Source: Xestospongia bergquistia (Eukaryota; Porifera; Demospongiae; Haplosclerida; Petrosiidae). From it: a stretch of DNA of 64,000 bases. Under the pieces are notes generated by a model. The model ran no database searches. It was not told the origin of the DNA and worked only from the letters and a program-made list of their open reading frames with translations. The position numbers were made by a program, and so were the translations under genes. The DNA lies in assembly GCA_963965975.1 (NCBI GenBank), contig OZ014411.1:22038249-22102248 (forward strand), written 5' to 3'. Numbering within the stretch: the first letter of the stretch is position 1; every line of letters begins with the position of its first letter. Positions 1 to 64,000 of this stretch are shown here, in pieces.

Positions 1-661
1 ATACCTTTCATTAGGTCAAACGTATAAATTATTAACCATATAGACTCTTTTTCTAGGTTTAGCAGGATCAAAAAGTTGTTTCCTGTACTTAGTCTCACCA
101 CATACATCTGAAATTATATCCACATAATGTTGAGTCTTACAATGCTTCCCAGATATGTTTATTTAAACAAGAAATAGTTATAGTTCAATATGCACACAGA
201 CTATTATTACCATGCAGCTTAACTTGAGCTGAGATCCAGCAAGAACATATATAAATTCTCTTGCTGACTGACAACCACGTGCACTACTGCAAATATTTCC
301 CATGTCAGTTAAACTTTACAGTACTGGTAAGGGATTGCTACAATTTCTGGAAAGATTTGGATGAAAAATTCTTAAACTGGTATACAGATTTTGGTACGTT
401 ACCGACACTTGATAAATGAACAGATATTACCTTAATAAGTTCTTCGAACGCCTTCTTTGTCAAACTGTGTTTCAGAGCATAATGGAGTATCAAGATGTAA
501 CTGTCAATAATACTTATTCGTACCTTATCATAGAGGGGCATCAGTTCTGACTTCTGAACCACCGTGCTCGACTTCAAGTTCTTGGAGCTCTGCAGCTGAG
601 TCAGAAGACGATGCCAGTCTTCTGTTTCAGAATCAATGTCAAATTCAGACTCCGACATCAT
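1..661 (-). pseudogene. Transposase-like gene remnant, 5' part
   Basis: A 107-codon reading frame opens at 661 with an acidic N-terminus (MSESEFDIDSETEDW) followed by a helical stretch with ALKHSLTKKAFEELI. After it the homologous-looking reading continues only through frame changes: a FFIQIFPEIVAIPYQYC segment, then a Cys-containing segment ending in a QLK motif, then at about 10-115 a segment reading SDVCGETKYRKQLFDP. This layout (acidic start, 'L.KHxLT...LL' helix, YC..C motif, QLK) resembles the N-terminal part of transposase-like genes that are multi-copy in sponge and cnidarian genomes, perhaps EnSpm/CACTA-like; that is a recollection of style, not a database result. The gene would continue beyond position 1. 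Frameshifts indicate decay. Confidence 0.4.
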
Positions 662-1911
662 TGAAGATTAATCTGAATGGGTATCAGTACTCGAAAAGTC
701 ACTTTAAAGATAGTAGAATCCTAAAGACAAGCAAAAAAGCCCCGTAACAGGGATTGCGGTTTAAAACCCCGTAAGCGTTTGAACACGTGCTATGGTCAAG
801 AACTTCCAAGTACTTAGACTGAGATATCGATCGACAATGCCTCTACTTTTCAGTCTACCTAATTTGATTTAATCTGTTTGCCTTAGGCCTAGAAGTAAAG
901 AGATGTCAAAGAGTGAAAGGCAACAAAATTATGAGAGCAGCAAGGTATCGAAAAGTATAGTGTGGATGGTTAATTTTACTCAATACTATATATATTGTCT
1001 CAGAATGAAGGCATAGGTAGTTTAACAGCCCAAACGCATTTGTGGACTGAAAATCTTACCAGCAGACAGAAAAGCAACAAGCTTACCGTTTTATTAGTAT
1101 AATGCGTTAATTGCTATTATTTAGTTTACAATGTCCTGCTGTTTGATCTTGTAACACACACGCAAATGTAGCCTAGATATAATTTATTTTAAAGATAAAT
1201 GCAGTAGATCAAAGTTGTTTTTAACATCTCTGACAGCATTATATTTTCCCTTCAATGAATGAATGAATATGATGTTCTTAAAACGTTGTACCAAACAAGC
1301 AATTATGCCATCTGAAGGAGTTGACGTCCATGATATTACAGTAGGAAGTATTTGTAACACCCAGAGCCATGGAAAACCCATTCCTGCTGAAGTAATTGAA
1401 AGAGGTAATTTTAATAAGTGATTGTTATATACTTATAGGTATGTACATAGAAATACAAAAGTTGTTGCATGATAAGGAAGCTTTATTAGATGATGGTGAC
1501 CTGGTTCCACATACAAAAAAAATTACAGGAGGTATATTTGTAAACAATTTTAGATCATAATTGAGTGTTCGATTAATGCTATAGTTTTAGTTGCAATTAA
1601 ATTATTTCCAGCATCTTCTCTATAAAATTTCAGCCAAAAAGATTAAAATAATCATTTGTATACTAAAATTTAGTATTTTTCAGGTATATTAAAGAAGGGC
1701 AAAAGTAAAGATGTCTGGTATGTTCTTTGTATTGCCATTAATTAATGTATTAGATAAACATGAGCATTTTTGTAGTCTATAATTTGCAATTTCTTTTACC
1801 AGCATTTTAATTGCAATTTTCTACTTTACACCTATTATTAATGGAGATAGATTATGCCTGTTATAGCATTGAAGACTTCTTATAATACTAATTACTATAA
1901 TCATGTTAGTC
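662..1911. other. Stretch without a supported gene
   Basis: AT-rich sequence with short open frames only. A possible small plus-strand exon at about 1318-1406 (reading DITVGSICNTQSHGKPIP and ending at a GTAATT donor-like site) is noted but unsupported by any partner exon. Nothing else was recognised. Confidence 0.4.
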
Positions 1912-4460
1912 TGTATATTTCTTATAATAGGTACCACAAGAAAAAGAACCCTACTCAAATCCTTCACAGAAGAGTATTACTTTAAGTACTTCATTGGTCA
2001 TTGCTTTTACTAATTGGCAGATGATATCCCATAAAAAAGAACCTCTCAGTAACATAAAGATGCCCTCGCTTCACCTAGGTAACTTTTTAAATTCATTTCA
2101 GTCTTGTAATGTTTTTAGATTCTGATACTAGGGCTGACACCAATCAGGATTCTCTGGAAAAGTTATATGAATGATATAAATGTGTACAAGCCTTGTAGTA
2201 ACATATAATTCATTCAGAAGGCAAAACTTTCAAGATTATACTACCTAGATTGTCATTCATCACCTCTGAAGCTAATTTATTTAATATGCTTTATTTGTGT
2301 AGTATAGTATAAAGTCCCTCTTCCTGACTAGGCGGGGTGAGAAACTTTACACTATCCACAAGGCAACCACTTTAAACCTTATGCTTAGACTTGAAATTAG
2401 TCAAGCTAGCTAGGGCCCTCCTGATGGGAGGAGGAAGGTTTAGAAACAAAGTGAGCTTACTGTCACATTGGAATGAGTGGAATCTACTTTACATTGTTTA
2501 CATAATGGTTATAAACTGTTATTACAATCTCTTAGTCCACTTGTACATGGAACTACTTGCAATTCAATTTTGATTAGAATGTCTCAAAATGACCCATTAT
2601 TGTTTAAAGGAAAAGCAGAGAAAGGCCATCTTCAAAGTTTTAGAGAAAAATCATTGAATTATAAGAAATATAACTGATTTTCCTTTAAAATCTCATTCTA
2701 ATTTGGCAGTAAGCTCAGTTTGCTACTAGACTCTACTTTGCTTGTTAGCTTTTTAAAAAGGAGAGCGATCCAGCTCACTAGACTAACTTGTAGTGTATTT
2801 GATAAGTCTAAATGATTACTAATGTCAAAAGGTTCTCTCAATTATAATTTGTTGTTTTCTTTTTTTTCCTCCTTGTGCATAGAACTAAGTCTAAAGTGAA
2901 TTCTACTAAAAGAGTTAAGGAAAAAGCTAGTGCAAACACTAAGTATTGAAATATTGTGAAATTGTTCTTTCAATTTTGGGATCAGAGGCTTTCAGATGAC
3001 ATCCATCCCACCGAATGTCCGTTCACTCTCTCACGATGCACCTTCACTAGTATCATAACCACAATCTTTTTTGTGTTGGCATTTCATCCTTACAATCCTC
3101 AGGTGCATTTTATAAAATACAATGTTTATAGCCATTTTTTATTGATACAATATTTTACTCTAGTATTACAGAGGTAAATTTACTAGTTCCTGCTGATTCA
3201 AAATTTAAGTAATATATATTATAATATTTTGTTTTTGTTACAATGTAGGACAAGGTTATTTCTATAGGTAATACCTTACCATTTCGGCTTCCACAAGTAA
3301 GCATCTTTATAATATATCATGATATATTAATTATTATTTCAAACATCAGACTTGGAATGAAGTATTGTTTTACCCTCTTTGAGTAGGTTTGGGTCTAATG
3401 AGTTTACATGCATTCATTTTATTGCTGTTGGTACCAAACAGGACTAGCAACAATGATGCATACACTCTTATCAGCTATTGTCATTAACAAAGGAAGTAAA
3501 AGATCTAAAGACACAAAGAAAATGTGAAACTGTATTTTATCCTAAAATTTATAGGAACGTTAAGACAGATCACTTTCTGAAACCTATCAATGTCATCAAG
3601 TTTTACATCACCAATTTCCACTACAACCCCTATCCCAGTCATCACTTGTAAGATTTCATAATAGTGTATGCTATATTTTAAGACTTTATCTTCAGTGTGT
3701 TTATATTTATAGTTCTACGTGTTTTAGGAGACTTAGGAATAATGAGTTGTCATGGATGGCTTCAGCCAACTGATTGTAAAAGCTAAAGAAAATTCATCTT
3801 CTAATATTTCCATTTAGCACTCAAACTATGGATTCTTTTTACTATAAAAAACTTCTGGCTGGTAACTGCATTGAGGCAATGGGAGGGAATTTCTTAAACA
3901 AGATGTTATTGATGATATTTGTAGTGAGTCACACTCTTTAATAAAGTATATTCATTAGTAATTTTTTTATAGTGCATATTGCTTCCAAATACTGAATGAA
4001 ACAAGGGAATTAGAACTGAAGAAAGGGGAACAATCTTACAAAAAAACATCAACTCTAGATGGCAAATGTGAGAGCTATGAAGAGTAAATTTACAATTAAA
4101 AACTGATGATTGTTTTCTTAACAGTTTTATAACCAATAATAATAATGGTTTGTTTTACTACGTACCAAAATGTTTATTACATATAAGTCTTAACATACGT
4201 GGATAATACGTTAACTTTTAGTATCCAGTTCAGATTAATAGTTTTCTCTTTATTCAATAATTTTTAATCCAGTATACAGAAAAAAATACTTAGTTAAAAC
4301 ATTTTTCTCTCTTCACTGATGCAGATTATATATAGTAAGAAACCACTTCATATAGTTTGAATATCTACAGTTATGTGCATCGCGTATCTATGTGATTTTG
4401 GGTGTTTGGGCTTCAGATTAGACATTCTGAGATACACTCATTGAAAGGCAAGTTTTACTG
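1912..4460. repeat. 3'-flank segmental repeat, copy 1
   Basis: This block lies downstream (gene sense) of locus A and is collinear with 57,170-58,995 downstream of locus C. Matching landmarks include the segment GGTACCACAAGAAAAAGA (1930 and 57,186), the 'AACCTCTCAGTAACAT' segment (2041, 57,302), the TCAAGCTAGCTAG segment (2400, 57,670), and 'TTCAGATTAGACATTCTG' near the right end (4411, 58,938). Indels make the two copies differ in length. It shows that the 3' neighbourhood of the mosaic genes was duplicated with them. Confidence 0.75.
2477..2677 (+). other. Small ORF conserved in the duplicated flank
   Basis: The C-terminal 40 codons (from about 2556) read CNSILIRMSQNDPLLFKGKAEK... and end in a Lys-rich tail before TAA. 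The duplicated block at 57,737-57,946 keeps the same frame with substitutions (CNSILIRLSQSAHDLFKGQ...), also ending in a Lys-rich tail. Conservation of frame between diverged copies hints at a last coding exon, perhaps of an unrecognised gene on the plus strand. No upstream exon could be tied to it. Confidence 0.25.
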
Positions 4461-4929
4461 GGTTATTTGCATACTCAATAACATTGTAATAAAAAAAGGA
4501 ACATAAACATCACTGTTATCTTATTAACATCTTTAAGTATAGACAAATTATGATATTGTCATCTATTAACTATATACAGATTAATTAGTACTTGTCTTTA
4601 CCTGTATACATTTGTTATATTGTGACAAATTCCTTTTAAAATATTTATGATAACAAACAAATAATATATATAAAGAATCATATGCTGTTGGTATGTGAGT
4701 ATGTAACATACATTTTACATACTGTAAATTGATATTAATTACATATTATTATATGTCACAATATAAGTTACATGTAATTTTCTTTTACTTGTGTCCATGA
4801 AAAATTGTATATTTGTTAGATAATTTTTAGGATAAAATTTATATAAGAACCTATTTGTAATGAACTAAATTAATGTCCAATCTCAAACATAGTTAACATA
4901 GTAGTGAAGTTTATTTTAGAAAAAATACA
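4461..4929. repeat. AT-rich spacer, member of a dispersed flank family
   Basis: No coding signal. The segment containing 'ACAGATTAATTAGTACTT' (4575) and 'TGTGAGTATGTAACATA' (4694) recurs at 29,320-29,500, and a more diverged relative is at 36,600-36,780. It behaves as part of the downstream flank of the mosaic genes. Confidence 0.6.
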
Positions 4930-5110
4930 TTAAAGGACATCCTCAATCTCTGAAGTGGTTAAATATGATATCTTATTTGATTATTTTTCTACAGTTACAA
5001 CTGAGAGTATTACAGTAGATCCAAGTCCAACAACATCATCATCCAGCCCAGAACTTTGACTGACCATTGACTAGAATTTGTGGACTTCCTGACAGGAAGT
5101 TCTTATCTTA
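4930..5110 (-). pseudogene. Decayed terminal exon of locus A
   Basis: Reverse-strand sequence here aligns with the 41,249-41,458 terminal exon of locus B: GLDDDVVGLGSTVILS versus GLDDNHGELASTVTVS, then SNKISYLTTSEIEDVL-stop versus FNKIPDLSISEIEYVH-stop. In this copy a TAA interrupts the frame between the two blocks and another stop lies upstream, so the tail is broken. Shared residues on both sides of the stop fix the ancestral frame. It is the natural 3' end of locus A, though transcripts may now end earlier (see the exon at 5376). Confidence 0.6.
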
Positions 5111-5375
5111 GAGTGCACTACATTAACTATACTGGATTGGGAATGCATCTTCGAATTAAATGTACCTAGTAAAGTTTACATATACTAGTAAATTTCTTTA
5201 TCATGAGTAATACCCAAAATGCTTTATGCATTCTTCTTCTATAAATTTATATCTTTAAAAGTTACTAGCTATTAAAAGATCAATACAGCACAGATTGTTA
5301 GGACAATAAATTGAGGACCTATCAAGAACACGTAAACCTAATGTAAATAAACAAAAAACTGTCGTTTTCCAATTG

Positions 5376-5551
5376 TTAGTACATCCTACAATTTCTTGTT
5401 ATGTCGTCACCAGAAGGGTCGAAGAAATGAGCTGAGCATTGACCACAAGTTGATAGTACGCATATAGCATCAGGTATGTTTGGACATTGTGCTGTATCAC
5501 ATGGATTGTCTAGACATTGTACCACTTGAATGTCTTTATTGCACTTTACAC
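5376..5551 (-). CDS. CGxC module exon A7, probable new 3' end
   Basis: Acceptor AG at 5553-5552. The eight cysteines follow the family spacing, with CPNIPDAIC and CGQC. At the usual donor position (after 5387) the sequence is GGATGT instead of GTAAGT, so the first intron base pair is mutated; translation would read through four codons to TAA at 5378-5376. The exon would be 165 bp if spliced. Either locus A now terminates here or the transcript skips this exon. Confidence 0.7.
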
Positions 5552-5639
5552 CTATTGTAACAAATTTGTTAAAGTAAAATAATGATTTTATGAAGTAACT
5601 TTTGTTTTCAGTCAAATTTAACAAAGTTAAAACACTTAC

Positions 5640-5798
5640 CACATTGTTGTAGACAGTTATGTAAAGTTTCAAAGTTGTTTTGGTTACCATCACAACCACC
5701 ATATGTAAATTGCTGACATCTACCCACTGAATTGTTATAATACCATCGAAGAATATTGTTAGTACATGGACCACTCTCAGGTGACAATAAACACAAGT
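5640..5798 (-). CDS. Kunitz domain exon A5 (P1 Thr)
   Basis: 159-bp phase 1-1 exon, acceptor CTGTAG, donor GTAAGT. Six cysteines in BPTI/Kunitz order with GPCTNN around the second Cys, RWYYN, FTYGGC and NNF. The residue after Cys2 (P1 in BPTI numbering) is Thr, not Lys/Arg, so trypsin-type inhibition is unlikely; elastase-like or structural use is possible. Confidence 0.85.
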
Positions 5799-5948
5799 CT
5801 ACAGAAATGAAAGAAATTTATCTGATAAGATTTAAAGTATTACTAATTTTAAACATGTTCATATAAAATAATATAGGCACACAAAATTTGCAAATGACAT
5901 TATAGCCTAGATTTGTAACGGAAAATAATTTGTTTATTAAGTAATTAC

Positions 5949-6240
5949 CTTTTCTTCTCTGAATGTTAATTGGATTTAATTTCATGCCTCCAACATAACT
6001 GTGCCCTGCATTATTTCCCCAGCCATAGATAGAGACAAACAATTTACCATTTGGGTTAGGATGTGTTACTGTATTGGTACCATTAAAAACTGTTAAATAA
6101 CAATATCCATAGATAGAACCATTCAAAGAATAGATTAAAACCATAGTGGATTGTTAAGGACATTGTTTATCATTAAACTCTGGTTAAAATAAGCATCATT
6201 TGGTACAACTACACTGTAATAACTAATACCACTTGACATC
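5949..6240 (-). pseudogene. Truncated, frameshifted IgGFc-binding-like domain (A-Fc4)
   Basis: Only the last third of the domain remains: SYYSVVVPNDAYFNQSL, then a one-base deletion near 6147 (ancestral NPPWVLIY region) gives a stop in the upstream frame, after which HPNPNGKLFVSIYGW and GGMKLNPIN continue in the next frame to a GTAATT donor. The 5' two thirds are missing and homology stops at about 6240 without an acceptor I trust. The domain cannot be made intact from this exon. Confidence 0.8.
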
Positions 6241-6288
6241 AAATAAACATTATATATAATTTTTTTTTAATTCCTAGGTCTTACTTAC

Positions 6289-6366
6289 CTAAAGTAACAG
6301 TTGGTGTAGGTGTAGTTATAGAACCACTAAGTGAAGATGAAAAACTTGCTGGAGCATACGTGCTAC
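6289..6366 (-). CDS. Mucin-like Ser/Thr/Pro exon A-M5, shortened
   Basis: 78 bp, phase 1-1, donor GTAAGT. Reads STYAPASFSSSLSGS and TPTPTVT. The ancestral acceptor upstream appears destroyed (compare 60,011-60,115); an in-frame internal CACAG at 6370-6367 is the only usable acceptor and gives the shortened exon. Confidence 0.5.
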
Positions 6367-6920
6367 CTGTGAAGAGTATATGCAGTTTTAAATTCTTTAT
6401 CATTATAAAAGTTGCTATCAACTGATAACATGATAACTAATCAAAATCATAATGACTAAATATATTACTATTTAACACATAAACCGTTAGAAAGAAACAT
6501 CTATAATTATATAATATAATTTCAGAATTAACAATAAAATTAAATTTTGCCTAGACTAAAATGTAATTGTGTTACCTTAAAAGCAAAACACAAGAAAAAT
6601 GACCTTTCTGACAAGCAATCAAAAACAAATTAGAAGTTAGGAAACATTAAATTTCACAAGAATTTTTAACATTTAGTAGTTTTAATAATTATTAAATATT
6701 ATGATGATTTGCTATAAAGGATGCAAATTTTTGGATATAGCATTGTTTTATTTTTATAAGTATAAAATATGTAGTGCTGCAAAATAAACCAATAAAATTT
6801 ACTTTAATGAGAGGTTTTTGTGGGAGGAAAATGTGACTACCATAATATTTGATTATTCCAAAGCATACATAAATGAAATTGTTTTGTATTGACAAGCAAT
6901 CCAAAAGAAGTTTGTCTTAC
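6367..6920. other. Intron-like AT-rich stretch
   Basis: Separates the SMB exon at 6921 from the mucin-like exon at 6289. No open frame of note and no recognisable domain. Confidence 0.5.
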
Positions 6921-7115
6921 CAGTTGTATCAGTTGGAGTGAGTGAAACAATAGGAGAGTAAGAACCAGGATGACATCCAATATCAGCTATATCACTACAA
7001 CAATCATTCCAAAAGTAACAAAATTGATCACAATAACATCCATTATTGTTACAAGATGGCAACTTAGACCTATCACAACATCCAGAAGTGCTGATATTAA
7101 ATGCCAAACATGAGC
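6921..7115 (-). CDS. SMB-like exon A-S4
   Basis: 195 bp, acceptor TTTTAG, donor GTAAGA, phase 1-1. Ten cysteines: GSC, SGCC, PSC, then CYCDQFC and NDCCSDIADIGC, the CxCx3Cx5CC core of somatomedin B. Ends in a Pro/Thr tail (SPIVSLTPTDTT). Likely a disulphide knot for protein-protein binding in the extracellular space. Confidence 0.75.
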
Positions 7116-7167
7116 CTAAAATTAACACAATATGAACTAATTAATTTCATTGATAATGCTTACTTAC

Positions 7168-7278
7168 CTGGAGTAACAGTTGGTGTAGGTATAACTACAA
7201 AACCACTAAAAGAAGATGAAATACTTGCTGGAAGATGCGTACTACTTGTCAAAGGGTATGGAGTGGTAGATTCTGTGT
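7168..7278 (-). CDS. Mucin-like Ser/Thr/Pro exon A-M4
   Basis: 111 bp, phase 1-1, donor GTAAGT. Reads TESTTPYPLTSSTHLP, a run of Ser, then PTPTVTP. Dense Ser/Thr/Pro suggests an O-glycosylated stalk between SMB-like modules. Confidence 0.7.
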
Positions 7279-7512
7279 CTATATACAAATGGCATTAAAA
7301 TTGAAATCATGTAATAGATCAACTAATCACAGTAATCACATCAGTAACTAAATATGCTACTAATTTACACATCAACTCTTAGGCAGAAACCTTTATTAAT
7401 GAATATATGCAATGATTTTGTGAGAATTAGCAAAATATGTTGTTCAAGATTTATATTTTTTATAAAAACTGCTGTGTCTACTGTATTTCATGATCTTCTA
7501 TTTTCATTTTAC

Positions 7513-7704
7513 CAAGTGTTCCAGTTGGAGTAGGTGTAACTATAGAAGAGGAAGGATGACAACCAATATCAGCTATATCACTACAACAATCATTAAATTT
7601 GTGACAATCTACATCGCAATAGCATTCATCGGTGTAGCCACAAGGTGGTGACTCTGTAAATAAACAACATCCAGAATAGTTGAGATTAAGTGCCAAACAT
7701 GAGC
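7513..7704 (-). CDS. SMB-like exon A-S3
   Basis: 192 bp, phase 1-1, acceptor TTTTAG, donor GTAAAA. Ten cysteines; middle loop is unusual (PPCGYTDECYC, five residues instead of four between Cys4 and Cys5). Ends STPTGTL-like Pro/Thr tail. Confidence 0.75.
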
Positions 7705-7751
7705 CTAAAATTAACATAATGTGTATAAATTAATTTATAGTGCTCACTTAC

Positions 7752-7859
7752 CTATATTAGTTGGCATAGGTGAAACTATTGAGTGCCTTAAAATAGATGA
7801 CAAACTTATAGGGAGATGTGTACTACTTGTCAAAGGGTATGGAGTTTTTGATTCTGTGT
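7752..7859 (-). CDS. Mucin-like Ser/Thr/Pro exon A-M3
   Basis: 108 bp, phase 1-1, acceptor TTTAG, donor GTAAGT. Begins TESKTPYPLTSSTHLP and ends SPMPTNI. Same module as the 7168 exon with substitutions. Confidence 0.65.
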
Positions 7860-7921
7860 CTAAATAAATATAGCATTAAAATCAATAACTAACATTAACT
7901 ACATATGCTACTACTTTACAC

Positions 7922-7922
<1 letters not shown>

Positions 7923-7960
<38 letters not shown>
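7923..7960. repeat. (AT)n microsatellite
   Basis: About 18 AT dinucleotides within an intron of locus A. Confidence 0.95.
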
Positions 7961-7961
<1 letters not shown>

Positions 7962-8103
7962 AATTAGCAATAAACTTAACTAACATTTGAATATACAAAA
8001 ATGTGAATACCAGAAGATGTGAATTTGGAAGCATACATAAGGGAATTAATTATGAGATGATATGCAACATAAAATGATATATATTAATAGTGTTCATTTA
8101 ACT

Positions 8104-8212
8104 GGTGGAACAGTTTTTATCATTATAACTATAAAACCACTTAAAGAAGGTGAAGTACTTGTTGTAAGATATGCATTACTTAACAAAAGGTATGGAGTTT
8201 TAGATTCTGTGT
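8104..8212 (-). pseudogene. Decayed mucin-like exon A-M2b
   Basis: Acceptor ATACAG and the opening TESKTPYLL are kept, but the canonical donor (G|GTAAGT) has become GTTAAA and several Pro/Thr codons are replaced by hydrophobic ones. May still splice at the non-canonical position in phase 0, which would break the frame. Confidence 0.55.
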
Positions 8213-8842
8213 CTGTATAATATGGCATTATAATTGAAATCTTGTAAGATAAATTTATCATAATATCACATCAATCACTAAATATGTAACTACATTATAT
8301 ATGAACTGTTTTGAAGAATCCTTTTTATTACATTTTGTGAGAGTTAGCCAACTAAGTTTTAGACTGAAATATGTCTAACATAAAATATATAATTTGAAGA
8401 TGACATACAATACCTTAAGCAAATAAAACAATAAAATTAAAACGTCATTTTTTTAAAACATTCAGTCTTCATAATGAAACACTGAATTACAAATAGTGGA
8501 TTACTAGTAGCAGTATGCATAGAAAGCTTAAGAATCCAAAAATATAATAATTTGCCAAGTAGACATAATTATTACATACCAAACGGTACAAATTGATAAT
8601 AGGACTTGTTGCAATGTTGACATGCTAGATAATAAAATTAGGAAAAATATTAATTAATAAGTTCCCTTACATTGCTTATTTTAATACAAATTCAAGCTTA
8701 TGATAATTTAATTTTTTTGAACTGGTAGGAGTGTATATTGTTAGATATAGCAGATTGCATTATGACACATTATAAGTATGAATGTGGTGTTGTAAATTAA
8801 TTAATAATATACACTTTGAACAATTATAAAGTAGTCACTTAC
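8213..8842. other. Intron-like stretch
   Basis: AT-rich, no domain or usable open frame seen; lies between the Gly/Ser linker exon at 8843 and the decayed mucin-like exon. Confidence 0.5.
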
Positions 8843-8890
8843 CAGACCCTAAATCAGATATTAGAAGGAGTCCTGAGCCAGATCCAGATC
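8843..8890 (-). CDS. Gly/Ser linker exon A-G2
   Basis: 48 bp, phase 1-1, acceptor TATAG, donor GTAAGT. Reads GSGSGSGLLLISDLGS, a flexible spacer. Very short exons of this kind are easily missed by gene finders. Confidence 0.6.
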
Positions 8891-9043
8891 CTATATAAAA
8901 AATGGTGCATACACATCAATAAAAAGTATAACATTTTATCAAGTTTGTGGGAATGTACATATAGATAGCAGTTTCTTTAATGACACAAAATATGGTGCCA
9001 TAAAACTTGTTAATAATATACACTATTACAAGCAGTCACTTAC

Positions 9044-9100
9044 CATTAAGCCCAGACCCTAAGCCAGATTTTAGGTTAAGTCCTGAGCCAGAACCAAATC
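9044..9100 (-). CDS. Gly/Ser linker exon A-G1
   Basis: 57 bp, phase 1-1, acceptor TAAAG, donor GTAAGT. Reads GFGSGSGLNLKSGLGSG. Duplicate of the 8843 exon; surrounding intron sequence is also duplicated (TTAATAATATACACT at 8801 and 9010). Relics of the same exon are seen near 45,030 in locus B and 60,210 in locus C. Confidence 0.6.
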
Positions 9101-9224
9101 CTTTATAAAAAAATGGTGTATGCACATAAATAAAAAGTACACCAAATTATGTATTGTTTGTTTAATAAAGATAATTGCTTTAATATGTGACTAATGTATT
9201 GCATGTCTTTTGATTTTATCTTAC

Positions 9225-9419
9225 CAGGTGTATCAGTTGGAGTAGGTGAAATTATAGAAGAGGAAGAAGCAGGATGACAACCAATATCAGCTATATCACT
9301 ACAACAATCATTCATATTATAACAATTTTGATCACAATAACATCCATTATTGTTACAAGGTGGTGACAGGAACATTACACAACATCCAGAATAGCTGAGA
9401 TTAAGTGCCAAACATGAAC
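9225..9419 (-). CDS. SMB-like exon A-S2
   Basis: 195 bp, phase 1-1, donor GTAAGA. Cysteine spacing 9-0-7-4-1-3-5-0-7 exactly as the family consensus; CYCDQNC and NDCCSDIADIGC present. Very close in sequence to the next SMB exon upstream (9838-10,032), including flanking introns. Confidence 0.8.
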
Positions 9420-9509
9420 CTAAAATTAACATAATATGAACAAATTATTTAGTTTATAGTGCTAGTTTTAGCATAACATGAACAAATTAACTTAATAGTA
9501 CTTGTTTAC

Positions 9510-9611
9510 CTGGAGTAACAGTTGAAGTAGGTAAAATAATAAAACCACTTGAAGATGAAGAAATTTTTGGAAGATGTATACTACTTGTCAAAGGATATGG
9601 AGTTATAGATT
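9510..9611 (-). CDS. Mucin-like exon A-M2
   Basis: 102 bp, phase 1-1. Reads ESITPYPLTSSIHLP and ends with PTSTVTP before the donor GTAAAC. Confidence 0.65.
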
Positions 9612-9837
9612 CTGAGTATGTATAAAAACAGCGTTAAAACTGAATCATGTAATAGATCAACTCATCACAATATCAGTAACTAAATATGCTACTACTTTAC
9701 ACATTAATTGTTAGGGAGGAAACTTCATTATTATATAATAATTTTGTGAGAATTAGCAGATAACATGTTGTTCAAGATTTAAATTTTTAATAAAAACTGT
9801 GTCTAGTGAATTGCATGATCTTCAATTTTTATTTTAC

Positions 9838-10032
9838 CAAAAGTTCCAGTTGGAGTAGGTGAAATTATAGAAGAGAAAGAAGCAGGATGACAACCGATAT
9901 CAGCTATATCACTACAACAATCATTCAAATTATAACAATTTTGATCACAATAACATCCATTATTGTTACAAGGTGGTGACAGGAACATTACACAACATCC
10001 AGAATAGCTGAGATTAAGTGCCAAACATGAAC
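9838..10032 (-). CDS. SMB-like exon A-S1
   Basis: 195 bp, phase 1-1, acceptor TTTTAG, donor GTAAAA. Same cysteine spacing as A-S2, with which it forms a recent tandem pair of about 613 bp together with its mucin-like exon. Confidence 0.8.
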
Positions 10033-10121
10033 CTAAAATTAACATAATATGAACAATTATTTAGTTTATAGTGCTAGTTTTAGCATAACATGAACAAATT
10101 AACTTAATAGTACTTGTTTAC

Positions 10122-10226
10122 CTGGAGTAACAGTTGAAGTAGGTAAAACCATAAAACCACTTGAAGAAGATGAAGAAATTTTTGGAAGATGTATACTACT
10201 TGTCAAAGGATATGGAGTTATAGATT
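10122..10226 (-). CDS. Mucin-like exon A-M1
   Basis: 105 bp, phase 1-1. Near duplicate of the 9510-9611 exon with one extra Ser codon in the Ser run. Confidence 0.65.
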
Positions 10227-10723
10227 CTGAGTATGTATAAAAATGGCATTAAAACTGAATCATGTAATAGATCAACTCATCACAATATCAGTAACTAAAT
10301 ATGCTACTACTTTACACATTAATTGTTATTGAGGAAACTTTATTATATAATAATTTTGTGAGAATTAGCAGATAACATGTTGTTCAAGATTTAAATTTTT
10401 AATAAAAACTGTGTCTAGTGTATTGCATGATCTTCAATTTTTATTTTACCAAAAGTTCCAGTTGGACTAAGTGAAAGCAAATTAATTAAGAAATAAATTT
10501 TGTTCATAAAAAGTTTCTAAATCAATAATTTTAATATTATTTGTTGTTAGAGTTGGTGGGAATGTATAGACAGGTATATATGCAATATGTGCTACTTATA
10601 AGAACGAAATATGTTGTGAAATAAAATTTGTTTTACTTTGACCATTAACACAAATAGTCACATACAATAACACAGATGAATTAAATGTTGTTAAAAGTTT
10701 ATTATAAAGAAACATGAACCTAC
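10227..10723. other. Intron with an SMB-exon relic
   Basis: At 10,449-10,470 the reverse strand keeps the last bases of an SMB-like exon (SPTGTF followed by a GTAAAA donor) without the cysteine core, so a third copy of the mucin/SMB pair has been truncated here. The rest is AT-rich intron. Confidence 0.6.
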
Positions 10724-10879
10724 CACAATCATTTGTGACTTCATTATTTCCAATAAAATATCTTGGAAAGCAATCTGCACACTCATCAGTATAACAAACT
10801 GCATCAGGATAGTTAGTACAAACACTTCTATTACAAATATCTGAACTACACTTCTTGTTTGGTTGACTAAATGAACAGC
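10724..10879 (-). CDS. CGxC module exon A6
   Basis: 156 bp, phase 1-1, acceptor TGTAG, donor GTAGGT. Subtype that follows P1-Lys Kunitz exons: starts GCSFSQPNKKC, has YPDAVC and ECADC in place of NCGQC, and ends NNEVTNDC. Confidence 0.75.
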
Positions 10880-10979
10880 CTACATTAAAAAAAACAAAAT
10901 TAACCAGATATTAATTTGTTGAATACATGCATGGCAATCATCATAGTTATATAAATATTATTACAATATACAAACTTAC

Positions 10980-11138
10980 CACAAAGATCAATGCACTCAT
11001 TAAGAGTGTGAAATTGATTTCTATTTCCATGACAACCACCATAAATAAATAATTCACATTGACTTGAACTGGTGTTAAAAAACCAACGAGGAAATCTACC
11101 TTTACATGATCCAACTTTAGGAGGTAGATGACAAGTAG
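10980..11138 (-). CDS. Kunitz domain exon A4 (P1 Lys)
   Basis: 159 bp, phase 1-1, acceptor TTCTAG, donor GTAAGT. Six cysteines; reactive-site region VGSCKGRFPRW, then FIYGGCHGN and NQF. Lys follows Cys2 as in BPTI, so this subtype could inhibit trypsin-like proteases; this is inference from family knowledge. Confidence 0.88.
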
Positions 11139-11268
11139 CTAGAAAATTATATAATATTTATTTTATTTGTTATGTCAATAAACATGCATGCATATAAAAA
11201 TTGTAAATAGTATTATATCCTGCATTTTGTAACATATTTAAATATAGTTATTGCTATTAAATAATTAC

Positions 11269-12603
11269 CATTGCTTGGAATGTTTATAGGATTTAACTTC
11301 ATGCCGCCAACATAACTGTACCCTGCATAAGTTGTCCAGCCATAAATAGAGACAAACAATTTACCATTTGGGTTAGGATGTGATATTGTATTGGTACCAC
11401 TAAAAGATGTTGAATAGCCATATCCATAGATAGAACCATTTGATGCATATATTGGAACCCATGGTAGATTGATAAGAACATCGTTAATCAATAAACTCTG
11501 GTTAAAGTAAGCATCATTTGGTACAACTACACTGTAATAACTAGTACCACTTGACAGCAATGTAGAGAATTGGATAGAGTGTTCATATTGTTCTATTGGT
11601 GGCACTGTGTGAAGGGAAGGGTCACCAAACTTGCCACCTGCATATTGTGTACTAACACCAATTTGAGCAACATAGATTGGTTGATCAGAGATAATACTAC
11701 AGTATACATTGTTGGTTGTGTAAAACCAATTGGTGTTGTTTTCATCAAATTTGATATATTCATCACTGTAATTTGTACCACAGGTTTTGATTGCATTTGT
11801 TTTATTGTTAGTAGCAATCACTTTGTAACTTTGTCCATTGTTTCGACCTATATGTGGTGATAGCAAAAATGTCTTTCCCCATGTTATTGTTGGTGTGAGT
11901 TGTGTAACAATTGTGTCAGCATCAAAAGTCCCAGCTGGAACTCGAGCAGCTTCGTGTCCACTGATAATTGTAAGTGGACTATCAGATATAATTTTGGTTC
12001 CTGTAAGATCAACATGAGGCTTATAGACAAAGAATGTCTGAAGGGAATGAAGAGTGAAGACAAATGAATGTCCAGCTAAAACAATTATATTAGCAGACGC
12101 ACTCTCCTGGAGATCTGATGGAACAATAATGTCATTGTTTGGAATGATAGTCACATTAGTGTTGTTAAGGCAACCAATAATCATGAACTGACTTGTCTGA
12201 TCACTCCAACCTAATGTAGACACAACATAGTATGTGTATTGAGTTGTTGGTTGTATATGACATGGAAGAGCTATATGGGACATAAAATCTGCATCACTAC
12301 GAAAACTCCATGCAACAACTGATATTGGCTCTGTGTCTAGAGATGAAACTTTAAGACCTTTTCTCCTCCAGGAATAGGTATTATCTAACACTTCATAACT
12401 TGCTGGTATAGCGACTTTACAAGGGTTCTGATAACTAGTTGTACCCATAAATGAGAAGTTGTTATCAAGTGATATGACTTTGAAATTAACAGGATTAATT
12501 TTCATAGTATGAACATACAATGTACGTTCTTTAGATCCATATACATGCTCATAGAATCCCAAAAAGAACTCAGTACTGTATGTACTGATGTCAATCTGTG
12601 GTT
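11269..12603 (-). CDS. IgGFc-binding-like domain exon A-Fc3
   Basis: Single 1335-bp exon (445 codons), phase 1-1, acceptor ATTATAG at 12,605-12,604, donor GTAATT. It matches the N-terminal domain of IgGFc-binding protein (FCGBP) and relatives: opening SKERTLYVHTM, a beta-rich middle with LPCHIQPTTQYTYYVV and MIIGCLNNTNVTIIP, the conserved GHEAARVPAG, then HPNPNGKLFVSIYGW and GGMKLNPIN at the end. Sequons such as NTNVT and NYSDE indicate a glycosylated secreted domain. The Met at 12,562 is internal and not a start, because the frame and the splice acceptor extend further upstream. It carries a tract (12,102-12,140) otherwise seen only in the locus C copy. Confidence 0.88.
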
Positions 12604-13081
12604 CTATAATGAAAAGAAAACATTTAGGATAAAGTAATTATTTTGACGATCTGAACTTAAACAACTACTTATTCTAGATATATTTGTATTGAATATAAAA
12701 AAATTAAAAATAGAAAAGTATTTTAGGATTCGCTATGTATCAGCACTTCATATAAAACAACATATGTCTTACTAAATAAAACTTCTGAGAAAGTCATAAA
12801 ATGTAAGGAGTCTGTTTGATAACACCATCTTAAACAAGCCCAAAATATTATTGCAACATAGAGATCCTTACATAGTAGCCACATTAATGGTTATTTTGAA
12901 CAAAGTTTTAGAAAAAAGTTAAAAAAAACAGTTTACAAGAAGTAAAAAGTAAATGTAAAACATGTGTATCTATGGTATCTATTGTGGGAATGTAGCAACA
13001 TGTGTTGTACAAGTTCCTGTTTAAAGGTGAACAAATCATGAAAGTGACTATTTATAATTTTATTGTTGTTTCAATACTTAC
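12604..13081. other. Intron between CGxC A5 and IgGFc A-Fc3
   Basis: 478 bp, AT-rich, no further exon found. The equivalent intron in locus B (47,613-48,149) is similar in size. Confidence 0.6.
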
Positions 13082-13240
13082 TGCACTGATCTGTCAAATC
13101 AGTTTCACCAACTATAAACTTTCCTCGACATTGTCCACAGTTATCAACTATACATTGGGCATCAGGAAAATTAGAACAGGTTTGATGATCACAAGGATTA
13201 TTAGGACAATATATTGGTGGTTTATCAGGAGGACATGAAC
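13082..13240 (-). CDS. CGxC module exon A5
   Basis: 159 bp, phase 1-1. Starts GSCPPDKPPIYCPNNPC, has CSNFPDAQC and NCGQC. Subtype that always sits directly before an IgGFc exon (also 15,822 and 48,150). Confidence 0.78.
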
Positions 13241-13291
13241 CTAATAATATTAAGAAGAAAAGAATACAATTACCTTTTTCCATTTACTTAC

Positions 13292-13456
13292 TGCAAATGT
13301 TTGTGACATTGTGACCAGAAGTGTTAAAGAAATGAGCTGAACATTGACCACAACTTGATTGTACACATATAGCATCAGGTATTTTTGGACATATTACCGT
13401 GTCACATGGATTTTCTTGACATTGTACGACTTCAAGGTTCTTCTCACATTTTACAC
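13292..13456 (-). CDS. CGxC module exon A4
   Basis: 165 bp, phase 1-1, acceptor GACAG, donor GTAAGT. Subtype following P1-Thr Kunitz exons: QCQENPCDT, CPKIPDAIC, SCGQCSAHFF, GHNVTNIC. Confidence 0.78.
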
Positions 13457-13559
13457 CTGTCATAATAAAAGTCTTAAATTAAAATAATGCTTACATAATC
13501 AAACTTTTCATCAAATTACTTTTGTATTCAATCAAGTCTAACAAGTCTAATATACTTAC

Positions 13560-13718
13560 TACATTGTTGTAGACAGTTATGTAAAGTATCAAAGTTGTTT
13601 TGGTTACCATCACAACCACCATATGTAAATTGCCCACATCTACCCACAGCATAGTTATAATACCATCGAAGGGTATTGTTAGTACATGGACCACTAACTG
13701 GTAACAACAAACACATAT
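13560..13718 (-). CDS. Kunitz domain exon A3 (P1 Thr)
   Basis: 159 bp, phase 1-1, donor GTAAGT. CLLLPVSGPCTNNTLRWYY, GRCGQFTYGGC, NNFDTLHNC, QQC: six cysteines in Kunitz order. Confidence 0.87.
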
Positions 13719-13789
13719 CTACAGAAAATACAATGAAATTGAATTAATAAGATCTAATTTTGTATTTGTTTTCTTGATCAAGAACTTAC

Positions 13790-13945
13790 CACAAATATTT
13801 GTGACTTCATTATTCTCGTAATAATATCTTGGAGAGCAATCTGAACACTCATCCGGATAACAAACTGCGTCAGGATAGTCAATACAAACACTGCTATCAC
13901 AAATATCTGAACTACATTTGTTAGTTGGTTGACCAAATGAACATC
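13790..13945 (-). CDS. CGxC module exon A3
   Basis: 156 bp, phase 1-1, acceptor CCTAG, donor GTAAGT. CSFGQPTNKC, CIDYPDAVC, ECSDCSPRYYYENNEVTNIC. Cysteine spacing 8-4-4-7-4-2-14. Confidence 0.78.
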
Positions 13946-14008
13946 CTAGGTGAATAACAATTACATACATTTCAAAAAACATATAGCTATAATGTTTATA
14001 TAACTCAC

Positions 14009-14167
14009 CACAAAGATCAATGCATTCATTAAGAGTCCAAAATTGGTTTTTATTTCCATGACAACCACCATAAATGAATAATTCACATTGACTTGAACTG
14101 GTGTTAAAAAACCAACGAGGAAATCTACCTTTACATGATCCAACTTTAGGAGGTAGATGACAAGTAG
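14009..14167 (-). CDS. Kunitz domain exon A2 (P1 Lys)
   Basis: 159 bp, phase 1-1, donor GTGAGT. CHLPPKVGSCKGRFPRWFF, CELFIYGGCHGN, NECIDLC. Confidence 0.88.
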
Positions 14168-14282
14168 CTAGAAAATTAATATTACAATAGTAATTAATAC
14201 CAATCTATAACTTTATAAGTAAATAAATGTGCACATAGATTGAATTTGGAAATTTAAGTAATTTTTGCTTAAGAATAGTTAC

Positions 14283-15620
14283 CATTGCTTCTTGGAATAT
14301 TAATTGGATTTAACTTCATCCCTCCAACATAACTGTACCCTCCATAAGCTGTCCAGCCATAGACAGAAACAAACAATTTACCATTTGGGTTAGGATGTGC
14401 TATTGTATTGGTACCACTAAAAGATGTTGAATAGCCATATCCATAAGCAGAGCCATCTGAACCATATATTAGAACCCATGGTGGATTGATAAAAACATTG
14501 TTGATCAATAAACTCTGATTAAAGTAAACATCATTTGGTACAACCACACTGTAATAACTAGTACCCTTTGACAGCAATGCAGAAAACTGGATGGAGTGTT
14601 CATATTGTTCTATTGGTGGCACTGTATTAAGGGAAGGGTCACCATAGTTACCACCACCATATCGTGTACTAACACCAATTTGAGCAACATAGATTGGTTG
14701 ATTAGATATAATACTACAGTATACATTGTTGGGTGTGTAAAACCAATTAGTGTTGTTTTCATCAAATTTGATCTGTTCATCACTGTAATTTGTACCACAG
14801 GTTTTGATTGCATTTGTTTTATTGTTAGTAGCAATCATTTTGTAACTTTGTCCATTGCTTCGACCTATGTGAGGTGGTAAAAGAAAAGTCTTTCCCCATG
14901 TTATTGTTGGTGTCAGTTGTGTAACAATAGTTTCAGCATCAAAAGTCCCAGCTGGAACTCGGGCAGCTTCATGTCCACTGATGATTGTGAGTGGATTATC
15001 AGATATAATTTTGGTTCCTGTAAGATCAACATGAGGCTTATAGATGAAGAATGTCTGAAGGGAATAAAGAGTGAAGACAAACGAATGTCCAGCTAAAACA
15101 ATTATATTAACAGCAGCACTGTCCTGAGGATCTGATGGAACAGTGATGTCATTGTTTGGAATGATAGTCACATTACTGTTATTAAGACAACCAATAATCA
15201 TGAACTGACTTGTCTGATCACTCCAACCTAATGTAGACACAACATAATATGTGTATTGAGTTGTTGGTTGTTTATGACATGGAAAAGCTATGTAAGACAT
15301 GAAATCTGCTTCATTCCGAAAGCTCCATGCAATAACTGATATTGGCTCTGTGTCTAGAGATGAAACTTTAAGACCCTTTTTCCTCCAGGAATAAGTATGA
15401 TCTAACACTTCGTAACTTGCTGGTATAGTGACTTTATTAGGTTTGTTATAACTAGTTGTACCCATATAAGAGAAATTGCCATCAAGTGATGTGACTTTGA
15501 ATGTAACAGGAGTTATTTTCATAGTATGAACATACAATGTACGTTCTTTAGATCCATGTACATGTTCATAGAAACCCACAAAGAACTCACTGCTCTTTGT
15601 ACTGGGGTAAATTTGTGGCT
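14283..15620 (-). CDS. IgGFc-binding-like domain exon A-Fc2
   Basis: 1338 bp (446 codons), phase 1-1, acceptor TTTTAG, donor GTAACT. Intact across the whole length: SKERTLYVHTM, PTTQYTYYVVSTLGWSD, GHEAARVPAG, HPNPNGKLFVSVYGW, GGMKLNPINIP. Four conserved cysteines (PCHKQ, IGCLNN, KTCGTN, VYCSI). An open frame continues upstream of the acceptor to a Met at 15,657, but the region upstream of the AG is not shared as coding by the other copies. Probably binds a glycoprotein or protein ligand outside the cell, by analogy with FCGBP; the ligand is unknown. Confidence 0.9.
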
Positions 15621-15821
15621 CTAAAATGAAAATAAGCAAAACATTGCATTCAAACATAGATTGTGTTGAGATATTTCAATAATGTGAGCTACTTGTAAAT
15701 CATGCATCAACAAATGTAGATATGAATGGTGTGAATACTGCAAATTTAAAGTCAAAGCCCATTTAAAAGAATGAAAATTAAATAGTGAAAATTTAAGTTG
15801 TTACATTGTCTTAAAACTCAC

Positions 15822-15980
15822 TGCACTGATTTGTGATGTCAGTTTCATTGATTACAAACTTTCCCTGACAATGTCCACAGATGTCAAGTACACATTGAGC
15901 ATCAGGAAAATTAGAACACGCTAGACTGTCACAAGGATTATTAGTACAATATTTTGGTGGTTTATCAGGAGGACATGAAC
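15822..15980 (-). CDS. CGxC module exon A2
   Basis: 159 bp, phase 1-1, donor GTGAGT. CPPDKPPKYCTNNPC, CSNFPDAQC, ICGHCQGKF: here Gln of CGQC is His. Directly precedes A-Fc2. Confidence 0.75.
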
Positions 15981-16029
15981 CTAATATAATTTAAGCAGAT
16001 GCTGTCATTTTCAAATTATTAGTACTTAC

Positions 16030-16191
16030 TGCAACTATCTGTGACATTATGACCAGAAGTGTTAAAGAAATGAGCTGAACATTGACCACAATTTGATGAT
16101 ACACATATAGCGTCAGGTAAGTTTGGACATAGTGTTGTTTCACATGGATTGTCTGGACATTGTACTGGTTGAATATCCTTACACTTTTCAC
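16030..16191 (-). CDS. CGxC module exon A1
   Basis: 162 bp, phase 1-1, acceptor AACAG, donor GTAAGT. Cysteine spacing 7-4-4-7-4-2-15 with CPNLPDAIC, NCGQCSAHFF, NVTDSC. Confidence 0.78.
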
Positions 16192-16296
16192 CTGTTTTAA
16201 AACATGACATAATGTTTATATAATTGTTAAAACATTAGATCAAATACAAAAATGATTTAATTTTTCAGTCCAAACTAACAAGGCTAAAACACTCAC

Positions 16297-16455
16297 CACA
16301 TTGTTCTAGACAGTTATGCAAAGTTTCAAAGTTGTTTTGATTACCATCACAACCACCATATGTAAATTGTTGACATCTACCCACAGCATAGTTATAATAC
16401 CATCGAAGGGTATTGTTAGTACATGGACCACTAACTGGTAACAACAAACACATAT
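16297..16455 (-). CDS. Kunitz domain exon A1 (P1 Thr)
   Basis: 159 bp, phase 1-1, donor GTGAGT. Same subtype as 13,560; GPCTNN reactive loop, FTYGGC, NNFETLHNC. Confidence 0.87.
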
Positions 16456-16475
16456 CTACAGAAAATACAAAGAAA

Positions 16476-16505
16476 ATCCAACTTTAGGAGGTAGATGACA
16501 AGTAA
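16476..16505 (-). pseudogene. 5' remnant of a P1-Lys Kunitz exon
   Basis: About 30 bp matching the first codons of the P1-Lys Kunitz exons (CHLPPKVG) plus the same upstream intron as at 14,168-14,230. It stops abruptly and joins the intron that precedes the P1-Thr Kunitz exon. A Kunitz/CGxC exon pair has been deleted relative to the A-Fc2 unit. Confidence 0.7.
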
Positions 16506-16591
16506 CTAGAAAATTAACATTACAATAGTAATTAATACCAATCTATAACTTTATAAGCAAATAAATGCATACATAGATTAACAATAGTTAC

Positions 16592-17929
16592 CATTGCTTC
16601 TTAGAATATTAATTGGATTTAACTTCATCCCTCCAACATAAGAATGTCCTCCATAAGTTGTCCAGCCATAGACAGAGACAAACAATTTACCATTTGGATT
16701 AGGATGTGCAATTGTATTAGTACCACTAAAAGATTTTGAATAGCCATATCCATAGATAGAACCATCTGAACCATATATTAGAACCCATGGTGGATTGATA
16801 AGAACATTGTTGATCAATAAACTCTGGTTAAAGTAAACATCATTTGGTACAACCACACTATAATAACTAGTACCCTTTGACTGCAATGAAGAGAACTGGA
16901 TGGAGTGTTCATATTGTTCTATTGGTGGCACTGTGTTAAGAGAAGGGTCACCAATTTTGCCACCAGCATGTTGTGTACTAACCCCAATTTGAGCAACGTA
17001 AATTGGTTGATTAGATATAATACTACAGTAGACATTGTTGGTTGTGTAAAACCAATTAGTGTTGTTTTCATCAAATTTGATCTGTTTTGCAATGTAGTTT
17101 GTATCACAGGTTTTTACTGCATTTGTTTTGTTGTCAGTAGCAATTACTTTGTAACTTTGTCCATTACTTCGACCTATGTGAGGTGGTAATAGAAATGTTT
17201 TTCCCCATGTTATTGTTGGTGTGAGTTGTGTAACAATAGTATCAGCGTCAAAAGTCCCAGCTGGAACTCGGGCAGCTTCATGTCCACTGATAATTGTAAG
17301 TGGACTATCAGATATAATTTTGGTTCCAGTAAGATCAACATGAGGCTTATAGACAAAGAATGTCTGAAGGGAATGAAGAGTGAAGACAAATGAATGTCCA
17401 GCTAAAACAATTATATTAACAGCAGAACTGTCCTGAGGATCTGATGGAACAGTAATGTCATTGTTTGGAATGATAGTCACATTAGTGTTATTATGACAAC
17501 CAATAATCATGAACTGACTTGTCTGATCACTCCAACCTAATGTAGACACAACATAGTATGTGTATTGAGTTGTTGGTTGTTTATGACACGGAAGAGCTAT
17601 GTATGACATGAAATCATCTTCACTGCGAAAGCTCCATGCAACAACTGATATTGGCTCTGTGTCTAGAGATGAAACTGTTAGACCCTTTTTTCTCCAGGAA
17701 TAAGTTAGATCTAACACTTCGTAACTTGCTGGTATAGTGACTTTATTAGGGTTGTGATAACTAGTTGTACCCATGTAAGAGAAATTGTCATCAAGTGATG
17801 TGACTTTGAACGTAACAGGAGTTGTTTTCATAGTATGAACATACAATGTACATTCTTTAGATCCATGTACATGCTCATAAAATCCCACAAAGAACTCATT
17901 ACTATATGTGTCGAGGTCAATCTGTGATT
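16592..17929 (-). CDS. IgGFc-binding-like domain exon A-Fc1
   Basis: 1338 bp (446 codons), phase 1-1, acceptor TTATAG, donor GTAACT. Full-length domain with SKECTLYVHTM (Arg to Cys change relative to other copies, giving an extra cysteine), PTTQYTYYVV, GHEAARVPAG, HPNPNGKLFVSVYGW. It is the most 5' recognised exon of locus A; the phase-1 acceptor requires at least one upstream exon, expected to carry the signal peptide, which I could not identify. Confidence 0.88.
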
Positions 17930-18356
17930 CTATAATAAAAATGAAGTATACAAATTAATGTACTGGTTACCGTACTGTTAATTATGAATGCAATAATGAA
18001 GAGTGTATAATTATTGAAATTCATTCTAAAATGTTAAGTAACTTAATCTAGATATAGGTGCATGTTTAAGAATATCTTAAAAAGAAAAGAATGTAGGGAT
18101 GGCAATATTTCAGTCTATCAAACAAAAAATTGATATTATGGATTGCTTCAGTATCATCACTTTGTATAAAAATAGGAACAGTGATCATAGATATCAGAGT
18201 AAGAAACAGACACCCAAAAAGACCTCAGTCACCCAACTCTATATACAGAGAGGAGATGGTAACTCTTTGACACAACAGCTATGTTGACTTTCCTGGTTAC
18301 AGGGAAGCATTGGAGAGAGAGAGAGAGAGAGAGATGGGAAAGAGAGAGAGAGAGAG
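17930..18356. other. Upstream stretch with (GA)n tract
   Basis: No exon recognised. A purine microsatellite (GAGA...) occupies about 18,312-18,355. The part around 18,090-18,200 resembles 50,430-50,520 upstream of locus B. Confidence 0.55.
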
Positions 18357-18615
18357 TTGAGCTCAAGGAAGAAGTGATCAAACCATTAAAAAGTGAGTAG
18401 ACTTCACTTATAGTCCTGATGAAGAAGAAAGATAAGTCTATATGACTCTGTGTGGACTGCAGAAGTCTCAATGCAGATACAACCTGACATATACCCATGC
18501 AATGCAAAAATTATGATCTTAACAATGATTATTGGACAAGCCAATTGCAAGTAGATAACTACTCTGGATCTTGCAAGGGACAATTAGTAACACCCAATGG
18601 CTGACGATTACCACT
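18357..18615 (+). pseudogene. Ty3/Gypsy reverse transcriptase fragment
   Basis: Plus-strand reading EEVIKPLKSE-stop-TSLIVLMKKKDKSI-stop-LCVDC, then NADT, corresponds to the start of a Gypsy RT (the '..SxWxSPIVLVKKKDxSxRxCVDYRxLN' region). After a frame change IIGQANC and TTLDLAR continue toward the first catalytic Asp block. Several stops; no LTR found nearby. Confidence 0.7.
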
Positions 18616-20667
18616 AGTTGTTCTTTGCATATTAACTTAGAATATTCTAATACTTAATGATGTCTCGTTGGAATACCACTAACATTTCAGAGCTACAGCT
18701 ATAGAATGTACCAATTTACAACTGCATATCTAGGTAATAATGATCATTTAATTGTTACTAAAAAAAGGAAGTCAGCATAACTCCTTTTTATAGCTCTTAT
18801 TATTCTTTATGAGTGTAATTAAGCGCTTAATTCAAAGGAAATAAAATGGTATCTCTATAGTTTTCAAGATCCGTAAAGTACTACGCTTACATGATAAGGC
18901 TCTACTCTAAGAAATACTTAAACAAGTCAAAAGTAGGAATGGCAGGACATCCTTACAGGTAACCAAGATATCAAGGTCTTTACGTATATTTGTTATAATA
19001 GTTATAGTCAAATTTTGAGGCTAACAGTCCTATAAGGAATCTAATGTTAAAGGTTGCTCCACTACATAGTCATTTTTTTGAGTGATGAATGTATTCACAA
19101 CAGAACAAAACATAGCTTTTAAATATAAATACAGTGCTTATGTAGTTCTGTGTGACTACTATGTAGAGATATCTATGATGCAATTCCTATTTTGAGATGT
19201 TAGTACTGCCATCCCACAATTAACAAAATCTTTTAGAAATTTATATTTACTTGTTTGTGTAATTTCTTTTCAGTGATAAATTAGCTAAACCAGTGTCTTG
19301 ATTAACAGAAGACAAGACAAGTATGATTACCATAAGAAACAGCGGCAATAACAGTTACTAAAGAAGGATCTTAAGTTGAGTCCACTTACAACAGGCTTTG
19401 TGGTCATATGTTTTAACTACTATTTTCAAGACCTTCACTGTTTAACATAACATAATTATGACACTTAATTCAAAGTAAATAAAACAATGTTTGGTAACTG
19501 TCAAGCTCTATAAAGTAGCTTTTTTATACTTGTTAAAGCTATCAAAGAAAGATTTCTAAAATAGGATGGCTTATATAAAATTACAAGTTTGTGTATAAAA
19601 GTAAGCGCTAAAAGGCTTCCATTTTTATAGTTCTTGTGAAGCAAACAGAAGGAAAGGCACATTGTGTTATCTCAGTGCTATTGCATGAAACGTTAATAAT
19701 AACAGATATACATCTATGTATGTATTGTGTTAGTGCTTTTTATCCACTTGTTGTTTACCTTCAAGTGGTGTTTTCAGAAAAAATCCTACCTTGGATAAGA
19801 CATTTCTTGTTGTCTGGATAGTGGTCTAGTTTGAAATAGCTTATGTGGTACTTGTGATAGAGAAAAATCTTGAAGTCATGCGACTGGTATATAGTAGTGT
19901 CAGGATGACACAAACAAATATTTTCAATAAAGTTTGCAGTGATATACAAAATATCATGGATCAATGACAATGATTAATAAGCATGTCAAGACAAAGTAAC
20001 CAATTAAGACTTAGTCTTATTGAATCTTTGGGAGTTAAAGAAGAGGATGTATTTGCTGTTTGATAATATAAGTATTAAAAGGACAGAAACAAGTGCAATC
20101 TTAATAATTTGTTCTTTGTATTCCCAGTAGTGACTTAGTAGCATTTTGTTTTACAAGATTACTACATGAACGACTCTGAACCAGAGGTATAGGAATGAAG
20201 TTTAAGTTGGGTGGGCTGACCTTATTTTTAGTTGCGTTATATTTTTGAACATAAAGATTGACCCAAAAAATTTGTCTGTCTTTAAAGGAAACAAACTCTA
20301 GCTATTTTAAATAAGTTTATGTTATCAGCATTGTCCTTATGTGTATGTAACAGCATGACATGGTTTAGTCATTCTTGGATCATAGTACTTCGTATGTAAG
20401 GTTGAAAAAATGCGTTTCGTTCTATTATTACTTTGACCACACAATAATGTGGTGATTGATTGTTAATGTACACAAATTAGCACTAAAACCACTCCAGTCA
20501 AGAGGTTATTGTGTACATAGTCTTGAGTGCAAATCAGGGGGCTTAGCCCCCCCTGATTAGTAGTTGGAGGGTTTCAACCCCCCTGCCCCCTTACCTACAC
20601 CTATGCTCTGAACAACTAAAATATAAAATCAAAGACTGCTTTAAACGATACCAGTCTTCTTGACTAA
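18616..20667. repeat. Spacer, duplicated upstream of locus B and near 33.5 kb
   Basis: No gene found. 19,290-19,720 (landmark GATTAACAGAAGACAAGAC) is related to 33,460-33,810, and 18,780-20,160 is related to 50,690-51,950 (landmark CAGTAGTGACTTAGT versus CAGTAGTGACTCAGT). A GC-richer stretch with C/G runs at 20,536-20,600 stands out. Confidence 0.55.
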
Positions 20668-20923
20668 AGTTTGGTTTCCATTTGATTGTATATGTTGTAC
20701 AATTGTTACATAACAGCTGCACAACAGTTGACAACTAAATGGAACGCTTGTTATGGCTGTTGCACAACTTTTAATTAAATTCACAGGGTTGTGCAACAGG
20801 TTGCAGAGATAGAGTCAAGTTCTATTTCCACAATACCTACAACTGTTGTGCAACCATAACATCATTTTGGAAACAGCCATTGACTTGTTGAACAACAAGA
20901 CTCCACCTTTTCGAGCTTTAAAC

Positions 20924-21700
20924 ATGGCTAGTGGAACTGATTCATCTATAGAAACTAATTCAACTGAACTAAACGTACCATTAAGAAATATTCAAAACAC
21001 TCAGGAGTTTATGGAAGAGATTCAGAAGTATCCTGTGCTATATGATAAATTTAGCAAAGTTTTTAAAGACAAATGTAAGAAGCACAATGTCTGTATGAGT
21101 GTGGTTTCTACCTTTAGTACTACACCACAAGAAGTTGAAAAAAGGCATAAATCAATTAGAATGTCTTATGGGAGATACCTGAGGTGGTTGAAAACCATGC
21201 CAACTGGTTCAGAAAGAAAAGCTGTGCCTAATGTTACTGAATTTGAACATCTAGACTGGCTGAAAATATACATTGAACAGACAAACAACAACAAATCTGC
21301 TACCTCTAAGTCCAAGTTCAGGTCAAAGTGATGATGATGATGTTCAGATGGCTGTGACAGATGACTTAAGTGATAGATCTATAACTCTATTTCCACTACC
21401 AACTGATGAATCTGGTTGTACATTCACAGACATTGATACTGGTGAAAATGATTCAAATAATGAAGAGGGTAGCCAGAAAATAATATCAGATTGAAAACAG
21501 GTGGGAGGAAAGAAACGTTTGTCAAGTGAGAAAAACAATGATTATTTGAACCAAGCACTAATAAAAATAATTGAAAGTATTTCTAAACTTCTGGATGAAC
21601 AGGCATCAGATACAAAAAAGTCTAAAGGAGAGGAAAATCAGGATGAAGACCTTTATATATTCTGTAGAATTTTGGTGCCACAATTAAAACTCCTCATTTA
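20924..21700 (+). pseudogene. Harbinger MADF-BESS accessory protein, frameshifted
   Basis: MADF (Myb/SANT-like) domain: FMEEIQKYPVLYDKFSKVF, then TPQEVEKRHKSIRMSYGRYL and a WLKIYI end. The frame shifts after about 21,300 into an acidic Asp/Ser-rich linker, hits TGA at 21,492, and resumes downstream with a Lys-rich segment and DEDLYIFCRILVPQLK, which fits a BESS motif. Such proteins assist transposase binding to the termini in Harbinger elements. The upstream Met at 20,846 lies in subterminal repeat sequence, so the Met at 20,924 is preferred. Confidence 0.75.
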
Positions 21701-21830
21701 AAACAACATTCAAAAATTCAGATTCAACAGCTACTTTATAACTGTGAATTTCAGCTACAACCAACTCACCATTGGCATCCAGCACCAACACCCCAGCAAC
21801 CATTTGTTTTCAGTTCCAGTACTAGTGAAC

Positions 21831-22600
21831 TTAGAAGAGACATGTATGATATTCACGGCACATATAGCATGTATTGTCAGTCCAGTGTAAGTAGTTATGA
21901 AGACAAACCATTGCTGCAAGTATACAGAAAGTGTTTTCAATTGTTCTCCGTGCTCTAGAGAGTTTGTAATTGTAAATTCGTTTTTCTAGTGTCAACCAGT
22001 AATGGGATTCATGAGCCATGTTTTTAGAGGAAAGATCTCATCTCCAACTAATATATACATAAGAAAGAAGCTTTTGGTTGACTAACTCAGATTGTGAAAC
22101 AACCCTAGATCAAATACATGTCCAAAAGCCGAATCAAAAAAAATGGAAGCGTTGTTATCTCTCCCATACCCACATATATCTACCATTATTAATGAGTAAT
22201 TTTTATAACAAACAACAAGCAATACCATGCTGGAAATTTTTGTAATTGAAGTAGGAAGATCCAGGGCACTCAATACCAACATGTTTGCCATCAATGGCTC
22301 CAATGCAATGAGGAAAATGTCATTCAGTATGAAACTGGTCAGCTATGCTCTTCCAATCATCTACACTGGATAGAGCTTTAAGATATGTCTTATTTAATGC
22401 AAGCCAAGTTGCTTTACACGTTTTATTTACTATGTGACATACAGTTGTATGACCAAACCGGAAAAAAAATGATAGTGATGGTTGAGAATCACCTGTTGCT
22501 ACATATGAGGCTTGATATAAGGGAGAATTAACTCCTTGTTTTATCTACAATAGTACTCTCAATCATTAAGCCTCATTTGTGAAATCAATATATGAAAACT
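21831..22600 (-). pseudogene. Harbinger DDE transposase remnant
   Basis: Minus-strand pieces in order: FGHTTVCHIVNKTCKATW, then [17 protein letters not shown] holding the first catalytic Asp, then GRYMWVWER and a segment with the family's 'D..FG' block in a shifted frame, then YKLSRARRTIENTFCILAA with the catalytic Glu (RARRTIEN) and CLHNYL. A TGA replaces a Trp codon just before [10 protein letters not shown] and at least two frameshifts follow, so no functional enzyme. Confidence 0.82.
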
Positions 22601-22847
22601 GCCAAGTTTCTTCCTATCCTTGAAGATTTTCCTTATCCAAAATCTATGTTTACTTTTTTCTGGAATATTGTTAATTTTTAGTACCTGAACAATCAGTAAG
22701 AGAGCTAATAAAATAAAAGCTTCTGATTAGCCATGTTGTTTTCTTCAGTGGCGTGCATCAGTTGTGGTTGTACAATTGTTGTGCAAATCATGTTGTGCAA
22801 CAGATACAACAGCTACAACAATGCTACAACTAAATGGAAACCAAGCT

Positions 22848-24336
22848 TAAGACTGCTGGATACCAAATAAATGTAATTTCCTCATATTAGCAATATAAAT
22901 AATCATCAATCCTTTATTCTTCTGTAATTAACTTTTAAGCTTTTGATAACATATGCTGTCAGAAAACAATTAACACTTCACTAATTGATTTTGTGATCTG
23001 TCAATTAGTCCACTATAGAAATTCCCTGTTTGTTTGAGTCTAACCATGTGTACTGTAATGAGTTTGACATACCATCCAAATACATACTATCAATTTAATC
23101 TTTTTTAAGTATGGCCACCAGGGATAGCTTCCTCATGACTTCATCTCCTCATCACATATCTATTTCATTAAGGCAACAATTTTGTCCTTGCCATCTTTTC
23201 TAAACTGTCTCAGTTGTGACACACCATATCCCAAAATGAAATCTTGGAGATATACCATTGCTACAACAACTGGTGATAAATTAATTTATCTATACTTGCT
23301 ACTTCATTGATTAAACAATGTCTTTTTGGTGATGCTCAGAAAGTAGTAATCATTGTGTCTTGCTATCATTCACCTCATAGAAGAATGATCATGTAACAAG
23401 TTATCTAGCAACCTCCTTGAAGTAATAGAAGCTTAGAAGAGGCTGACCACATTTAAATCATTATTAACCCTCGATGCTCACTGCTTGGTTGAGGCTATAT
23501 AGTATACTAGTAGGTTTGTGTAGCAAGTGTTAGAAAAGCTAAAGTGAATCTGCAAAATACGCGAGTTAGCAAAAAACAGTCTTACAAAACTGCAACCTGT
23601 CTGTGACTGTCGTTGCCACACCCATTATGGTTAAGCTTACACTTGCCACACTCTCACACAGTAGCAGCATGATAATTGCAATTAAACATCAGAAACTGCA
23701 GCAAAGATTTTCTATTTTAGTGCTTTTCATTATATTTTAATCAAAGAAAACAACTTCCACAGACGCCTCAAACTAATGGTGATGTTCGTTTGAATGTGCA
23801 TTTCTAAATCAAATTTTACAGTTGAAAATAATTAGTTTTATATTATATCTACCTGCTATATTCCAATAATAAATTATGTTCTTTGTATTTAAGTAAATGG
23901 AGAATGACATCTGCAGGTGAATACTCTTAACGACAGAAAATGGTGTTGTGATATCAAGTTGATTCTTTTCAAACATTTGATTATTGTGAGAAGCAAATAC
24001 TTTTTATGTTGATGGAAGCTTCCAGACATCACCTTAATATAATGTACATCTTGAATTTGAGTGTTCTGTAATAATCGCATATTTTAAGTTTGTTTTTAAA
24101 CAAGAAATCAAACTAAGTTTATTGCATCAAGAAGTACGTTAAGAGCAATTAATAGAGGTTATTATAGAATCGAAGACTTGCTCTCATGAAATCACTATCA
24201 ACTTAGAAAATTCATATCTAGAATGTCAGCAAACAAACTTGGAATAATTTAATTGATTAAAATACATCTTTAATTATTATTTAGTGGGCGAACGAGGAGT
24301 AGGCAAATGACATATTACTAATCCTGAATAAGCAAT
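22848..24336. other. Spacer without a gene
   Basis: 22,920-23,500 is collinear with 52,080-53,110 (landmark TAACTTTTAAGCTTTTGATAA), placing it as the duplicated upstream region of the mosaic genes on the far side of the Harbinger insertion. No coding feature supported. Confidence 0.6.
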
Positions 24337-24629
24337 ACCAACTAGGACAAAAATAGATGTACAAATTCACGATTATTATAGACGTACAATTCACGATATT
24401 GGATATTCAAAATTCATGATTTTACCTGAAATTCGTGATTATCATACTTAACAATTCAAGAATTTACGTAGAATTCTGGATTATTGTAATTTGCGAACTT
24501 ACGATTTTATAGTGAATTTGCAATTCTTGATGATAATCGCCAATTCCCGGTAAAATCGTGAATTTTGAATATGCAGTACGTGAATTGACTTTAATAATCG
24601 TGATATGGACGCCTATTTTTGGCGTGGTT
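24337..24629. mobile_element. Palindromic MITE-like element
   Basis: A near-complete imperfect inverted repeat: the left half GGACAAAAATAGATGTACAA... and the right half read inward CGCCAAAAATAGGCGTCCAT... both continue with TCACGATTATT and ATTCAAAATTCA(T/C)GATTTTACC. Multiple copies of the ATTCACGATT motif occur. No coding capacity; would fold into one long hairpin. Target-site duplication not resolved. Confidence 0.65.
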
Positions 24630-25426
24630 TATATTCCATACCTGAAACATGTTCTCTAGGCTATGTAAATTCTTATCAATTGAATCACTTGAGAGTGGAA
24701 GTTATATTAAAACATTATTGTGGAGAGTAATGATTCTTCATTAGAGCAACTATAGTTCATTGGTTTGTCTCTTGGTTTGGCCAGTGCACCGATTGCACAG
24801 TAAAGAATAGGTCTTCCAAACATCACATCAGCTCTTTTATCAATTCTTACATTCGTCCTTCTAAACATGGGAGATATTTTCTACTTCTGCATGCCCTAGC
24901 TACCCTAAAACAAAACTCTAGGAACATATATGAGAAATTTTGAACTTGTGAAAGAGTAAGCACATTATGTAGATCTTCAATTTAAGCGTTCTGTGATAAT
25001 GGCTTATTTGAGTTAAGTATTACTGTTCATCTTGAGAATTTAGAGTCTGTTATCGGAAAGAATAGTGATTTTTGATCAGAACAACTAGCTAATTTCACGG
25101 TTTCTCTCTTGGCTTGGAAGGCACGATTATTTGCATGCTAGAGGAATGTTAACGTTTGGAACCACTCGTAAACTATTATAGTTACTAAACATAGTTTTGA
25201 GAAAAAACGCTAGGAACACGAGATAAGAGGACAGAATAAAGTAGAGATAGGCGATTTTTCGTTCATTATGAATTACGTTGTGCACCGAGATCCATGCATT
25301 AGCGAGTTATTAGTATGTATCATTATTCAAAAACGCAACATACACTAATTTACCACATTTTAATCATGCAATAATATTACAATACGCAAGGCATACATGA
25401 GTATATTATATACATATTATATATAC
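24630..25426. other. Stretch without a supported gene
   Basis: No exon recognised. If the stanniocalcin-like gene has further 3' exons they should lie here; none could be identified. Confidence 0.4.
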
Positions 25427-25592
25427 CTTTAAAAAGATCTTTCAAAGTTAGTAGGAGTTGATGTGTAACAAATTGTGCAGCATTTGATATCCAACTATCC
25501 ACATTGGACAAGAAACTATCGGCTACCTGCCTGGTACATGTAGTTGCAGCTTGAAAAACCTATAGTGATATGTTATCTTCAATGATATATAA

Positions 25593-25679
<87 letters not shown>

Positions 25680-26217
25680 ATCATATAGACATTATTGATT
25701 CTAAACCTGTTGAATTGCTTGTTTGTACCAGAAAACATTTAAGTTAGAAACTTTTAAGGCAAGGCAATTCAAGTTAGTGTTACTCAAAAGAATATCAATA
25801 CAGAATCCATTATTAGTATTGAAACAGGATTGATGACTGTTGAAAGCAGTCGTTCGCAATTGACTGCATGTTCCATTTGAGTTGTAGACAGTGCTGTTCA
25901 AAATGGCTTTCATAACGCAACTTTTCATATTCTCAATCCAAAGTTGACCCTATATAGAATAACTAAAAATTAATGAAAAAACAATAAATACCTACTGCAG
26001 TTGTGAAACAACTTTGGTTATTTATTAAATGGTTGCAGTATCTGTCACCATAGGCAAGAGGATATCCATTAGTACCACATTGAAATCTTGGCTCTACACA
26101 TTGTGTATAGAAATCACAGTTACCAGTCTTAGCAAGACCTGTACAGTCCTGAGCTTTGATTGTAATTGTCAGATAGAGCACCACTGCAAACACGAGTAGC
26201 TTCATGCTGTTATGCAT
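25427..26217 (-). CDS. Stanniocalcin-like secreted protein, copy 1 (3 exons)
   Basis: Exons 26,217-25,996 (74 codons), 25,949-25,707 (81 codons) and 25,559-25,427 (ends in phase 1), joined at GTAGGT/TATAG and GTTTAG/TATAG sites. Start Met followed by a hydrophobic signal peptide ([18 protein letters not shown]). The mature part has the cysteine order of stanniocalcins: [57 protein letters not shown]. Stanniocalcins are secreted glycoprotein hormones in vertebrates and have relatives across eukaryotes; the role here is unknown. The last listed exon ends at a donor (GTATAT), so at least one 3' exon is missing. Copy 2 at 53,452 shares exon lengths and splice phases. Confidence 0.65.
25594..25670. 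repeat. (AT)n microsatellite in stanniocalcin-like intron 2
   Basis: Long AT/TATA tract inside the intron between exons 2 and 3; absent at the same place in copy 2 (53,600-53,640), so it expanded after duplication. Confidence 0.95.
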
Positions 26218-28999
26218 TGTTGTTTGACAGTTGAATAGCTTTAAATATTTAGTGTCGTTCCTAGACGCCCACTCGCTTTATGCGAGAAAGTAAAAACATC
26301 AGCCTCGCGAATAATTATTATTGTTGAAAGTCAAACGTATGACTGAAAACATAACAATATAGTTATATAGACAGAAGTCCTATGAGCTATTACAAGCGAG
26401 TTACAGTAACTACTTATTACTATTTTCTGGAGATTAACTATTTGACAGGAATCTTGCCATCTTACCAGTGAGGACTACTACCCATGACGTCACAAATAAA
26501 AATTGTTGGACTAATAGCTCAGTCTCTCATTAAGCGAGTGGGGTCTGCATGAGGAAAATACTACTGAGCTCAAAATTGTGAATATAGTTAAATTCGATGT
26601 GTTGTCAAGGAAACAGTTGACTAAAGGCTGATTAGCATTCTTACTAGAGGTTAATTACTCATTGCATAGTAAGTGACATAAGCTTAGGATTTTAAAATAT
26701 ATATAAATATGACTCAAAGTATGAATGTATCTTCTCATGTTACAGCTATATGTATAGTTATATATATAGTTTTGTGTTAATACTACTATGACTAAAGCAT
26801 ATTAGTTAAGGGTCTATTATATTATATAATATAACTATCTATACTAACTACCATTACCAAAACTATATAAAAATTAATTTTATACAAAATATTACATCAT
26901 ATCACTCATTAGAAAAAATTAGGACTATAAGACTGTACTTTAATGTGTTTGTGAATTCATTACTACTAAAATGGTTCGATAACTATTTTGGAAAAATCAG
27001 CTGATCATAACATCAGCAGATAGATACAATTATTGCATAACTACATTAACTTAATTTATGATAGCAATAAACTAACACTACAAATTCTATGCTACTAGTA
27101 AAGAGTGTATGATAGTATAACATAAAGTAGTGTATGTTCAAGTATATACAGCATAGAAATATACTGAAAGGTCAAGGTAGTATGTTTATACACACACACA
27201 TACATATATGAGGAAGTGCACACCTGTCACGGCTTTACTTGCCTTGGTATCGTGATTTCACATGCAACAGTTATGACAAGAATGTATTTGGACTGTATTG
27301 GTAAAAACAATGAATCAGCAACAAAATCACATTGTTGACAACTCTGGTTTATGTAACGCATTATACAGACCTCTGACCATATCACATATATATTGATAAT
27401 TGATTTATTACTCTCACATTCATGAAAATAAAGTGACCTGGATATTTGTGATGTAGACTATCATTAGTCTTTGTATGTGGTTCAGTCATGTTTGTGTTGT
27501 TTTATAGTCACTTAAGGCAATGTACTACTAATTCACACACACACATAGTAGTGTAGTAAAAAATTCATACTGTACATGTAGTTAATGGCCAAAATTTGAA
27601 TTATATATATACATATTACATAGTTCAAACTACTCTTCTAGCACTTTGTATTATAGTAGGTACGTTCATATACAGTATATGGAGATATTTCATTACAATG
27701 ATTGGCTTGGAATAGTAAAGCAACATTTCTTGAAGTATTGACACATTGTATTTCAAATCATAATACTATTATTAATGTGAGTTTGAACATTTTTATGATT
27801 ATCATTCACAGTACTATAGCATGACATCATATCTTTCATATCTTTCTGGCATATATGAGATTGAAATACTCATTCAAATATTGATTGTGTTTTTTCTAAC
27901 TGAGTTGCAAAATATGCCCAGGTAGAAGTAACATATTTTGCACATGTATGTAACATATACAATTATATGTGAAATATATGTACAAAGTATATACAATGTA
28001 TGTAATGTATGTACATATATGTCACATATAATTATTGTAGATTATAAAATATATGTAAAAGATAATGTAATTATGTACAATATGTATATGCTTAAAACTT
28101 TGTTCAGTAGTGATCACTAGCAAGTACCCTAACTGTTTGATGAACCATCCAAATGGAAGACACCATCACCATGCTGGTAACTATGACAACATCTATAGCA
28201 ACATAAATTTTGCTATACCTGTATCTCGTATAACATGTATTTAAGCACACATTTTATGTACTATACATGTACATGCATATAGTTTTATGTAAACTAACAA
28301 TAACAAGGTATGATAGTATGCATGGTTGGCAAAAAACATTACTTTGATGAGTCTATAAGTTTCTATTGTAGCGGCAACAAAGCTTTACCACTGTAAAGAT
28401 TGATTGGTTGTTTTAATCAATATGTAGTTATACAGGCTACGTGTGCATAGTAAATTATGTCAGGCAATAAAGTATGTACAGCTTTCATTGCTAATGCAAT
28501 AAATGCTTTATGTAATTGATGGTTGCCTTGTAAACATAACTGTGATGAGTATGTTCATTACTATAGTAGTAGAAATGCTTCTTAAGATAGTTAGTTCTCA
28601 GAATGTCTAAACCCAAAATGTCTAATCCCATGACATCTCACAATACAATTGAATTATCTCAAGTACATGTACAGAGTATAGTATTAACATGATATGTACA
28701 GTTTTCATTACTAATTCAATAAATGTACTATGGAATTAACTATTAATGTAGATAATAGTTAGAACTATGATAATAGCATACTGGACCAGGGCTATTACTA
28801 TGGACTTCATACATACCCTTCAATGTATTTTTATTAGAATTCATGCAACAAAATGTCTCCTATAATGTCTAACAATAAAATTGAATTTACTGAGTAAGTT
28901 GTATACATTTAACAATGAATTTGTAGTACAATGCTAAATTGTAAATGTACAAGTAGAGTATTAATAAGTCAATCAAACAAAACAGTAATACAGTTAATG
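26218..28999. repeat. Spacer, duplicated at 54.15-56.3 kb
   Basis: AT-rich with no supported gene. Landmarks shared with the second copy: the 'CCCACTCGCTT' upstream of the start codon (26,270 and 54,222), CACCTGTCAC/TACCTGTCAC (27,222, 55,268), and the TAAACATGTA-rich block. Promoter sequences of the stanniocalcin-like gene should be at the left end; no specific element is claimed. Confidence 0.6.
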
Positions 29000-29720
29000 A
29001 CATTGATGTAGGAGTAGTGTTTTCTCATCACTATTTGGCTCTTTCTATTAGCTTTTTTATAATTTTTTTCACTTTGCAGCCACTTTCTTTCACAGCTAAT
29101 ACTGTGTCTCCTGATTCCAATTGTCATAATTTCTAAAAACTTATAATGTTTTTTCAGAAATTACACATACTGGAATACATTCATAGATAGACCAGTTTTT
29201 TTAGTAGATGTGTATACTTGATACTGTAACTATAAAAAAGAATTTAAATGACACTGTCATCTTTTTAATTAACTATAATAAAACGAAAAACATTGATATG
29301 GTCAACTTTTAACAAAATACAGATTAATTAGTACTTATATTGTTGTCTTAACTGTATACAAATCTTATAATTTAACAAAATATTTTTAATATATATAATA
29401 ATAATAAACAAATAGTATAAAAAAACATATGCTGTTTGTATGTGAGTATGTAACATATATTTCAAATACTGTAAATTGATATCAATTACATATTATTTAA
29501 TGTCACCACAATTATATTTTTTAACATGATTTCTTGTACTTGAACTCAGGTAAACCTTATGCATGTTTTACATTAAGTGTAAAATATAAACTGATATGCC
29601 TAATTTATATGGAATGTATGTATAGCATATATTATAATATTTGACATATAATCATTATAGTATTTAAAATTTATCTATAATGAATAATTAATGTACACAA
29701 ATAATCATTATGAATTATAT
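29000..29720. repeat. Dispersed flank repeat copy
   Basis: Related to 4,300-4,850 (landmarks ACAGATTAATTAGTACTT, TGTGAGTATGTAACATA) and to 35,980-36,780 (TTTTTTCAGAAATTA and GACCAGTT). Suggests that remains of further mosaic-gene 3' flanks lie between locus A and locus B. Confidence 0.6.
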
Positions 29721-30209
29721 ATTATATAGATGTATGTATGTATCACATGGACATTATATAGTTGTCTAATTGTCTGCTTATTAGTGTTCACTTATGTTTA
29801 GTTTGTACTTTTTTAAATTGGTTTCACAGCAATGTAATGGTGTTTTGTTTTCACACACACATGTATGTATACGTATATCAATAGCAATATTACATTGTAT
29901 AGAGCAATAATTATTAAATATATAATTGTCAATATTGTCAATGTGGAATGAGGTTACAAAATCAGTGTGGTGGTCTACAAACTCTTTGTGGTTTGCTGTT
30001 AACAGGAGCAACATTCTGTTGTACTGGCCTTGTTGTTGCGGCCATGGTGCTCATATGTCTAGCATCAGTCATGAATGAGTGTATATCATAACAAGGTAAG
30101 GATGCTTCCATTGGTTGCTGGTCAACATCAGACTTGCCATAGCACAATTGAGTTGATTCATATGCATGGACGATTTTCAGTCAACAACTTCCAACCAATT
30201 AAATTTTAT

Positions 30210-30740
30210 AGTTAACTGAGCTAGCTTTATTAATAATGGTGTATTGTCCATTCAAAAATGGTGCAACTTTCTTGGTAGACTCCACTCTAATGGCTGGTAC
30301 ATAAAGCCAAACATGATCACAAATGTGGAACACCCTGCTCTTACTACTTTTGTCATAAACCTGCTTTTGTCAACCTTGAGCTTACTTAATGTTTTCCTTG
30401 CTGTTAAGAACAAAAATGTTTGGAGCTAGCAGCTGTTAGCCTGTGGTAGTGGTGTTCCCAATATAATGTCTATTGAAGACCATGTGAAACCTAATATAAA
30501 TGGCATAAAACCTGTAGATTGATGCATAGCTGATCTGTAAGCATACAATGCCATAGAAATACTTGAGTCCCAGTTATCTTGATCATCCTGTATTATCTTT
30601 GCCAAATTGACTTGATGGTATGATTATAACATTTGGTCTGTCCATTTCCTTGAGGATGATATCCAGATGTTTGTGTCCTCTGAATTCCCAATATTTTACA
30701 GAGAACCTGTATATATGATATTGCTACAGAAGTTCCTGCC
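30210..30740 (-). pseudogene. Gypsy integrase C-terminal remnant
   Basis: Minus strand reads TSGYHPQGNGQTKCYNHT, the conserved '(T)S.YHPQ.NGQ.ER.N' block of Gypsy integrases with the Glu-Arg replaced, then YAYRSA..STGF.PF...G in a shifted frame and an R..PLLPRKLHHFW-like tail. Stops interrupt the frame. Confidence 0.7.
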
Positions 30741-30742
30741 TT

Positions 30743-30907
30743 GTCAAGAGTGGAAAGTACTTGGCACCAGCTAAACTATCTAGGGTATCATCAATCCTAG
30801 GTAATGAGTAAGCTTCCTTTACTTTAACTGAATTAATCCAAAATTAACATCAAAATATCCAAGATTGGTCTTTTTTCTAATCAAGACAACAGGTGAAGAC
30901 CAAATAC
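30743..30907. repeat. Internal duplication within the Gypsy remnant
   Basis: 165 bp nearly identical to 31,177-31,341 (two substitutions noticed), covering RT residues around AYSLPRIDDTLDSL. The duplicate sits directly downstream (gene sense) of the RT 'EHL..L..IF' block, where that sequence does not belong, so it was copied after insertion. Confidence 0.8.
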
Positions 30908-31501
30908 TGAAACTCTGACTTACCAAAGTGACACTTGGCAAGTTTCAGCTTGAATTCTTCCTTTTCAAGTTTGAGAATATTGCCTCCAGTCTCTGCAAGT
31001 GCTCCTGAAAGGATGAACTAAAACTAGCGCACATTCCATAAGTCTCTAGAATGTAGCTAGGGCATTAGTTAAGCCAAATGGAATCAGCTTAAATTTGAAA
31101 TGCCCTTGTGGAGTGTTAAACAAGTATTTTCCTTATCTGTATCCTAAACCTTTACCTGCTAGTACCCTGAAGCCAAGTCAAGAGTGGAAAGTACTTGGCA
31201 CCAGCTAAACTATCTAGGGTATCATCAATCCTAGGTAATGAGTAAGCTTCCTTTACTGTAACTGAATTAAACCAAAATTAACATCAAAATATCCAAGATT
31301 GGTCTTTTTTCTAATCAAGACAACAGGTGAAGACCAAACACTTTTGCTGGGTCGAATAATATTGTCTTTCATATTTTTCTCAACTTCAGTATTAACTACA
31401 TGCTTTAAGGCTACAGGAAGACAGCACATAGGCTGTTTATGGGTACTGAAGTGGTTTTGATACTGTGCATGATTGTAATCAGATGGTTTCCACAAATACA
31501 T
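30908..31501 (-). pseudogene. Gypsy reverse transcriptase remnant
   Basis: Begins CLPVALKHVVNTEVEKNMKD, then IIRPSKSVWSSPVVLIRKK (typical RT start), AYSLPRIDDTLDSLAGAKYF, FNTPQGHFKFKLIPFGLTNA and EHLQRLEAIFS. The catalytic YxDD block is not found between them. Frameshifts and stops separate the pieces. Confidence 0.78.
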
Positions 31502-31798
31502 GTTAATGTGAACACAATAATTTCTCTAATTGTACTGCCTCCTCTTGAAATGAGTTGGCTATAGGGACCTTTAAAGCTAAACATTGTTGTGTAGCAGAGG
31601 ACTGCCTTCCCAATTTAGGGTAGCCTCATCAACACCAAAAACATACTTCTGAGGGGTAAAAGAATCAAATTTAGTTCACTTGTAGAGGGATGCAGGTGCT
31701 GTACCTGTATTCATGACTTGTACTACAACATTATTATAATGTTGCACAGATAACAAGGAGCAAGCCAACATTATATGCTTTACTTTCAAGCTTACTGG

Positions 31799-32323
31799 CT
31801 AAATTAGCCCTAACTGTAATGCTTGCAATGTACTATCCTGATTCTGCACAGTACAAAGTGCTATAGCCACATTTTGTGATACAATTACATTTGTCATTGC
31901 TTTTGTACCCTTACACCTAGACTCACCTAAAGGAATCTTATTTTTATTACCCTTTCCTAACAACAAACTCTGTTCTGTATAGTCAATGATGGCAGCGTTC
32001 TTCATAAGAAAATTTGATCCTAAAAAGCATTCCACTGATAATTCCATGACAACAAGAAATGGATACATTGTAAAGAACACACCCTTAAAACTTACTAAGA
32101 CATCCACTTGTACCACTATGTCAATGGGCAATCCATTTGCCTCAACCGCTTTGACAGCTGATTGATGATTAACAATATGAACCTTTCCATCCATGAGATC
32201 TTGTGTAATCACTAAAATTATAGCTCCATAGTCAATAAGAAATGTGGTAGAAGATACTCTCCCTTGTCCACATACACGTAACACTGTGTGAATAGTTTGC
32301 TGATGATTTAGAGGAATAGTCAC
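31799..32323 (-). pseudogene. Gypsy aspartic protease remnant
   Basis: 174-codon frame with FLIDYGAIILVITQDLMDG, where the active-site DTGA/DSGA has become DYGA, followed by the flap-like hydrophobic segment and CFLGSNFLMKNAAIIDY (the 'LG.dFL......ID' block). The catalytic-site change argues it is dead. Confidence 0.7.
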
Positions 32324-32347
32324 TGAATGTCCAACTAGTCCCCCACC

Positions 32348-32980
32348 TCAAGGGGCTGGTTGCTGCTCATTTAAAGGTAATTGATATTGATAATGCCCCA
32401 TCTCATTACATCTGTAACTATGCACATTGCTGACATCCCTACGCTGTCGTTGTCTATGGTTAACTCTGGTTTTGCTCTTAAAAGCATCAAAATGGTTCGT
32501 CACCTGTTCTAGTAGCTGCACCAGAGCCTCCTTATTACTAGCATCTCTGGTTTTGGCTGTATCTACCATTGGGCACACTTCCCACTGGTCCTCTAGGTTG
32601 TTCCCCCAAACTGGAGGGTATGCTGAACTCTGTTGCTACCTTGATAGCCTCTTCAATGGGGCCAGGTCCACCTTCAGCAATATCTGCCATGTGATAGCTG
32701 GTAGCAGGTCCATTAAAAACAGTTGAATGAACACAGTTGAGTTGACATTCTCAGTAGGATATGCTTTTCAGAATAACTTTTTCAGCTTGTTGCCATAATT
32801 GACCACCTTCTCTTGTCTCTGCTGGTTCCTATCAGTGAAATTTTGGTAGCGGACAAGAAGTCTTGGACTACATCAACCCATTCTGCCAGTTCTTTCCTAA
32901 ACTCTCTACCCTCCCCTTAGATTCTTCTGGCAGCTCCACATATGTATCTAACAATTTGCCACGATATAAGGTTGGGATAA
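32348..32980 (-). pseudogene. Gag/nucleocapsid remnant
   Basis: CNEMGHYQYQLP near 32,390 looks like a damaged CCHC zinc knuckle (first and last Cys lost); upstream pieces (GAARRI, FRKELAEWVDVVQDFL) are consistent with a Gag region but not diagnostic. Confidence 0.45.
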
Positions 32981-33000
32981 TAGAGAGTTGTTTACCATTG

Positions 33001-34653
33001 CCCTTACCACTAACTCAAATATTATCCACACACTCTTGAAGACTTCTTTTGTAATCTCTGGCAACGGTATTCTCGCCTATCCCACCATGGTTATTCCTAG
33101 TCATTATGTCGACCCAACAGCAAAAGTTGTTCTCAGAAACTTGTGTACATTAACATTAAATGTTTTTATTTTCATCATAATTTTGATATGATATACGGCA
33201 TTGTAGATTTTTGCTATTGCAATCCCTTGTCCTTAAGTGGTTCCAAACATCCCATTCTAATAAATACTTGACAATAGACACACTTCTTACATTACTACTC
33301 ATCAATCAATACAATTACTATTGTTAAAAATTCACATTTCTTGCATAATGTTGATATTGTTTCCTCTAAATCATAAATCGTATTGTTGAGGCATAGCAAT
33401 GGTTTTCCTATGGTTTCTATGTGTAACTTTTATTTGAATTACTAATTAGCTAAAGCTGTTTCTTGATTAACAAATGACAAGACAAGTCTGATCTCCTTAA
33501 CAAACAGCAATAATAACAGTTACTAAGGAAGCTCAAGTTCACTGCACCTTAGTACATGGTTTGTGGTTGTATGTTGTAGTTGCTATATTCATGACCTCCA
33601 TTACTCCTCACAAAAATAATTATCCACTTAATTCAAAATAAAAAAATGGTCTCTCCTAAGTAGGCATCTTTCAAGCTCAATAAAGTAACTTTATTTGTTG
33701 AAGTTCTCAACAAAAGACTATCAAAGTAGATGCTTTAAGTAATTACAAGTTTCTGTCTAAAAGTAAATGCTTAAAGTATTCTAGTTTTATTGTTATTGTG
33801 AAGTAAGCAGACATATTGTGACATTACATGATACTATCACCTGCCTGATTATTGATACTGGACCAGTGTTGTTACTATGGAATTTGTACATACACTACAA
33901 TGTAGTTTGTAGGAACTCATGCACTAAAATATATATGGATTATATAGTTAAAAACAACCAATTTATTTTAACATTGTATGAAGGGTTTGTTCCAGAATAT
34001 TCAATTTCCGAATGTTTATAATCCAAAATCTATGAATGGAATGTATCTCCCATAATGTCCATCAATACAATTGAATTAACTGAGTACAAGTAAAGTGCAT
34101 ACAATTAACAGTGAATTTGTTATAACACTAAATTATAAATGTATATATGTTACAGTAAGATTGTGTATGTAGAGATTTTGTGAAATCCCTGAAACTTTAA
34201 AGGACTTTGTGAAATCACTTTTTCACTTAGGGACTTCATAAATTCACTAAAAACTCTAGCGATTTCATGAGATCACTGTAAATAATACCATAGCTTCAAT
34301 GACTACTCTGAAGATTTATCATAGTTTAAGCAGTTCACACTTTCTTTTATGTAGTGTTACACAGAAAGAGATGTCAATAGTTATTGCAATCAAAGAAGCC
34401 TATGTAATAACATCCATAGCTTTGACGACTACTCTGAGGATTTATCATAGTTCAGAGCAGTTCATACTTCCTTTAATGTGTTGTAATTCCAATTTAGCTT
34501 AGCCTTCACTATATAAGAGGCAGCTACACCATACTCATCCATTTTTATTCCTGCATTTGAAACTAAATAGCACAGCATAATTTTGAGACAAAATTCAAAG
34601 AGGCTTTGTTCAAGAAATATTCTTAATGTGCAAAATATGTCATTTCTAAAGAG
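33001..34653. other. Spacer with dispersed repeats
   Basis: 33,430-33,810 matches the 19.3-19.7 kb spacer; 34,030-34,150 matches 28,850-28,960 and 56,200-56,290. An internal near-duplicate occurs at 34,280-34,360 and 34,410-34,480 (GACTACTCTGAAGATTTATC / GAGGATTTATC). No gene supported. Confidence 0.5.
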
Positions 34654-35515
34654 GTGTACTACAAGACCAATGATGATCTGAAAACATCAGCTGAAGTTTC
34701 CGCTACCAAGTCACGTCACCAGTACTACATCCTAAAAAAGTATGAGATACTTCAGTGTGGTGATGTGGAGAAGCTTATCAAGAAGAGAAAGTCACCAGAA
34801 GATCGCCCAGTCTACTATGCAACCATGGAAGACACATGCAATATCATCACCACACCACACATTGCAAATGGTCACGGTGGTCATGACAGGATTCTGAAAC
34901 ATTTTGGTCAAAAGTATGCCAACATCACAACAGATGCTGTTGAACTCTTCAAATCCTAATGCATTTTATGTCAAGAGAAGAGGAAACATCCCAAGACTAC
35001 AGGTGTTGTTGTCAAGCCTATCCTTTCCAACGAATTCAAAGCCTCATGGTCAAGTTGATCTTGTCGGCATGCAGTCATCTCCACAAGGCCAGTTCAAGTG
35101 AATCATGGCCAGAGCAAACAGTGACATCAAAGATATTCTGGTGAGTGACAACAACATGCAGGACTGGACAGTGGAACTCAAGTTGTTCGGCAACAGAAGA
35201 ACTGCACTCATCATGCTAGCATCAACAGAACCCCCTACAAAGCCATGTTTGGAGAGGACCCTAAAATTGGATTAACATCTTCTAGTCTCCCACCTGAAAT
35301 TCTTAAAAGACTTCAATCTGAAGATGACCTTCCTGTACTTTATCAGGCACCACCCCCTGCCACCACTGAACCCACATTTATTCACAACAATGAGCCACCT
35401 CCAGCCACCAATGAACCACTGTCACCTACACCTCTTGCCACCCACCAGCCTCCTAGCTCTCAGGATCCCTCAGTACAGCATCATGACAATCCTCCTCCAT
35501 TGAATTCTACACCTT
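34654..35515 (+). pseudogene. Ginger/KRBA2-type integrase remnant
   Basis: Opens with 101 codons: Lys-rich start, SRHQYYILKKYEIL, then an integrase zinc-binding-like 'H.ANGHGGHDRILKHF' and after a stop CILCQEKRKHPK. The region TGVVVKPILSNEF and GQVDLVGMQSSPQGQFK follows in shifted frames, then RTPYKAMFGEDPKIGLTSSS and a Pro/Thr-rich tail. This order matches gag-pol-derived integrase proteins of the KRBA2/Ginger kind. The catalytic core between GQFK and NNMQDW is largely deleted. Confidence 0.65.
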
Positions 35516-36926
35516 GACAAGCAGCTTTAAGACATCACCAATCAACAAAGAAAAGCTCCTGAATCCCAGTTATCACAGGCAGAAAGGATGGTCAAGCACT
35601 CCCGTATTGACTTAAAGGCAGGTGAAACTGGAATGAATGTTGATGTTCCCATTCCAATGGTTGACAGAAAAGAGGTAACCCAAGAAATATCCCATGAGTT
35701 ATTGTTGGTCAGGATGAACACAACATGTGTAGAATTGTGGTGAAAGCTGGAATTCTGAGCCCATAGTATTCCAGGAATCAGTTTGATCTCTCTCAGCAGT
35801 GACTCTTGAATGATTCTGATGTCAACACAGAATGTACCATCACACTTCTTTAAGCTCTTTTGCAAAATCTCTATATACACAATCTTATTGTAACATAATT
35901 ATATAGACCTTTAATATGTCAATTAAACAAAAGACATCAATGTAACTAATATCATTAATATAGGAGTAATGTTTTTGATCAATTTTTACCTCTTCCTTCA
36001 GCTTTTCTATGTTATTGTGTCTTTGTATATAGTTTCTCATGGTTCATACTATATCTCCTGATTTCAAATGCATCACAATTAATCTAATGACATATTATTA
36101 AAATGCTTTTTTCAGAAATTATATTGTGAGATTAGATATTTTGAGATTATTCTGGGAAACTTCCAATTGAAAGACCAGTTATGTACATACTCAATATAAA
36201 AATTACATATATTTTATGTTATATATGTGTAACATGTAAATTTACATAGCAAATATAAGTAGATTGTATGTATAACAATAATATATATAATGTATGTATT
36301 GTTAATGTACACATGTTTAACATATAATCATTTACCATTATAATACATATATGTATGTAAAATGTATGTATTATATAGACATTATACATAACTCTGTCTC
36401 CTTATTCCAATTGCCTTAATAGTCTAAAGACTTGTTAATATAATGGTTTTAGAAATTATATAAAAACACATTGTATGATTAGATATTTTAAGATATGTTC
36501 CTTGAAAGGCCAGTTTTATGTGCATACTCAATACTGTAATAATAAAAAGAAACACAAGAAATAGTGTCATCTCTTTAACTATAGAGAAAGCTAATAACAC
36601 TGATATTGTCATGTTTTAACAGATTATTTAGTTGTTATAATATTGTCGTAATTGTCGCAACTTTTTAAAATAATCATGTATTTCATATACTATAAATGAT
36701 ATTAATTACTTATTATTTTATATCACTATAAATATATGTTAAATATAATTTCTTTTACTTATGCCTAAGAAAAAATTATGTAAATTACACATAATGTCTA
36801 ACATGTAAATTTACATGGCAAATGTATTTAGATTGTATATATAACAATGTCATATATTTGAACAGTTGAGGTATAATCAATATAATATATAAACTATATA
36901 AAATGTATCTAATATACATATAGTTA
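35516..36926. repeat. Spacer including a further flank-repeat copy
   Basis: 35,980-36,780 is related to 29,000-29,700 and 4,300-4,810 (TTTTCAGAAATTAT, AGATATTTTGAGAT, TTTCTTTTACTTATG). No coding feature supported. The retroelement pol fragment begins abruptly at about 36,927. Confidence 0.55.
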
Positions 36927-39100
36927 ATGACTTTAAGAGGGTGTGAAGGAGTAGTTGGATTAATTGATGAAATTTTAGTACATGGGAGGACCACAGAAGA
37001 GCACCACAAGAGACTGATGGTAGTTCTGGAGAGAATGAAAAAAGAAGGCATTACACTCAATAAAGATAAGTGTATTTTCTATACTAACAGTATTCACTTT
37101 TTAGGTTAAATTGTAAATGAGAAAGGGGTGTCAGCCAAGCCAGACAGGATTAGAGCTATCCAGGAATTTCCGAGACCAAAAAATATAACGGAGGTGAGAC
37201 AATTCCTGGGGATGCTCAATCAACTCAGCAAATTCTCTCCAAATCTTGCAGAACGATCGAAACCTATCAGTGACTTGTTGAGCTCTAAAAATCAATGAAA
37301 CTGGGGCCCAGACCAAGAAAAATCATTTGAAGACCTCAAGACTGAATTAAGTTTTGGAAGAGTACTGGCATTATATGAACCAGAGCGTGAGTCGAAGATA
37401 TCTGCAGATGCATCAGCTTATGGTATTGGGGCAGTACTTCGCCAGAAACAACCTGATGGAAATTGGAAGCTAATTGCTTATGTGTCAAGATCAATGACAG
37501 ATACAGAACAGCGCTATGCGCAAATAGAAAAAGAAGCCTTGGCAATAACATGGGTCTGTGAGAGACTGAGTCAATACCTTATTGGCTCCAAGTTTGAAAT
37601 AGAAACAGACCACAAACCGTTAGTTCCCCTATTATCAACAAAGAATCTGGAAGACCTACCAATAAGAATCCAGAGATTTCGCTTAAGAATGATGCAATAT
37701 CAATTTTCAATAAATCATGTACCAGGCAAAGATCTAAATACAGCCGACTTTCTTTCAAGATCACCACTGAAAGAGACAGAAGATAACTTAGGAAAAGAGG
37801 TAGAAGCGTATGTGGACATGATAGTGAATCACTTTCCTGCAACAGACAAACATATCACCCAAATACAAGCACATCAGGACCGAGATCCAGTACTTCAAAA
37901 CTGTAACGTCAATGTCTACAAGGGAAAAAGAAAGGAAAGCTAAGAGAATATTCAGAAGTCCAGTATGAACTCTCTGTTAAAAATGGACTCCTGATGAGAG
38001 GAAGCAGAATAATTATCCCCAAAACGCTACAACAAGAGGTGCTAGAGCAGATTCATTTAGGTCACCAAGGTTTAAACAAGTGTAAAGAAAGAGCCTGGCT
38101 ATCAGTATGGTGGCCAGGGATGACAAAAGAGATTGAAAAGTATGTGAAGAGATGTCGAATTTACAGTCAGTTCCAGCGACTGAAAGTGGAACCTCTTTGC
38201 CCTACAGAGTTACAAGATAACCTTGGCTAAAAGTGGGCACAGAATTATTCATTTGGAAGCAAGCAACATACCTACTGGTTATTGACTACTATTCTTGATT
38301 TATTGAAATAGCTAAGCTGTCATCAACGACATCAGAAGGGGTCATCACTCACCTAAAGTCAATCTTCGCAAGACATGGAATTCCACGAACAGCAATTTCG
38401 GATAATGGACCTCAATATGCATCATCATCTTTCAATGCATTTGCTGAACTGTATGGATTCCAACACATCACAAGTAGCCCTCGATATCCTCAAGCAAATG
38501 GAGAGGCAGAACGGGCAGTACAGACAATAAAAGGTCTGTTAAGAAAATCTAGTGATCTCTATCTAGCACTCCTTTCTTATCGCTCAACTCCACTGAAGCT
38601 AGGATATAGTCCAGCAGAACTTCTCATGAGTAGAAGGTTACGTACAATCGTGCCAGTTAGTAAAGATCTACTAGAACCTAAACTAGCTTATAAAGAGACT
38701 GTGAATAATAGAGATCGAGATTTGAAGAGAGCACAGAAGAAATATTATGATAGGCGTCATGGTGCTAAAGAACAATCTTCACTGTTCCCAGGACAGGAAG
38801 TTTGGATTCCTGACAATGGAATTACAGGGAGAATCCAACAGGAAGAATCTCATAGGTCTTACAGTGTGACTACACAAAATAAAGGAGTTATTAGAAGGAA
38901 CAGAAGACAATTAAACCCTCTCCCTCCACAAGAAGATGCCCAAGAAACTCGATCTGATGAACCAGAGGTTAGGACATTTTCTACATCAGTTGAATATAAC
39001 GGACACCAACAAGTACAATATAGTAGAAGTGGACGAAAGTCTAAACCACCAGATCGATATGGAATTTGGATGTAACACTCTTCAATCCCGAAAAGGGAGA
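36927..39100 (+). pseudogene. Gypsy pol fragment (RT end, RNase H, integrase)
   Basis: Starts inside RT: GLIDEILVHGRTTEEHHKRL (the YxDD box is LIDE, catalytic Asp pair changed), LNKDKCIFYTNSIHFLG; RNase H with YVSRSMTDTEQRYAQIEKEA and ETDHKPLVPLL (37,480-37,750); integrase zinc-binding HLGHQGLNKCKERAWLSVWW and CRIYSQF (second CC pair damaged); core with DYY, ISDNGPQYAS and SPRYPQANGEAERAV (38,285-38,530); C-terminal RRNRRQLNPLP. Frame breaks occur at 37,110, 37,300, 37,941 and 38,228. Ends with the polypurine tract AAAAGGGAGA (39,091-39,100) against the LTR. Confidence 0.85.
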
Positions 39101-39256
39101 TGTAATGTATGCAACTTATTAACTAACACTTATTATGAATATTATTATGTATTTTGGTATATAAGAAGCAGGTTTTGTTTGTTAGTTTGTCCGTTATCAC
39201 TTGAGTTTGGTTGTGTTAAAAGAATAAATATATCTCTCTCAAACCAAACCACTACA
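39101..39256 (+). repeat. LTR, copy 1
   Basis: 156 bp, TGTAATG...CACTACA, preceded by a polypurine tract and containing TATATAAGAAGC and an AATAAATA signal, i.e. promoter and polyadenylation-like elements of a short LTR. The second copy at 40,648 is the result of the later duplication, not the partner LTR. Confidence 0.75.
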
Positions 39257-39316
39257 CTAAGTACAATAGAATTAGACACTGGAGCATCATTCTCAGTTGT
39301 AAATAGAAAGACATAA
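39257..39316 (+). pseudogene. Retroelement protease start, copy 1
   Basis: TLSTIELDTGASFSVVN contains the DTGA active-site motif, then stops. It lies immediately after the LTR with no gag between. The same sequence recurs at 40,804-40,863. Confidence 0.65.
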
Positions 39317-40018
39317 AACAAATTTGTTAAATGATTGAACCGAATCTGTCAATAGACATACTATTGTAAAAGTATCATTATTGTAGTTATTGAAGGAACA
39401 AAGTTTTTTTGATTGAAAATGCCCGTGTACTTTAGATGGAACTGAGAGAGATTTTTACAAGTTTGGTGAAAGGAGAAGCTCCAAGAAAATTTAAAAGGAG
39501 TAAATGCAAAAACCTGCATCCTACCCCCAGCCTAATCCTATTTTTTCTAAAACCTTCCCTGTCTTGTTGTATCCTGCCCTGTAGGTTTAAGACCAAAAGT
39601 TAATAATACATTCTTTAACAACGAAAAAGTAGTCATTTAACGTTGTTTATACCATACATTATGACAAATTCATGGTAGAATCATGAGGCTGATGGTGAGT
39701 CTGTATGAAATGGTGCATGTAAATGAATTAAAGAAGCAATAAAAATTACGAATTGCCTATTAATGAAAGTTAATTTAGTAAAAGAACTAACAAGCTGTTA
39801 TCAGAAATTGAAGATGACATAATTAAGATATTATCAATTTACATCTACTTGTGTGTATTATAAAATTGTTTAGACATTTGCTATATTTAGCTCTGCCCTG
39901 AAATATTCCTGTGATAAATGTTGTGTATTTTACACTGTGGTTGAAAAATAAGGCTGTCTTCTGTAAATTTTATTAACATTGTGACTAATGCATTAGTGAT
40001 CTTCTGATTTTGTCTTAC

Positions 40019-40213
40019 CAAATGTATCAGTTGGAGTAGGTGTAACTACAGGCATGTGAAAAGGAGGAAAGCAACTAATTTTATCTATATCATCACAACA
40101 ATCATTATGAGCGTAGCACGATTGATCACAACCGCAATCAATATGAAGACAATTCCTTGACTTGGTGTAATCACAACATCCAGTATAGTTGAAATTTAAG
40201 TACACACATGAAC
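40019..40213 (-). CDS. Orphan SMB-like exon (duplicate of B-S5)
   Basis: 195 bp, intact splice sites and phase 1-1, identical module to 42,380-42,574 (CVYLNFNYTGCCDYTKSRNC, CGCDQSC, NDCCDDIDKISC). It lies beyond the terminal exon of locus B, between two retroelement segments, so it probably is no longer part of that transcript. Confidence 0.6.
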
Positions 40214-40647
40214 CTAAAATGAACATAATATGAACATATCATTTTAATTCATTGTTATCTTAAGTAACAGGTGTGGGTACAACTATAAAAACACTTGAAG
40301 GACATGCAAAAATTATTGTAAGATGTGTACTACATGTCAAATGTTATAGATTTTAAAATTCTGTGACCATATAAAGAAATACATTTAGTTATATAGTACA
40401 AATGTATTAAAGCTCTGACTAATAAATATGTTGTATGATTATCTGATTATGTCTTACCTTCTGTACTCCCTCCACAAGAAGATGCCCAAGAAACTCGATC
40501 TGATGAACCAGAGGTTAGGACATTTTCTACATCAGTTGAATATAACGGAGACCAACAAGTAAAATATAGTAGAAGTGGACGAAAGTCTAAACCACCAGAT
40601 CGATATGGAATTTTGGATGTAACACTCTTCAATCCCGAAAAGGGAGA

Positions 40648-40803
40648 TGTAATGTATGCAACTTATTAACTAACACTTATTATGAATATCATTATGTATT
40701 TTGGTATATAAGAAACAGGTTTTGTTTGTTAGTTAGTCCGTTATCACTTGAGTTTGGTTGTGTTAAAAGAATAAATATATCTCTCTCAAACCAAACCACT
40801 ACA
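40648..40803 (+). repeat. LTR, copy 2
   Basis: 156 bp, same ends and motifs as copy 1 with a handful of substitutions. Confidence 0.75.
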
Positions 40804-41147
40804 CTAAATACAATAGAATTAGACACTGGAGCATCATTCTCAGTTGTAAATAGAAAGACATAAAACAAATTTGTTAAATGATTGAACCGAATCTGTCAAT
40901 AGACATACTATTGTAAAAGTATCATTATTGTAGTTATTGAAGGAACAAAGTTTTTTTGATTGAAAATGCCCGTGTACTTTAGATGGAACTGAGAGAGATT
41001 TTTACAAGTTTGGTGAAAGGAGAAGCTCCAAGAAAATTTAAAAGGAGTAAATGCAAAAACCTGCATCCTACCCCCAGCCTAATCCTATTTTTTCTAAAAC
41101 CTTCCCTGTCTTGTTGTATCCTGCCCTGTAGGTTTAAGACCAAAAGT

Positions 41148-41220
41148 TGAAGCAGAAAAAGACAGACTAGAACATGAAGGTATTATAAAGAAAGAAAAGT
41201 TTCCAGAGTGAGCACAGTAA
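41148..41220 (+). pseudogene. Gypsy RT N-terminal fragment
   Basis: Reads VEAEKDRLEHEGIIKKEKF, the conserved start of Gypsy RT. With the preceding LTR and protease pieces it gives the order integrase-LTR-protease-RT start. Confidence 0.65.
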
Positions 41221-41248
41221 AATATATTAGTAACAGAGTTGAGTTTAG

Positions 41249-41458
41249 TTAATGGACATACTCAATCTCAGAAATGGACAAATCTGGTATTTTATTAAAC
41301 TGTTTCTCTGGAATTACACCTGAGACTGTTACAGTAGAGGCAAGTTCACCATGGTTATCATCCAGTCCCAAACTTAGACAATTGCTTTGAATTTGCGAAT
41401 TCCTGACAATTGTTTCTGATCTTAAGGTGAGAGGAGTTACCTGTACTCTATTGAACAT
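41249..41458 (-). CDS. Terminal exon of locus B
   Basis: Open frame ending SISEIEYVH-stop, with LSLGLDDNHGELASTVTVS upstream. Homologous to the decayed block at 4,930-5,110, which places it as the last coding exon of both genes. The peptide is hydrophilic and acidic, free of cysteines, unlike all other modules, so it may be a cytoplasmic or C-terminal tail; no transmembrane segment was found beside it. The exact acceptor is unclear: a CAG at 41,432 would give another frame, so the exon probably starts further upstream or is reached through a small unseen exon. Confidence 0.5.
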   Translation of the reverse strand: MFNRVQVTPLTLRSETIVRNSQIQSNCLSLGLDDNHGELASTVTVSGVIPEKQFNKIPDLSISEIEYVH

Positions 41459-42379
41459 TATTCTTCATTTATAACTTGTTTAACTTACAATGTCTAAATG
41501 TATTTATTAATCTCAACATTATGTAGGATATTTCCTACATGCATCTTATTCTATAATTTGTTTAGTTTTTCCCCATAATTTTTATTGGCATATACAATTT
41601 ATATTTTTTAAAATTATTGATTATATAAAGGTCAACACAGCAGAGTATTAGGACAATATATTGAACAACTACATAAATAAGTAAAAAAATACCAATTGTT
41701 AATTATACTACAACTACCAGTTATACCATCATTAAATTCTTCCCAAAAAAACTCATTTACTTGTAACAGTTGTCGTAGGTGTAACTATAGAACCTATAAA
41801 AAAAAGATGAAAAATATCCTGGAAGATATGAATTCCCAACATCAGTAATTTAATTGATTGAAGTTTATTATAATTTCATTATTAGTAATGTACATTGTTG
41901 TATATAGTATTGTTTTGTGACACATGCTTATAACTATGAAATATGTAGTGCAGTACAATTTGTTAATAATACATTCTTTAACAACGAAAAAGTAGTCATT
42001 TAACGTTGTTTATACCATACATTATGACAAATTCATGGTAGAATCATGAGGCTGATGGTGAGTCTGTATGAAATGGTGCATGTAAATGAATTAAAGAAGC
42101 AATAAAATCATGAATTGTCATTAATGAAGGTTAATTTAGTAAAAGAACTAGCAAGCTGTTATCAGAAATTGAAGATGACATAATTAAGATATTATCAATT
42201 TACATCTACTTGTGTGTATTATAAAATTGTTTAGACATTTGCTATATTTAGCTCTGCCCTGAAATATTCCTGTGATAAATGTTGTGTATTTTACACTGTG
42301 GTTGAAAAATAAGGCTGTCTTCTGTAAATTTTATTAACATTGTGACTAATGCATTAGTGATCTTCTGATTTTGTCTTAC
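41459..42379. other. Intron/spacer of locus B
   Basis: A short mucin-like piece on the minus strand near 41,772-41,800 (GSIVTPTTTVT, donor GTAAAT) may be a mini-exon. Otherwise AT-rich without coding signal. Confidence 0.45.
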
Positions 42380-42574
42380 CAAATGTATCAGTTGGAGTAG
42401 GTGTAACTACAGGCATGTGAAAAGGAGGAAAGCAACTAATTTTATCTATATCATCACAACAATCATTATGAGCGTAGCACGATTGATCACAACCGCAATC
42501 AATATGAAGACAATTCCTTGACTTGGTGTAATCACAACATCCAGTATAGTTGAAATTTAAGTACACACATGAAC
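42380..42574 (-). CDS. SMB-like exon B-S5
   Basis: 195 bp, phase 1-1, donor GTAAGA. CVYLNFNYTGCC, CGCDQSCYAHNDCC, KISC; cysteine spacing matches the consensus although the rest is the most divergent SMB-like sequence in the window. Confidence 0.75.
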
Positions 42575-42818
42575 CTAAAATGAACATAATATAAACATAT
42601 CATTTTAATTCATTGCTATCTTAAGTAACAGGTGTGGGTACAACTATAAAAACACTTGAAGGACATGCAAAAATTATTGTAAGATGTGTACTACATGTCA
42701 AATGTTATAGATTTTAAAATTCTGTGACCATATAAAGAAATACATTTAGTTATATAGTACAAATGTATTAAAGCTCTGACTAATAAATATGTTGTATGAT
42801 TATCTGATTATGTCTTAC
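42575..42818 (-). pseudogene. Decayed mucin-like exon
   Basis: Alignable to mucin-like exons at about 42,620-42,715 but begins NF-stop and has lost the donor. Duplicated at 40,260-40,350. Confidence 0.55.
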
Positions 42819-42980
42819 CTTCTGTACTATTTGGATAACAACCAATATCAGCTATGTCACTACAACAATCATTTCCAGAATAACACCTTTTATCACAATG
42901 ACAATTATTAATGTCACATTCTCGGGTCAAGTAATTTTTACAACATCCAGAATAATTGAGATTAAGGTCCTTACATGACA
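42819..42980 (-). CDS. SMB-like exon B-S4, short tail
   Basis: 162 bp, phase 1-1, donor GTAAGA. CKDLNLNYSGCC, CHCDKRC, NDCCSDIADIGC and only a short YPNSTE tail in place of the Pro/Thr tail. Confidence 0.72.
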
Positions 42981-43159
42981 CTAAAATTGACATAATATAT
43001 TAAACAATTTGTTTAAATTCATAGTTAACTATTTTGTTATAAACTTATAAAAGCTTGATTAATGTATTGTATGAATGCCTGATTTTGTTTACCAGCTGTA
43101 CCTGTTGGTGTTGTTAACATAATATGTACAAATTAATTTAATTCATAATGCTCACTTAC

Positions 43160-43255
43160 GAGGTGTAACAGTTGGCATAACTATAGAACCACTTGAAGAT
43201 GACGACATTGATGGAAGATATGTACTACTTTCCAAAGTGTATGAACTTGTAATTT
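43160..43255 (-). CDS. Mucin-like exon B-M3
   Basis: 96 bp, phase 1-1, donor GTAAGT. ITSSYTLESSTYLPS and a Ser run ending PTVTP. A fragment of an SMB tail with donor GTAAAC lies at about 43,090. Confidence 0.6.
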
Positions 43256-43344
43256 CTATCTCCACATAAACAAGTGAAATTAATGTTATATTAAAAATTT
43301 TATAAAAGTTATGATAATTGTATGAATTTCTGATTTTGTCTTAT

Positions 43345-43449
43345 CAGGCATATCAGTTTGAGTAGGTGAAACAATTGAACCATTTAAGGAAGAAAACAAA
43401 ATTGTTGGAATATGTTTACTATTTTTCAAAGGATATGAACTTGTAATTT
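43345..43449 (-). pseudogene. Mucin-SMB hybrid exon with lost donor
   Basis: Opens like a mucin-like exon (ITSSYPL) but ends like an SMB tail (SPTQTDMP); the donor G|GTAAGA has become G|ATAAGA. 105 bp keeps phase 1-1 length, so it was once functional as a fused exon. Confidence 0.55.
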
Positions 43450-43539
43450 CTATGTCAACATAAACAAGTTAAATGGATTATCTGTTATGAATTTTATGAT
43501 AGCTATGACATAATATTTTATAATTTTATTAACATTGTT

Positions 43540-43625
43540 AGCTATAGAATCACTTAAAGAAGGTGAAAAACTTGTTGGAGGAATTCCACTACTTATCAAA
43601 GGGGATGTAGTTAAAGATTCTGTCT
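43540..43625 (-). pseudogene. Decayed mucin-like exon
   Basis: Keeps the acceptor ATATAG and TESLTTSPL, FSPSLSDS, but runs into Asn/Lys codons with no proper donor. Confidence 0.5.
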
Positions 43626-44090
43626 CTATATAAAAATAGCAATAAAATTGATATGATGTATGAGATAAACTGATTACAATTATCACATCATTAACTAAAT
43701 TTGCTGTTATTTACAAATTAACTTTTAGGAAGAACTCTTTAAAATTATATAATAATTATGATAGTATTAGTAAATAAAATAATTTTTGACTAGAATAAAA
43801 TATAAATACATGTAATTTTAAATGTCAACATGAGAGAAATTATTTTGAGTTGACATGCAATGCAAAAGCTAATAAGAAATTTACAAATATATTTGATTTT
43901 ATAACATTCCCAACATCAGTAATATTAATATTGATTTAAATTATAAATCATATTTTTAAAATATAAAATATGCTGTCAACTAAAATCTGCTATTAAATAA
44001 TAATATTTTTCATTTTATATAATATACCAATATTAATTTATCAAGAAAACTTTTACTAATGCATTGAATAAGCTTACGATTTTATCTTAC

Positions 44091-44288
44091 CAATTATGTC
44101 AGTTGGAGTAGGTGAAACTATAGAAGTGGAAGAAGTGGCAGGATAACATCCAATATCAGCTATATCACTACAACAAGTTTTCCAAATGTAACAGTCTTGA
44201 TGACAATAGCATCCATTATTGCCACAATTTGATGACTGAGACCTATCACAACATCCAGAATAATTGAGATTAAGTGCTAAACATGAGC
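44091..44288 (-). CDS. SMB-like exon B-S3
   Basis: 198 bp, phase 1-1, acceptor TTTTAG, donor GTAAGA. SGCCDRSQSSNC, CYCHQDC (Asp of CxCD replaced by His), TCCSDIADIGC. Tandem neighbour of B-S2 with no mucin-like exon between them. Confidence 0.72.
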
Positions 44289-44344
44289 CTAAAATTAATA
44301 TAATAATTATGAATAAATTTATTTAATTCATATTGCTAACTTAC

Positions 44345-44545
44345 CTTGAGGAGCAACTGGTGTATCAGTTGGAGTTGGTGAAACTATAGGAGAGGGAGGA
44401 TAACAACCAATATCAGCTATATCACTACAACAATTGTCCCAAATGTGACAGCTTTGATGACAATAGCATCCACTATTGTTACAAGATTGTGACAAGGACC
44501 TTACACAACATCCAGAATAGTTGAGATTAAGTGCCAAACATGAGC
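44345..44545 (-). CDS. SMB-like exon B-S2
   Basis: 201 bp, phase 1-1, donor GTAAGT. SGCCVRSLSQSC, CYCHQSC, NCCSDIADIGC, tail SPTPTDTPVAP whose last part looks borrowed from a mucin-like exon end. Confidence 0.75.
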
Positions 44546-44597
44546 CTAAAAGTAACGTAATACAAATAAATTAATTTAATTCATAATGATTACTTAC

Positions 44598-44696
44598 CTG
44601 GAGTAACAACTGGTGTAGGTGTAAATAGAGAACCACTTAAAGAGGATGAAAATGTTTCTACTGTACTACTTGTCAAAAGGGATTTAGATATAGATT
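44598..44696 (-). CDS. Mucin-like exon B-M2
   Basis: 99 bp, phase 1-1, donor GTAAGT; ESISKSLLTSSTVET and PTPVVTP. Confidence 0.62.
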
Positions 44697-45115
44697 CTGT
44701 ATCAATATAAAAATGATAATAAAATTAATAAGATGTAAGAGAGAAACTGATCACAACCATCTCTTCAGTAACTAAATATGTTAGTATTTAAAACATGAAC
44801 TGTTAGGAAGAAATCTTTATAATATAATATTTATGTCATAATTATTAATAAAATTAATATTTAACTAAAATATTATTACTATAATTATGATTGATTATAA
44901 CAGCAAATACAAGATAAATTACTTTGTCATGACATGTAATCCAATAGCAAATAAAAAATTAGGAAATACATTTTATTTCATAAGAATTTCCAACATTAAT
45001 ATTTTAATAATGAAGAAATAGTCACTAACCATTTAGGCCAGACCTGATTTCTTTGATTTGTTAATTTGTACAAAATGTAACTAATGTATTACATTAGGTT
45101 CTGATTTCATCTTAC

Positions 45116-45313
45116 CAAGCATTTCAATTGGAGTAGTTGAAACTATAGGAGAGGCAAAAGAAGCAGGATGACAACCAATATCAGCTATATCACTACAACA
45201 ATCACTCAAAATATGACAATTTTTATCACAATAGCATCCATTATTGCTACAAGGTGGTGATAAAAACATTATACAACATCCTGAATAACTGAGATTTAGT
45301 GCCAAGCATGAGC
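45116..45313 (-). CDS. SMB-like exon B-S1
   Basis: 198 bp, phase 1-1, donor GTAAGA. SGCCIMFLSPPCSNNGC, CYCDKNC, SDCCSDIADIGC. Closest relative of the 5' half of C-S1 in locus C. Confidence 0.78.
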
Positions 45314-45362
45314 CTAAATTGTCATAACATCAAAATTAATTTAATTCATAGTGTTCACTTAC

Positions 45363-45458
45363 CTGGAGTAACAGTTGGTGTAAGTGTAATTATAGAACGA
45401 ATTAAAGAAGATGAAGAAGTTGTTGGAAGTTGTGTCAAAGTGTATGATGTTTTAAATC
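45363..45458 (-). CDS. Mucin-like exon B-M1
   Basis: 96 bp, phase 1-1; FKTSYTLTQLPTTSSSS and LTPTVTP. Near identical to C-M1 at 61,569. Confidence 0.65.
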
Positions 45459-45761
45459 CTGTGTATATATAAAATGACAATAGAATTGATACAATAAATT
45501 GATACAACACATATATGATAAACTGATCACAATCAATATACTTGTAATATGGTACTATTTAGCACATGAACTATTAATAACGAGAAACTTGATATTTATA
45601 TTATAATTATGTCAAAATTAGCAATAAACTTAATTTTATCATGATATACATAATTGAAATATCATCTAAAATTTTGAATGAGTTGATGTATACACATGGA
45701 ATAAAGAAGTGTAGTAAATTATACAATGTTTAATGTTTATTATAAAGAAGTAAGACCTTAC

Positions 45762-45917
45762 CACAATTATGAGTGACTTCATTATTCCCAATAAAATATC
45801 TTGGAGAGCAATCTGCACACTCATCAGGATAACAAACTGCATCAGGATAGTTAGAACAAACACTTATATTACAAATATCTGAACTACATTTCTTGTTTGG
45901 TTGACCAAATGAACAGC
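45762..45917 (-). CDS. CGxC module exon B3
   Basis: 156 bp, phase 1-1. CSFGQPNKKC, CSNYPDAVC, ECADCSPRYF, NNEVTHNC; subtype partnered with P1-Lys Kunitz. Confidence 0.77.
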
Positions 45918-46016
45918 CTACATTAAAAAAACAAAATTAACCAGATATTAATTTGTTGAATACATGCATGGCAATCATCATAGTTATATAAATATTATTA
46001 CAATATACAAACTTAC

Positions 46017-46175
46017 CACAAAGATCAATGCACTCATTAAGAGTCTGAAATTGATTTCTATTTCCATGACAACCACCATAAATAAATAATTCACAATGAC
46101 TTGAGCTAGCGTTATAAAACCAACGAGGAAATCTACCCTTACATGATCCAACTTTAGGAAGTAGATGACAAGTAG
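46017..46175 (-). CDS. Kunitz domain exon B2 (P1 Lys)
   Basis: 159 bp, phase 1-1. CHLLPKVGSCKGRFPRWFY, HCELFIYGGCHGN, NECIDLC. Confidence 0.88.
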
Positions 46176-46286
46176 CTAGACAATTATATAATATTTATTT
46201 CTTATTCCAAAAGTAAAAATATGTAAAAAATTAAATCATGTCATGTATTTGATAACCGATATATTCATTACTTGCAAATTAATTAC

Positions 46287-47612
46287 CTTTACTTCTTGGA
46301 ATGTTAATTGGATTTAAGTTCATGCCTCCAACATAACTGTGCCCTCCATAAGTTGTCCAGCCATAAACAGAGACAAACAATTTACCATTTGGGTTAGGAT
46401 GTGATATTGTATTGGTACCACTAAAAGATGTTGAATAGCCATATCCATAAATTGAACCATCTGAAGCATATATTAGAACCCATGGTGGATTGATAAGAAT
46501 ATTGTTGACCAATAAACTCTGGTTAAAGTAAGCATCATTTGGTACAACCACACTGTAATAACTAGCACTATATGAAAGTAATGCGGAGAATTGAGTGGAG
46601 TGTTCATATTGTTCTATTGGTGGCACTGTGTTAAGAGAAGGGTCACCAAAATTACCACCATCATACCTTGTACTAACACCAATTTGAGCAACATAGATTG
46701 GTTGATCAGAAATAAAACTACAGTATACATTGTTGTTTGTGTAAAACCATTTGGTGTTGTTTTCATTAAATTTGATATATTCAACAGTTTTATTTGTACC
46801 ACAGGTTTTGACAGTGTTTGTTTTATTGTTAGTAGCAATCACTTTGTAACTTTGTCCATTGTTTCGACCCATTTGAGGTGATAACAGAAATGTTTTCCCC
46901 CAAATTATTGTTGGTGTCAGTTGTGTAACAATAGGGTCAGCATCATATTTATCAGCTGGAACTCGGGCAGCTTCATGTCCACTGATAATTGTTAGTGGAC
47001 TGTCTGATATCATTTTGGTTCCAGTGAGATCAACATAAGGCTTAAAAACAAAAAATGTTTGAAGTGAATGAAGAATAAAATTGAAGGATTGTCCAGCTGA
47101 AACAATTATATTATCAGCAGCACTCTCCTGAGGATCTGATGCAACGGTAATGTCAATGTTTGGAATGATAGTCACATTACTGTTATTAAGGCAACCAATA
47201 ATCATGAACTGACTTGTCTTATCACACAAGCCTAATGTAGACACAACATAGTATATGTATTGAGTTGTTGGTTGTTTATGACATGGAAGAGCTAGATAAG
47301 ACATGAAATCTGACTGAGTACGGTAGCTCCATGCAATAACTGATATTGACTCTGAATCTAGAGAGTAAACTTTAAGACCCTTTCTCCTCCAGGAATAACT
47401 ATTATCTAACACTTCATAACTTGCTGGTATGGTGACTTTATGAGGATTGCGATAACTAGCTTTACCCATATATGAGAAGTTGTTATCAAGTGATATGACT
47501 TTGAAAGTAACAAGAGTTTTTTTCATAGTATGAACATACAATGTACGTTCTTTAGATCCATGTACATGTTCAAAGAATCCCACAATGAACTCATTACTGT
47601 ATGTGCTAGGGT
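46287..47612 (-). CDS. IgGFc-binding-like domain exon B-Fc2
   Basis: 1326 bp (442 codons), phase 1-1, acceptor TTATAG at 47,614-47,613, donor GTAATT. Full length: SKERTLYVHTM, PTTQYIYYVVSTLGLCD (extra Cys where other copies have Trp), GHEAARVPADKYDADP, HPNPNGKLFVSVYGW. Four codons shorter than the Fc1/Fc2 type of locus A. An open frame reaches a Met at 47,679 upstream of the acceptor with a hydrophobic run; that could imitate a signal peptide, but the acceptor position is shared with all other copies. Nearly the same protein as C-Fc1. Confidence 0.88.
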
Positions 47613-48149
47613 CTATAATGTAACAAAATATTATATTTATAGAAATGAAAAAGGTAATTACTAACATCAATTCTGACAAGCTGAATTTAAGATGTACTTA
47701 AGTAGATATGTATTTAACAAACAAAAATGTATTAAAATGTAATAAAAGAAAATGTAGGAATATCTGCAGTGTCATTATTTCATATAAAAACATTTTAATT
47801 CAGTAAATAATTTTTTGGGAATAATTTATTAGATTAATAATTCTGTGTGTTAAAACATTTCAAAGTAGGAATGTAATAAGGACATTCCAACATAGCAGCC
47901 ATAGTATCAAGGCCATAATGTTTATTTACTGTAAAAGGAGTGAAACCTTTAAGGCAAATATTACCATAAGAACTATAAAGTAAAGGGTCTTCAACCAGTA
48001 AAAAAATATAACTGTTTAAATAATTAAAGATATCTTGTCTGGTACTTGTGTATGTAAATATGTAGGTCCACATGGTTTGATGATAACCACTTGTATAGTA
48101 CAGGAAATTGTTTAAAAAGTGAAAGTTTTATTGCTATTTCAGAACTTAC
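47613..48149. other. Intron between CGxC B2 and IgGFc B-Fc2
   Basis: 537 bp, AT-rich. Contains a 79-codon minus-strand open frame without recognisable features; not considered a gene. Confidence 0.5.
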
Positions 48150-48308
48150 TGCATTGATTTGTCAAATCAGTTTCTCCAATTATAAACTTTGCTCTACATT
48201 GTCCACAGTTGTCAAGTACACATTGAGCATCAGGAAAATTAAAACAAGTTTGATGATCACAAGGATTATTAGGACAATATATTGGTTGTTTATCAGGAGG
48301 GCATGAAC
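48150..48308 (-). CDS. CGxC module exon B2
   Basis: 159 bp, phase 1-1. CPPDKQPIYCPNNPC, CFNFPDAQC, NCGQCRAKF. Directly precedes the B-Fc2 exon. Confidence 0.77.
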
Positions 48309-48363
48309 CTAATAATATTAAATATTAAAGAATTGTTACAATTCTCCTTTAACAATAACATAC

Positions 48364-48528
48364 TGCAACTGTTTGTGATGTTGTGACCAGAAGTGTTAAA
48401 GAAATGAACTGAACATATACCACAACTTGATGGTACACATATAGCATCAGGTATGTTTGGACATATTACTGTGTCACATGGATTGTCTAGACATTGTCCC
48501 TCTTCAAGGTTCTTCTTGCACTCGCTAC
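48364..48528 (-). CDS. CGxC module exon B1
   Basis: 165 bp, phase 1-1, donor GTATGT. CLDNPCDTVICPNIPDAIC, SCGICSVHFF: the Gln of CGQC is Ile here. Confidence 0.76.
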
Positions 48529-48618
48529 CTGTTGTAATAATAGTACTAGAATGATTACATTATTCTTTAAAAGGTGGTCATATCTTTCAGTCAAATCTAA
48601 TAATGTTAAAATGCTTAC

Positions 48619-48777
48619 TACATTGTTGTAAACAGTTGTATAAAGTGTTAAAGTTGTTTTGGTTACCATCACAACCACCATATGTAAATTGCTGACATCT
48701 ACCCACAACATAGTTATAATACCATCGAAGGGTATTGTTAGTACATGGACCACTAACTGGTAATAACAAACAAAATT
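48619..48777 (-). CDS. Kunitz domain exon B1 (P1 Thr)
   Basis: 159 bp, phase 1-1, donor GTAAGC. CLLLPVSGPCTNNTLRWYY, FTYGGC, NNFNTLYNC. Confidence 0.87.
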
Positions 48778-48914
48778 CTACAGAAAATGAAATTAAATTG
48801 AATTGATAAGATAAAAAATATTAATTGATATTATGTTAATAGATGTGCATTAAATAGATATCATCATATCCTGGATTTGTAAAGTATAATTTATATTGTT
48901 TGTAAAATAATTAC

Positions 48915-50252
48915 CATTGCTTCTTGGAAGGTTAATTGGATTTAACTTCATCCCTCCAATATAACTGTACCCTCCATAAGTTGTCCAACCATAGATAGAG
49001 ACAAACAATTTACCATTTGGGTTAGGATGTGCTATTGTATTGGTACCGTTAAAAGATGATGAATAACCATATCCATAGACAGAACCATCTGAAGCATATA
49101 TGAGAACCCATGGTGGATTGGTAAGAACATTGTTGATCAATAAACTCTGGTTAAAGTAAGAATCATTTGGTACAACCACACTGTAATAACTAGTACCCTT
49201 TGACAGCAAAGCAGAGAACTGGATTGAGTGTTCATATTGTTCTATTGGTGGTATTGTGTTAAGGGAAGGGTCACCATAGTTGCCACCATCATAACATGTA
49301 CTAACACCAATTTGAGCAACATAGATTGGTTGTTCAGAGATAATACTACAGTATACATTGTTGGGTGTGTAAAACCAATTAGTGTTGTTTTCATCAAATT
49401 TTATATATTCTGTTCTCTTATTTGTACCACAGGTTTTGAATGCATTCATTTTATTGTTAGTAGCAATCACTTTGTAACTTTGTCCATTGCTTCTACCCAT
49501 GTGTGGTGATAACAAAAATGTCTTTCCCCATGTTGTTGTTGGTGTTAGCTGTGTAACAATAGTGTCAGCATCAAATGTCCCAGCTGGAACTCGGGCAGCT
49601 TCATGTCCACTGATAATTGTGAGTGGACTGTCTGATATAATTTTGGTTCCAGTAAGATCAACACAAGGTTTAAAAACTAAGAATGTTTGAAGTGAATGAA
49701 GAATAAAATTGAAAGAATGTCCAGCTGAAATAATTATATCAGCAGCAGCACTGTCCTGAGGATTTGATGGAACAGTAATGTCATTGTTTGGAATGATAGT
49801 CACATTACTGTTATTATGACAACCAATAATCATGAACTGACTTGACTGATCACTCCAACCTAATGTAGACACAACATAGTATATGTATTGAGTTGTTGGT
49901 TGTTTATGACATGGAAGAGCTAGATAAGACATGAAATCAACCTCAGTACGGGAACTCCATGCAACAACTGATATTGGAGCTGGTTCAAGAGATGAAACTT
50001 TAAGACCCTTTCTCCTCCAGGAATAGGTATTATCTAACACTTCATAACTTGCTGGTATAGCAACTTTATGAGGGTTATGATAATAAGTTGTACCCATATA
50101 TGAGAAGTTCTCATCAAGTGATGTGACTTTGAAAGTAACGGGAGTTGTTTTCATTGTATGAACATATAATGCACGTTCTTTAGATCCATGTACATGCTCA
50201 TAGAATCCCATAAAAAACTCATTACCATATGTGCTGAGGTCAATCTGTGGCT
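48915..50252 (-). CDS. IgGFc-binding-like domain exon B-Fc1
   Basis: 1338 bp (446 codons), phase 1-1, acceptor TTATAG, donor GTAATT. Intact domain: SKERALYVHTM, PTTQYIYYVVSTLGWSD, GHEAARVPAG, HPNPNGKLFVSIYGW, GGMKLNPIN. Most 5' recognised exon of locus B; the phase-1 acceptor means an unidentified upstream coding exon. Confidence 0.88.
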
Positions 50253-52301
50253 CTATAATGAAAAATAAAACATAATATTAATATGTATTACTATAGTGCC
50301 AATTATGACTACAAATACGAAGAAAGTAATTTTTAAATTTATTACTGATGAGCTGAAGTCTATTTTTTCAATCTATATATGTAGTGCATGCATAAAAATT
50401 ATCTTAAAAAGTAAAAAAAATTGTAGAGACAGTTATATCTCAATCCATTAAACAAACAACAATATTAGTGATAGCTCATCTTTGTCAGATCATAAGAAAG
50501 CAGAAACATTGGATATGTCCATGTATAATTAGGAAACAGACTTGAGAAGCAACCAGATGGTCTTTGCAAGTCCACTTAGATTATTCTAGTACTTATTGAT
50601 GGCTTACTTGAAGTACTAGTAATATTTCAAATGCTCATCTAAGGATGCACTAATTTAAAATGCATATCTGCATGACCATGATTGTTTAATGTCTACTAAA
50701 GAAGGAGCTCAAGTTAACTCCAATTAGAACAAGCTTCATATTACTGATTATGTCAAGACTTCCATTATTTTTCACAAACATAACTCTAACACATAATTCA
50801 AAAGTAAAATGGCATGCCTAAAGGAGGCTACTTTCAAGCTCTGTAAATTAAGAAGCTACTTGTTAACGGTCTTAAAGAAAGACTTCTATAAGCAGTGCTT
50901 CATTTAAAATCATAAGTATTTCTGTAAAAAATATGCATTAAAAGCTTTCTATATCTATAGTAATGGTTTAGCAGACAGAAGAAAGAAGAAACACATTGTG
51001 TCATGTCATAGTGCTATTGCCTTCCCGTTATATCCAAATTTTCAAATGTTGTACTCCGATAGAATATGTTAAATTCCCTCGATGGTTAAGACTTTAGATA
51101 TTCTATTGGATGGTGAGCCAGTTTGAAGCAATATATAATACTAACAGTGTAATTTATAATAGAGAAATCAATATTGAAGCACAAGCTGTTAATGCAACTG
51201 GTACATAGTATTGTAATCATATGGTATTGAAAGTGGTGTAACATAAATGAACTGAATAGTACGATAGCTACAAGTTCTAGTAAGATTTTTGTATTTCAAA
51301 ATTTCGCTCATAGTTAGTTTCTTGCCCAACTATTCCAAAATATAAACATCCTCATGTATAATTAGTGGTGTAATTAGTGGAAACATTATACACTCCAAGG
51401 GTCCTTGAACCTGAATTTGTCTTAATCTGATATCAACTATACGTGTACTGGCTTTATTGGGAAATGGATAAGGCAGTAAACAAAATTTTCTATTTATCAT
51501 TTTTTCCATGGAAGTGAGGATCAGGAAATTGTATATAAACATACCAAAGTACAGCCTTAATTGGTATATTGAATTTACTATAGGCAAAAGCAATAGCTAC
51601 CAAAGCACTTCTTTGACCAGTGTATCTTTTTCCTTCTGATTAGTATTTTTTGTTTTGATCAAAAGTATGCTGATACAAAGAAGAATGTATTAGATGTGTC
51701 AAAAAAATTTTACAGTTAAATGTAATTTATTCATACGCTGAATATTATGTTCACTTCTGCAATTTTGTTGTTGTCCATAGTCTCATGAAATCATTGAAGG
51801 TTAAAGAAGAGTGTTTATTTCTTATTCAACAATTTAATAATCAAGAGATCAGGAACAGACAGAATGTTAATAAAAAATCGACCTTTGTAATCTCAGTAGT
51901 GACTCAGTGACAGTTTGTTTCACAACATTACTATATAGGAGGCCTAGTCAAAATTAAAGACTTTTTAAACAACAGAAGTCTCCTCAAAATTCTTCTGCGT
52001 TAGATTGACGGATAACAAGTTCTTCTAATTTCACCAGATTGGCAATGCTAAAGTACTTAACTATAATTATTACGGTAATCACCAATTGTTCATGCTTTCT
52101 GTAATTAACTTTTAAGCTTTTGATAACTTTTGCTGTCAAAATGCAATTAACACTTCACTAATTGATTTGTTATAAAAACTACTATTATAGTAAATTGCTG
52201 GTCCTTGAAGCCAAGGCAAGAGCATTGCATTGAGTTTGACATTGCACACAAGTACATACTACCTTTTTTAAGGATGACACTCAGACATAGCTTTGAAATA
52301 T
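50253..52301. other. Upstream region of locus B
   Basis: Related in patches to 18.1-20.2 kb. An 87-codon minus-strand frame at 51,330-51,593 (TRIVDIRLRQIQVQGPLECI) is the best open frame; it has no recognised domain and no counterpart I could find upstream of locus A. First exons of locus B should lie in this region or beyond the MITE. Confidence 0.45.
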
Positions 52302-52674
52302 GGGGCGCCGTTTGTGTCAAAATTGGAAAATTTTCATGATAATAAATAAGTCATTATTAATATACGGAAGCCTCAGACGGACATTCCAATTTCAATGTAA
52401 CGGGGTTATACGGAGTTTTAATGCTCGTCCTTGACTTTCCTAGATCTAAAATATACAACCAAAGTCATGCACCCAACCAACTGGACGCTGACGCTCGATT
52501 CTAAGAGACGGGCTCGTGGTACTCGCGGTCCGCGTTTTGTTAAGTAACAATAAAAAGTAAATCATAACATGTTAAATGTACCATTGAGTGCATTTAATTT
52601 TGACACAAACGGATAAATAATGACTTATTTATTATATCATGACAATTTTTTAATTTTGACACAAACGGCGCCTC
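52302..52674. mobile_element. GC-rich MITE with ATAT target duplication
   Basis: 373 bp with long terminal inverted repeats: left GGGGCGCCGTTTGTGTCAAA and right, read inward, GAGGCGCCGTTTGTGTCAAA, both continuing to AATAAATAAGTCATTA-like sequence. Flanked by ATAT at 52,298-52,301 and 52,675-52,678. The centre (52,430-52,545) is markedly GC-richer than the surroundings. No open frame. Confidence 0.82.
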
Positions 52675-53451
52675 ATATTGAAATAATGCCTATTAATTCC
52701 TCATCACACAATTGTTTGTTGTGGGCAACTTGTTTCTATCCTTTCTTTTAAAATCTTATGTAACTCATCTTTACTGAATTGTCTCAGTTTGGTACATAGT
52801 ATCCTGAAAATGACAGCTTGGAGCCATAACATTTCTGCCAAATAATAACATGACTTATAGACACTGTCCTTTTTCTTTAAATTATACTAACTTGCTATGA
52901 TGTATGTTGGAACTACTTTATCTGGATGCTGCAACTACTACTGAACAGCTCTACTGGGTGATTAAAAATTTCAAATGTTTGTTTGATCAGAGTCAGAAAT
53001 TAGTCTACATAAAATACCATTATCATTCACTCCATAGAGAATTATCACATAACATGTCATCTAGTGTCCTCCTTGAAGTTACTTGGCAATTTGCCTTATA
53101 ATTAGATCAGCTATGTAAATTCTATAGAATCATCTTTTTAACCAAAACACATTGTTTGAAAAAAATCCTCCAATAATTCGTTAGAATGAACAATACACAT
53201 AGTCAATAACTTCTCTTCAATATCAATTAATAATAATTTAATCATTTAATTACACACATGCACACATATATACCTATAGATATATGTATATAGATCGATT
53301 GTTAGTATAAACGTATCAATATCATTTTTTTTTTAAAAAACTCTGCCATCTGTCATAACTAGAATAAACAATGCACTAGGACAATCACTCCTCTTAAATT
53401 TAAATTAACAATAATTTAATCATATAATAACACACATGCACACATATATAC
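52675..53451. other. Spacer without a gene
   Basis: Continues the collinear relation with 23.1-23.5 kb, then a local duplication: 53,221-53,280 and 53,395-53,452 share an AATAATTTAATCAT...ACACACATGCACACATATATACCT block. Confidence 0.55.
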
Positions 53452-54148
53452 CTCTGAGAAGACCTTTCAAAGTTAATAGTAGTTGATGTGGAGCAAATTG
53501 TGTAGCATTTGATATCCATCTATCCACAATGGACAAGAAACTATCAGCTACCTGCCTAGTACATGTAGTTGCAGCTTGAAAAACCTATAGTGATATGTTA
53601 TCTTCACTGATATATATGTATAGATATTATATAGATATTATTGGTTTCAAACCTGTTGAATTGCCTCTTCATTAAGAAAATCATTCAAGACAAAAACTTC
53701 AAAGGCAAGACAAATCAAGTTAGTGTCACTCAAAAGAATATCTGTACAAAATCCATTATCAGTATAACAAGATTGATGACTATTGAAAGCAATTGTTTGC
53801 AATTGACTGCATGTTCCATTTGAGTTGTAGACAGTGCTATTCAAAGTGGCTTTCATAAGGCAACTTTTCACGTTATTAATCCACGTTTGACCCTATATGA
53901 AATTACTAAAAATTAAAGAGAAAACACTAAATACTTACAGCAGTTGTGAAACAACGTTCTTTATTTGTGAAATTGTGGCAGTATCCGTCACCATAGGCAA
54001 GAGGAAATTCATTAGTATCACATTGAAATCTTGGCTCTACACACTGAGTATAGAAGTCACAGTTACCATCATTAGCTAGAGCTGTACAGTCCTGAGCTTT
54101 AACAGCAACTGTCAAAGTGAGTACTACTACAAATACGAGGAGCAGCAT
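53452..54148 (-). CDS. Stanniocalcin-like secreted protein, copy 2 (3 exons)
   Basis: Exons 54,148-53,942 (69 codons), 53,892-53,653 (80 codons) and 53,584-53,452 (133 bp, ends phase 1), with GTAAGT, GTTTGA and GTATAT donors and TATAG acceptors. Signal peptide LLLVFVVVLTLTVAVKAQ. Mature sequence [60 protein letters not shown] keeps every cysteine of copy 1. Exon 2 is one codon shorter than copy 1, exon 3 identical in length. Both copies are open throughout, which suggests purifying selection. Final exon(s) not found. Confidence 0.65.
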
Positions 54149-57100
54149 ATTGTAATGCAGTATTGCTTGTCAGTTGAATAGCTTTATATAATTAGTTTCA
54201 TTCCTAGACACCCACTCGCTTATTGAGCGAACTCTTTATTATCATATATTTGAGGCATATTTCGTTCACCAATCAGAATGCCGAAATCTATTACGTCATT
54301 GATCATACAACAATTATTGTTGAAAATTAAAACAAAGATAGGACTGAAAATTTAAATGTATAGTTTTATTGAATATAGTGCCTGGAACTATTACATTTTT
54401 ATGTACATATGCAACCAAATTATAATTTGTATTCCTTACCATGCAGAGGTTAATTAGTCAGTGAATGTAAGTTTGGGTTTTGAAATAGAATATAGATATG
54501 ACTCAAGCAACATATGTATTTTGTCATGTTATTTAAAAGGATGACCCAATTTTACTTTAATATTCAAAAGTAAATAATTTATTTAAATTTAGTACATCAA
54601 CATTTTTCTTCAGGATTGTGAGACATTGTAAAACATCAGCAAAACCTCTGTAGTACTATCTCAGTTAATACTTACAACATTACTGTAGTTTGAGTGCTTA
54701 TATGTTTGCAAACGATAAGTATTGTTTGCTGTAGTATATTGTTTTGTCAATATAGTTGATGTGTACTGTTGCTTTGACTATTAATACTATTACTAATAAA
54801 GACAAAATATAATATTGAAGTTATATATTGTTTTGGTATAATTACTACAAACAACATTTAAGATTATTTCAATGCCATATTACCAAGTTAATTACTATAA
54901 TAAACATTTATACATTATACTACATTATGGCACTTATTGCAAACTTTACAACTATGAGACTGTAATCTATTTTGTCTGTGAATGCATTACTGTTAAAATA
55001 ACTATTTATTTAGCCAATTAAAATAATCAGGTGCTCATCATATCAGCAGATATATATCATTGCTTGTCATAACTGCTATTTGTTAATTTATGATAAGAAC
55101 AAACCAACACTACAAATTTTTATGATAAGAATGGATAATAGTATATGGTGTTTATATGTAATGTAGTAGTGTATATTTTAGTATATACAATATAGAAATA
55201 CACTGAACTTGAAATTAGGCTAAGATAATACTTTTATACACTGTTATATATATACGAGGGAGTGTATACCTGTCACAGCTTTGCTCTCATTCTTATCATT
55301 ATTTCACATACAACAGTTTTGACAAGAATCTATTTGAACTCCACAAATGGTATTTTTGTTGATGCAAGCAACCTATTAGTGGCAAATCTTCTTGTTGAAA
55401 ATTTACATTTATGTAACGCATTATGTAGAACTCCAACTTGTCATATATGCATATTTGAGATTGATCTTATTAATGAAATGCACAGAGTGAATTTTTTTAT
55501 TATATTACAACGAGCATGAGTGTGTTAGTATTGCATCCTTCAGTGACTACAATAATATGACACTAAATAGGAAGACTTTATTAAAACTGTACATCAAAGA
55601 TATATAAGTCATTTATTTGAAGCATTTGAGAGAAAAAATATGAATCTTTTGAATTACAGATGTATTACAAACTTCAGAATTACTATTACAGCATTTAGTA
55701 TTAAATTGATTGTCTTAGAATGGTAAAGTTAGCAGTTTTTGAAGTTTTGATATTGTCTACTTCAAATATTAACACTAATGTTAATGTGAGTTTGAACATT
55801 TTGATGATTGTCATCTATTTTACACCAGTAACATAAAATCATTGTAAAATATAAAACATATGTAAATTATATATATTATTATAATAATAATCATTATATG
55901 GATGCTTAAGGCATTGTTACTGGTTACTATGTCAATATCTATGACAACCTATATCTCATTATACCTGTATTGTGTAGAACATGTATTCAAGTATACATGT
56001 TATATACATGTACATGTATGTATTGTTTTATATAAGTAGAGATAAAAACTAAAAATAAGATGGTAAGATAACATGGTTGCCAAGTATAAGTTACTATGAT
56101 GAGTTAGTATGTTAGTATAGTAATCACAAAGAGATTTATTGAATGAGTTTGTTCCTAGAATGTCTAGACATTCTAGGAACAGACACAATCCTAAGTGTTT
56201 AATTCAAAATGTCAAAACAATACTATTGAATTTCTGTAAGTACAAGTACAGTGTAACAATGAATTTGCTATATAATGCTAAATTATTATTGCTTTTAGTA
56301 AGATAATTGTCATTTAGTTATAGGTTTAGTCTCTTAGATGGTGGAATGGTAATTTTTATATTAATTATAGATTTTTAGTTTAGTAATTGTTCAGTTAATG
56401 TATTATATTTTTAGTTATAATTTATTTCATAAGTGTCCTGAACTGTTATACTTCTGAAAATTGTTAGTTTTAGTCTCAGTATACACAACATTATTAACAA
56501 ACTAACAACATTGAGTTTTTGCACTAATTGCTTATTTGTTAAAAAAACTTGACATGTATTAAATCTCATGAAATATTGGTATTACTTTTCAAGTTGTTTT
56601 ATAGTTGTAGTTATAGTGAGTGATATAGTGATTCAGTTTTAGTTTTAGTCTTCAAACTTTTCTTTTGATTTAGTTTTAGTTAAATATGCTTTCATATTCA
56701 AATTTTAGTTTTAGTGAACTAAATGAGACAGACATTACTATAAATAATAATTTATAATAATATAGTTTCAGTGAACTAAAACAACTCTATCATTAATAAA
56801 TGTACATGTAGGTTAAGTGAGTCTATTAATTCAAGTAGTTACAGGAGGCAAAATAGCAGAGAATAGACATAAAAGAGTGCAAGAGGAAGGCTCATCTGAT
56901 TATTACGGCATGTATGTCTATCTCAAGAACACTGAATAGACATGTAAGTGTGCAAGATATCAGACCTTATCAAAACCTGGATGCGTGTGGTGGTCCTATA
57001 AAAAGTGGATCATGTAGCAATGAATTCTCTCCTGACCACTTTAAGACAATCAGAAGTCATTGTCAGGTACTGGATCATTCCATGCTTGATCTTGTTTTTT

Positions 57101-57169
57101 TGGCCAAATAATAGCCAAAACATCCACCTCAGCAACAATACAACACAGACATAGGATAAAAGAAGGGTA
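54149..57169. other. Spacer, partly duplicated from 26.2-28.9 kb
   Basis: No gene supported. A run of imperfect TTTTAGTTTTAG-type repeats occurs at 56,296-56,780. The region 54,200-56,300 corresponds to the flank of stanniocalcin-like copy 1. Confidence 0.55.
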
Positions 57170-58995
57170 TATATTTCTTATAATAGGTACCACAAGAAAA
57201 AGATTCCACTCGAGTCCTTCACAGAAGACAAGTAAGTTAGCCTTCTTTGGTATATCTTTATCATTGCTTTTACTAATTTACAAATGGTACTTCACTAAAA
57301 AGAACCTCTCAGTAACATTAAGATGCCCTCACTTCACCTAGGTAGCTTTTTTATTCATTTTAGTCTTTGTAGATTCTTATCACTAGGTCTGACACCAATC
57401 AGGCTTCTCTGGCTAAGGTATATGAATGATATAAATATGATCAATCCTTGCAGTAACATATACTTCACTCGGAAGGGAAAGCTTTCAAAATCAGAATATC
57501 CATACCACTTGGATTCTGATTCAGTACTTCATGAGCTTGATCTCACCACTGAAACTAAGGTTGTATGTTATTTAATGTACTTTATTTGTGTAATGTAGTA
57601 TAAAATCCCTCTGAATTTTACACTGTCAACAAGCAACCACTTCAAACCTAATGCTCAGACTTGAAAGTAGTCAAGCTAGCTAGACCCTCCTGATGGGAGG
57701 AGGAGGGTCTAGAAGCTTACTGTCACACTGGAATGAGTGGGATGTGTGGGGCAGTGCAGTGTTCACATAGTGGTTATAATCTGTTATTACAATCTCCAAG
57801 TGGAGTTATATGTGGAAGAAAAAGAAGCTACTTGCAATTCAATTTTGATTAGACTGTCTCAAAGTGCTCATGATTTGTTTAAAGGACAAGCAGAGAAAGG
57901 CTGTCTTAAACGTCTTAGAGAGAAATCATTGAAATATAAGAAATAAAACAATGATGCATACACTCTTTTCTGAGGTATCATCGTTAACAAAAGAAGTGAA
58001 AAATCTAGACACAAAGAAAAGGTGAAACCATATTGTATACTGATGCATATAACATTAATAAATTTACAGGAATGTTATGACAGGACATTTTCTGAAAGTT
58101 CTGATAAACTATTCTTGTCATCACATTGCAATTTCCATTCCAACCCTTACCCCGGCCATCTCTTGTAATAAAAGGGTATGCTATATTTATGACTATATGT
58201 AACTTCAATGTGTTTATTTTTATAGTTCTATGTGTTTTAGGAGACCCATACTGGCTGTAAATGCTAACGAAAATACATCTACTGATGCTTGCCAGTAGTT
58301 AGCACTCAAACTAATGGATATTTTTTACTATAAAAGACTTTCGGGTGATAACTACACTGAAGTGAAGGGGAGGGAACTTCTTAAACAAGATGTTATTGAT
58401 AGTATTTGTAGTAAGTCATACTCTTTAATAAAGTATATCTATTAGCAATTTTCTATAGTGCATATTGATTACAAGTACCCCATGATGAGAAGGAAATTAG
58501 AAACTGAAGAAGTGGGTAGCAATCTTGCAAAAAAACATGATTTCTATATGGCAAACATAAGAGCTATGAAGAGTAAATTTGCAATTAAAAACTGATGATT
58601 GTTTTGGTAATAGTTTTGTAATCAATAATGTTATTTTACTACTTACTGAAAATGTTTATTATATATTAGTCTTAACATAGTGGATGATGTATCAGCTTTT
58701 AGCATGCAGTTCAAATTAATAGCTTTGTCTTTATTCAATAATTTTAATCCAATTATACAGAAAGAAATACTTTTAGTCAAAACATTTTTCTCTTTTCATT
58801 GATCCAGATTCTATTATAGTAAGACAGATCACCTCATATAGTTCGAATATCTCCAGTTACTTGCATCGCGTGCCTATAAGGTTTTTATGCTAAAATATTA
58901 TTTTGGGCGACTGGCTTTAGATGTGTATAATTGCGCTTCAGATTAGACATTCTGGGATATATTCATTGAAGGGCCAGTTTTACTGGATTATGTGT
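57170..58995. repeat. 3'-flank segmental repeat, copy 2
   Basis: Collinear with 1,912-4,460; about 700 bp shorter because of deletions. Lies downstream (gene sense) of locus C. Confidence 0.75.
57737..57946 (+). other. Small ORF conserved in the duplicated flank, copy 2
   Basis: 69 codons; the last 40 correspond to the frame at 2,556-2,677. Substitutions are mixed conservative and radical. No function assigned. Confidence 0.25.
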
Positions 58996-60010
58996 AGGCA
59001 ATACAAAATGCTCTGTGTTGAATTAACATATATACTGTTGATATCAACAGTTTGTGTAAGTCAATCATTACTAAGTGGTATACTGGTTCGATCCTAACTT
59101 TGCGAGTGTATAGATAATACTTAAACATTAAGACTATTCAGGTACATAATTATAGTTATTAAAAAAAATTACAAATCTCATATAATATAGTAAAAGTTGT
59201 TTCCATCTATTTTGAAATTTTATATAATGTACTACAACACATTAATAGTTAAAGATTTATGATACTTTCAATTCAATTTATGATCATACCAAATACTTCA
59301 TTAGATTTTGGAGTATCCCAACAAATAAAGTTATGAGGTCATGTATGTAAGTTTTAGAGTATAGCAACAAATCAATTGTAATTGCAACATGCTTTAGAAA
59401 TTAATTAGTATTAATTAGTCAATAACTAAGAAATTGAGTTACCTGGGTCTGACAATGAGATTGCTTCATATCAAAGATATGTATACTTTAACCTTGACCA
59501 TTCTAGACTAATTGTATAAGGTAGATCTAATATGGTGGCATTGTTTGCTGTTATGGCAAAAATCAACCAGAACCTGTGTATCATCCATCTCTCAAGTATA
59601 GTAAGACATGATAAACCTACAGTTTATTTTCAGATTCTAGTAGTTTTTGATGGAATCATTCACATATAGCTAAATATAAATTAGATCTTAAAATGGTATA
59701 TTATTTTCTAGAATTAATCATTATTGTTTTATTAATTGTCTCTTAGTTCTTTTTAATCTCCTTTGCTGTTAAATTTTATGTGTATATACTGAAATTTCCA
59801 GCATTATTTTTATACAACATAATTACAGTACATTAAAAGAGAATGACGACATAAATGGTCTGTGGTAGTATTGTGATAAATAATGCATAGTAAATTTATC
59901 TCCATCCACAGAAGTTCAATGAGGTTGTTAAATAAACCTCATTGAACCCTTATTGACCCTAAAATAAACATAATATAAACAAAATATTTAAATTCCTAGT
60001 TCTTACTTAC
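58996..60010. other. Stretch without a supported gene
   Basis: The locus C terminal exon would be expected between here and 60 kb, but nothing matching SEIEYVH or the LDDNHGELAS block was found. An inverted repeat ATATACTGTTGATATCAACAGT is at 59,029-59,050 and AACCTCATTGAA is repeated in inverted form at 59,925-59,945. Confidence 0.45.
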
Positions 60011-60115
60011 CTAAAGTAACAGTTGGTGTAGGTGTAGTTATAGAACCACTAAAAGAAGATGAAAAACTTGCTGGAAGATGTGTGCTACCTGTGAAAGGGT
60101 ATGGAATTTTAATTT
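60011..60115 (-). CDS. Mucin-like exon C-M2
   Basis: 105 bp, phase 1-1 if the ATACAG acceptor at 60,117-60,116 is used; donor GTAAGT. IKIPYPFTGSTHLPAS and TPTPTVT. Best relative is 6,289-6,366 in locus A. Confidence 0.6.
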
Positions 60116-60535
60116 CTGTATCCTCGTAAAAATAGCTATCAATTGATAAATGTAACAATATAACTGATCAAAATTATCAGATCAGTGACTATATGTGTTA
60201 CTACCCTTTAGGCTAGACCCTAAAGTCAAATATTGGATTGAATGCTGAGCCGTATGAAATAAATAAGTGTAACAAATTTTGTAAGGCTTATTTCTGTATA
60301 GCAAAATTGACCAAAACTTCATGGCTAATACTTTGCATGAACTTACATATGAACATGATATTACATATGAACTTTTAGGAAAAACCTTCATAATTATATA
60401 ATAACTAAGTCAGAAATAATGAAGAAACTAAAGTTTGGTGAGAGAAAATGTGACTACAATAGTATTTGATTATTAAAAGCAATATAAATGAAATTATTTT
60501 GCAATGACAAGTACTCCAGAATAAAAATCTCTTAC

Positions 60536-60733
60536 TAATTATATAGAATGGAGTTGGTGAAACTATAGGAGAGGAAGAAGAAGCAGGATGACAACCAATA
60601 TCAGCTATATCACTACAACAATCATTCAAAATATGACAGTGTCGATCACAGTTGCATCCATTATTGTTACAAGATGGTGACTGGGACTGTACACAGCAAC
60701 CAGAATAGTTTAGATTAAGTGCCACACATGAAC
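60536..60733 (-). CDS. SMB-like exon C-S4
   Basis: 198 bp, phase 1-1 with acceptor TTTGAG and donor GTAAGA. SGCCVQSQSPSC, CNCDRHC, NDCCSDIADIGC. Its 3' end differs from the other repeats: the shared sequence stops after SPTP and a new donor follows FYII, marking the right edge of the tandem array. Confidence 0.72.
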
Positions 60734-60785
60734 CTCAAATTAACATAATATGAACAAATTTATCTAATTTATAGTCCTCACTTAC

Positions 60786-60995
60786 CTGAAGTAACAGTTG
60801 GTTTATCTGTTGGAGTTGGTGAAACTATAGGAGAGGAAGAAGAAGCAGGATGACAACCAATATCAGCTATATCACTACAACAATCATTCAAAATATGACA
60901 GTGTTGATCACAGTTGCATCCATTATTGTTACAAGATGGTGACTGGGACTGTACACAGCAACCAGAATAGTTTAGATTAAGTGCCACACATGAAC
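60786..60995 (-). CDS. SMB-like exon C-S3
   Basis: 210 bp, phase 1-1, donor GTAAGT. SGCCVQSQSPSC, CNCDQHC, NDCCSDIADIGC, tail SPTPTDKPTVTS. The intron to the next unit is only 52 bp. Confidence 0.78.
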
Positions 60996-61047
60996 CTCAA
61001 ATTAACATAATATGAACAAATTTATCTAATTTATAGTCCTCACTTAC

Positions 61048-61257
61048 CTGAAGTAACAGTTGGTTTATCTGTTGGAGTTGGTGAATGTATAAGAGAAGAA
61101 GAAAAAGCAGGATGACAACCAATATCAGCTATATCACTACAACAATCATTCAAAATATGACAGTGTTGATCACAGTTGCATCCATTATTGTTACAAGATG
61201 GTGACTGGGACTGTACACAGCAACCAGAATAGTTTAGATTAAGTGCCACACATGAAC
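61048..61257 (-). CDS. SMB-like exon C-S2
   Basis: 210 bp, phase 1-1. Same as C-S3 except the tail (AFSSSLIHSPTPT). Confidence 0.78.
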
Positions 61258-61309
61258 CTCAAATTAACATAATATGAACAAATTTATCTAATTTATAGTC
61301 CTCACTTAC

Positions 61310-61519
61310 CTGAAGTAACAGTTGGTTTATCTGTTGGAGTCGGTGAAAGTATAGGAGAGGAAGAAGAAGCAGGATGACAACCAATATCAGCTATATCACT
61401 ACAACAATCATTCAAAATATGACAATTTTTATCACAATAGCATCCATTATTGCTACAAGGTGGTGATAAAAATATTATACAACATCCTGAATAACTGAGA
61501 TTTAGTGCCAAACATGAGC
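61310..61519 (-). CDS. SMB-like exon C-S1 (chimeric)
   Basis: 210 bp, phase 1-1. First half (SGCCIIFLSPPCSNNGC, CYCDKNC) is like B-S1 of locus B; second half (NDCC onward with SPTPTDKPTVTS) is like C-S2 to C-S4. The array therefore grew by recombination within an exon. Confidence 0.78.
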
Positions 61520-61568
61520 CTAAATTGTCATAACATCAAAATTAATTTAATTCATAGTGTTCACTTAC

Positions 61569-61664
61569 CTGGAGTAACAGTTGGTGTAAGTGTAATTATA
61601 GAACGAATTAAAGAAAATGAAGAAGTTGTTGGAAGATGTGTCAAAGTGTATGATGTTTTAAATC
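61569..61664 (-). CDS. Mucin-like exon C-M1
   Basis: 96 bp, phase 1-1, donor GTAAGT. FKTSYTLTHLPTTSS and LTPTVTP. Confidence 0.65.
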
Positions 61665-62030
61665 CTGTGTATATATAAAATGACAATAGAATTGATACAA
61701 TAAATTGATACAATACATATATGATAAACTGATCACAATCGATATACTTGTAATATGCTACTATTAAGCACATGAACTATTAATAACGAGAAACTTGATA
61801 TTTATATTATAATTATGTCAAAATTAGCAATAAACTTAATTTTAACTAGACTAAAATGAACCACCATGAGATGTTATTTTGAAAGCAAACATAGGAAAAT
61901 CATTTTATCATGATATACATAATTGAAATATCATCTAAAATTTTGAATGAGTTGATGTATACACATGGAATTAAGAAGTGTAGCAAATTATACAATGTTT
62001 AATGTTTATTATAAAGAAGTAAGACCTTAC

Positions 62031-62186
62031 CACAATTATGAGTGACTTCATTATTTCCAATAAAATATCTTGGAGAGCAATCTGCACACTCATCAGGATA
62101 ACAAACTGCATCAGGATAGTTAGTACAAACACTTCTATTACAAATATCTGAACTACATTTCTTGTTTGGTTGACCAAATGAACAGC
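62031..62186 (-). CDS. CGxC module exon C1
   Basis: 156 bp, phase 1-1, donor GTAAGG. CSFGQPNKKC, CTNYPDAVC, ECADCSPRYF, NNEVTHNC. Confidence 0.77.
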
Positions 62187-62285
62187 CTACATTAAAATAA
62201 CAAAATTAACCAGATATTAATTTGTTGAATACATGCATAGCAATCATCATAGTTATATAAATATTATTACAATATACAAACTTAC

Positions 62286-62444
62286 CACAAAGATCAATGC
62301 ACTCATTAAGAGTCTGAAATTGATTTCTATTTCCATGACAACCACCATAAATAAATAATTCACAATGACTTGAGCTAGCGTTATAAAACCAACGAGGAAA
62401 TCTACCCTTACATGATCCAACTTTAGGAAGTAGATGACAAGTAG
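62286..62444 (-). CDS. Kunitz domain exon C1 (P1 Lys)
   Basis: 159 bp, phase 1-1. VGSCKGRFPRWFY reactive region, FIYGGCHGN, NECIDLC. Essentially the same as B2 Kunitz at 46,017. Confidence 0.88.
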
Positions 62445-62556
62445 CTAGACAATTATATAATATTTATTTCTTATTCCATAAAGTAAACATATGTAAAAAA
62501 TTAAATCATGTCATGTATTTGATAACCAATATATTCATTGCTTGCAAATTAATTAC

Positions 62557-63882
62557 CTTTACTTCTTGGAATGTTAATTGGATTTAACTTCATGCCTCCA
62601 ACATAACTGTACCCTCCATAAGTTGTCCAGCCATAAACAGAGACACACAATTTACCATTTGGGTTAGGATGTGATATTGTATTGGTACCACTAAAAGATG
62701 TTGAATAGCCATATCCATAAATTGAACCATCTGAAGCATATATTAGAACCCATGGTGGATTGGTAAGAATATTGTTGATCAATAAAGTCTGGTTAAAGTA
62801 AGCATCATTTGGTACAACCACACTGTAATAACTAGCACTATGTGAAAGTAATGCGGAGAATTGAGTGGAATGTTCATATTGTTCTATTGGTGGCACTGTG
62901 TTAAGAGAAGGGTCACCAAAATTACCACCATCATACCTTGTACTAACACCAATTTGAGCAACATAGATTGGTTGATCAGAAATAAAACTACAGTATACAT
63001 TGTTGTTTGTGTAAAACCATTTGGTGTTGTTTTCATTAAATTTGATATATTCAACAGTTTTATTTGTACCACAGGTTTTGACAGCATTTGTTTTATTGTT
63101 AGTAGCAATCACTTTGTAACTTTGTCCATTGTTTCGACCCATTTGAGGTGATAACAGAAATGTTTTCCCCCAAATTATTGTTGGTGTCAGTTGTGTAACA
63201 ATAGGGTCAACATCATATTTATCAGCTGGAACTCGGGCAGCTTCATGTCCACTGATAATTGTTAGTGGACTGTCTGATATAATTTTGGTTCCAGTAAGAT
63301 CAACACAAGGCTTAAAAACAAAAAATGTTTGAAGTGAATGAAGAATAAAATTGAAGGACTGTCCAGATGAAACAATTATATTATCAGCAGCACTCTCCTG
63401 GAGATCTGATGGAACAATAATGTCATTGTTTGGAATGATAGTCACATTACTGTTATTAAGGCAACCAATAATCATGAACTGACTTGTCTGATCACACAAG
63501 CCTAATGTAGACACGACATAGTACATGTATTGAGTTGTTGGTTGTTTATGACATGGAAGAGCTAGATAAGACATGAAATCTGAATGAGTACGATAGCTCC
63601 ATGCAATAACTGATATTGACTCTGAATCTAGAGAGTAAACTTTAAGACCCTTTCTCCTCCAGGAATAGCTATTATCTAACACTTCATAACTTGCTGGTAT
63701 GGTGACTTTATGAGGATTGTGATAACTAGCTTTACCCATATATGAGAAGTTGTTATCAAGTGATATGACTTTGAATGTAACAAGAGTTTTTTTCATAGTA
63801 TGAACATACAATATACGTTCTTTAGATCCATGTACATGTTCAAAGAATCCCACAATGAACTCATTACTGTATGTGCTAGGGT
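62557..63882 (-). CDS. IgGFc-binding-like domain exon C-Fc1
   Basis: 1326 bp (442 codons), phase 1-1, acceptor TTATAG, donor GTAATT. Intact: SKERILYVHTM, PTTQYMYYVVSTLGLCD, GHEAARVPADKYD, HPNPNGKLCVSVYGW (Phe to Cys, an extra cysteine). Differs from B-Fc2 at roughly 20 residues by eye; a short block (IIVPSDLQES) instead matches A-Fc3. Confidence 0.88.
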
Positions 63883-64000
63883 CTATAATGTAACAAAATG
63901 TTTAGATTTATAGAAATGAAAAAGGTAATTACTAATATCAATTCTGACAAGCTGAATTTAAGATGTACTTAAATAGATATGTATTTAACAAAAATGTATT
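63883..64000. other. Intron at the window edge
   Basis: Matches the intron upstream of B-Fc2 (47,613-47,735) closely; no exon. Confidence 0.6.

Follow-up and report, generated by a model that had tools for sequence, protein, structure and literature searches.

Organisation of the array

The window, by which we mean the whole 64-kb stretch of DNA that was analysed, carries on its minus strand six full exons and one broken exon of the IgGFc_binding family (PF17517), together with 8 Kunitz, 11 eight-Cys and 14 ten-Cys SMB-like modules; on the plus strand, the only module among the matches listed is a 28-residue Kunitz-like fragment (56986-57069). The modules fall into three tandem loci, A, B and C, all on the minus strand (Table 1), with three IgGFc-containing units in A, two in B and at least one in C. 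This census bears out the initial annotation, which had described three minus-strand mosaic loci in tandem with a fixed grammar but differing copy numbers; the probable 5' ends of A and B were not listed there, and A has in addition a fourth, broken unit. Because the exons are long and open and their phase is uniform, such an array is unlikely to arise by chance. It probably represents at least three paralogous animal genes in tandem that code for secreted multi-module proteins, and the earlier proposal of secretion is made probable by signal-peptide-like exons in A and B. The short introns and the composition hint at a sponge as host. Rfam and tRNA scans of the window gave no matches, and no relatives were found in viral contigs searched with the IgGFc alignment, the window's integrase ORF and a Kunitz-C8 ORF.

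Table 1. Array features by position in the window; C8a, C8b and C8c are the subtypes of the eight-Cys module.
Feature	Extent	Strand	Exons and remarks
A, probable 5' end (signal peptide and Cys-rich domain)	25427..26205	-	26205-25996, 25949-25707, 25559-25427
A unit 1, IgGFc_binding exon (A1)	16592..17929	-	
A unit 1, rest	15822..16455	-	Kunitz-II 16455-16297, C8a 16191-16030, C8b 15980-15822
A unit 2, IgGFc_binding exon (A2)	14283..15620	-	
A unit 2, rest	13082..14167	-	Kunitz-I 14167-14009, C8c 13945-13790, Kunitz-II 13718-13560, eight-Cys pair C8a 13456-13292 and C8b 13240-13082
A unit 3, IgGFc_binding exon (A3)	11269..12603	-	
A unit 3, rest	10724..11138	-	Kunitz-I 11138-10980, C8c 10879-10724
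A tail, SMB-like exons	6289..10226 (whole tail)	-	10032-9838, 9419-9225, 7704-7513, 7115-6921
A tail, candidate mucin-like exons		-	10226-10122, 9611-9510, 7859-7752, 7278-7168, 6366-6289
A relic (fourth, broken) unit	5266..6254	-	IgGFc fragment with a broken frame 6254-5944; open Kunitz-II 5798-5640; C8a lacking a donor 5551-5388; decayed C8b 5337-5266
B, probable 5' end	53452..54148	-	54148-53939, 53892-53653, 53584-53452
B unit 1	48150..50252	-	IgGFc 50252-48915, Kunitz-II 48777-48619, C8a 48528-48364, C8b 48308-48150
B unit 2	45762..47612	-	IgGFc 47612-46287, Kunitz-I 46175-46017, C8c 45917-45762
B tail, mucin-like exon	40019..45458 (whole tail)	-	45458-45363
B tail, SMB-like exons		-	45313-45116, 44545-44345, 44288-44091, 42980-42819, 42574-42380, 40213-40019
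B tail, weak mucin-like candidates		-	43625-43554, 43255-43160, one near 41793
C, visible part	62031..63882	-	IgGFc 63882-62557, Kunitz-I 62444-62286, C8c 62186-62031; counterpart of B unit 2
C tail, mucin-like	59939..61664 (whole tail)	-	exon 61664-61569; candidate 60163-60011
C tail, SMB-like exons		-	61519-61310, 61257-61048, 60995-60786, 60733-60536; 262-bp spacing
C, possible short last exon		-	ends in TGA at 59939; read by eye
Similarity stretch	57170..58994	.	non-coding-looking; pieces 74-75% like pieces of 1914-4469

Locus C is truncated by the window edge, its 5' part presumably lying outside. Across 2.1 kb of exons and introns its IgGFc unit shares 97.6% identity with B unit 2, and 88% with B unit 1, and since it is so much closer to unit 2 the IgGFc exon at 63882 is probably internal. 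The identity between B and C falls to 74-80% at about 45.13/61.33 kb, and the number and spacing of the SMB exons also differ. In the tail of B, the DNA around SMB exon 40213 duplicates that around SMB exon 42574 at 99% identity and adjoins a retroelement fragment. The similarity stretch listed last in Table 1 and its counterpart lie downstream of C and A respectively, and for that reason probably belong to the duplicated unit. A search for a coding frame shared by the two gave matches scattered over many frames.

Identity of the modules

For the IgGFc-binding-like and Kunitz modules the assignments of the initial annotation were confirmed by Pfam matches above cut-off in the copies scanned. 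Two of the six full IgGFc exons were scanned, scoring 139.9 and 139.8 bits against a cut-off of 25.6 (E about 1e-40). The exons have 442-446 codons and 4-7 Cys, and an alignment of all six shows identities of 80-86% between the first exon and each of the others; they have no significant match to solved structures by sequence, and the AlphaFold2 model was unusable (pLDDT 33.7). The two Kunitz modules scanned scored 73.3 and 69.1 bits against a cut-off of 21 (E 1.8e-20 and 3.7e-19), and all eight have 6 Cys. Two kinds can be told apart: Kunitz-I has G-S-C-K-G in 4/4 copies, where we take the Lys just after the second Cys to be P1 by analogy with BPTI, and Kunitz-II has the loop P-C-T-N with Thr at the P1 place and is predicted not to be a typical trypsin inhibitor.

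The eight-Cys module has its 8 Cys in 11/11 copies, all of which were aligned. The motif CGxC, by which it had originally been described, holds for subtypes a and b only, subtype c having C[AS]DC. The best AlphaFold2 model reached a pLDDT of 82.5, with the five models spanning 45.1-82.5; Foldseek returned nothing for it with E below 8.9, and comparison with solved structures by sequence gave no significant match. The SMB-like exons were described correctly as having ten Cys (14/14), and Pfam Somatomedin_B (PF01033) is listed for 9 of the 12 copies scanned, in every case below the cut-off of 23.1 bits (best E 0.06; 13.7 bits for the first copy). Across the 12 copies aligned, the near-duplicates 40213 and 60995 being excluded, the core C-x-C-x3-C-x5-CC is invariant. 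The name mucin-like also suits the exons so described, since six that were sampled contain 51-64% S+T+P in 25-36 aa; the tails of the SMB modules, 6-22 aa long, are 44-71% S/T/P.

Splice phases and gene models

An earlier splice search took phase-1 sites only. That bias is removed by an unforced search over 38 modules, with untrained scoring and every phase allowed and leaving aside the IgGFc fragment and the C8a exon at 5551, which found phase 1 at 38/38 donors and 33/38 acceptors. The spliced model of A has 20 exons and 2322 aa and that of B has 16 exons and 1731 aa, both without a stop. Of 36 gaps between neighbours in the list of modules, 22 measure 49-137 bp; the 5' exons stand 7.5 kb (A) and 3.2 kb (B) away from the first IgGFc exon. 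Inside this interval of A, an ORF with a MADF domain lies on the opposite strand.

The probable 5' ends of A and B are homologous (dS 0.315, dN 0.134). Those of A comprise 195 codons followed by the phase-1 donor AAAG/GTATAT, those of B end in the phase-1 donor AGAG/GTATAT, and the donor lies 8 bases before the similarity between A and B stops. Phase and conservation suggest that these exons are joined to the first IgGFc exon. The Cys-rich domain they encode, at first suspected to be stanniocalcin-like, gave no Pfam match even at an E limit of 10, so that this candidate was rejected, and had no significant PDB match. A scan for start exons listed two candidates in A, one of 11 codons in the long gap before the first IgGFc exon (21803-21770) and a hydrophobic one between its second and third units (12884-12773). 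In B it listed none in either corresponding gap.

The 3' ends of the models are uncertain. Two of the mucin-like exons in the tail of A, 10226 and 9611, score poorly for splicing (2.3), and the sequence of the possible last exon of C occurs only once in the window. If unspliced, the last SMB exon of C reads into a hydrophobic stretch (KD 2.0, 19 residues) and then a stop, a predicted end that is a possible membrane anchor; the counterpart in A is not hydrophobic (0.66), and the terminal-exon scan of the tails found no other clearly hydrophobic end.

Divergence, selection and turnover of units

The first units of A and B differ by 32-41% in their 3 introns and by 9-18% in their 4 exons. For the IgGFc exons dN/dS is 0.25-0.38 in 14 of 15 pairs, so that these exons are under purifying selection and the relaxation in all copies that the initial annotation had set against its own reading is not what is seen. 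The newest pair, B2/C2, shows little sign of constraint, with dN/dS of 0.58 from 10 synonymous and 21 non-synonymous changes. Median values are 0.31 for Kunitz, 0.62 for C8 and 0.60 for SMB, with the highest single pairs at 1.04 (C8) and 1.26 (SMB); these are based on pairs with dS of 0.02-1.2, i.e., 11/28 for Kunitz, 24/45 for the eight-Cys modules, where the C8 at 5551 was excluded, and 90/91 for SMB.

Comparison of copies shows that units are gained and lost whole, in one deletion and one tandem exon repeat. Specifically, A unit 1 equals its neighbour minus 399 bp, a deletion that left a relic of Kunitz-I just upstream of Kunitz-II/C8a/C8b (16455-15822), and the SMB exons of C recur every 262 bp. 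Variable sites of the IgGFc exons are spread along the whole exon at 4-12 per 25 columns and form no hypervariable block. In a check for gene conversion the closest partner shifted between windows of the alignment for all copies except B2 and C2, and these shifts obscure the exact histories of the units.

Comparison with known proteins

FCGBP of mammalian mucus is a large secreted protein, rich in Cys, with an IgGFc domain towards its N-terminus, and the predicted array proteins would resemble it in this. In FCGBP, however, the domain is followed by vWD-C8-TIL repeats, in place of which we find Kunitz, eight-Cys and SMB-like modules, and here as many as three copies of it stand in one modelled gene. 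Neither vWD nor TIL was found in the 10 + 8 proteins scanned, a set that falls short of every short ORF, and the modelled cores of A and B have no GDPH site; the array proteins thus do not have the vWD-C8-TIL repeats with GDPH of an FCGBP orthologue, nor the vWD and long PTS tracts of a gel-forming mucin, their S/T/P-rich parts being short linkers only. Somatomedin B has eight Cys. The core C-x-C-x3-C-x5-C-C-x-D of vitronectin and of two EndoU stretches aligns with the SMB-like modules, which differ from Somatomedin B proteins in their ten Cys, their first Cys spacings and their scores below threshold. Kunitz-I matches SmCI (4bd9), boophilin, bikunin and TFPI at E 9e-21 to 3e-43. Among solved relatives SmCI, a tri-Kunitz inhibitor with a nearly identical loop (CKGSFPR) in its domain 3, scores best. 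These four inhibitors are mainly small proteins built of Kunitz domains, whereas here the Kunitz domain is one exon in a large mosaic.

The IgGFc_binding domain is also bacterial: proteins from MAGs of Polyangia and Chloroherpeton, with 23 and 6 matches in the two genomes, share the Pfam domain at a local identity of 41-44% over 46-48 residues. The H domain of FCGBP is described as having about 450 aa, low Cys and a requirement for Fc binding (PMC9354016); the IgGFc exons of the array, at 442-446 codons and 4-7 Cys, are similar in size and Cys content. In the sponge Halichondria panicea, a figure legend names IgGFc-binding and somatomedin B-like domains among those of pattern-recognition receptors (PMC8242945), but the receptors there are of SRCR, GPCR, NLR, C-type lectin and TIR types, and Kunitz is absent from the main text of that paper. 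Our search of the open-licence literature found no published description of the present combination. The modules are mostly known and the kind of gene family is familiar; the combination itself appears new.

Interpretation

The best reading, to which we give about an even chance, is that the loci encode secreted FCGBP-like mucus or matrix proteins with trypsin-type inhibitors, one gene per tandem locus. Each protein probably starts with a signal peptide and the Cys-rich domain, as the predicted splicing suggests, continues with units of IgGFc_binding, Kunitz and eight-Cys modules, and would end in a tail of ten-Cys SMB-like modules with Ser/Thr/Pro-rich, probably O-glycosylated linkers. Like FCGBP, the product would be released into a layer of mucus or matrix. 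There its multiple IgGFc domains and its disulfide modules may provide scaffolding or bind ligands, and its Kunitz-I domains may block trypsin-like proteases of microbes or of the animal itself. Because the modules lie on phase-1/phase-1 exons with mostly short introns, they could be gained or lost by unequal recombination and deletion without breaking the frame.

The number of genes is one point at which this reading may fail. The 5' Cys-rich domain could be separate, with the IgGFc array using an unrecognised first exon, or A unit 3 could be a gene of its own, and the long 5' gaps in a locus of otherwise mostly short ones, the MADF-domain ORF and the two start-exon candidates, of which that at 12884 could start unit 3 and the SMB tail, all point that way. 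We consider it rather unlikely, however, because both 5' copies have the phase-1 donor, the same order is repeated in tandem, and neither candidate has a counterpart listed in B. We are similarly doubtful that the proteins are structural components of a matrix or adhesive, e.g., of skeleton or cuticle, in which Kunitz and disulfide modules merely protect or cross-link. The 138 Cys of the modelled core of A and the 119 of B would suit such a role, and the abalone shell matrix is reported to list IgGFc-binding-like and Kunitz proteins, but in separate proteins (PMC6003135), and nothing links the array to mineral or fibre.

Variable numbers of IgGFc and SMB modules could also give each gene or haplotype a differing binding surface, which would make this a recognition or allorecognition family comparable to other polymorphic self/non-self systems. 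The differing copy numbers, the exon-unit deletion, the recent multiplication of SMB exons at 262-bp intervals, the dN/dS of B2/C2 and the possible membrane-anchored form of C are all consistent with this, yet we think it quite unlikely given the even spread of variable IgGFc sites, dN/dS well under 1 in all other IgGFc pairs, and tails that elsewhere lack a clearly hydrophobic end. A sequence identity of 97.6% falls within the allelic range of some marine invertebrates, so that B and C might be two haplotypes placed in a row by the assembly. This is highly improbable: the drop in identity and the differing SMB number and spacing are hardly expected of adjoining haplotypes, and A is far more diverged from B. 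Just as faint a prospect is polymorphic module shuffling, in which fast gain and loss of phase-1 units, acting on an ancient IgGFc domain shared with bacteria, makes the recognition proteins of individuals differ; if true, it would mean individualised mucosal or self/non-self recognition in an invertebrate, by secreted or (in C) membrane-anchored proteins.

FCGBP is known from vertebrate mucus; in the array its IgGFc domain stands beside protease inhibitors and SMB-like modules, on exons that can be exchanged. If the array's products are mucus or immune components, it would be a compact model for the assembly of barrier proteins through exon shuffling; otherwise, it is one more exon-shuffled secreted family. 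In addition, new domain families could be founded on the eight-Cys module and on the 5' Cys-rich domain, both so far unclassified.

Module content and exon structure

Profile searches seeded from the window (mean GC 31.6% over 16 rows, no N) located on the minus strand six full exons with an IgGFc_binding domain (PF17517) and one broken fragment, together with 8 Kunitz, 11 eight-cysteine (C8) and 14 ten-cysteine somatomedin-B-like (SMB-like) modules. The minus-strand modules of these four kinds claimed in the initial annotation are borne out by this mapping, and IgGFc_binding and Kunitz also by Pfam (E ~1e-40 in both IgGFc copies scanned, and 1e-19 to 1e-20 in the two Kunitz copies scanned). 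None of the 11 C8 members scanned matched a Pfam family, and a sequence search among solved structures gave no significant C8 match. Somatomedin_B was listed, below the Pfam cut-off, in 9 of the 12 SMB-like modules scanned. The SMB-like profile drew four PDB matches, none significant: two NLRP9 entries, probably chance, and vitronectin (E 0.44) and EndoU (E 0.74), both aligned on the C-x-C-x3-C-x5-CC-x-D core. Judged by sequence, the ten-cysteine modules are probably relatives of SMB rather than members.

Each exon carries one module throughout the family. With phase-1 splice sites imposed, all 38 exons checked had AG/GT borders and lengths divisible by three. Because that choice of phase was biased, the splice search was redone with an untrained score and every phase allowed, and it returned phase 1 at 38/38 donors and 33/38 acceptors. 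Four of the five other acceptors belong to SMB exons, at an AG four bases ahead of the module core whose use would remove the first conserved cysteine. Gaps between listed neighbouring modules measure 49-137 bp in 22 of 36 cases; the list omits mucin-like exons, and the longer gaps include those containing them.

Order of modules and changes in copy number

The family has two Kunitz types (Ku-I, Ku-II) and three C8 types (C8a, C8b, C8c), arranged in tandem loci A, B and C.

Module order of the loci and positions of associated features
Feature	Position	Strand	Description
Locus A		-	[IgGFc, Ku-II, C8a, C8b] [IgGFc, Ku-I, C8c, Ku-II, C8a, C8b] [IgGFc, Ku-I, C8c], 4 SMB, relic unit
Relic unit of A	after 4 SMB	-	IgGFc fragment, Ku-II, C8a, decayed C8b
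Locus B		-	[IgGFc, Ku-II, C8a, C8b] [IgGFc, Ku-I, C8c], 6 SMB
Locus C		-	(outside window) [IgGFc, Ku-I, C8c], 4 SMB
Signal-peptide-like 5' exons of A	26205-25427	-	three exons, joined in phase 0
Signal-peptide-like 5' exons of B	54148-53452	-	three exons, joined in phase 0
MADF DNA-binding domain ORF	20813-21331	+	E 3e-10; inside long inferred intron of A, opposite strand
Retroelement pieces	30.9-41.2 kb		RNase H and integrase ORFs on + at 37299-37943, 38299-39075
Doubled retroelement piece	38920-39601, 40466-41148		683 bp, 99%
Kunitz-like fragment	56986-57069	+	between C and B; only first half of domain
Similar pieces downstream of A and C	1914-4469, 57170-58994		74-75% similar; no clear coding frame

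The first and second IgGFc units of A (A1, A2) match at 94% over 104 bp and then at 99% over 76 bp, across a 399-bp gap that starts within the Kunitz-I exon and stops just ahead of the Kunitz-II exon. Since A1 equals A2 minus these 399 bp, its structure is directly explained. The SMB exon of C repeats at 262-bp spacing. Two SMB exons of B lie within 99%-identical stretches with retroelement pieces on their flanks, a duplication that is possibly an assembly error. ORFs near 31.2-32.6 kb look retroelement-like by eye. The similar pieces downstream of A and C have no listed counterpart behind B, on whose downstream side the retroelement sits.

Gene borders

The initial annotation of the loci, sound as to their modules, missed the signal-peptide-like exons upstream of A and B, whose Cys-rich domain matched no Pfam family and gave no significant hit in the PDB. 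Their last donor is in phase 1 in A and B alike, and the A/B similarity ends 8 bases past it. The same phase is resumed by the first IgGFc exon 7.5 kb (A) or 3.2 kb (B) downstream, and we infer that the two are joined in both loci. A start-exon scan listed no other start exon in this interval of B and one candidate in that of A (21803-21770, 11 codons). It also listed a hydrophobic candidate at 12884-12773, between A units 2 and 3, which could be the start of a separate gene. The spliced models are stop-free, with 2322 (A) and 1731 (B) residues, or 2490 and 1819 with candidate mucin-like exons included. The MADF ORF may be either a gene or transposon-derived. Upstream of the 5' exons, patchy similarity of 70-79% (26853-28370 vs 54879-56122) would perhaps reflect shared regulatory regions.

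The window shows no more of C than its tail and a single IgGFc unit (C2). This unit is 97.6% identical to B unit 2 (B2), introns included, and 88% to B unit 1 (B1), and because it resembles unit 2 over unit 1, C most likely continues past base 64000. Read by eye, the C tail has a mucin-like exon, then an acceptor and a short frame with TGA at 59939. If the donor of the last SMB exon of C is skipped (60733-60405 with the read-through, minus strand), a hydrophobic stretch (KD 2.0) and then a stop follow, and such read-through would possibly give a membrane-anchored variant; in A the equivalent stretch scores 0.66 and is not hydrophobic. The 3' ends of all three models are tentative.

Selection and history

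In the comparison of units A1 and B1, three introns diverge by 32-41% and four exons by 9-18%. IgGFc pairs have dS 0.19-0.33 and dN/dS 0.25-0.38 in 14 of 15 cases, the exception being B2/C2 (dS 0.036, dN/dS 0.58, 10 and 21 changes). Divergence between B2 and C2 is 0-2.7% in introns, 0-2.3% in most exons and 8.1% in SMB, and the low intron and exon values are as expected for a recent copy. Median dN/dS is 0.31 for Kunitz, 0.62 for C8 and 0.60 for SMB, and individual pairs of the latter two exceed 1; constraint on the C8 and SMB modules is therefore weaker. Across the 445 columns of the IgGFc alignment the 141 variable sites are dispersed, at 4-12 per 25 columns, which argues against a single hypervariable recognition loop.

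Relatives and function

Bacterial IgGFc relatives occur in two MAGs, with 6 and 23 domain matches per genome vs 0 in 14 control genomes, so the domain is shared with bacteria; bacteria also carry the FCGBP N-terminal domain, according to a review (PMC9505182). The 23 matches belong to a Polyangia MAG, an expansion within one bacterial genome. A shell-matrix study has IgGFc-like and Kunitz proteins as separate entries (PMC6003135), and the receptor domains named in a sponge study (PMC8242945) include IgGFc-binding and somatomedin B-like ones. Searches of an open-licence library gave no paper with IgGFc, Kunitz, C8 and SMB-like modules combined; by that measure the combination is new, and its kind, an 'exon-shuffled secreted Cys-rich protein family', is known.

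In all four Kunitz-I copies the second cysteine is followed by Lys and then Gly, which, by BPTI, we take to be the loop of trypsin-type inhibitors; for the one copy searched, the top score was the inhibitor SmCI. Kunitz-II has Thr-Asn at that loop in 4/4, a non-trypsin type. Ser/Thr/Pro content reaches 51-64% in mucin-like exons (six sampled) and 44-71% in SMB tails, and the modelled cores hold 40 (A), 31 (B) and 13 (C) N-glycosylation sequons. The FCGBP H domain, which is required for Fc binding (PMC9354016), is like the IgGFc exons here in size and cysteine content, and IgG binding by these domains is not implied. Because the Kunitz-I loop, the Ser/Thr/Pro-rich linkers, the sequons and the likeness to FCGBP together point that way, we favour the reading that the products would be secreted mucus or matrix proteins with inhibitor modules.
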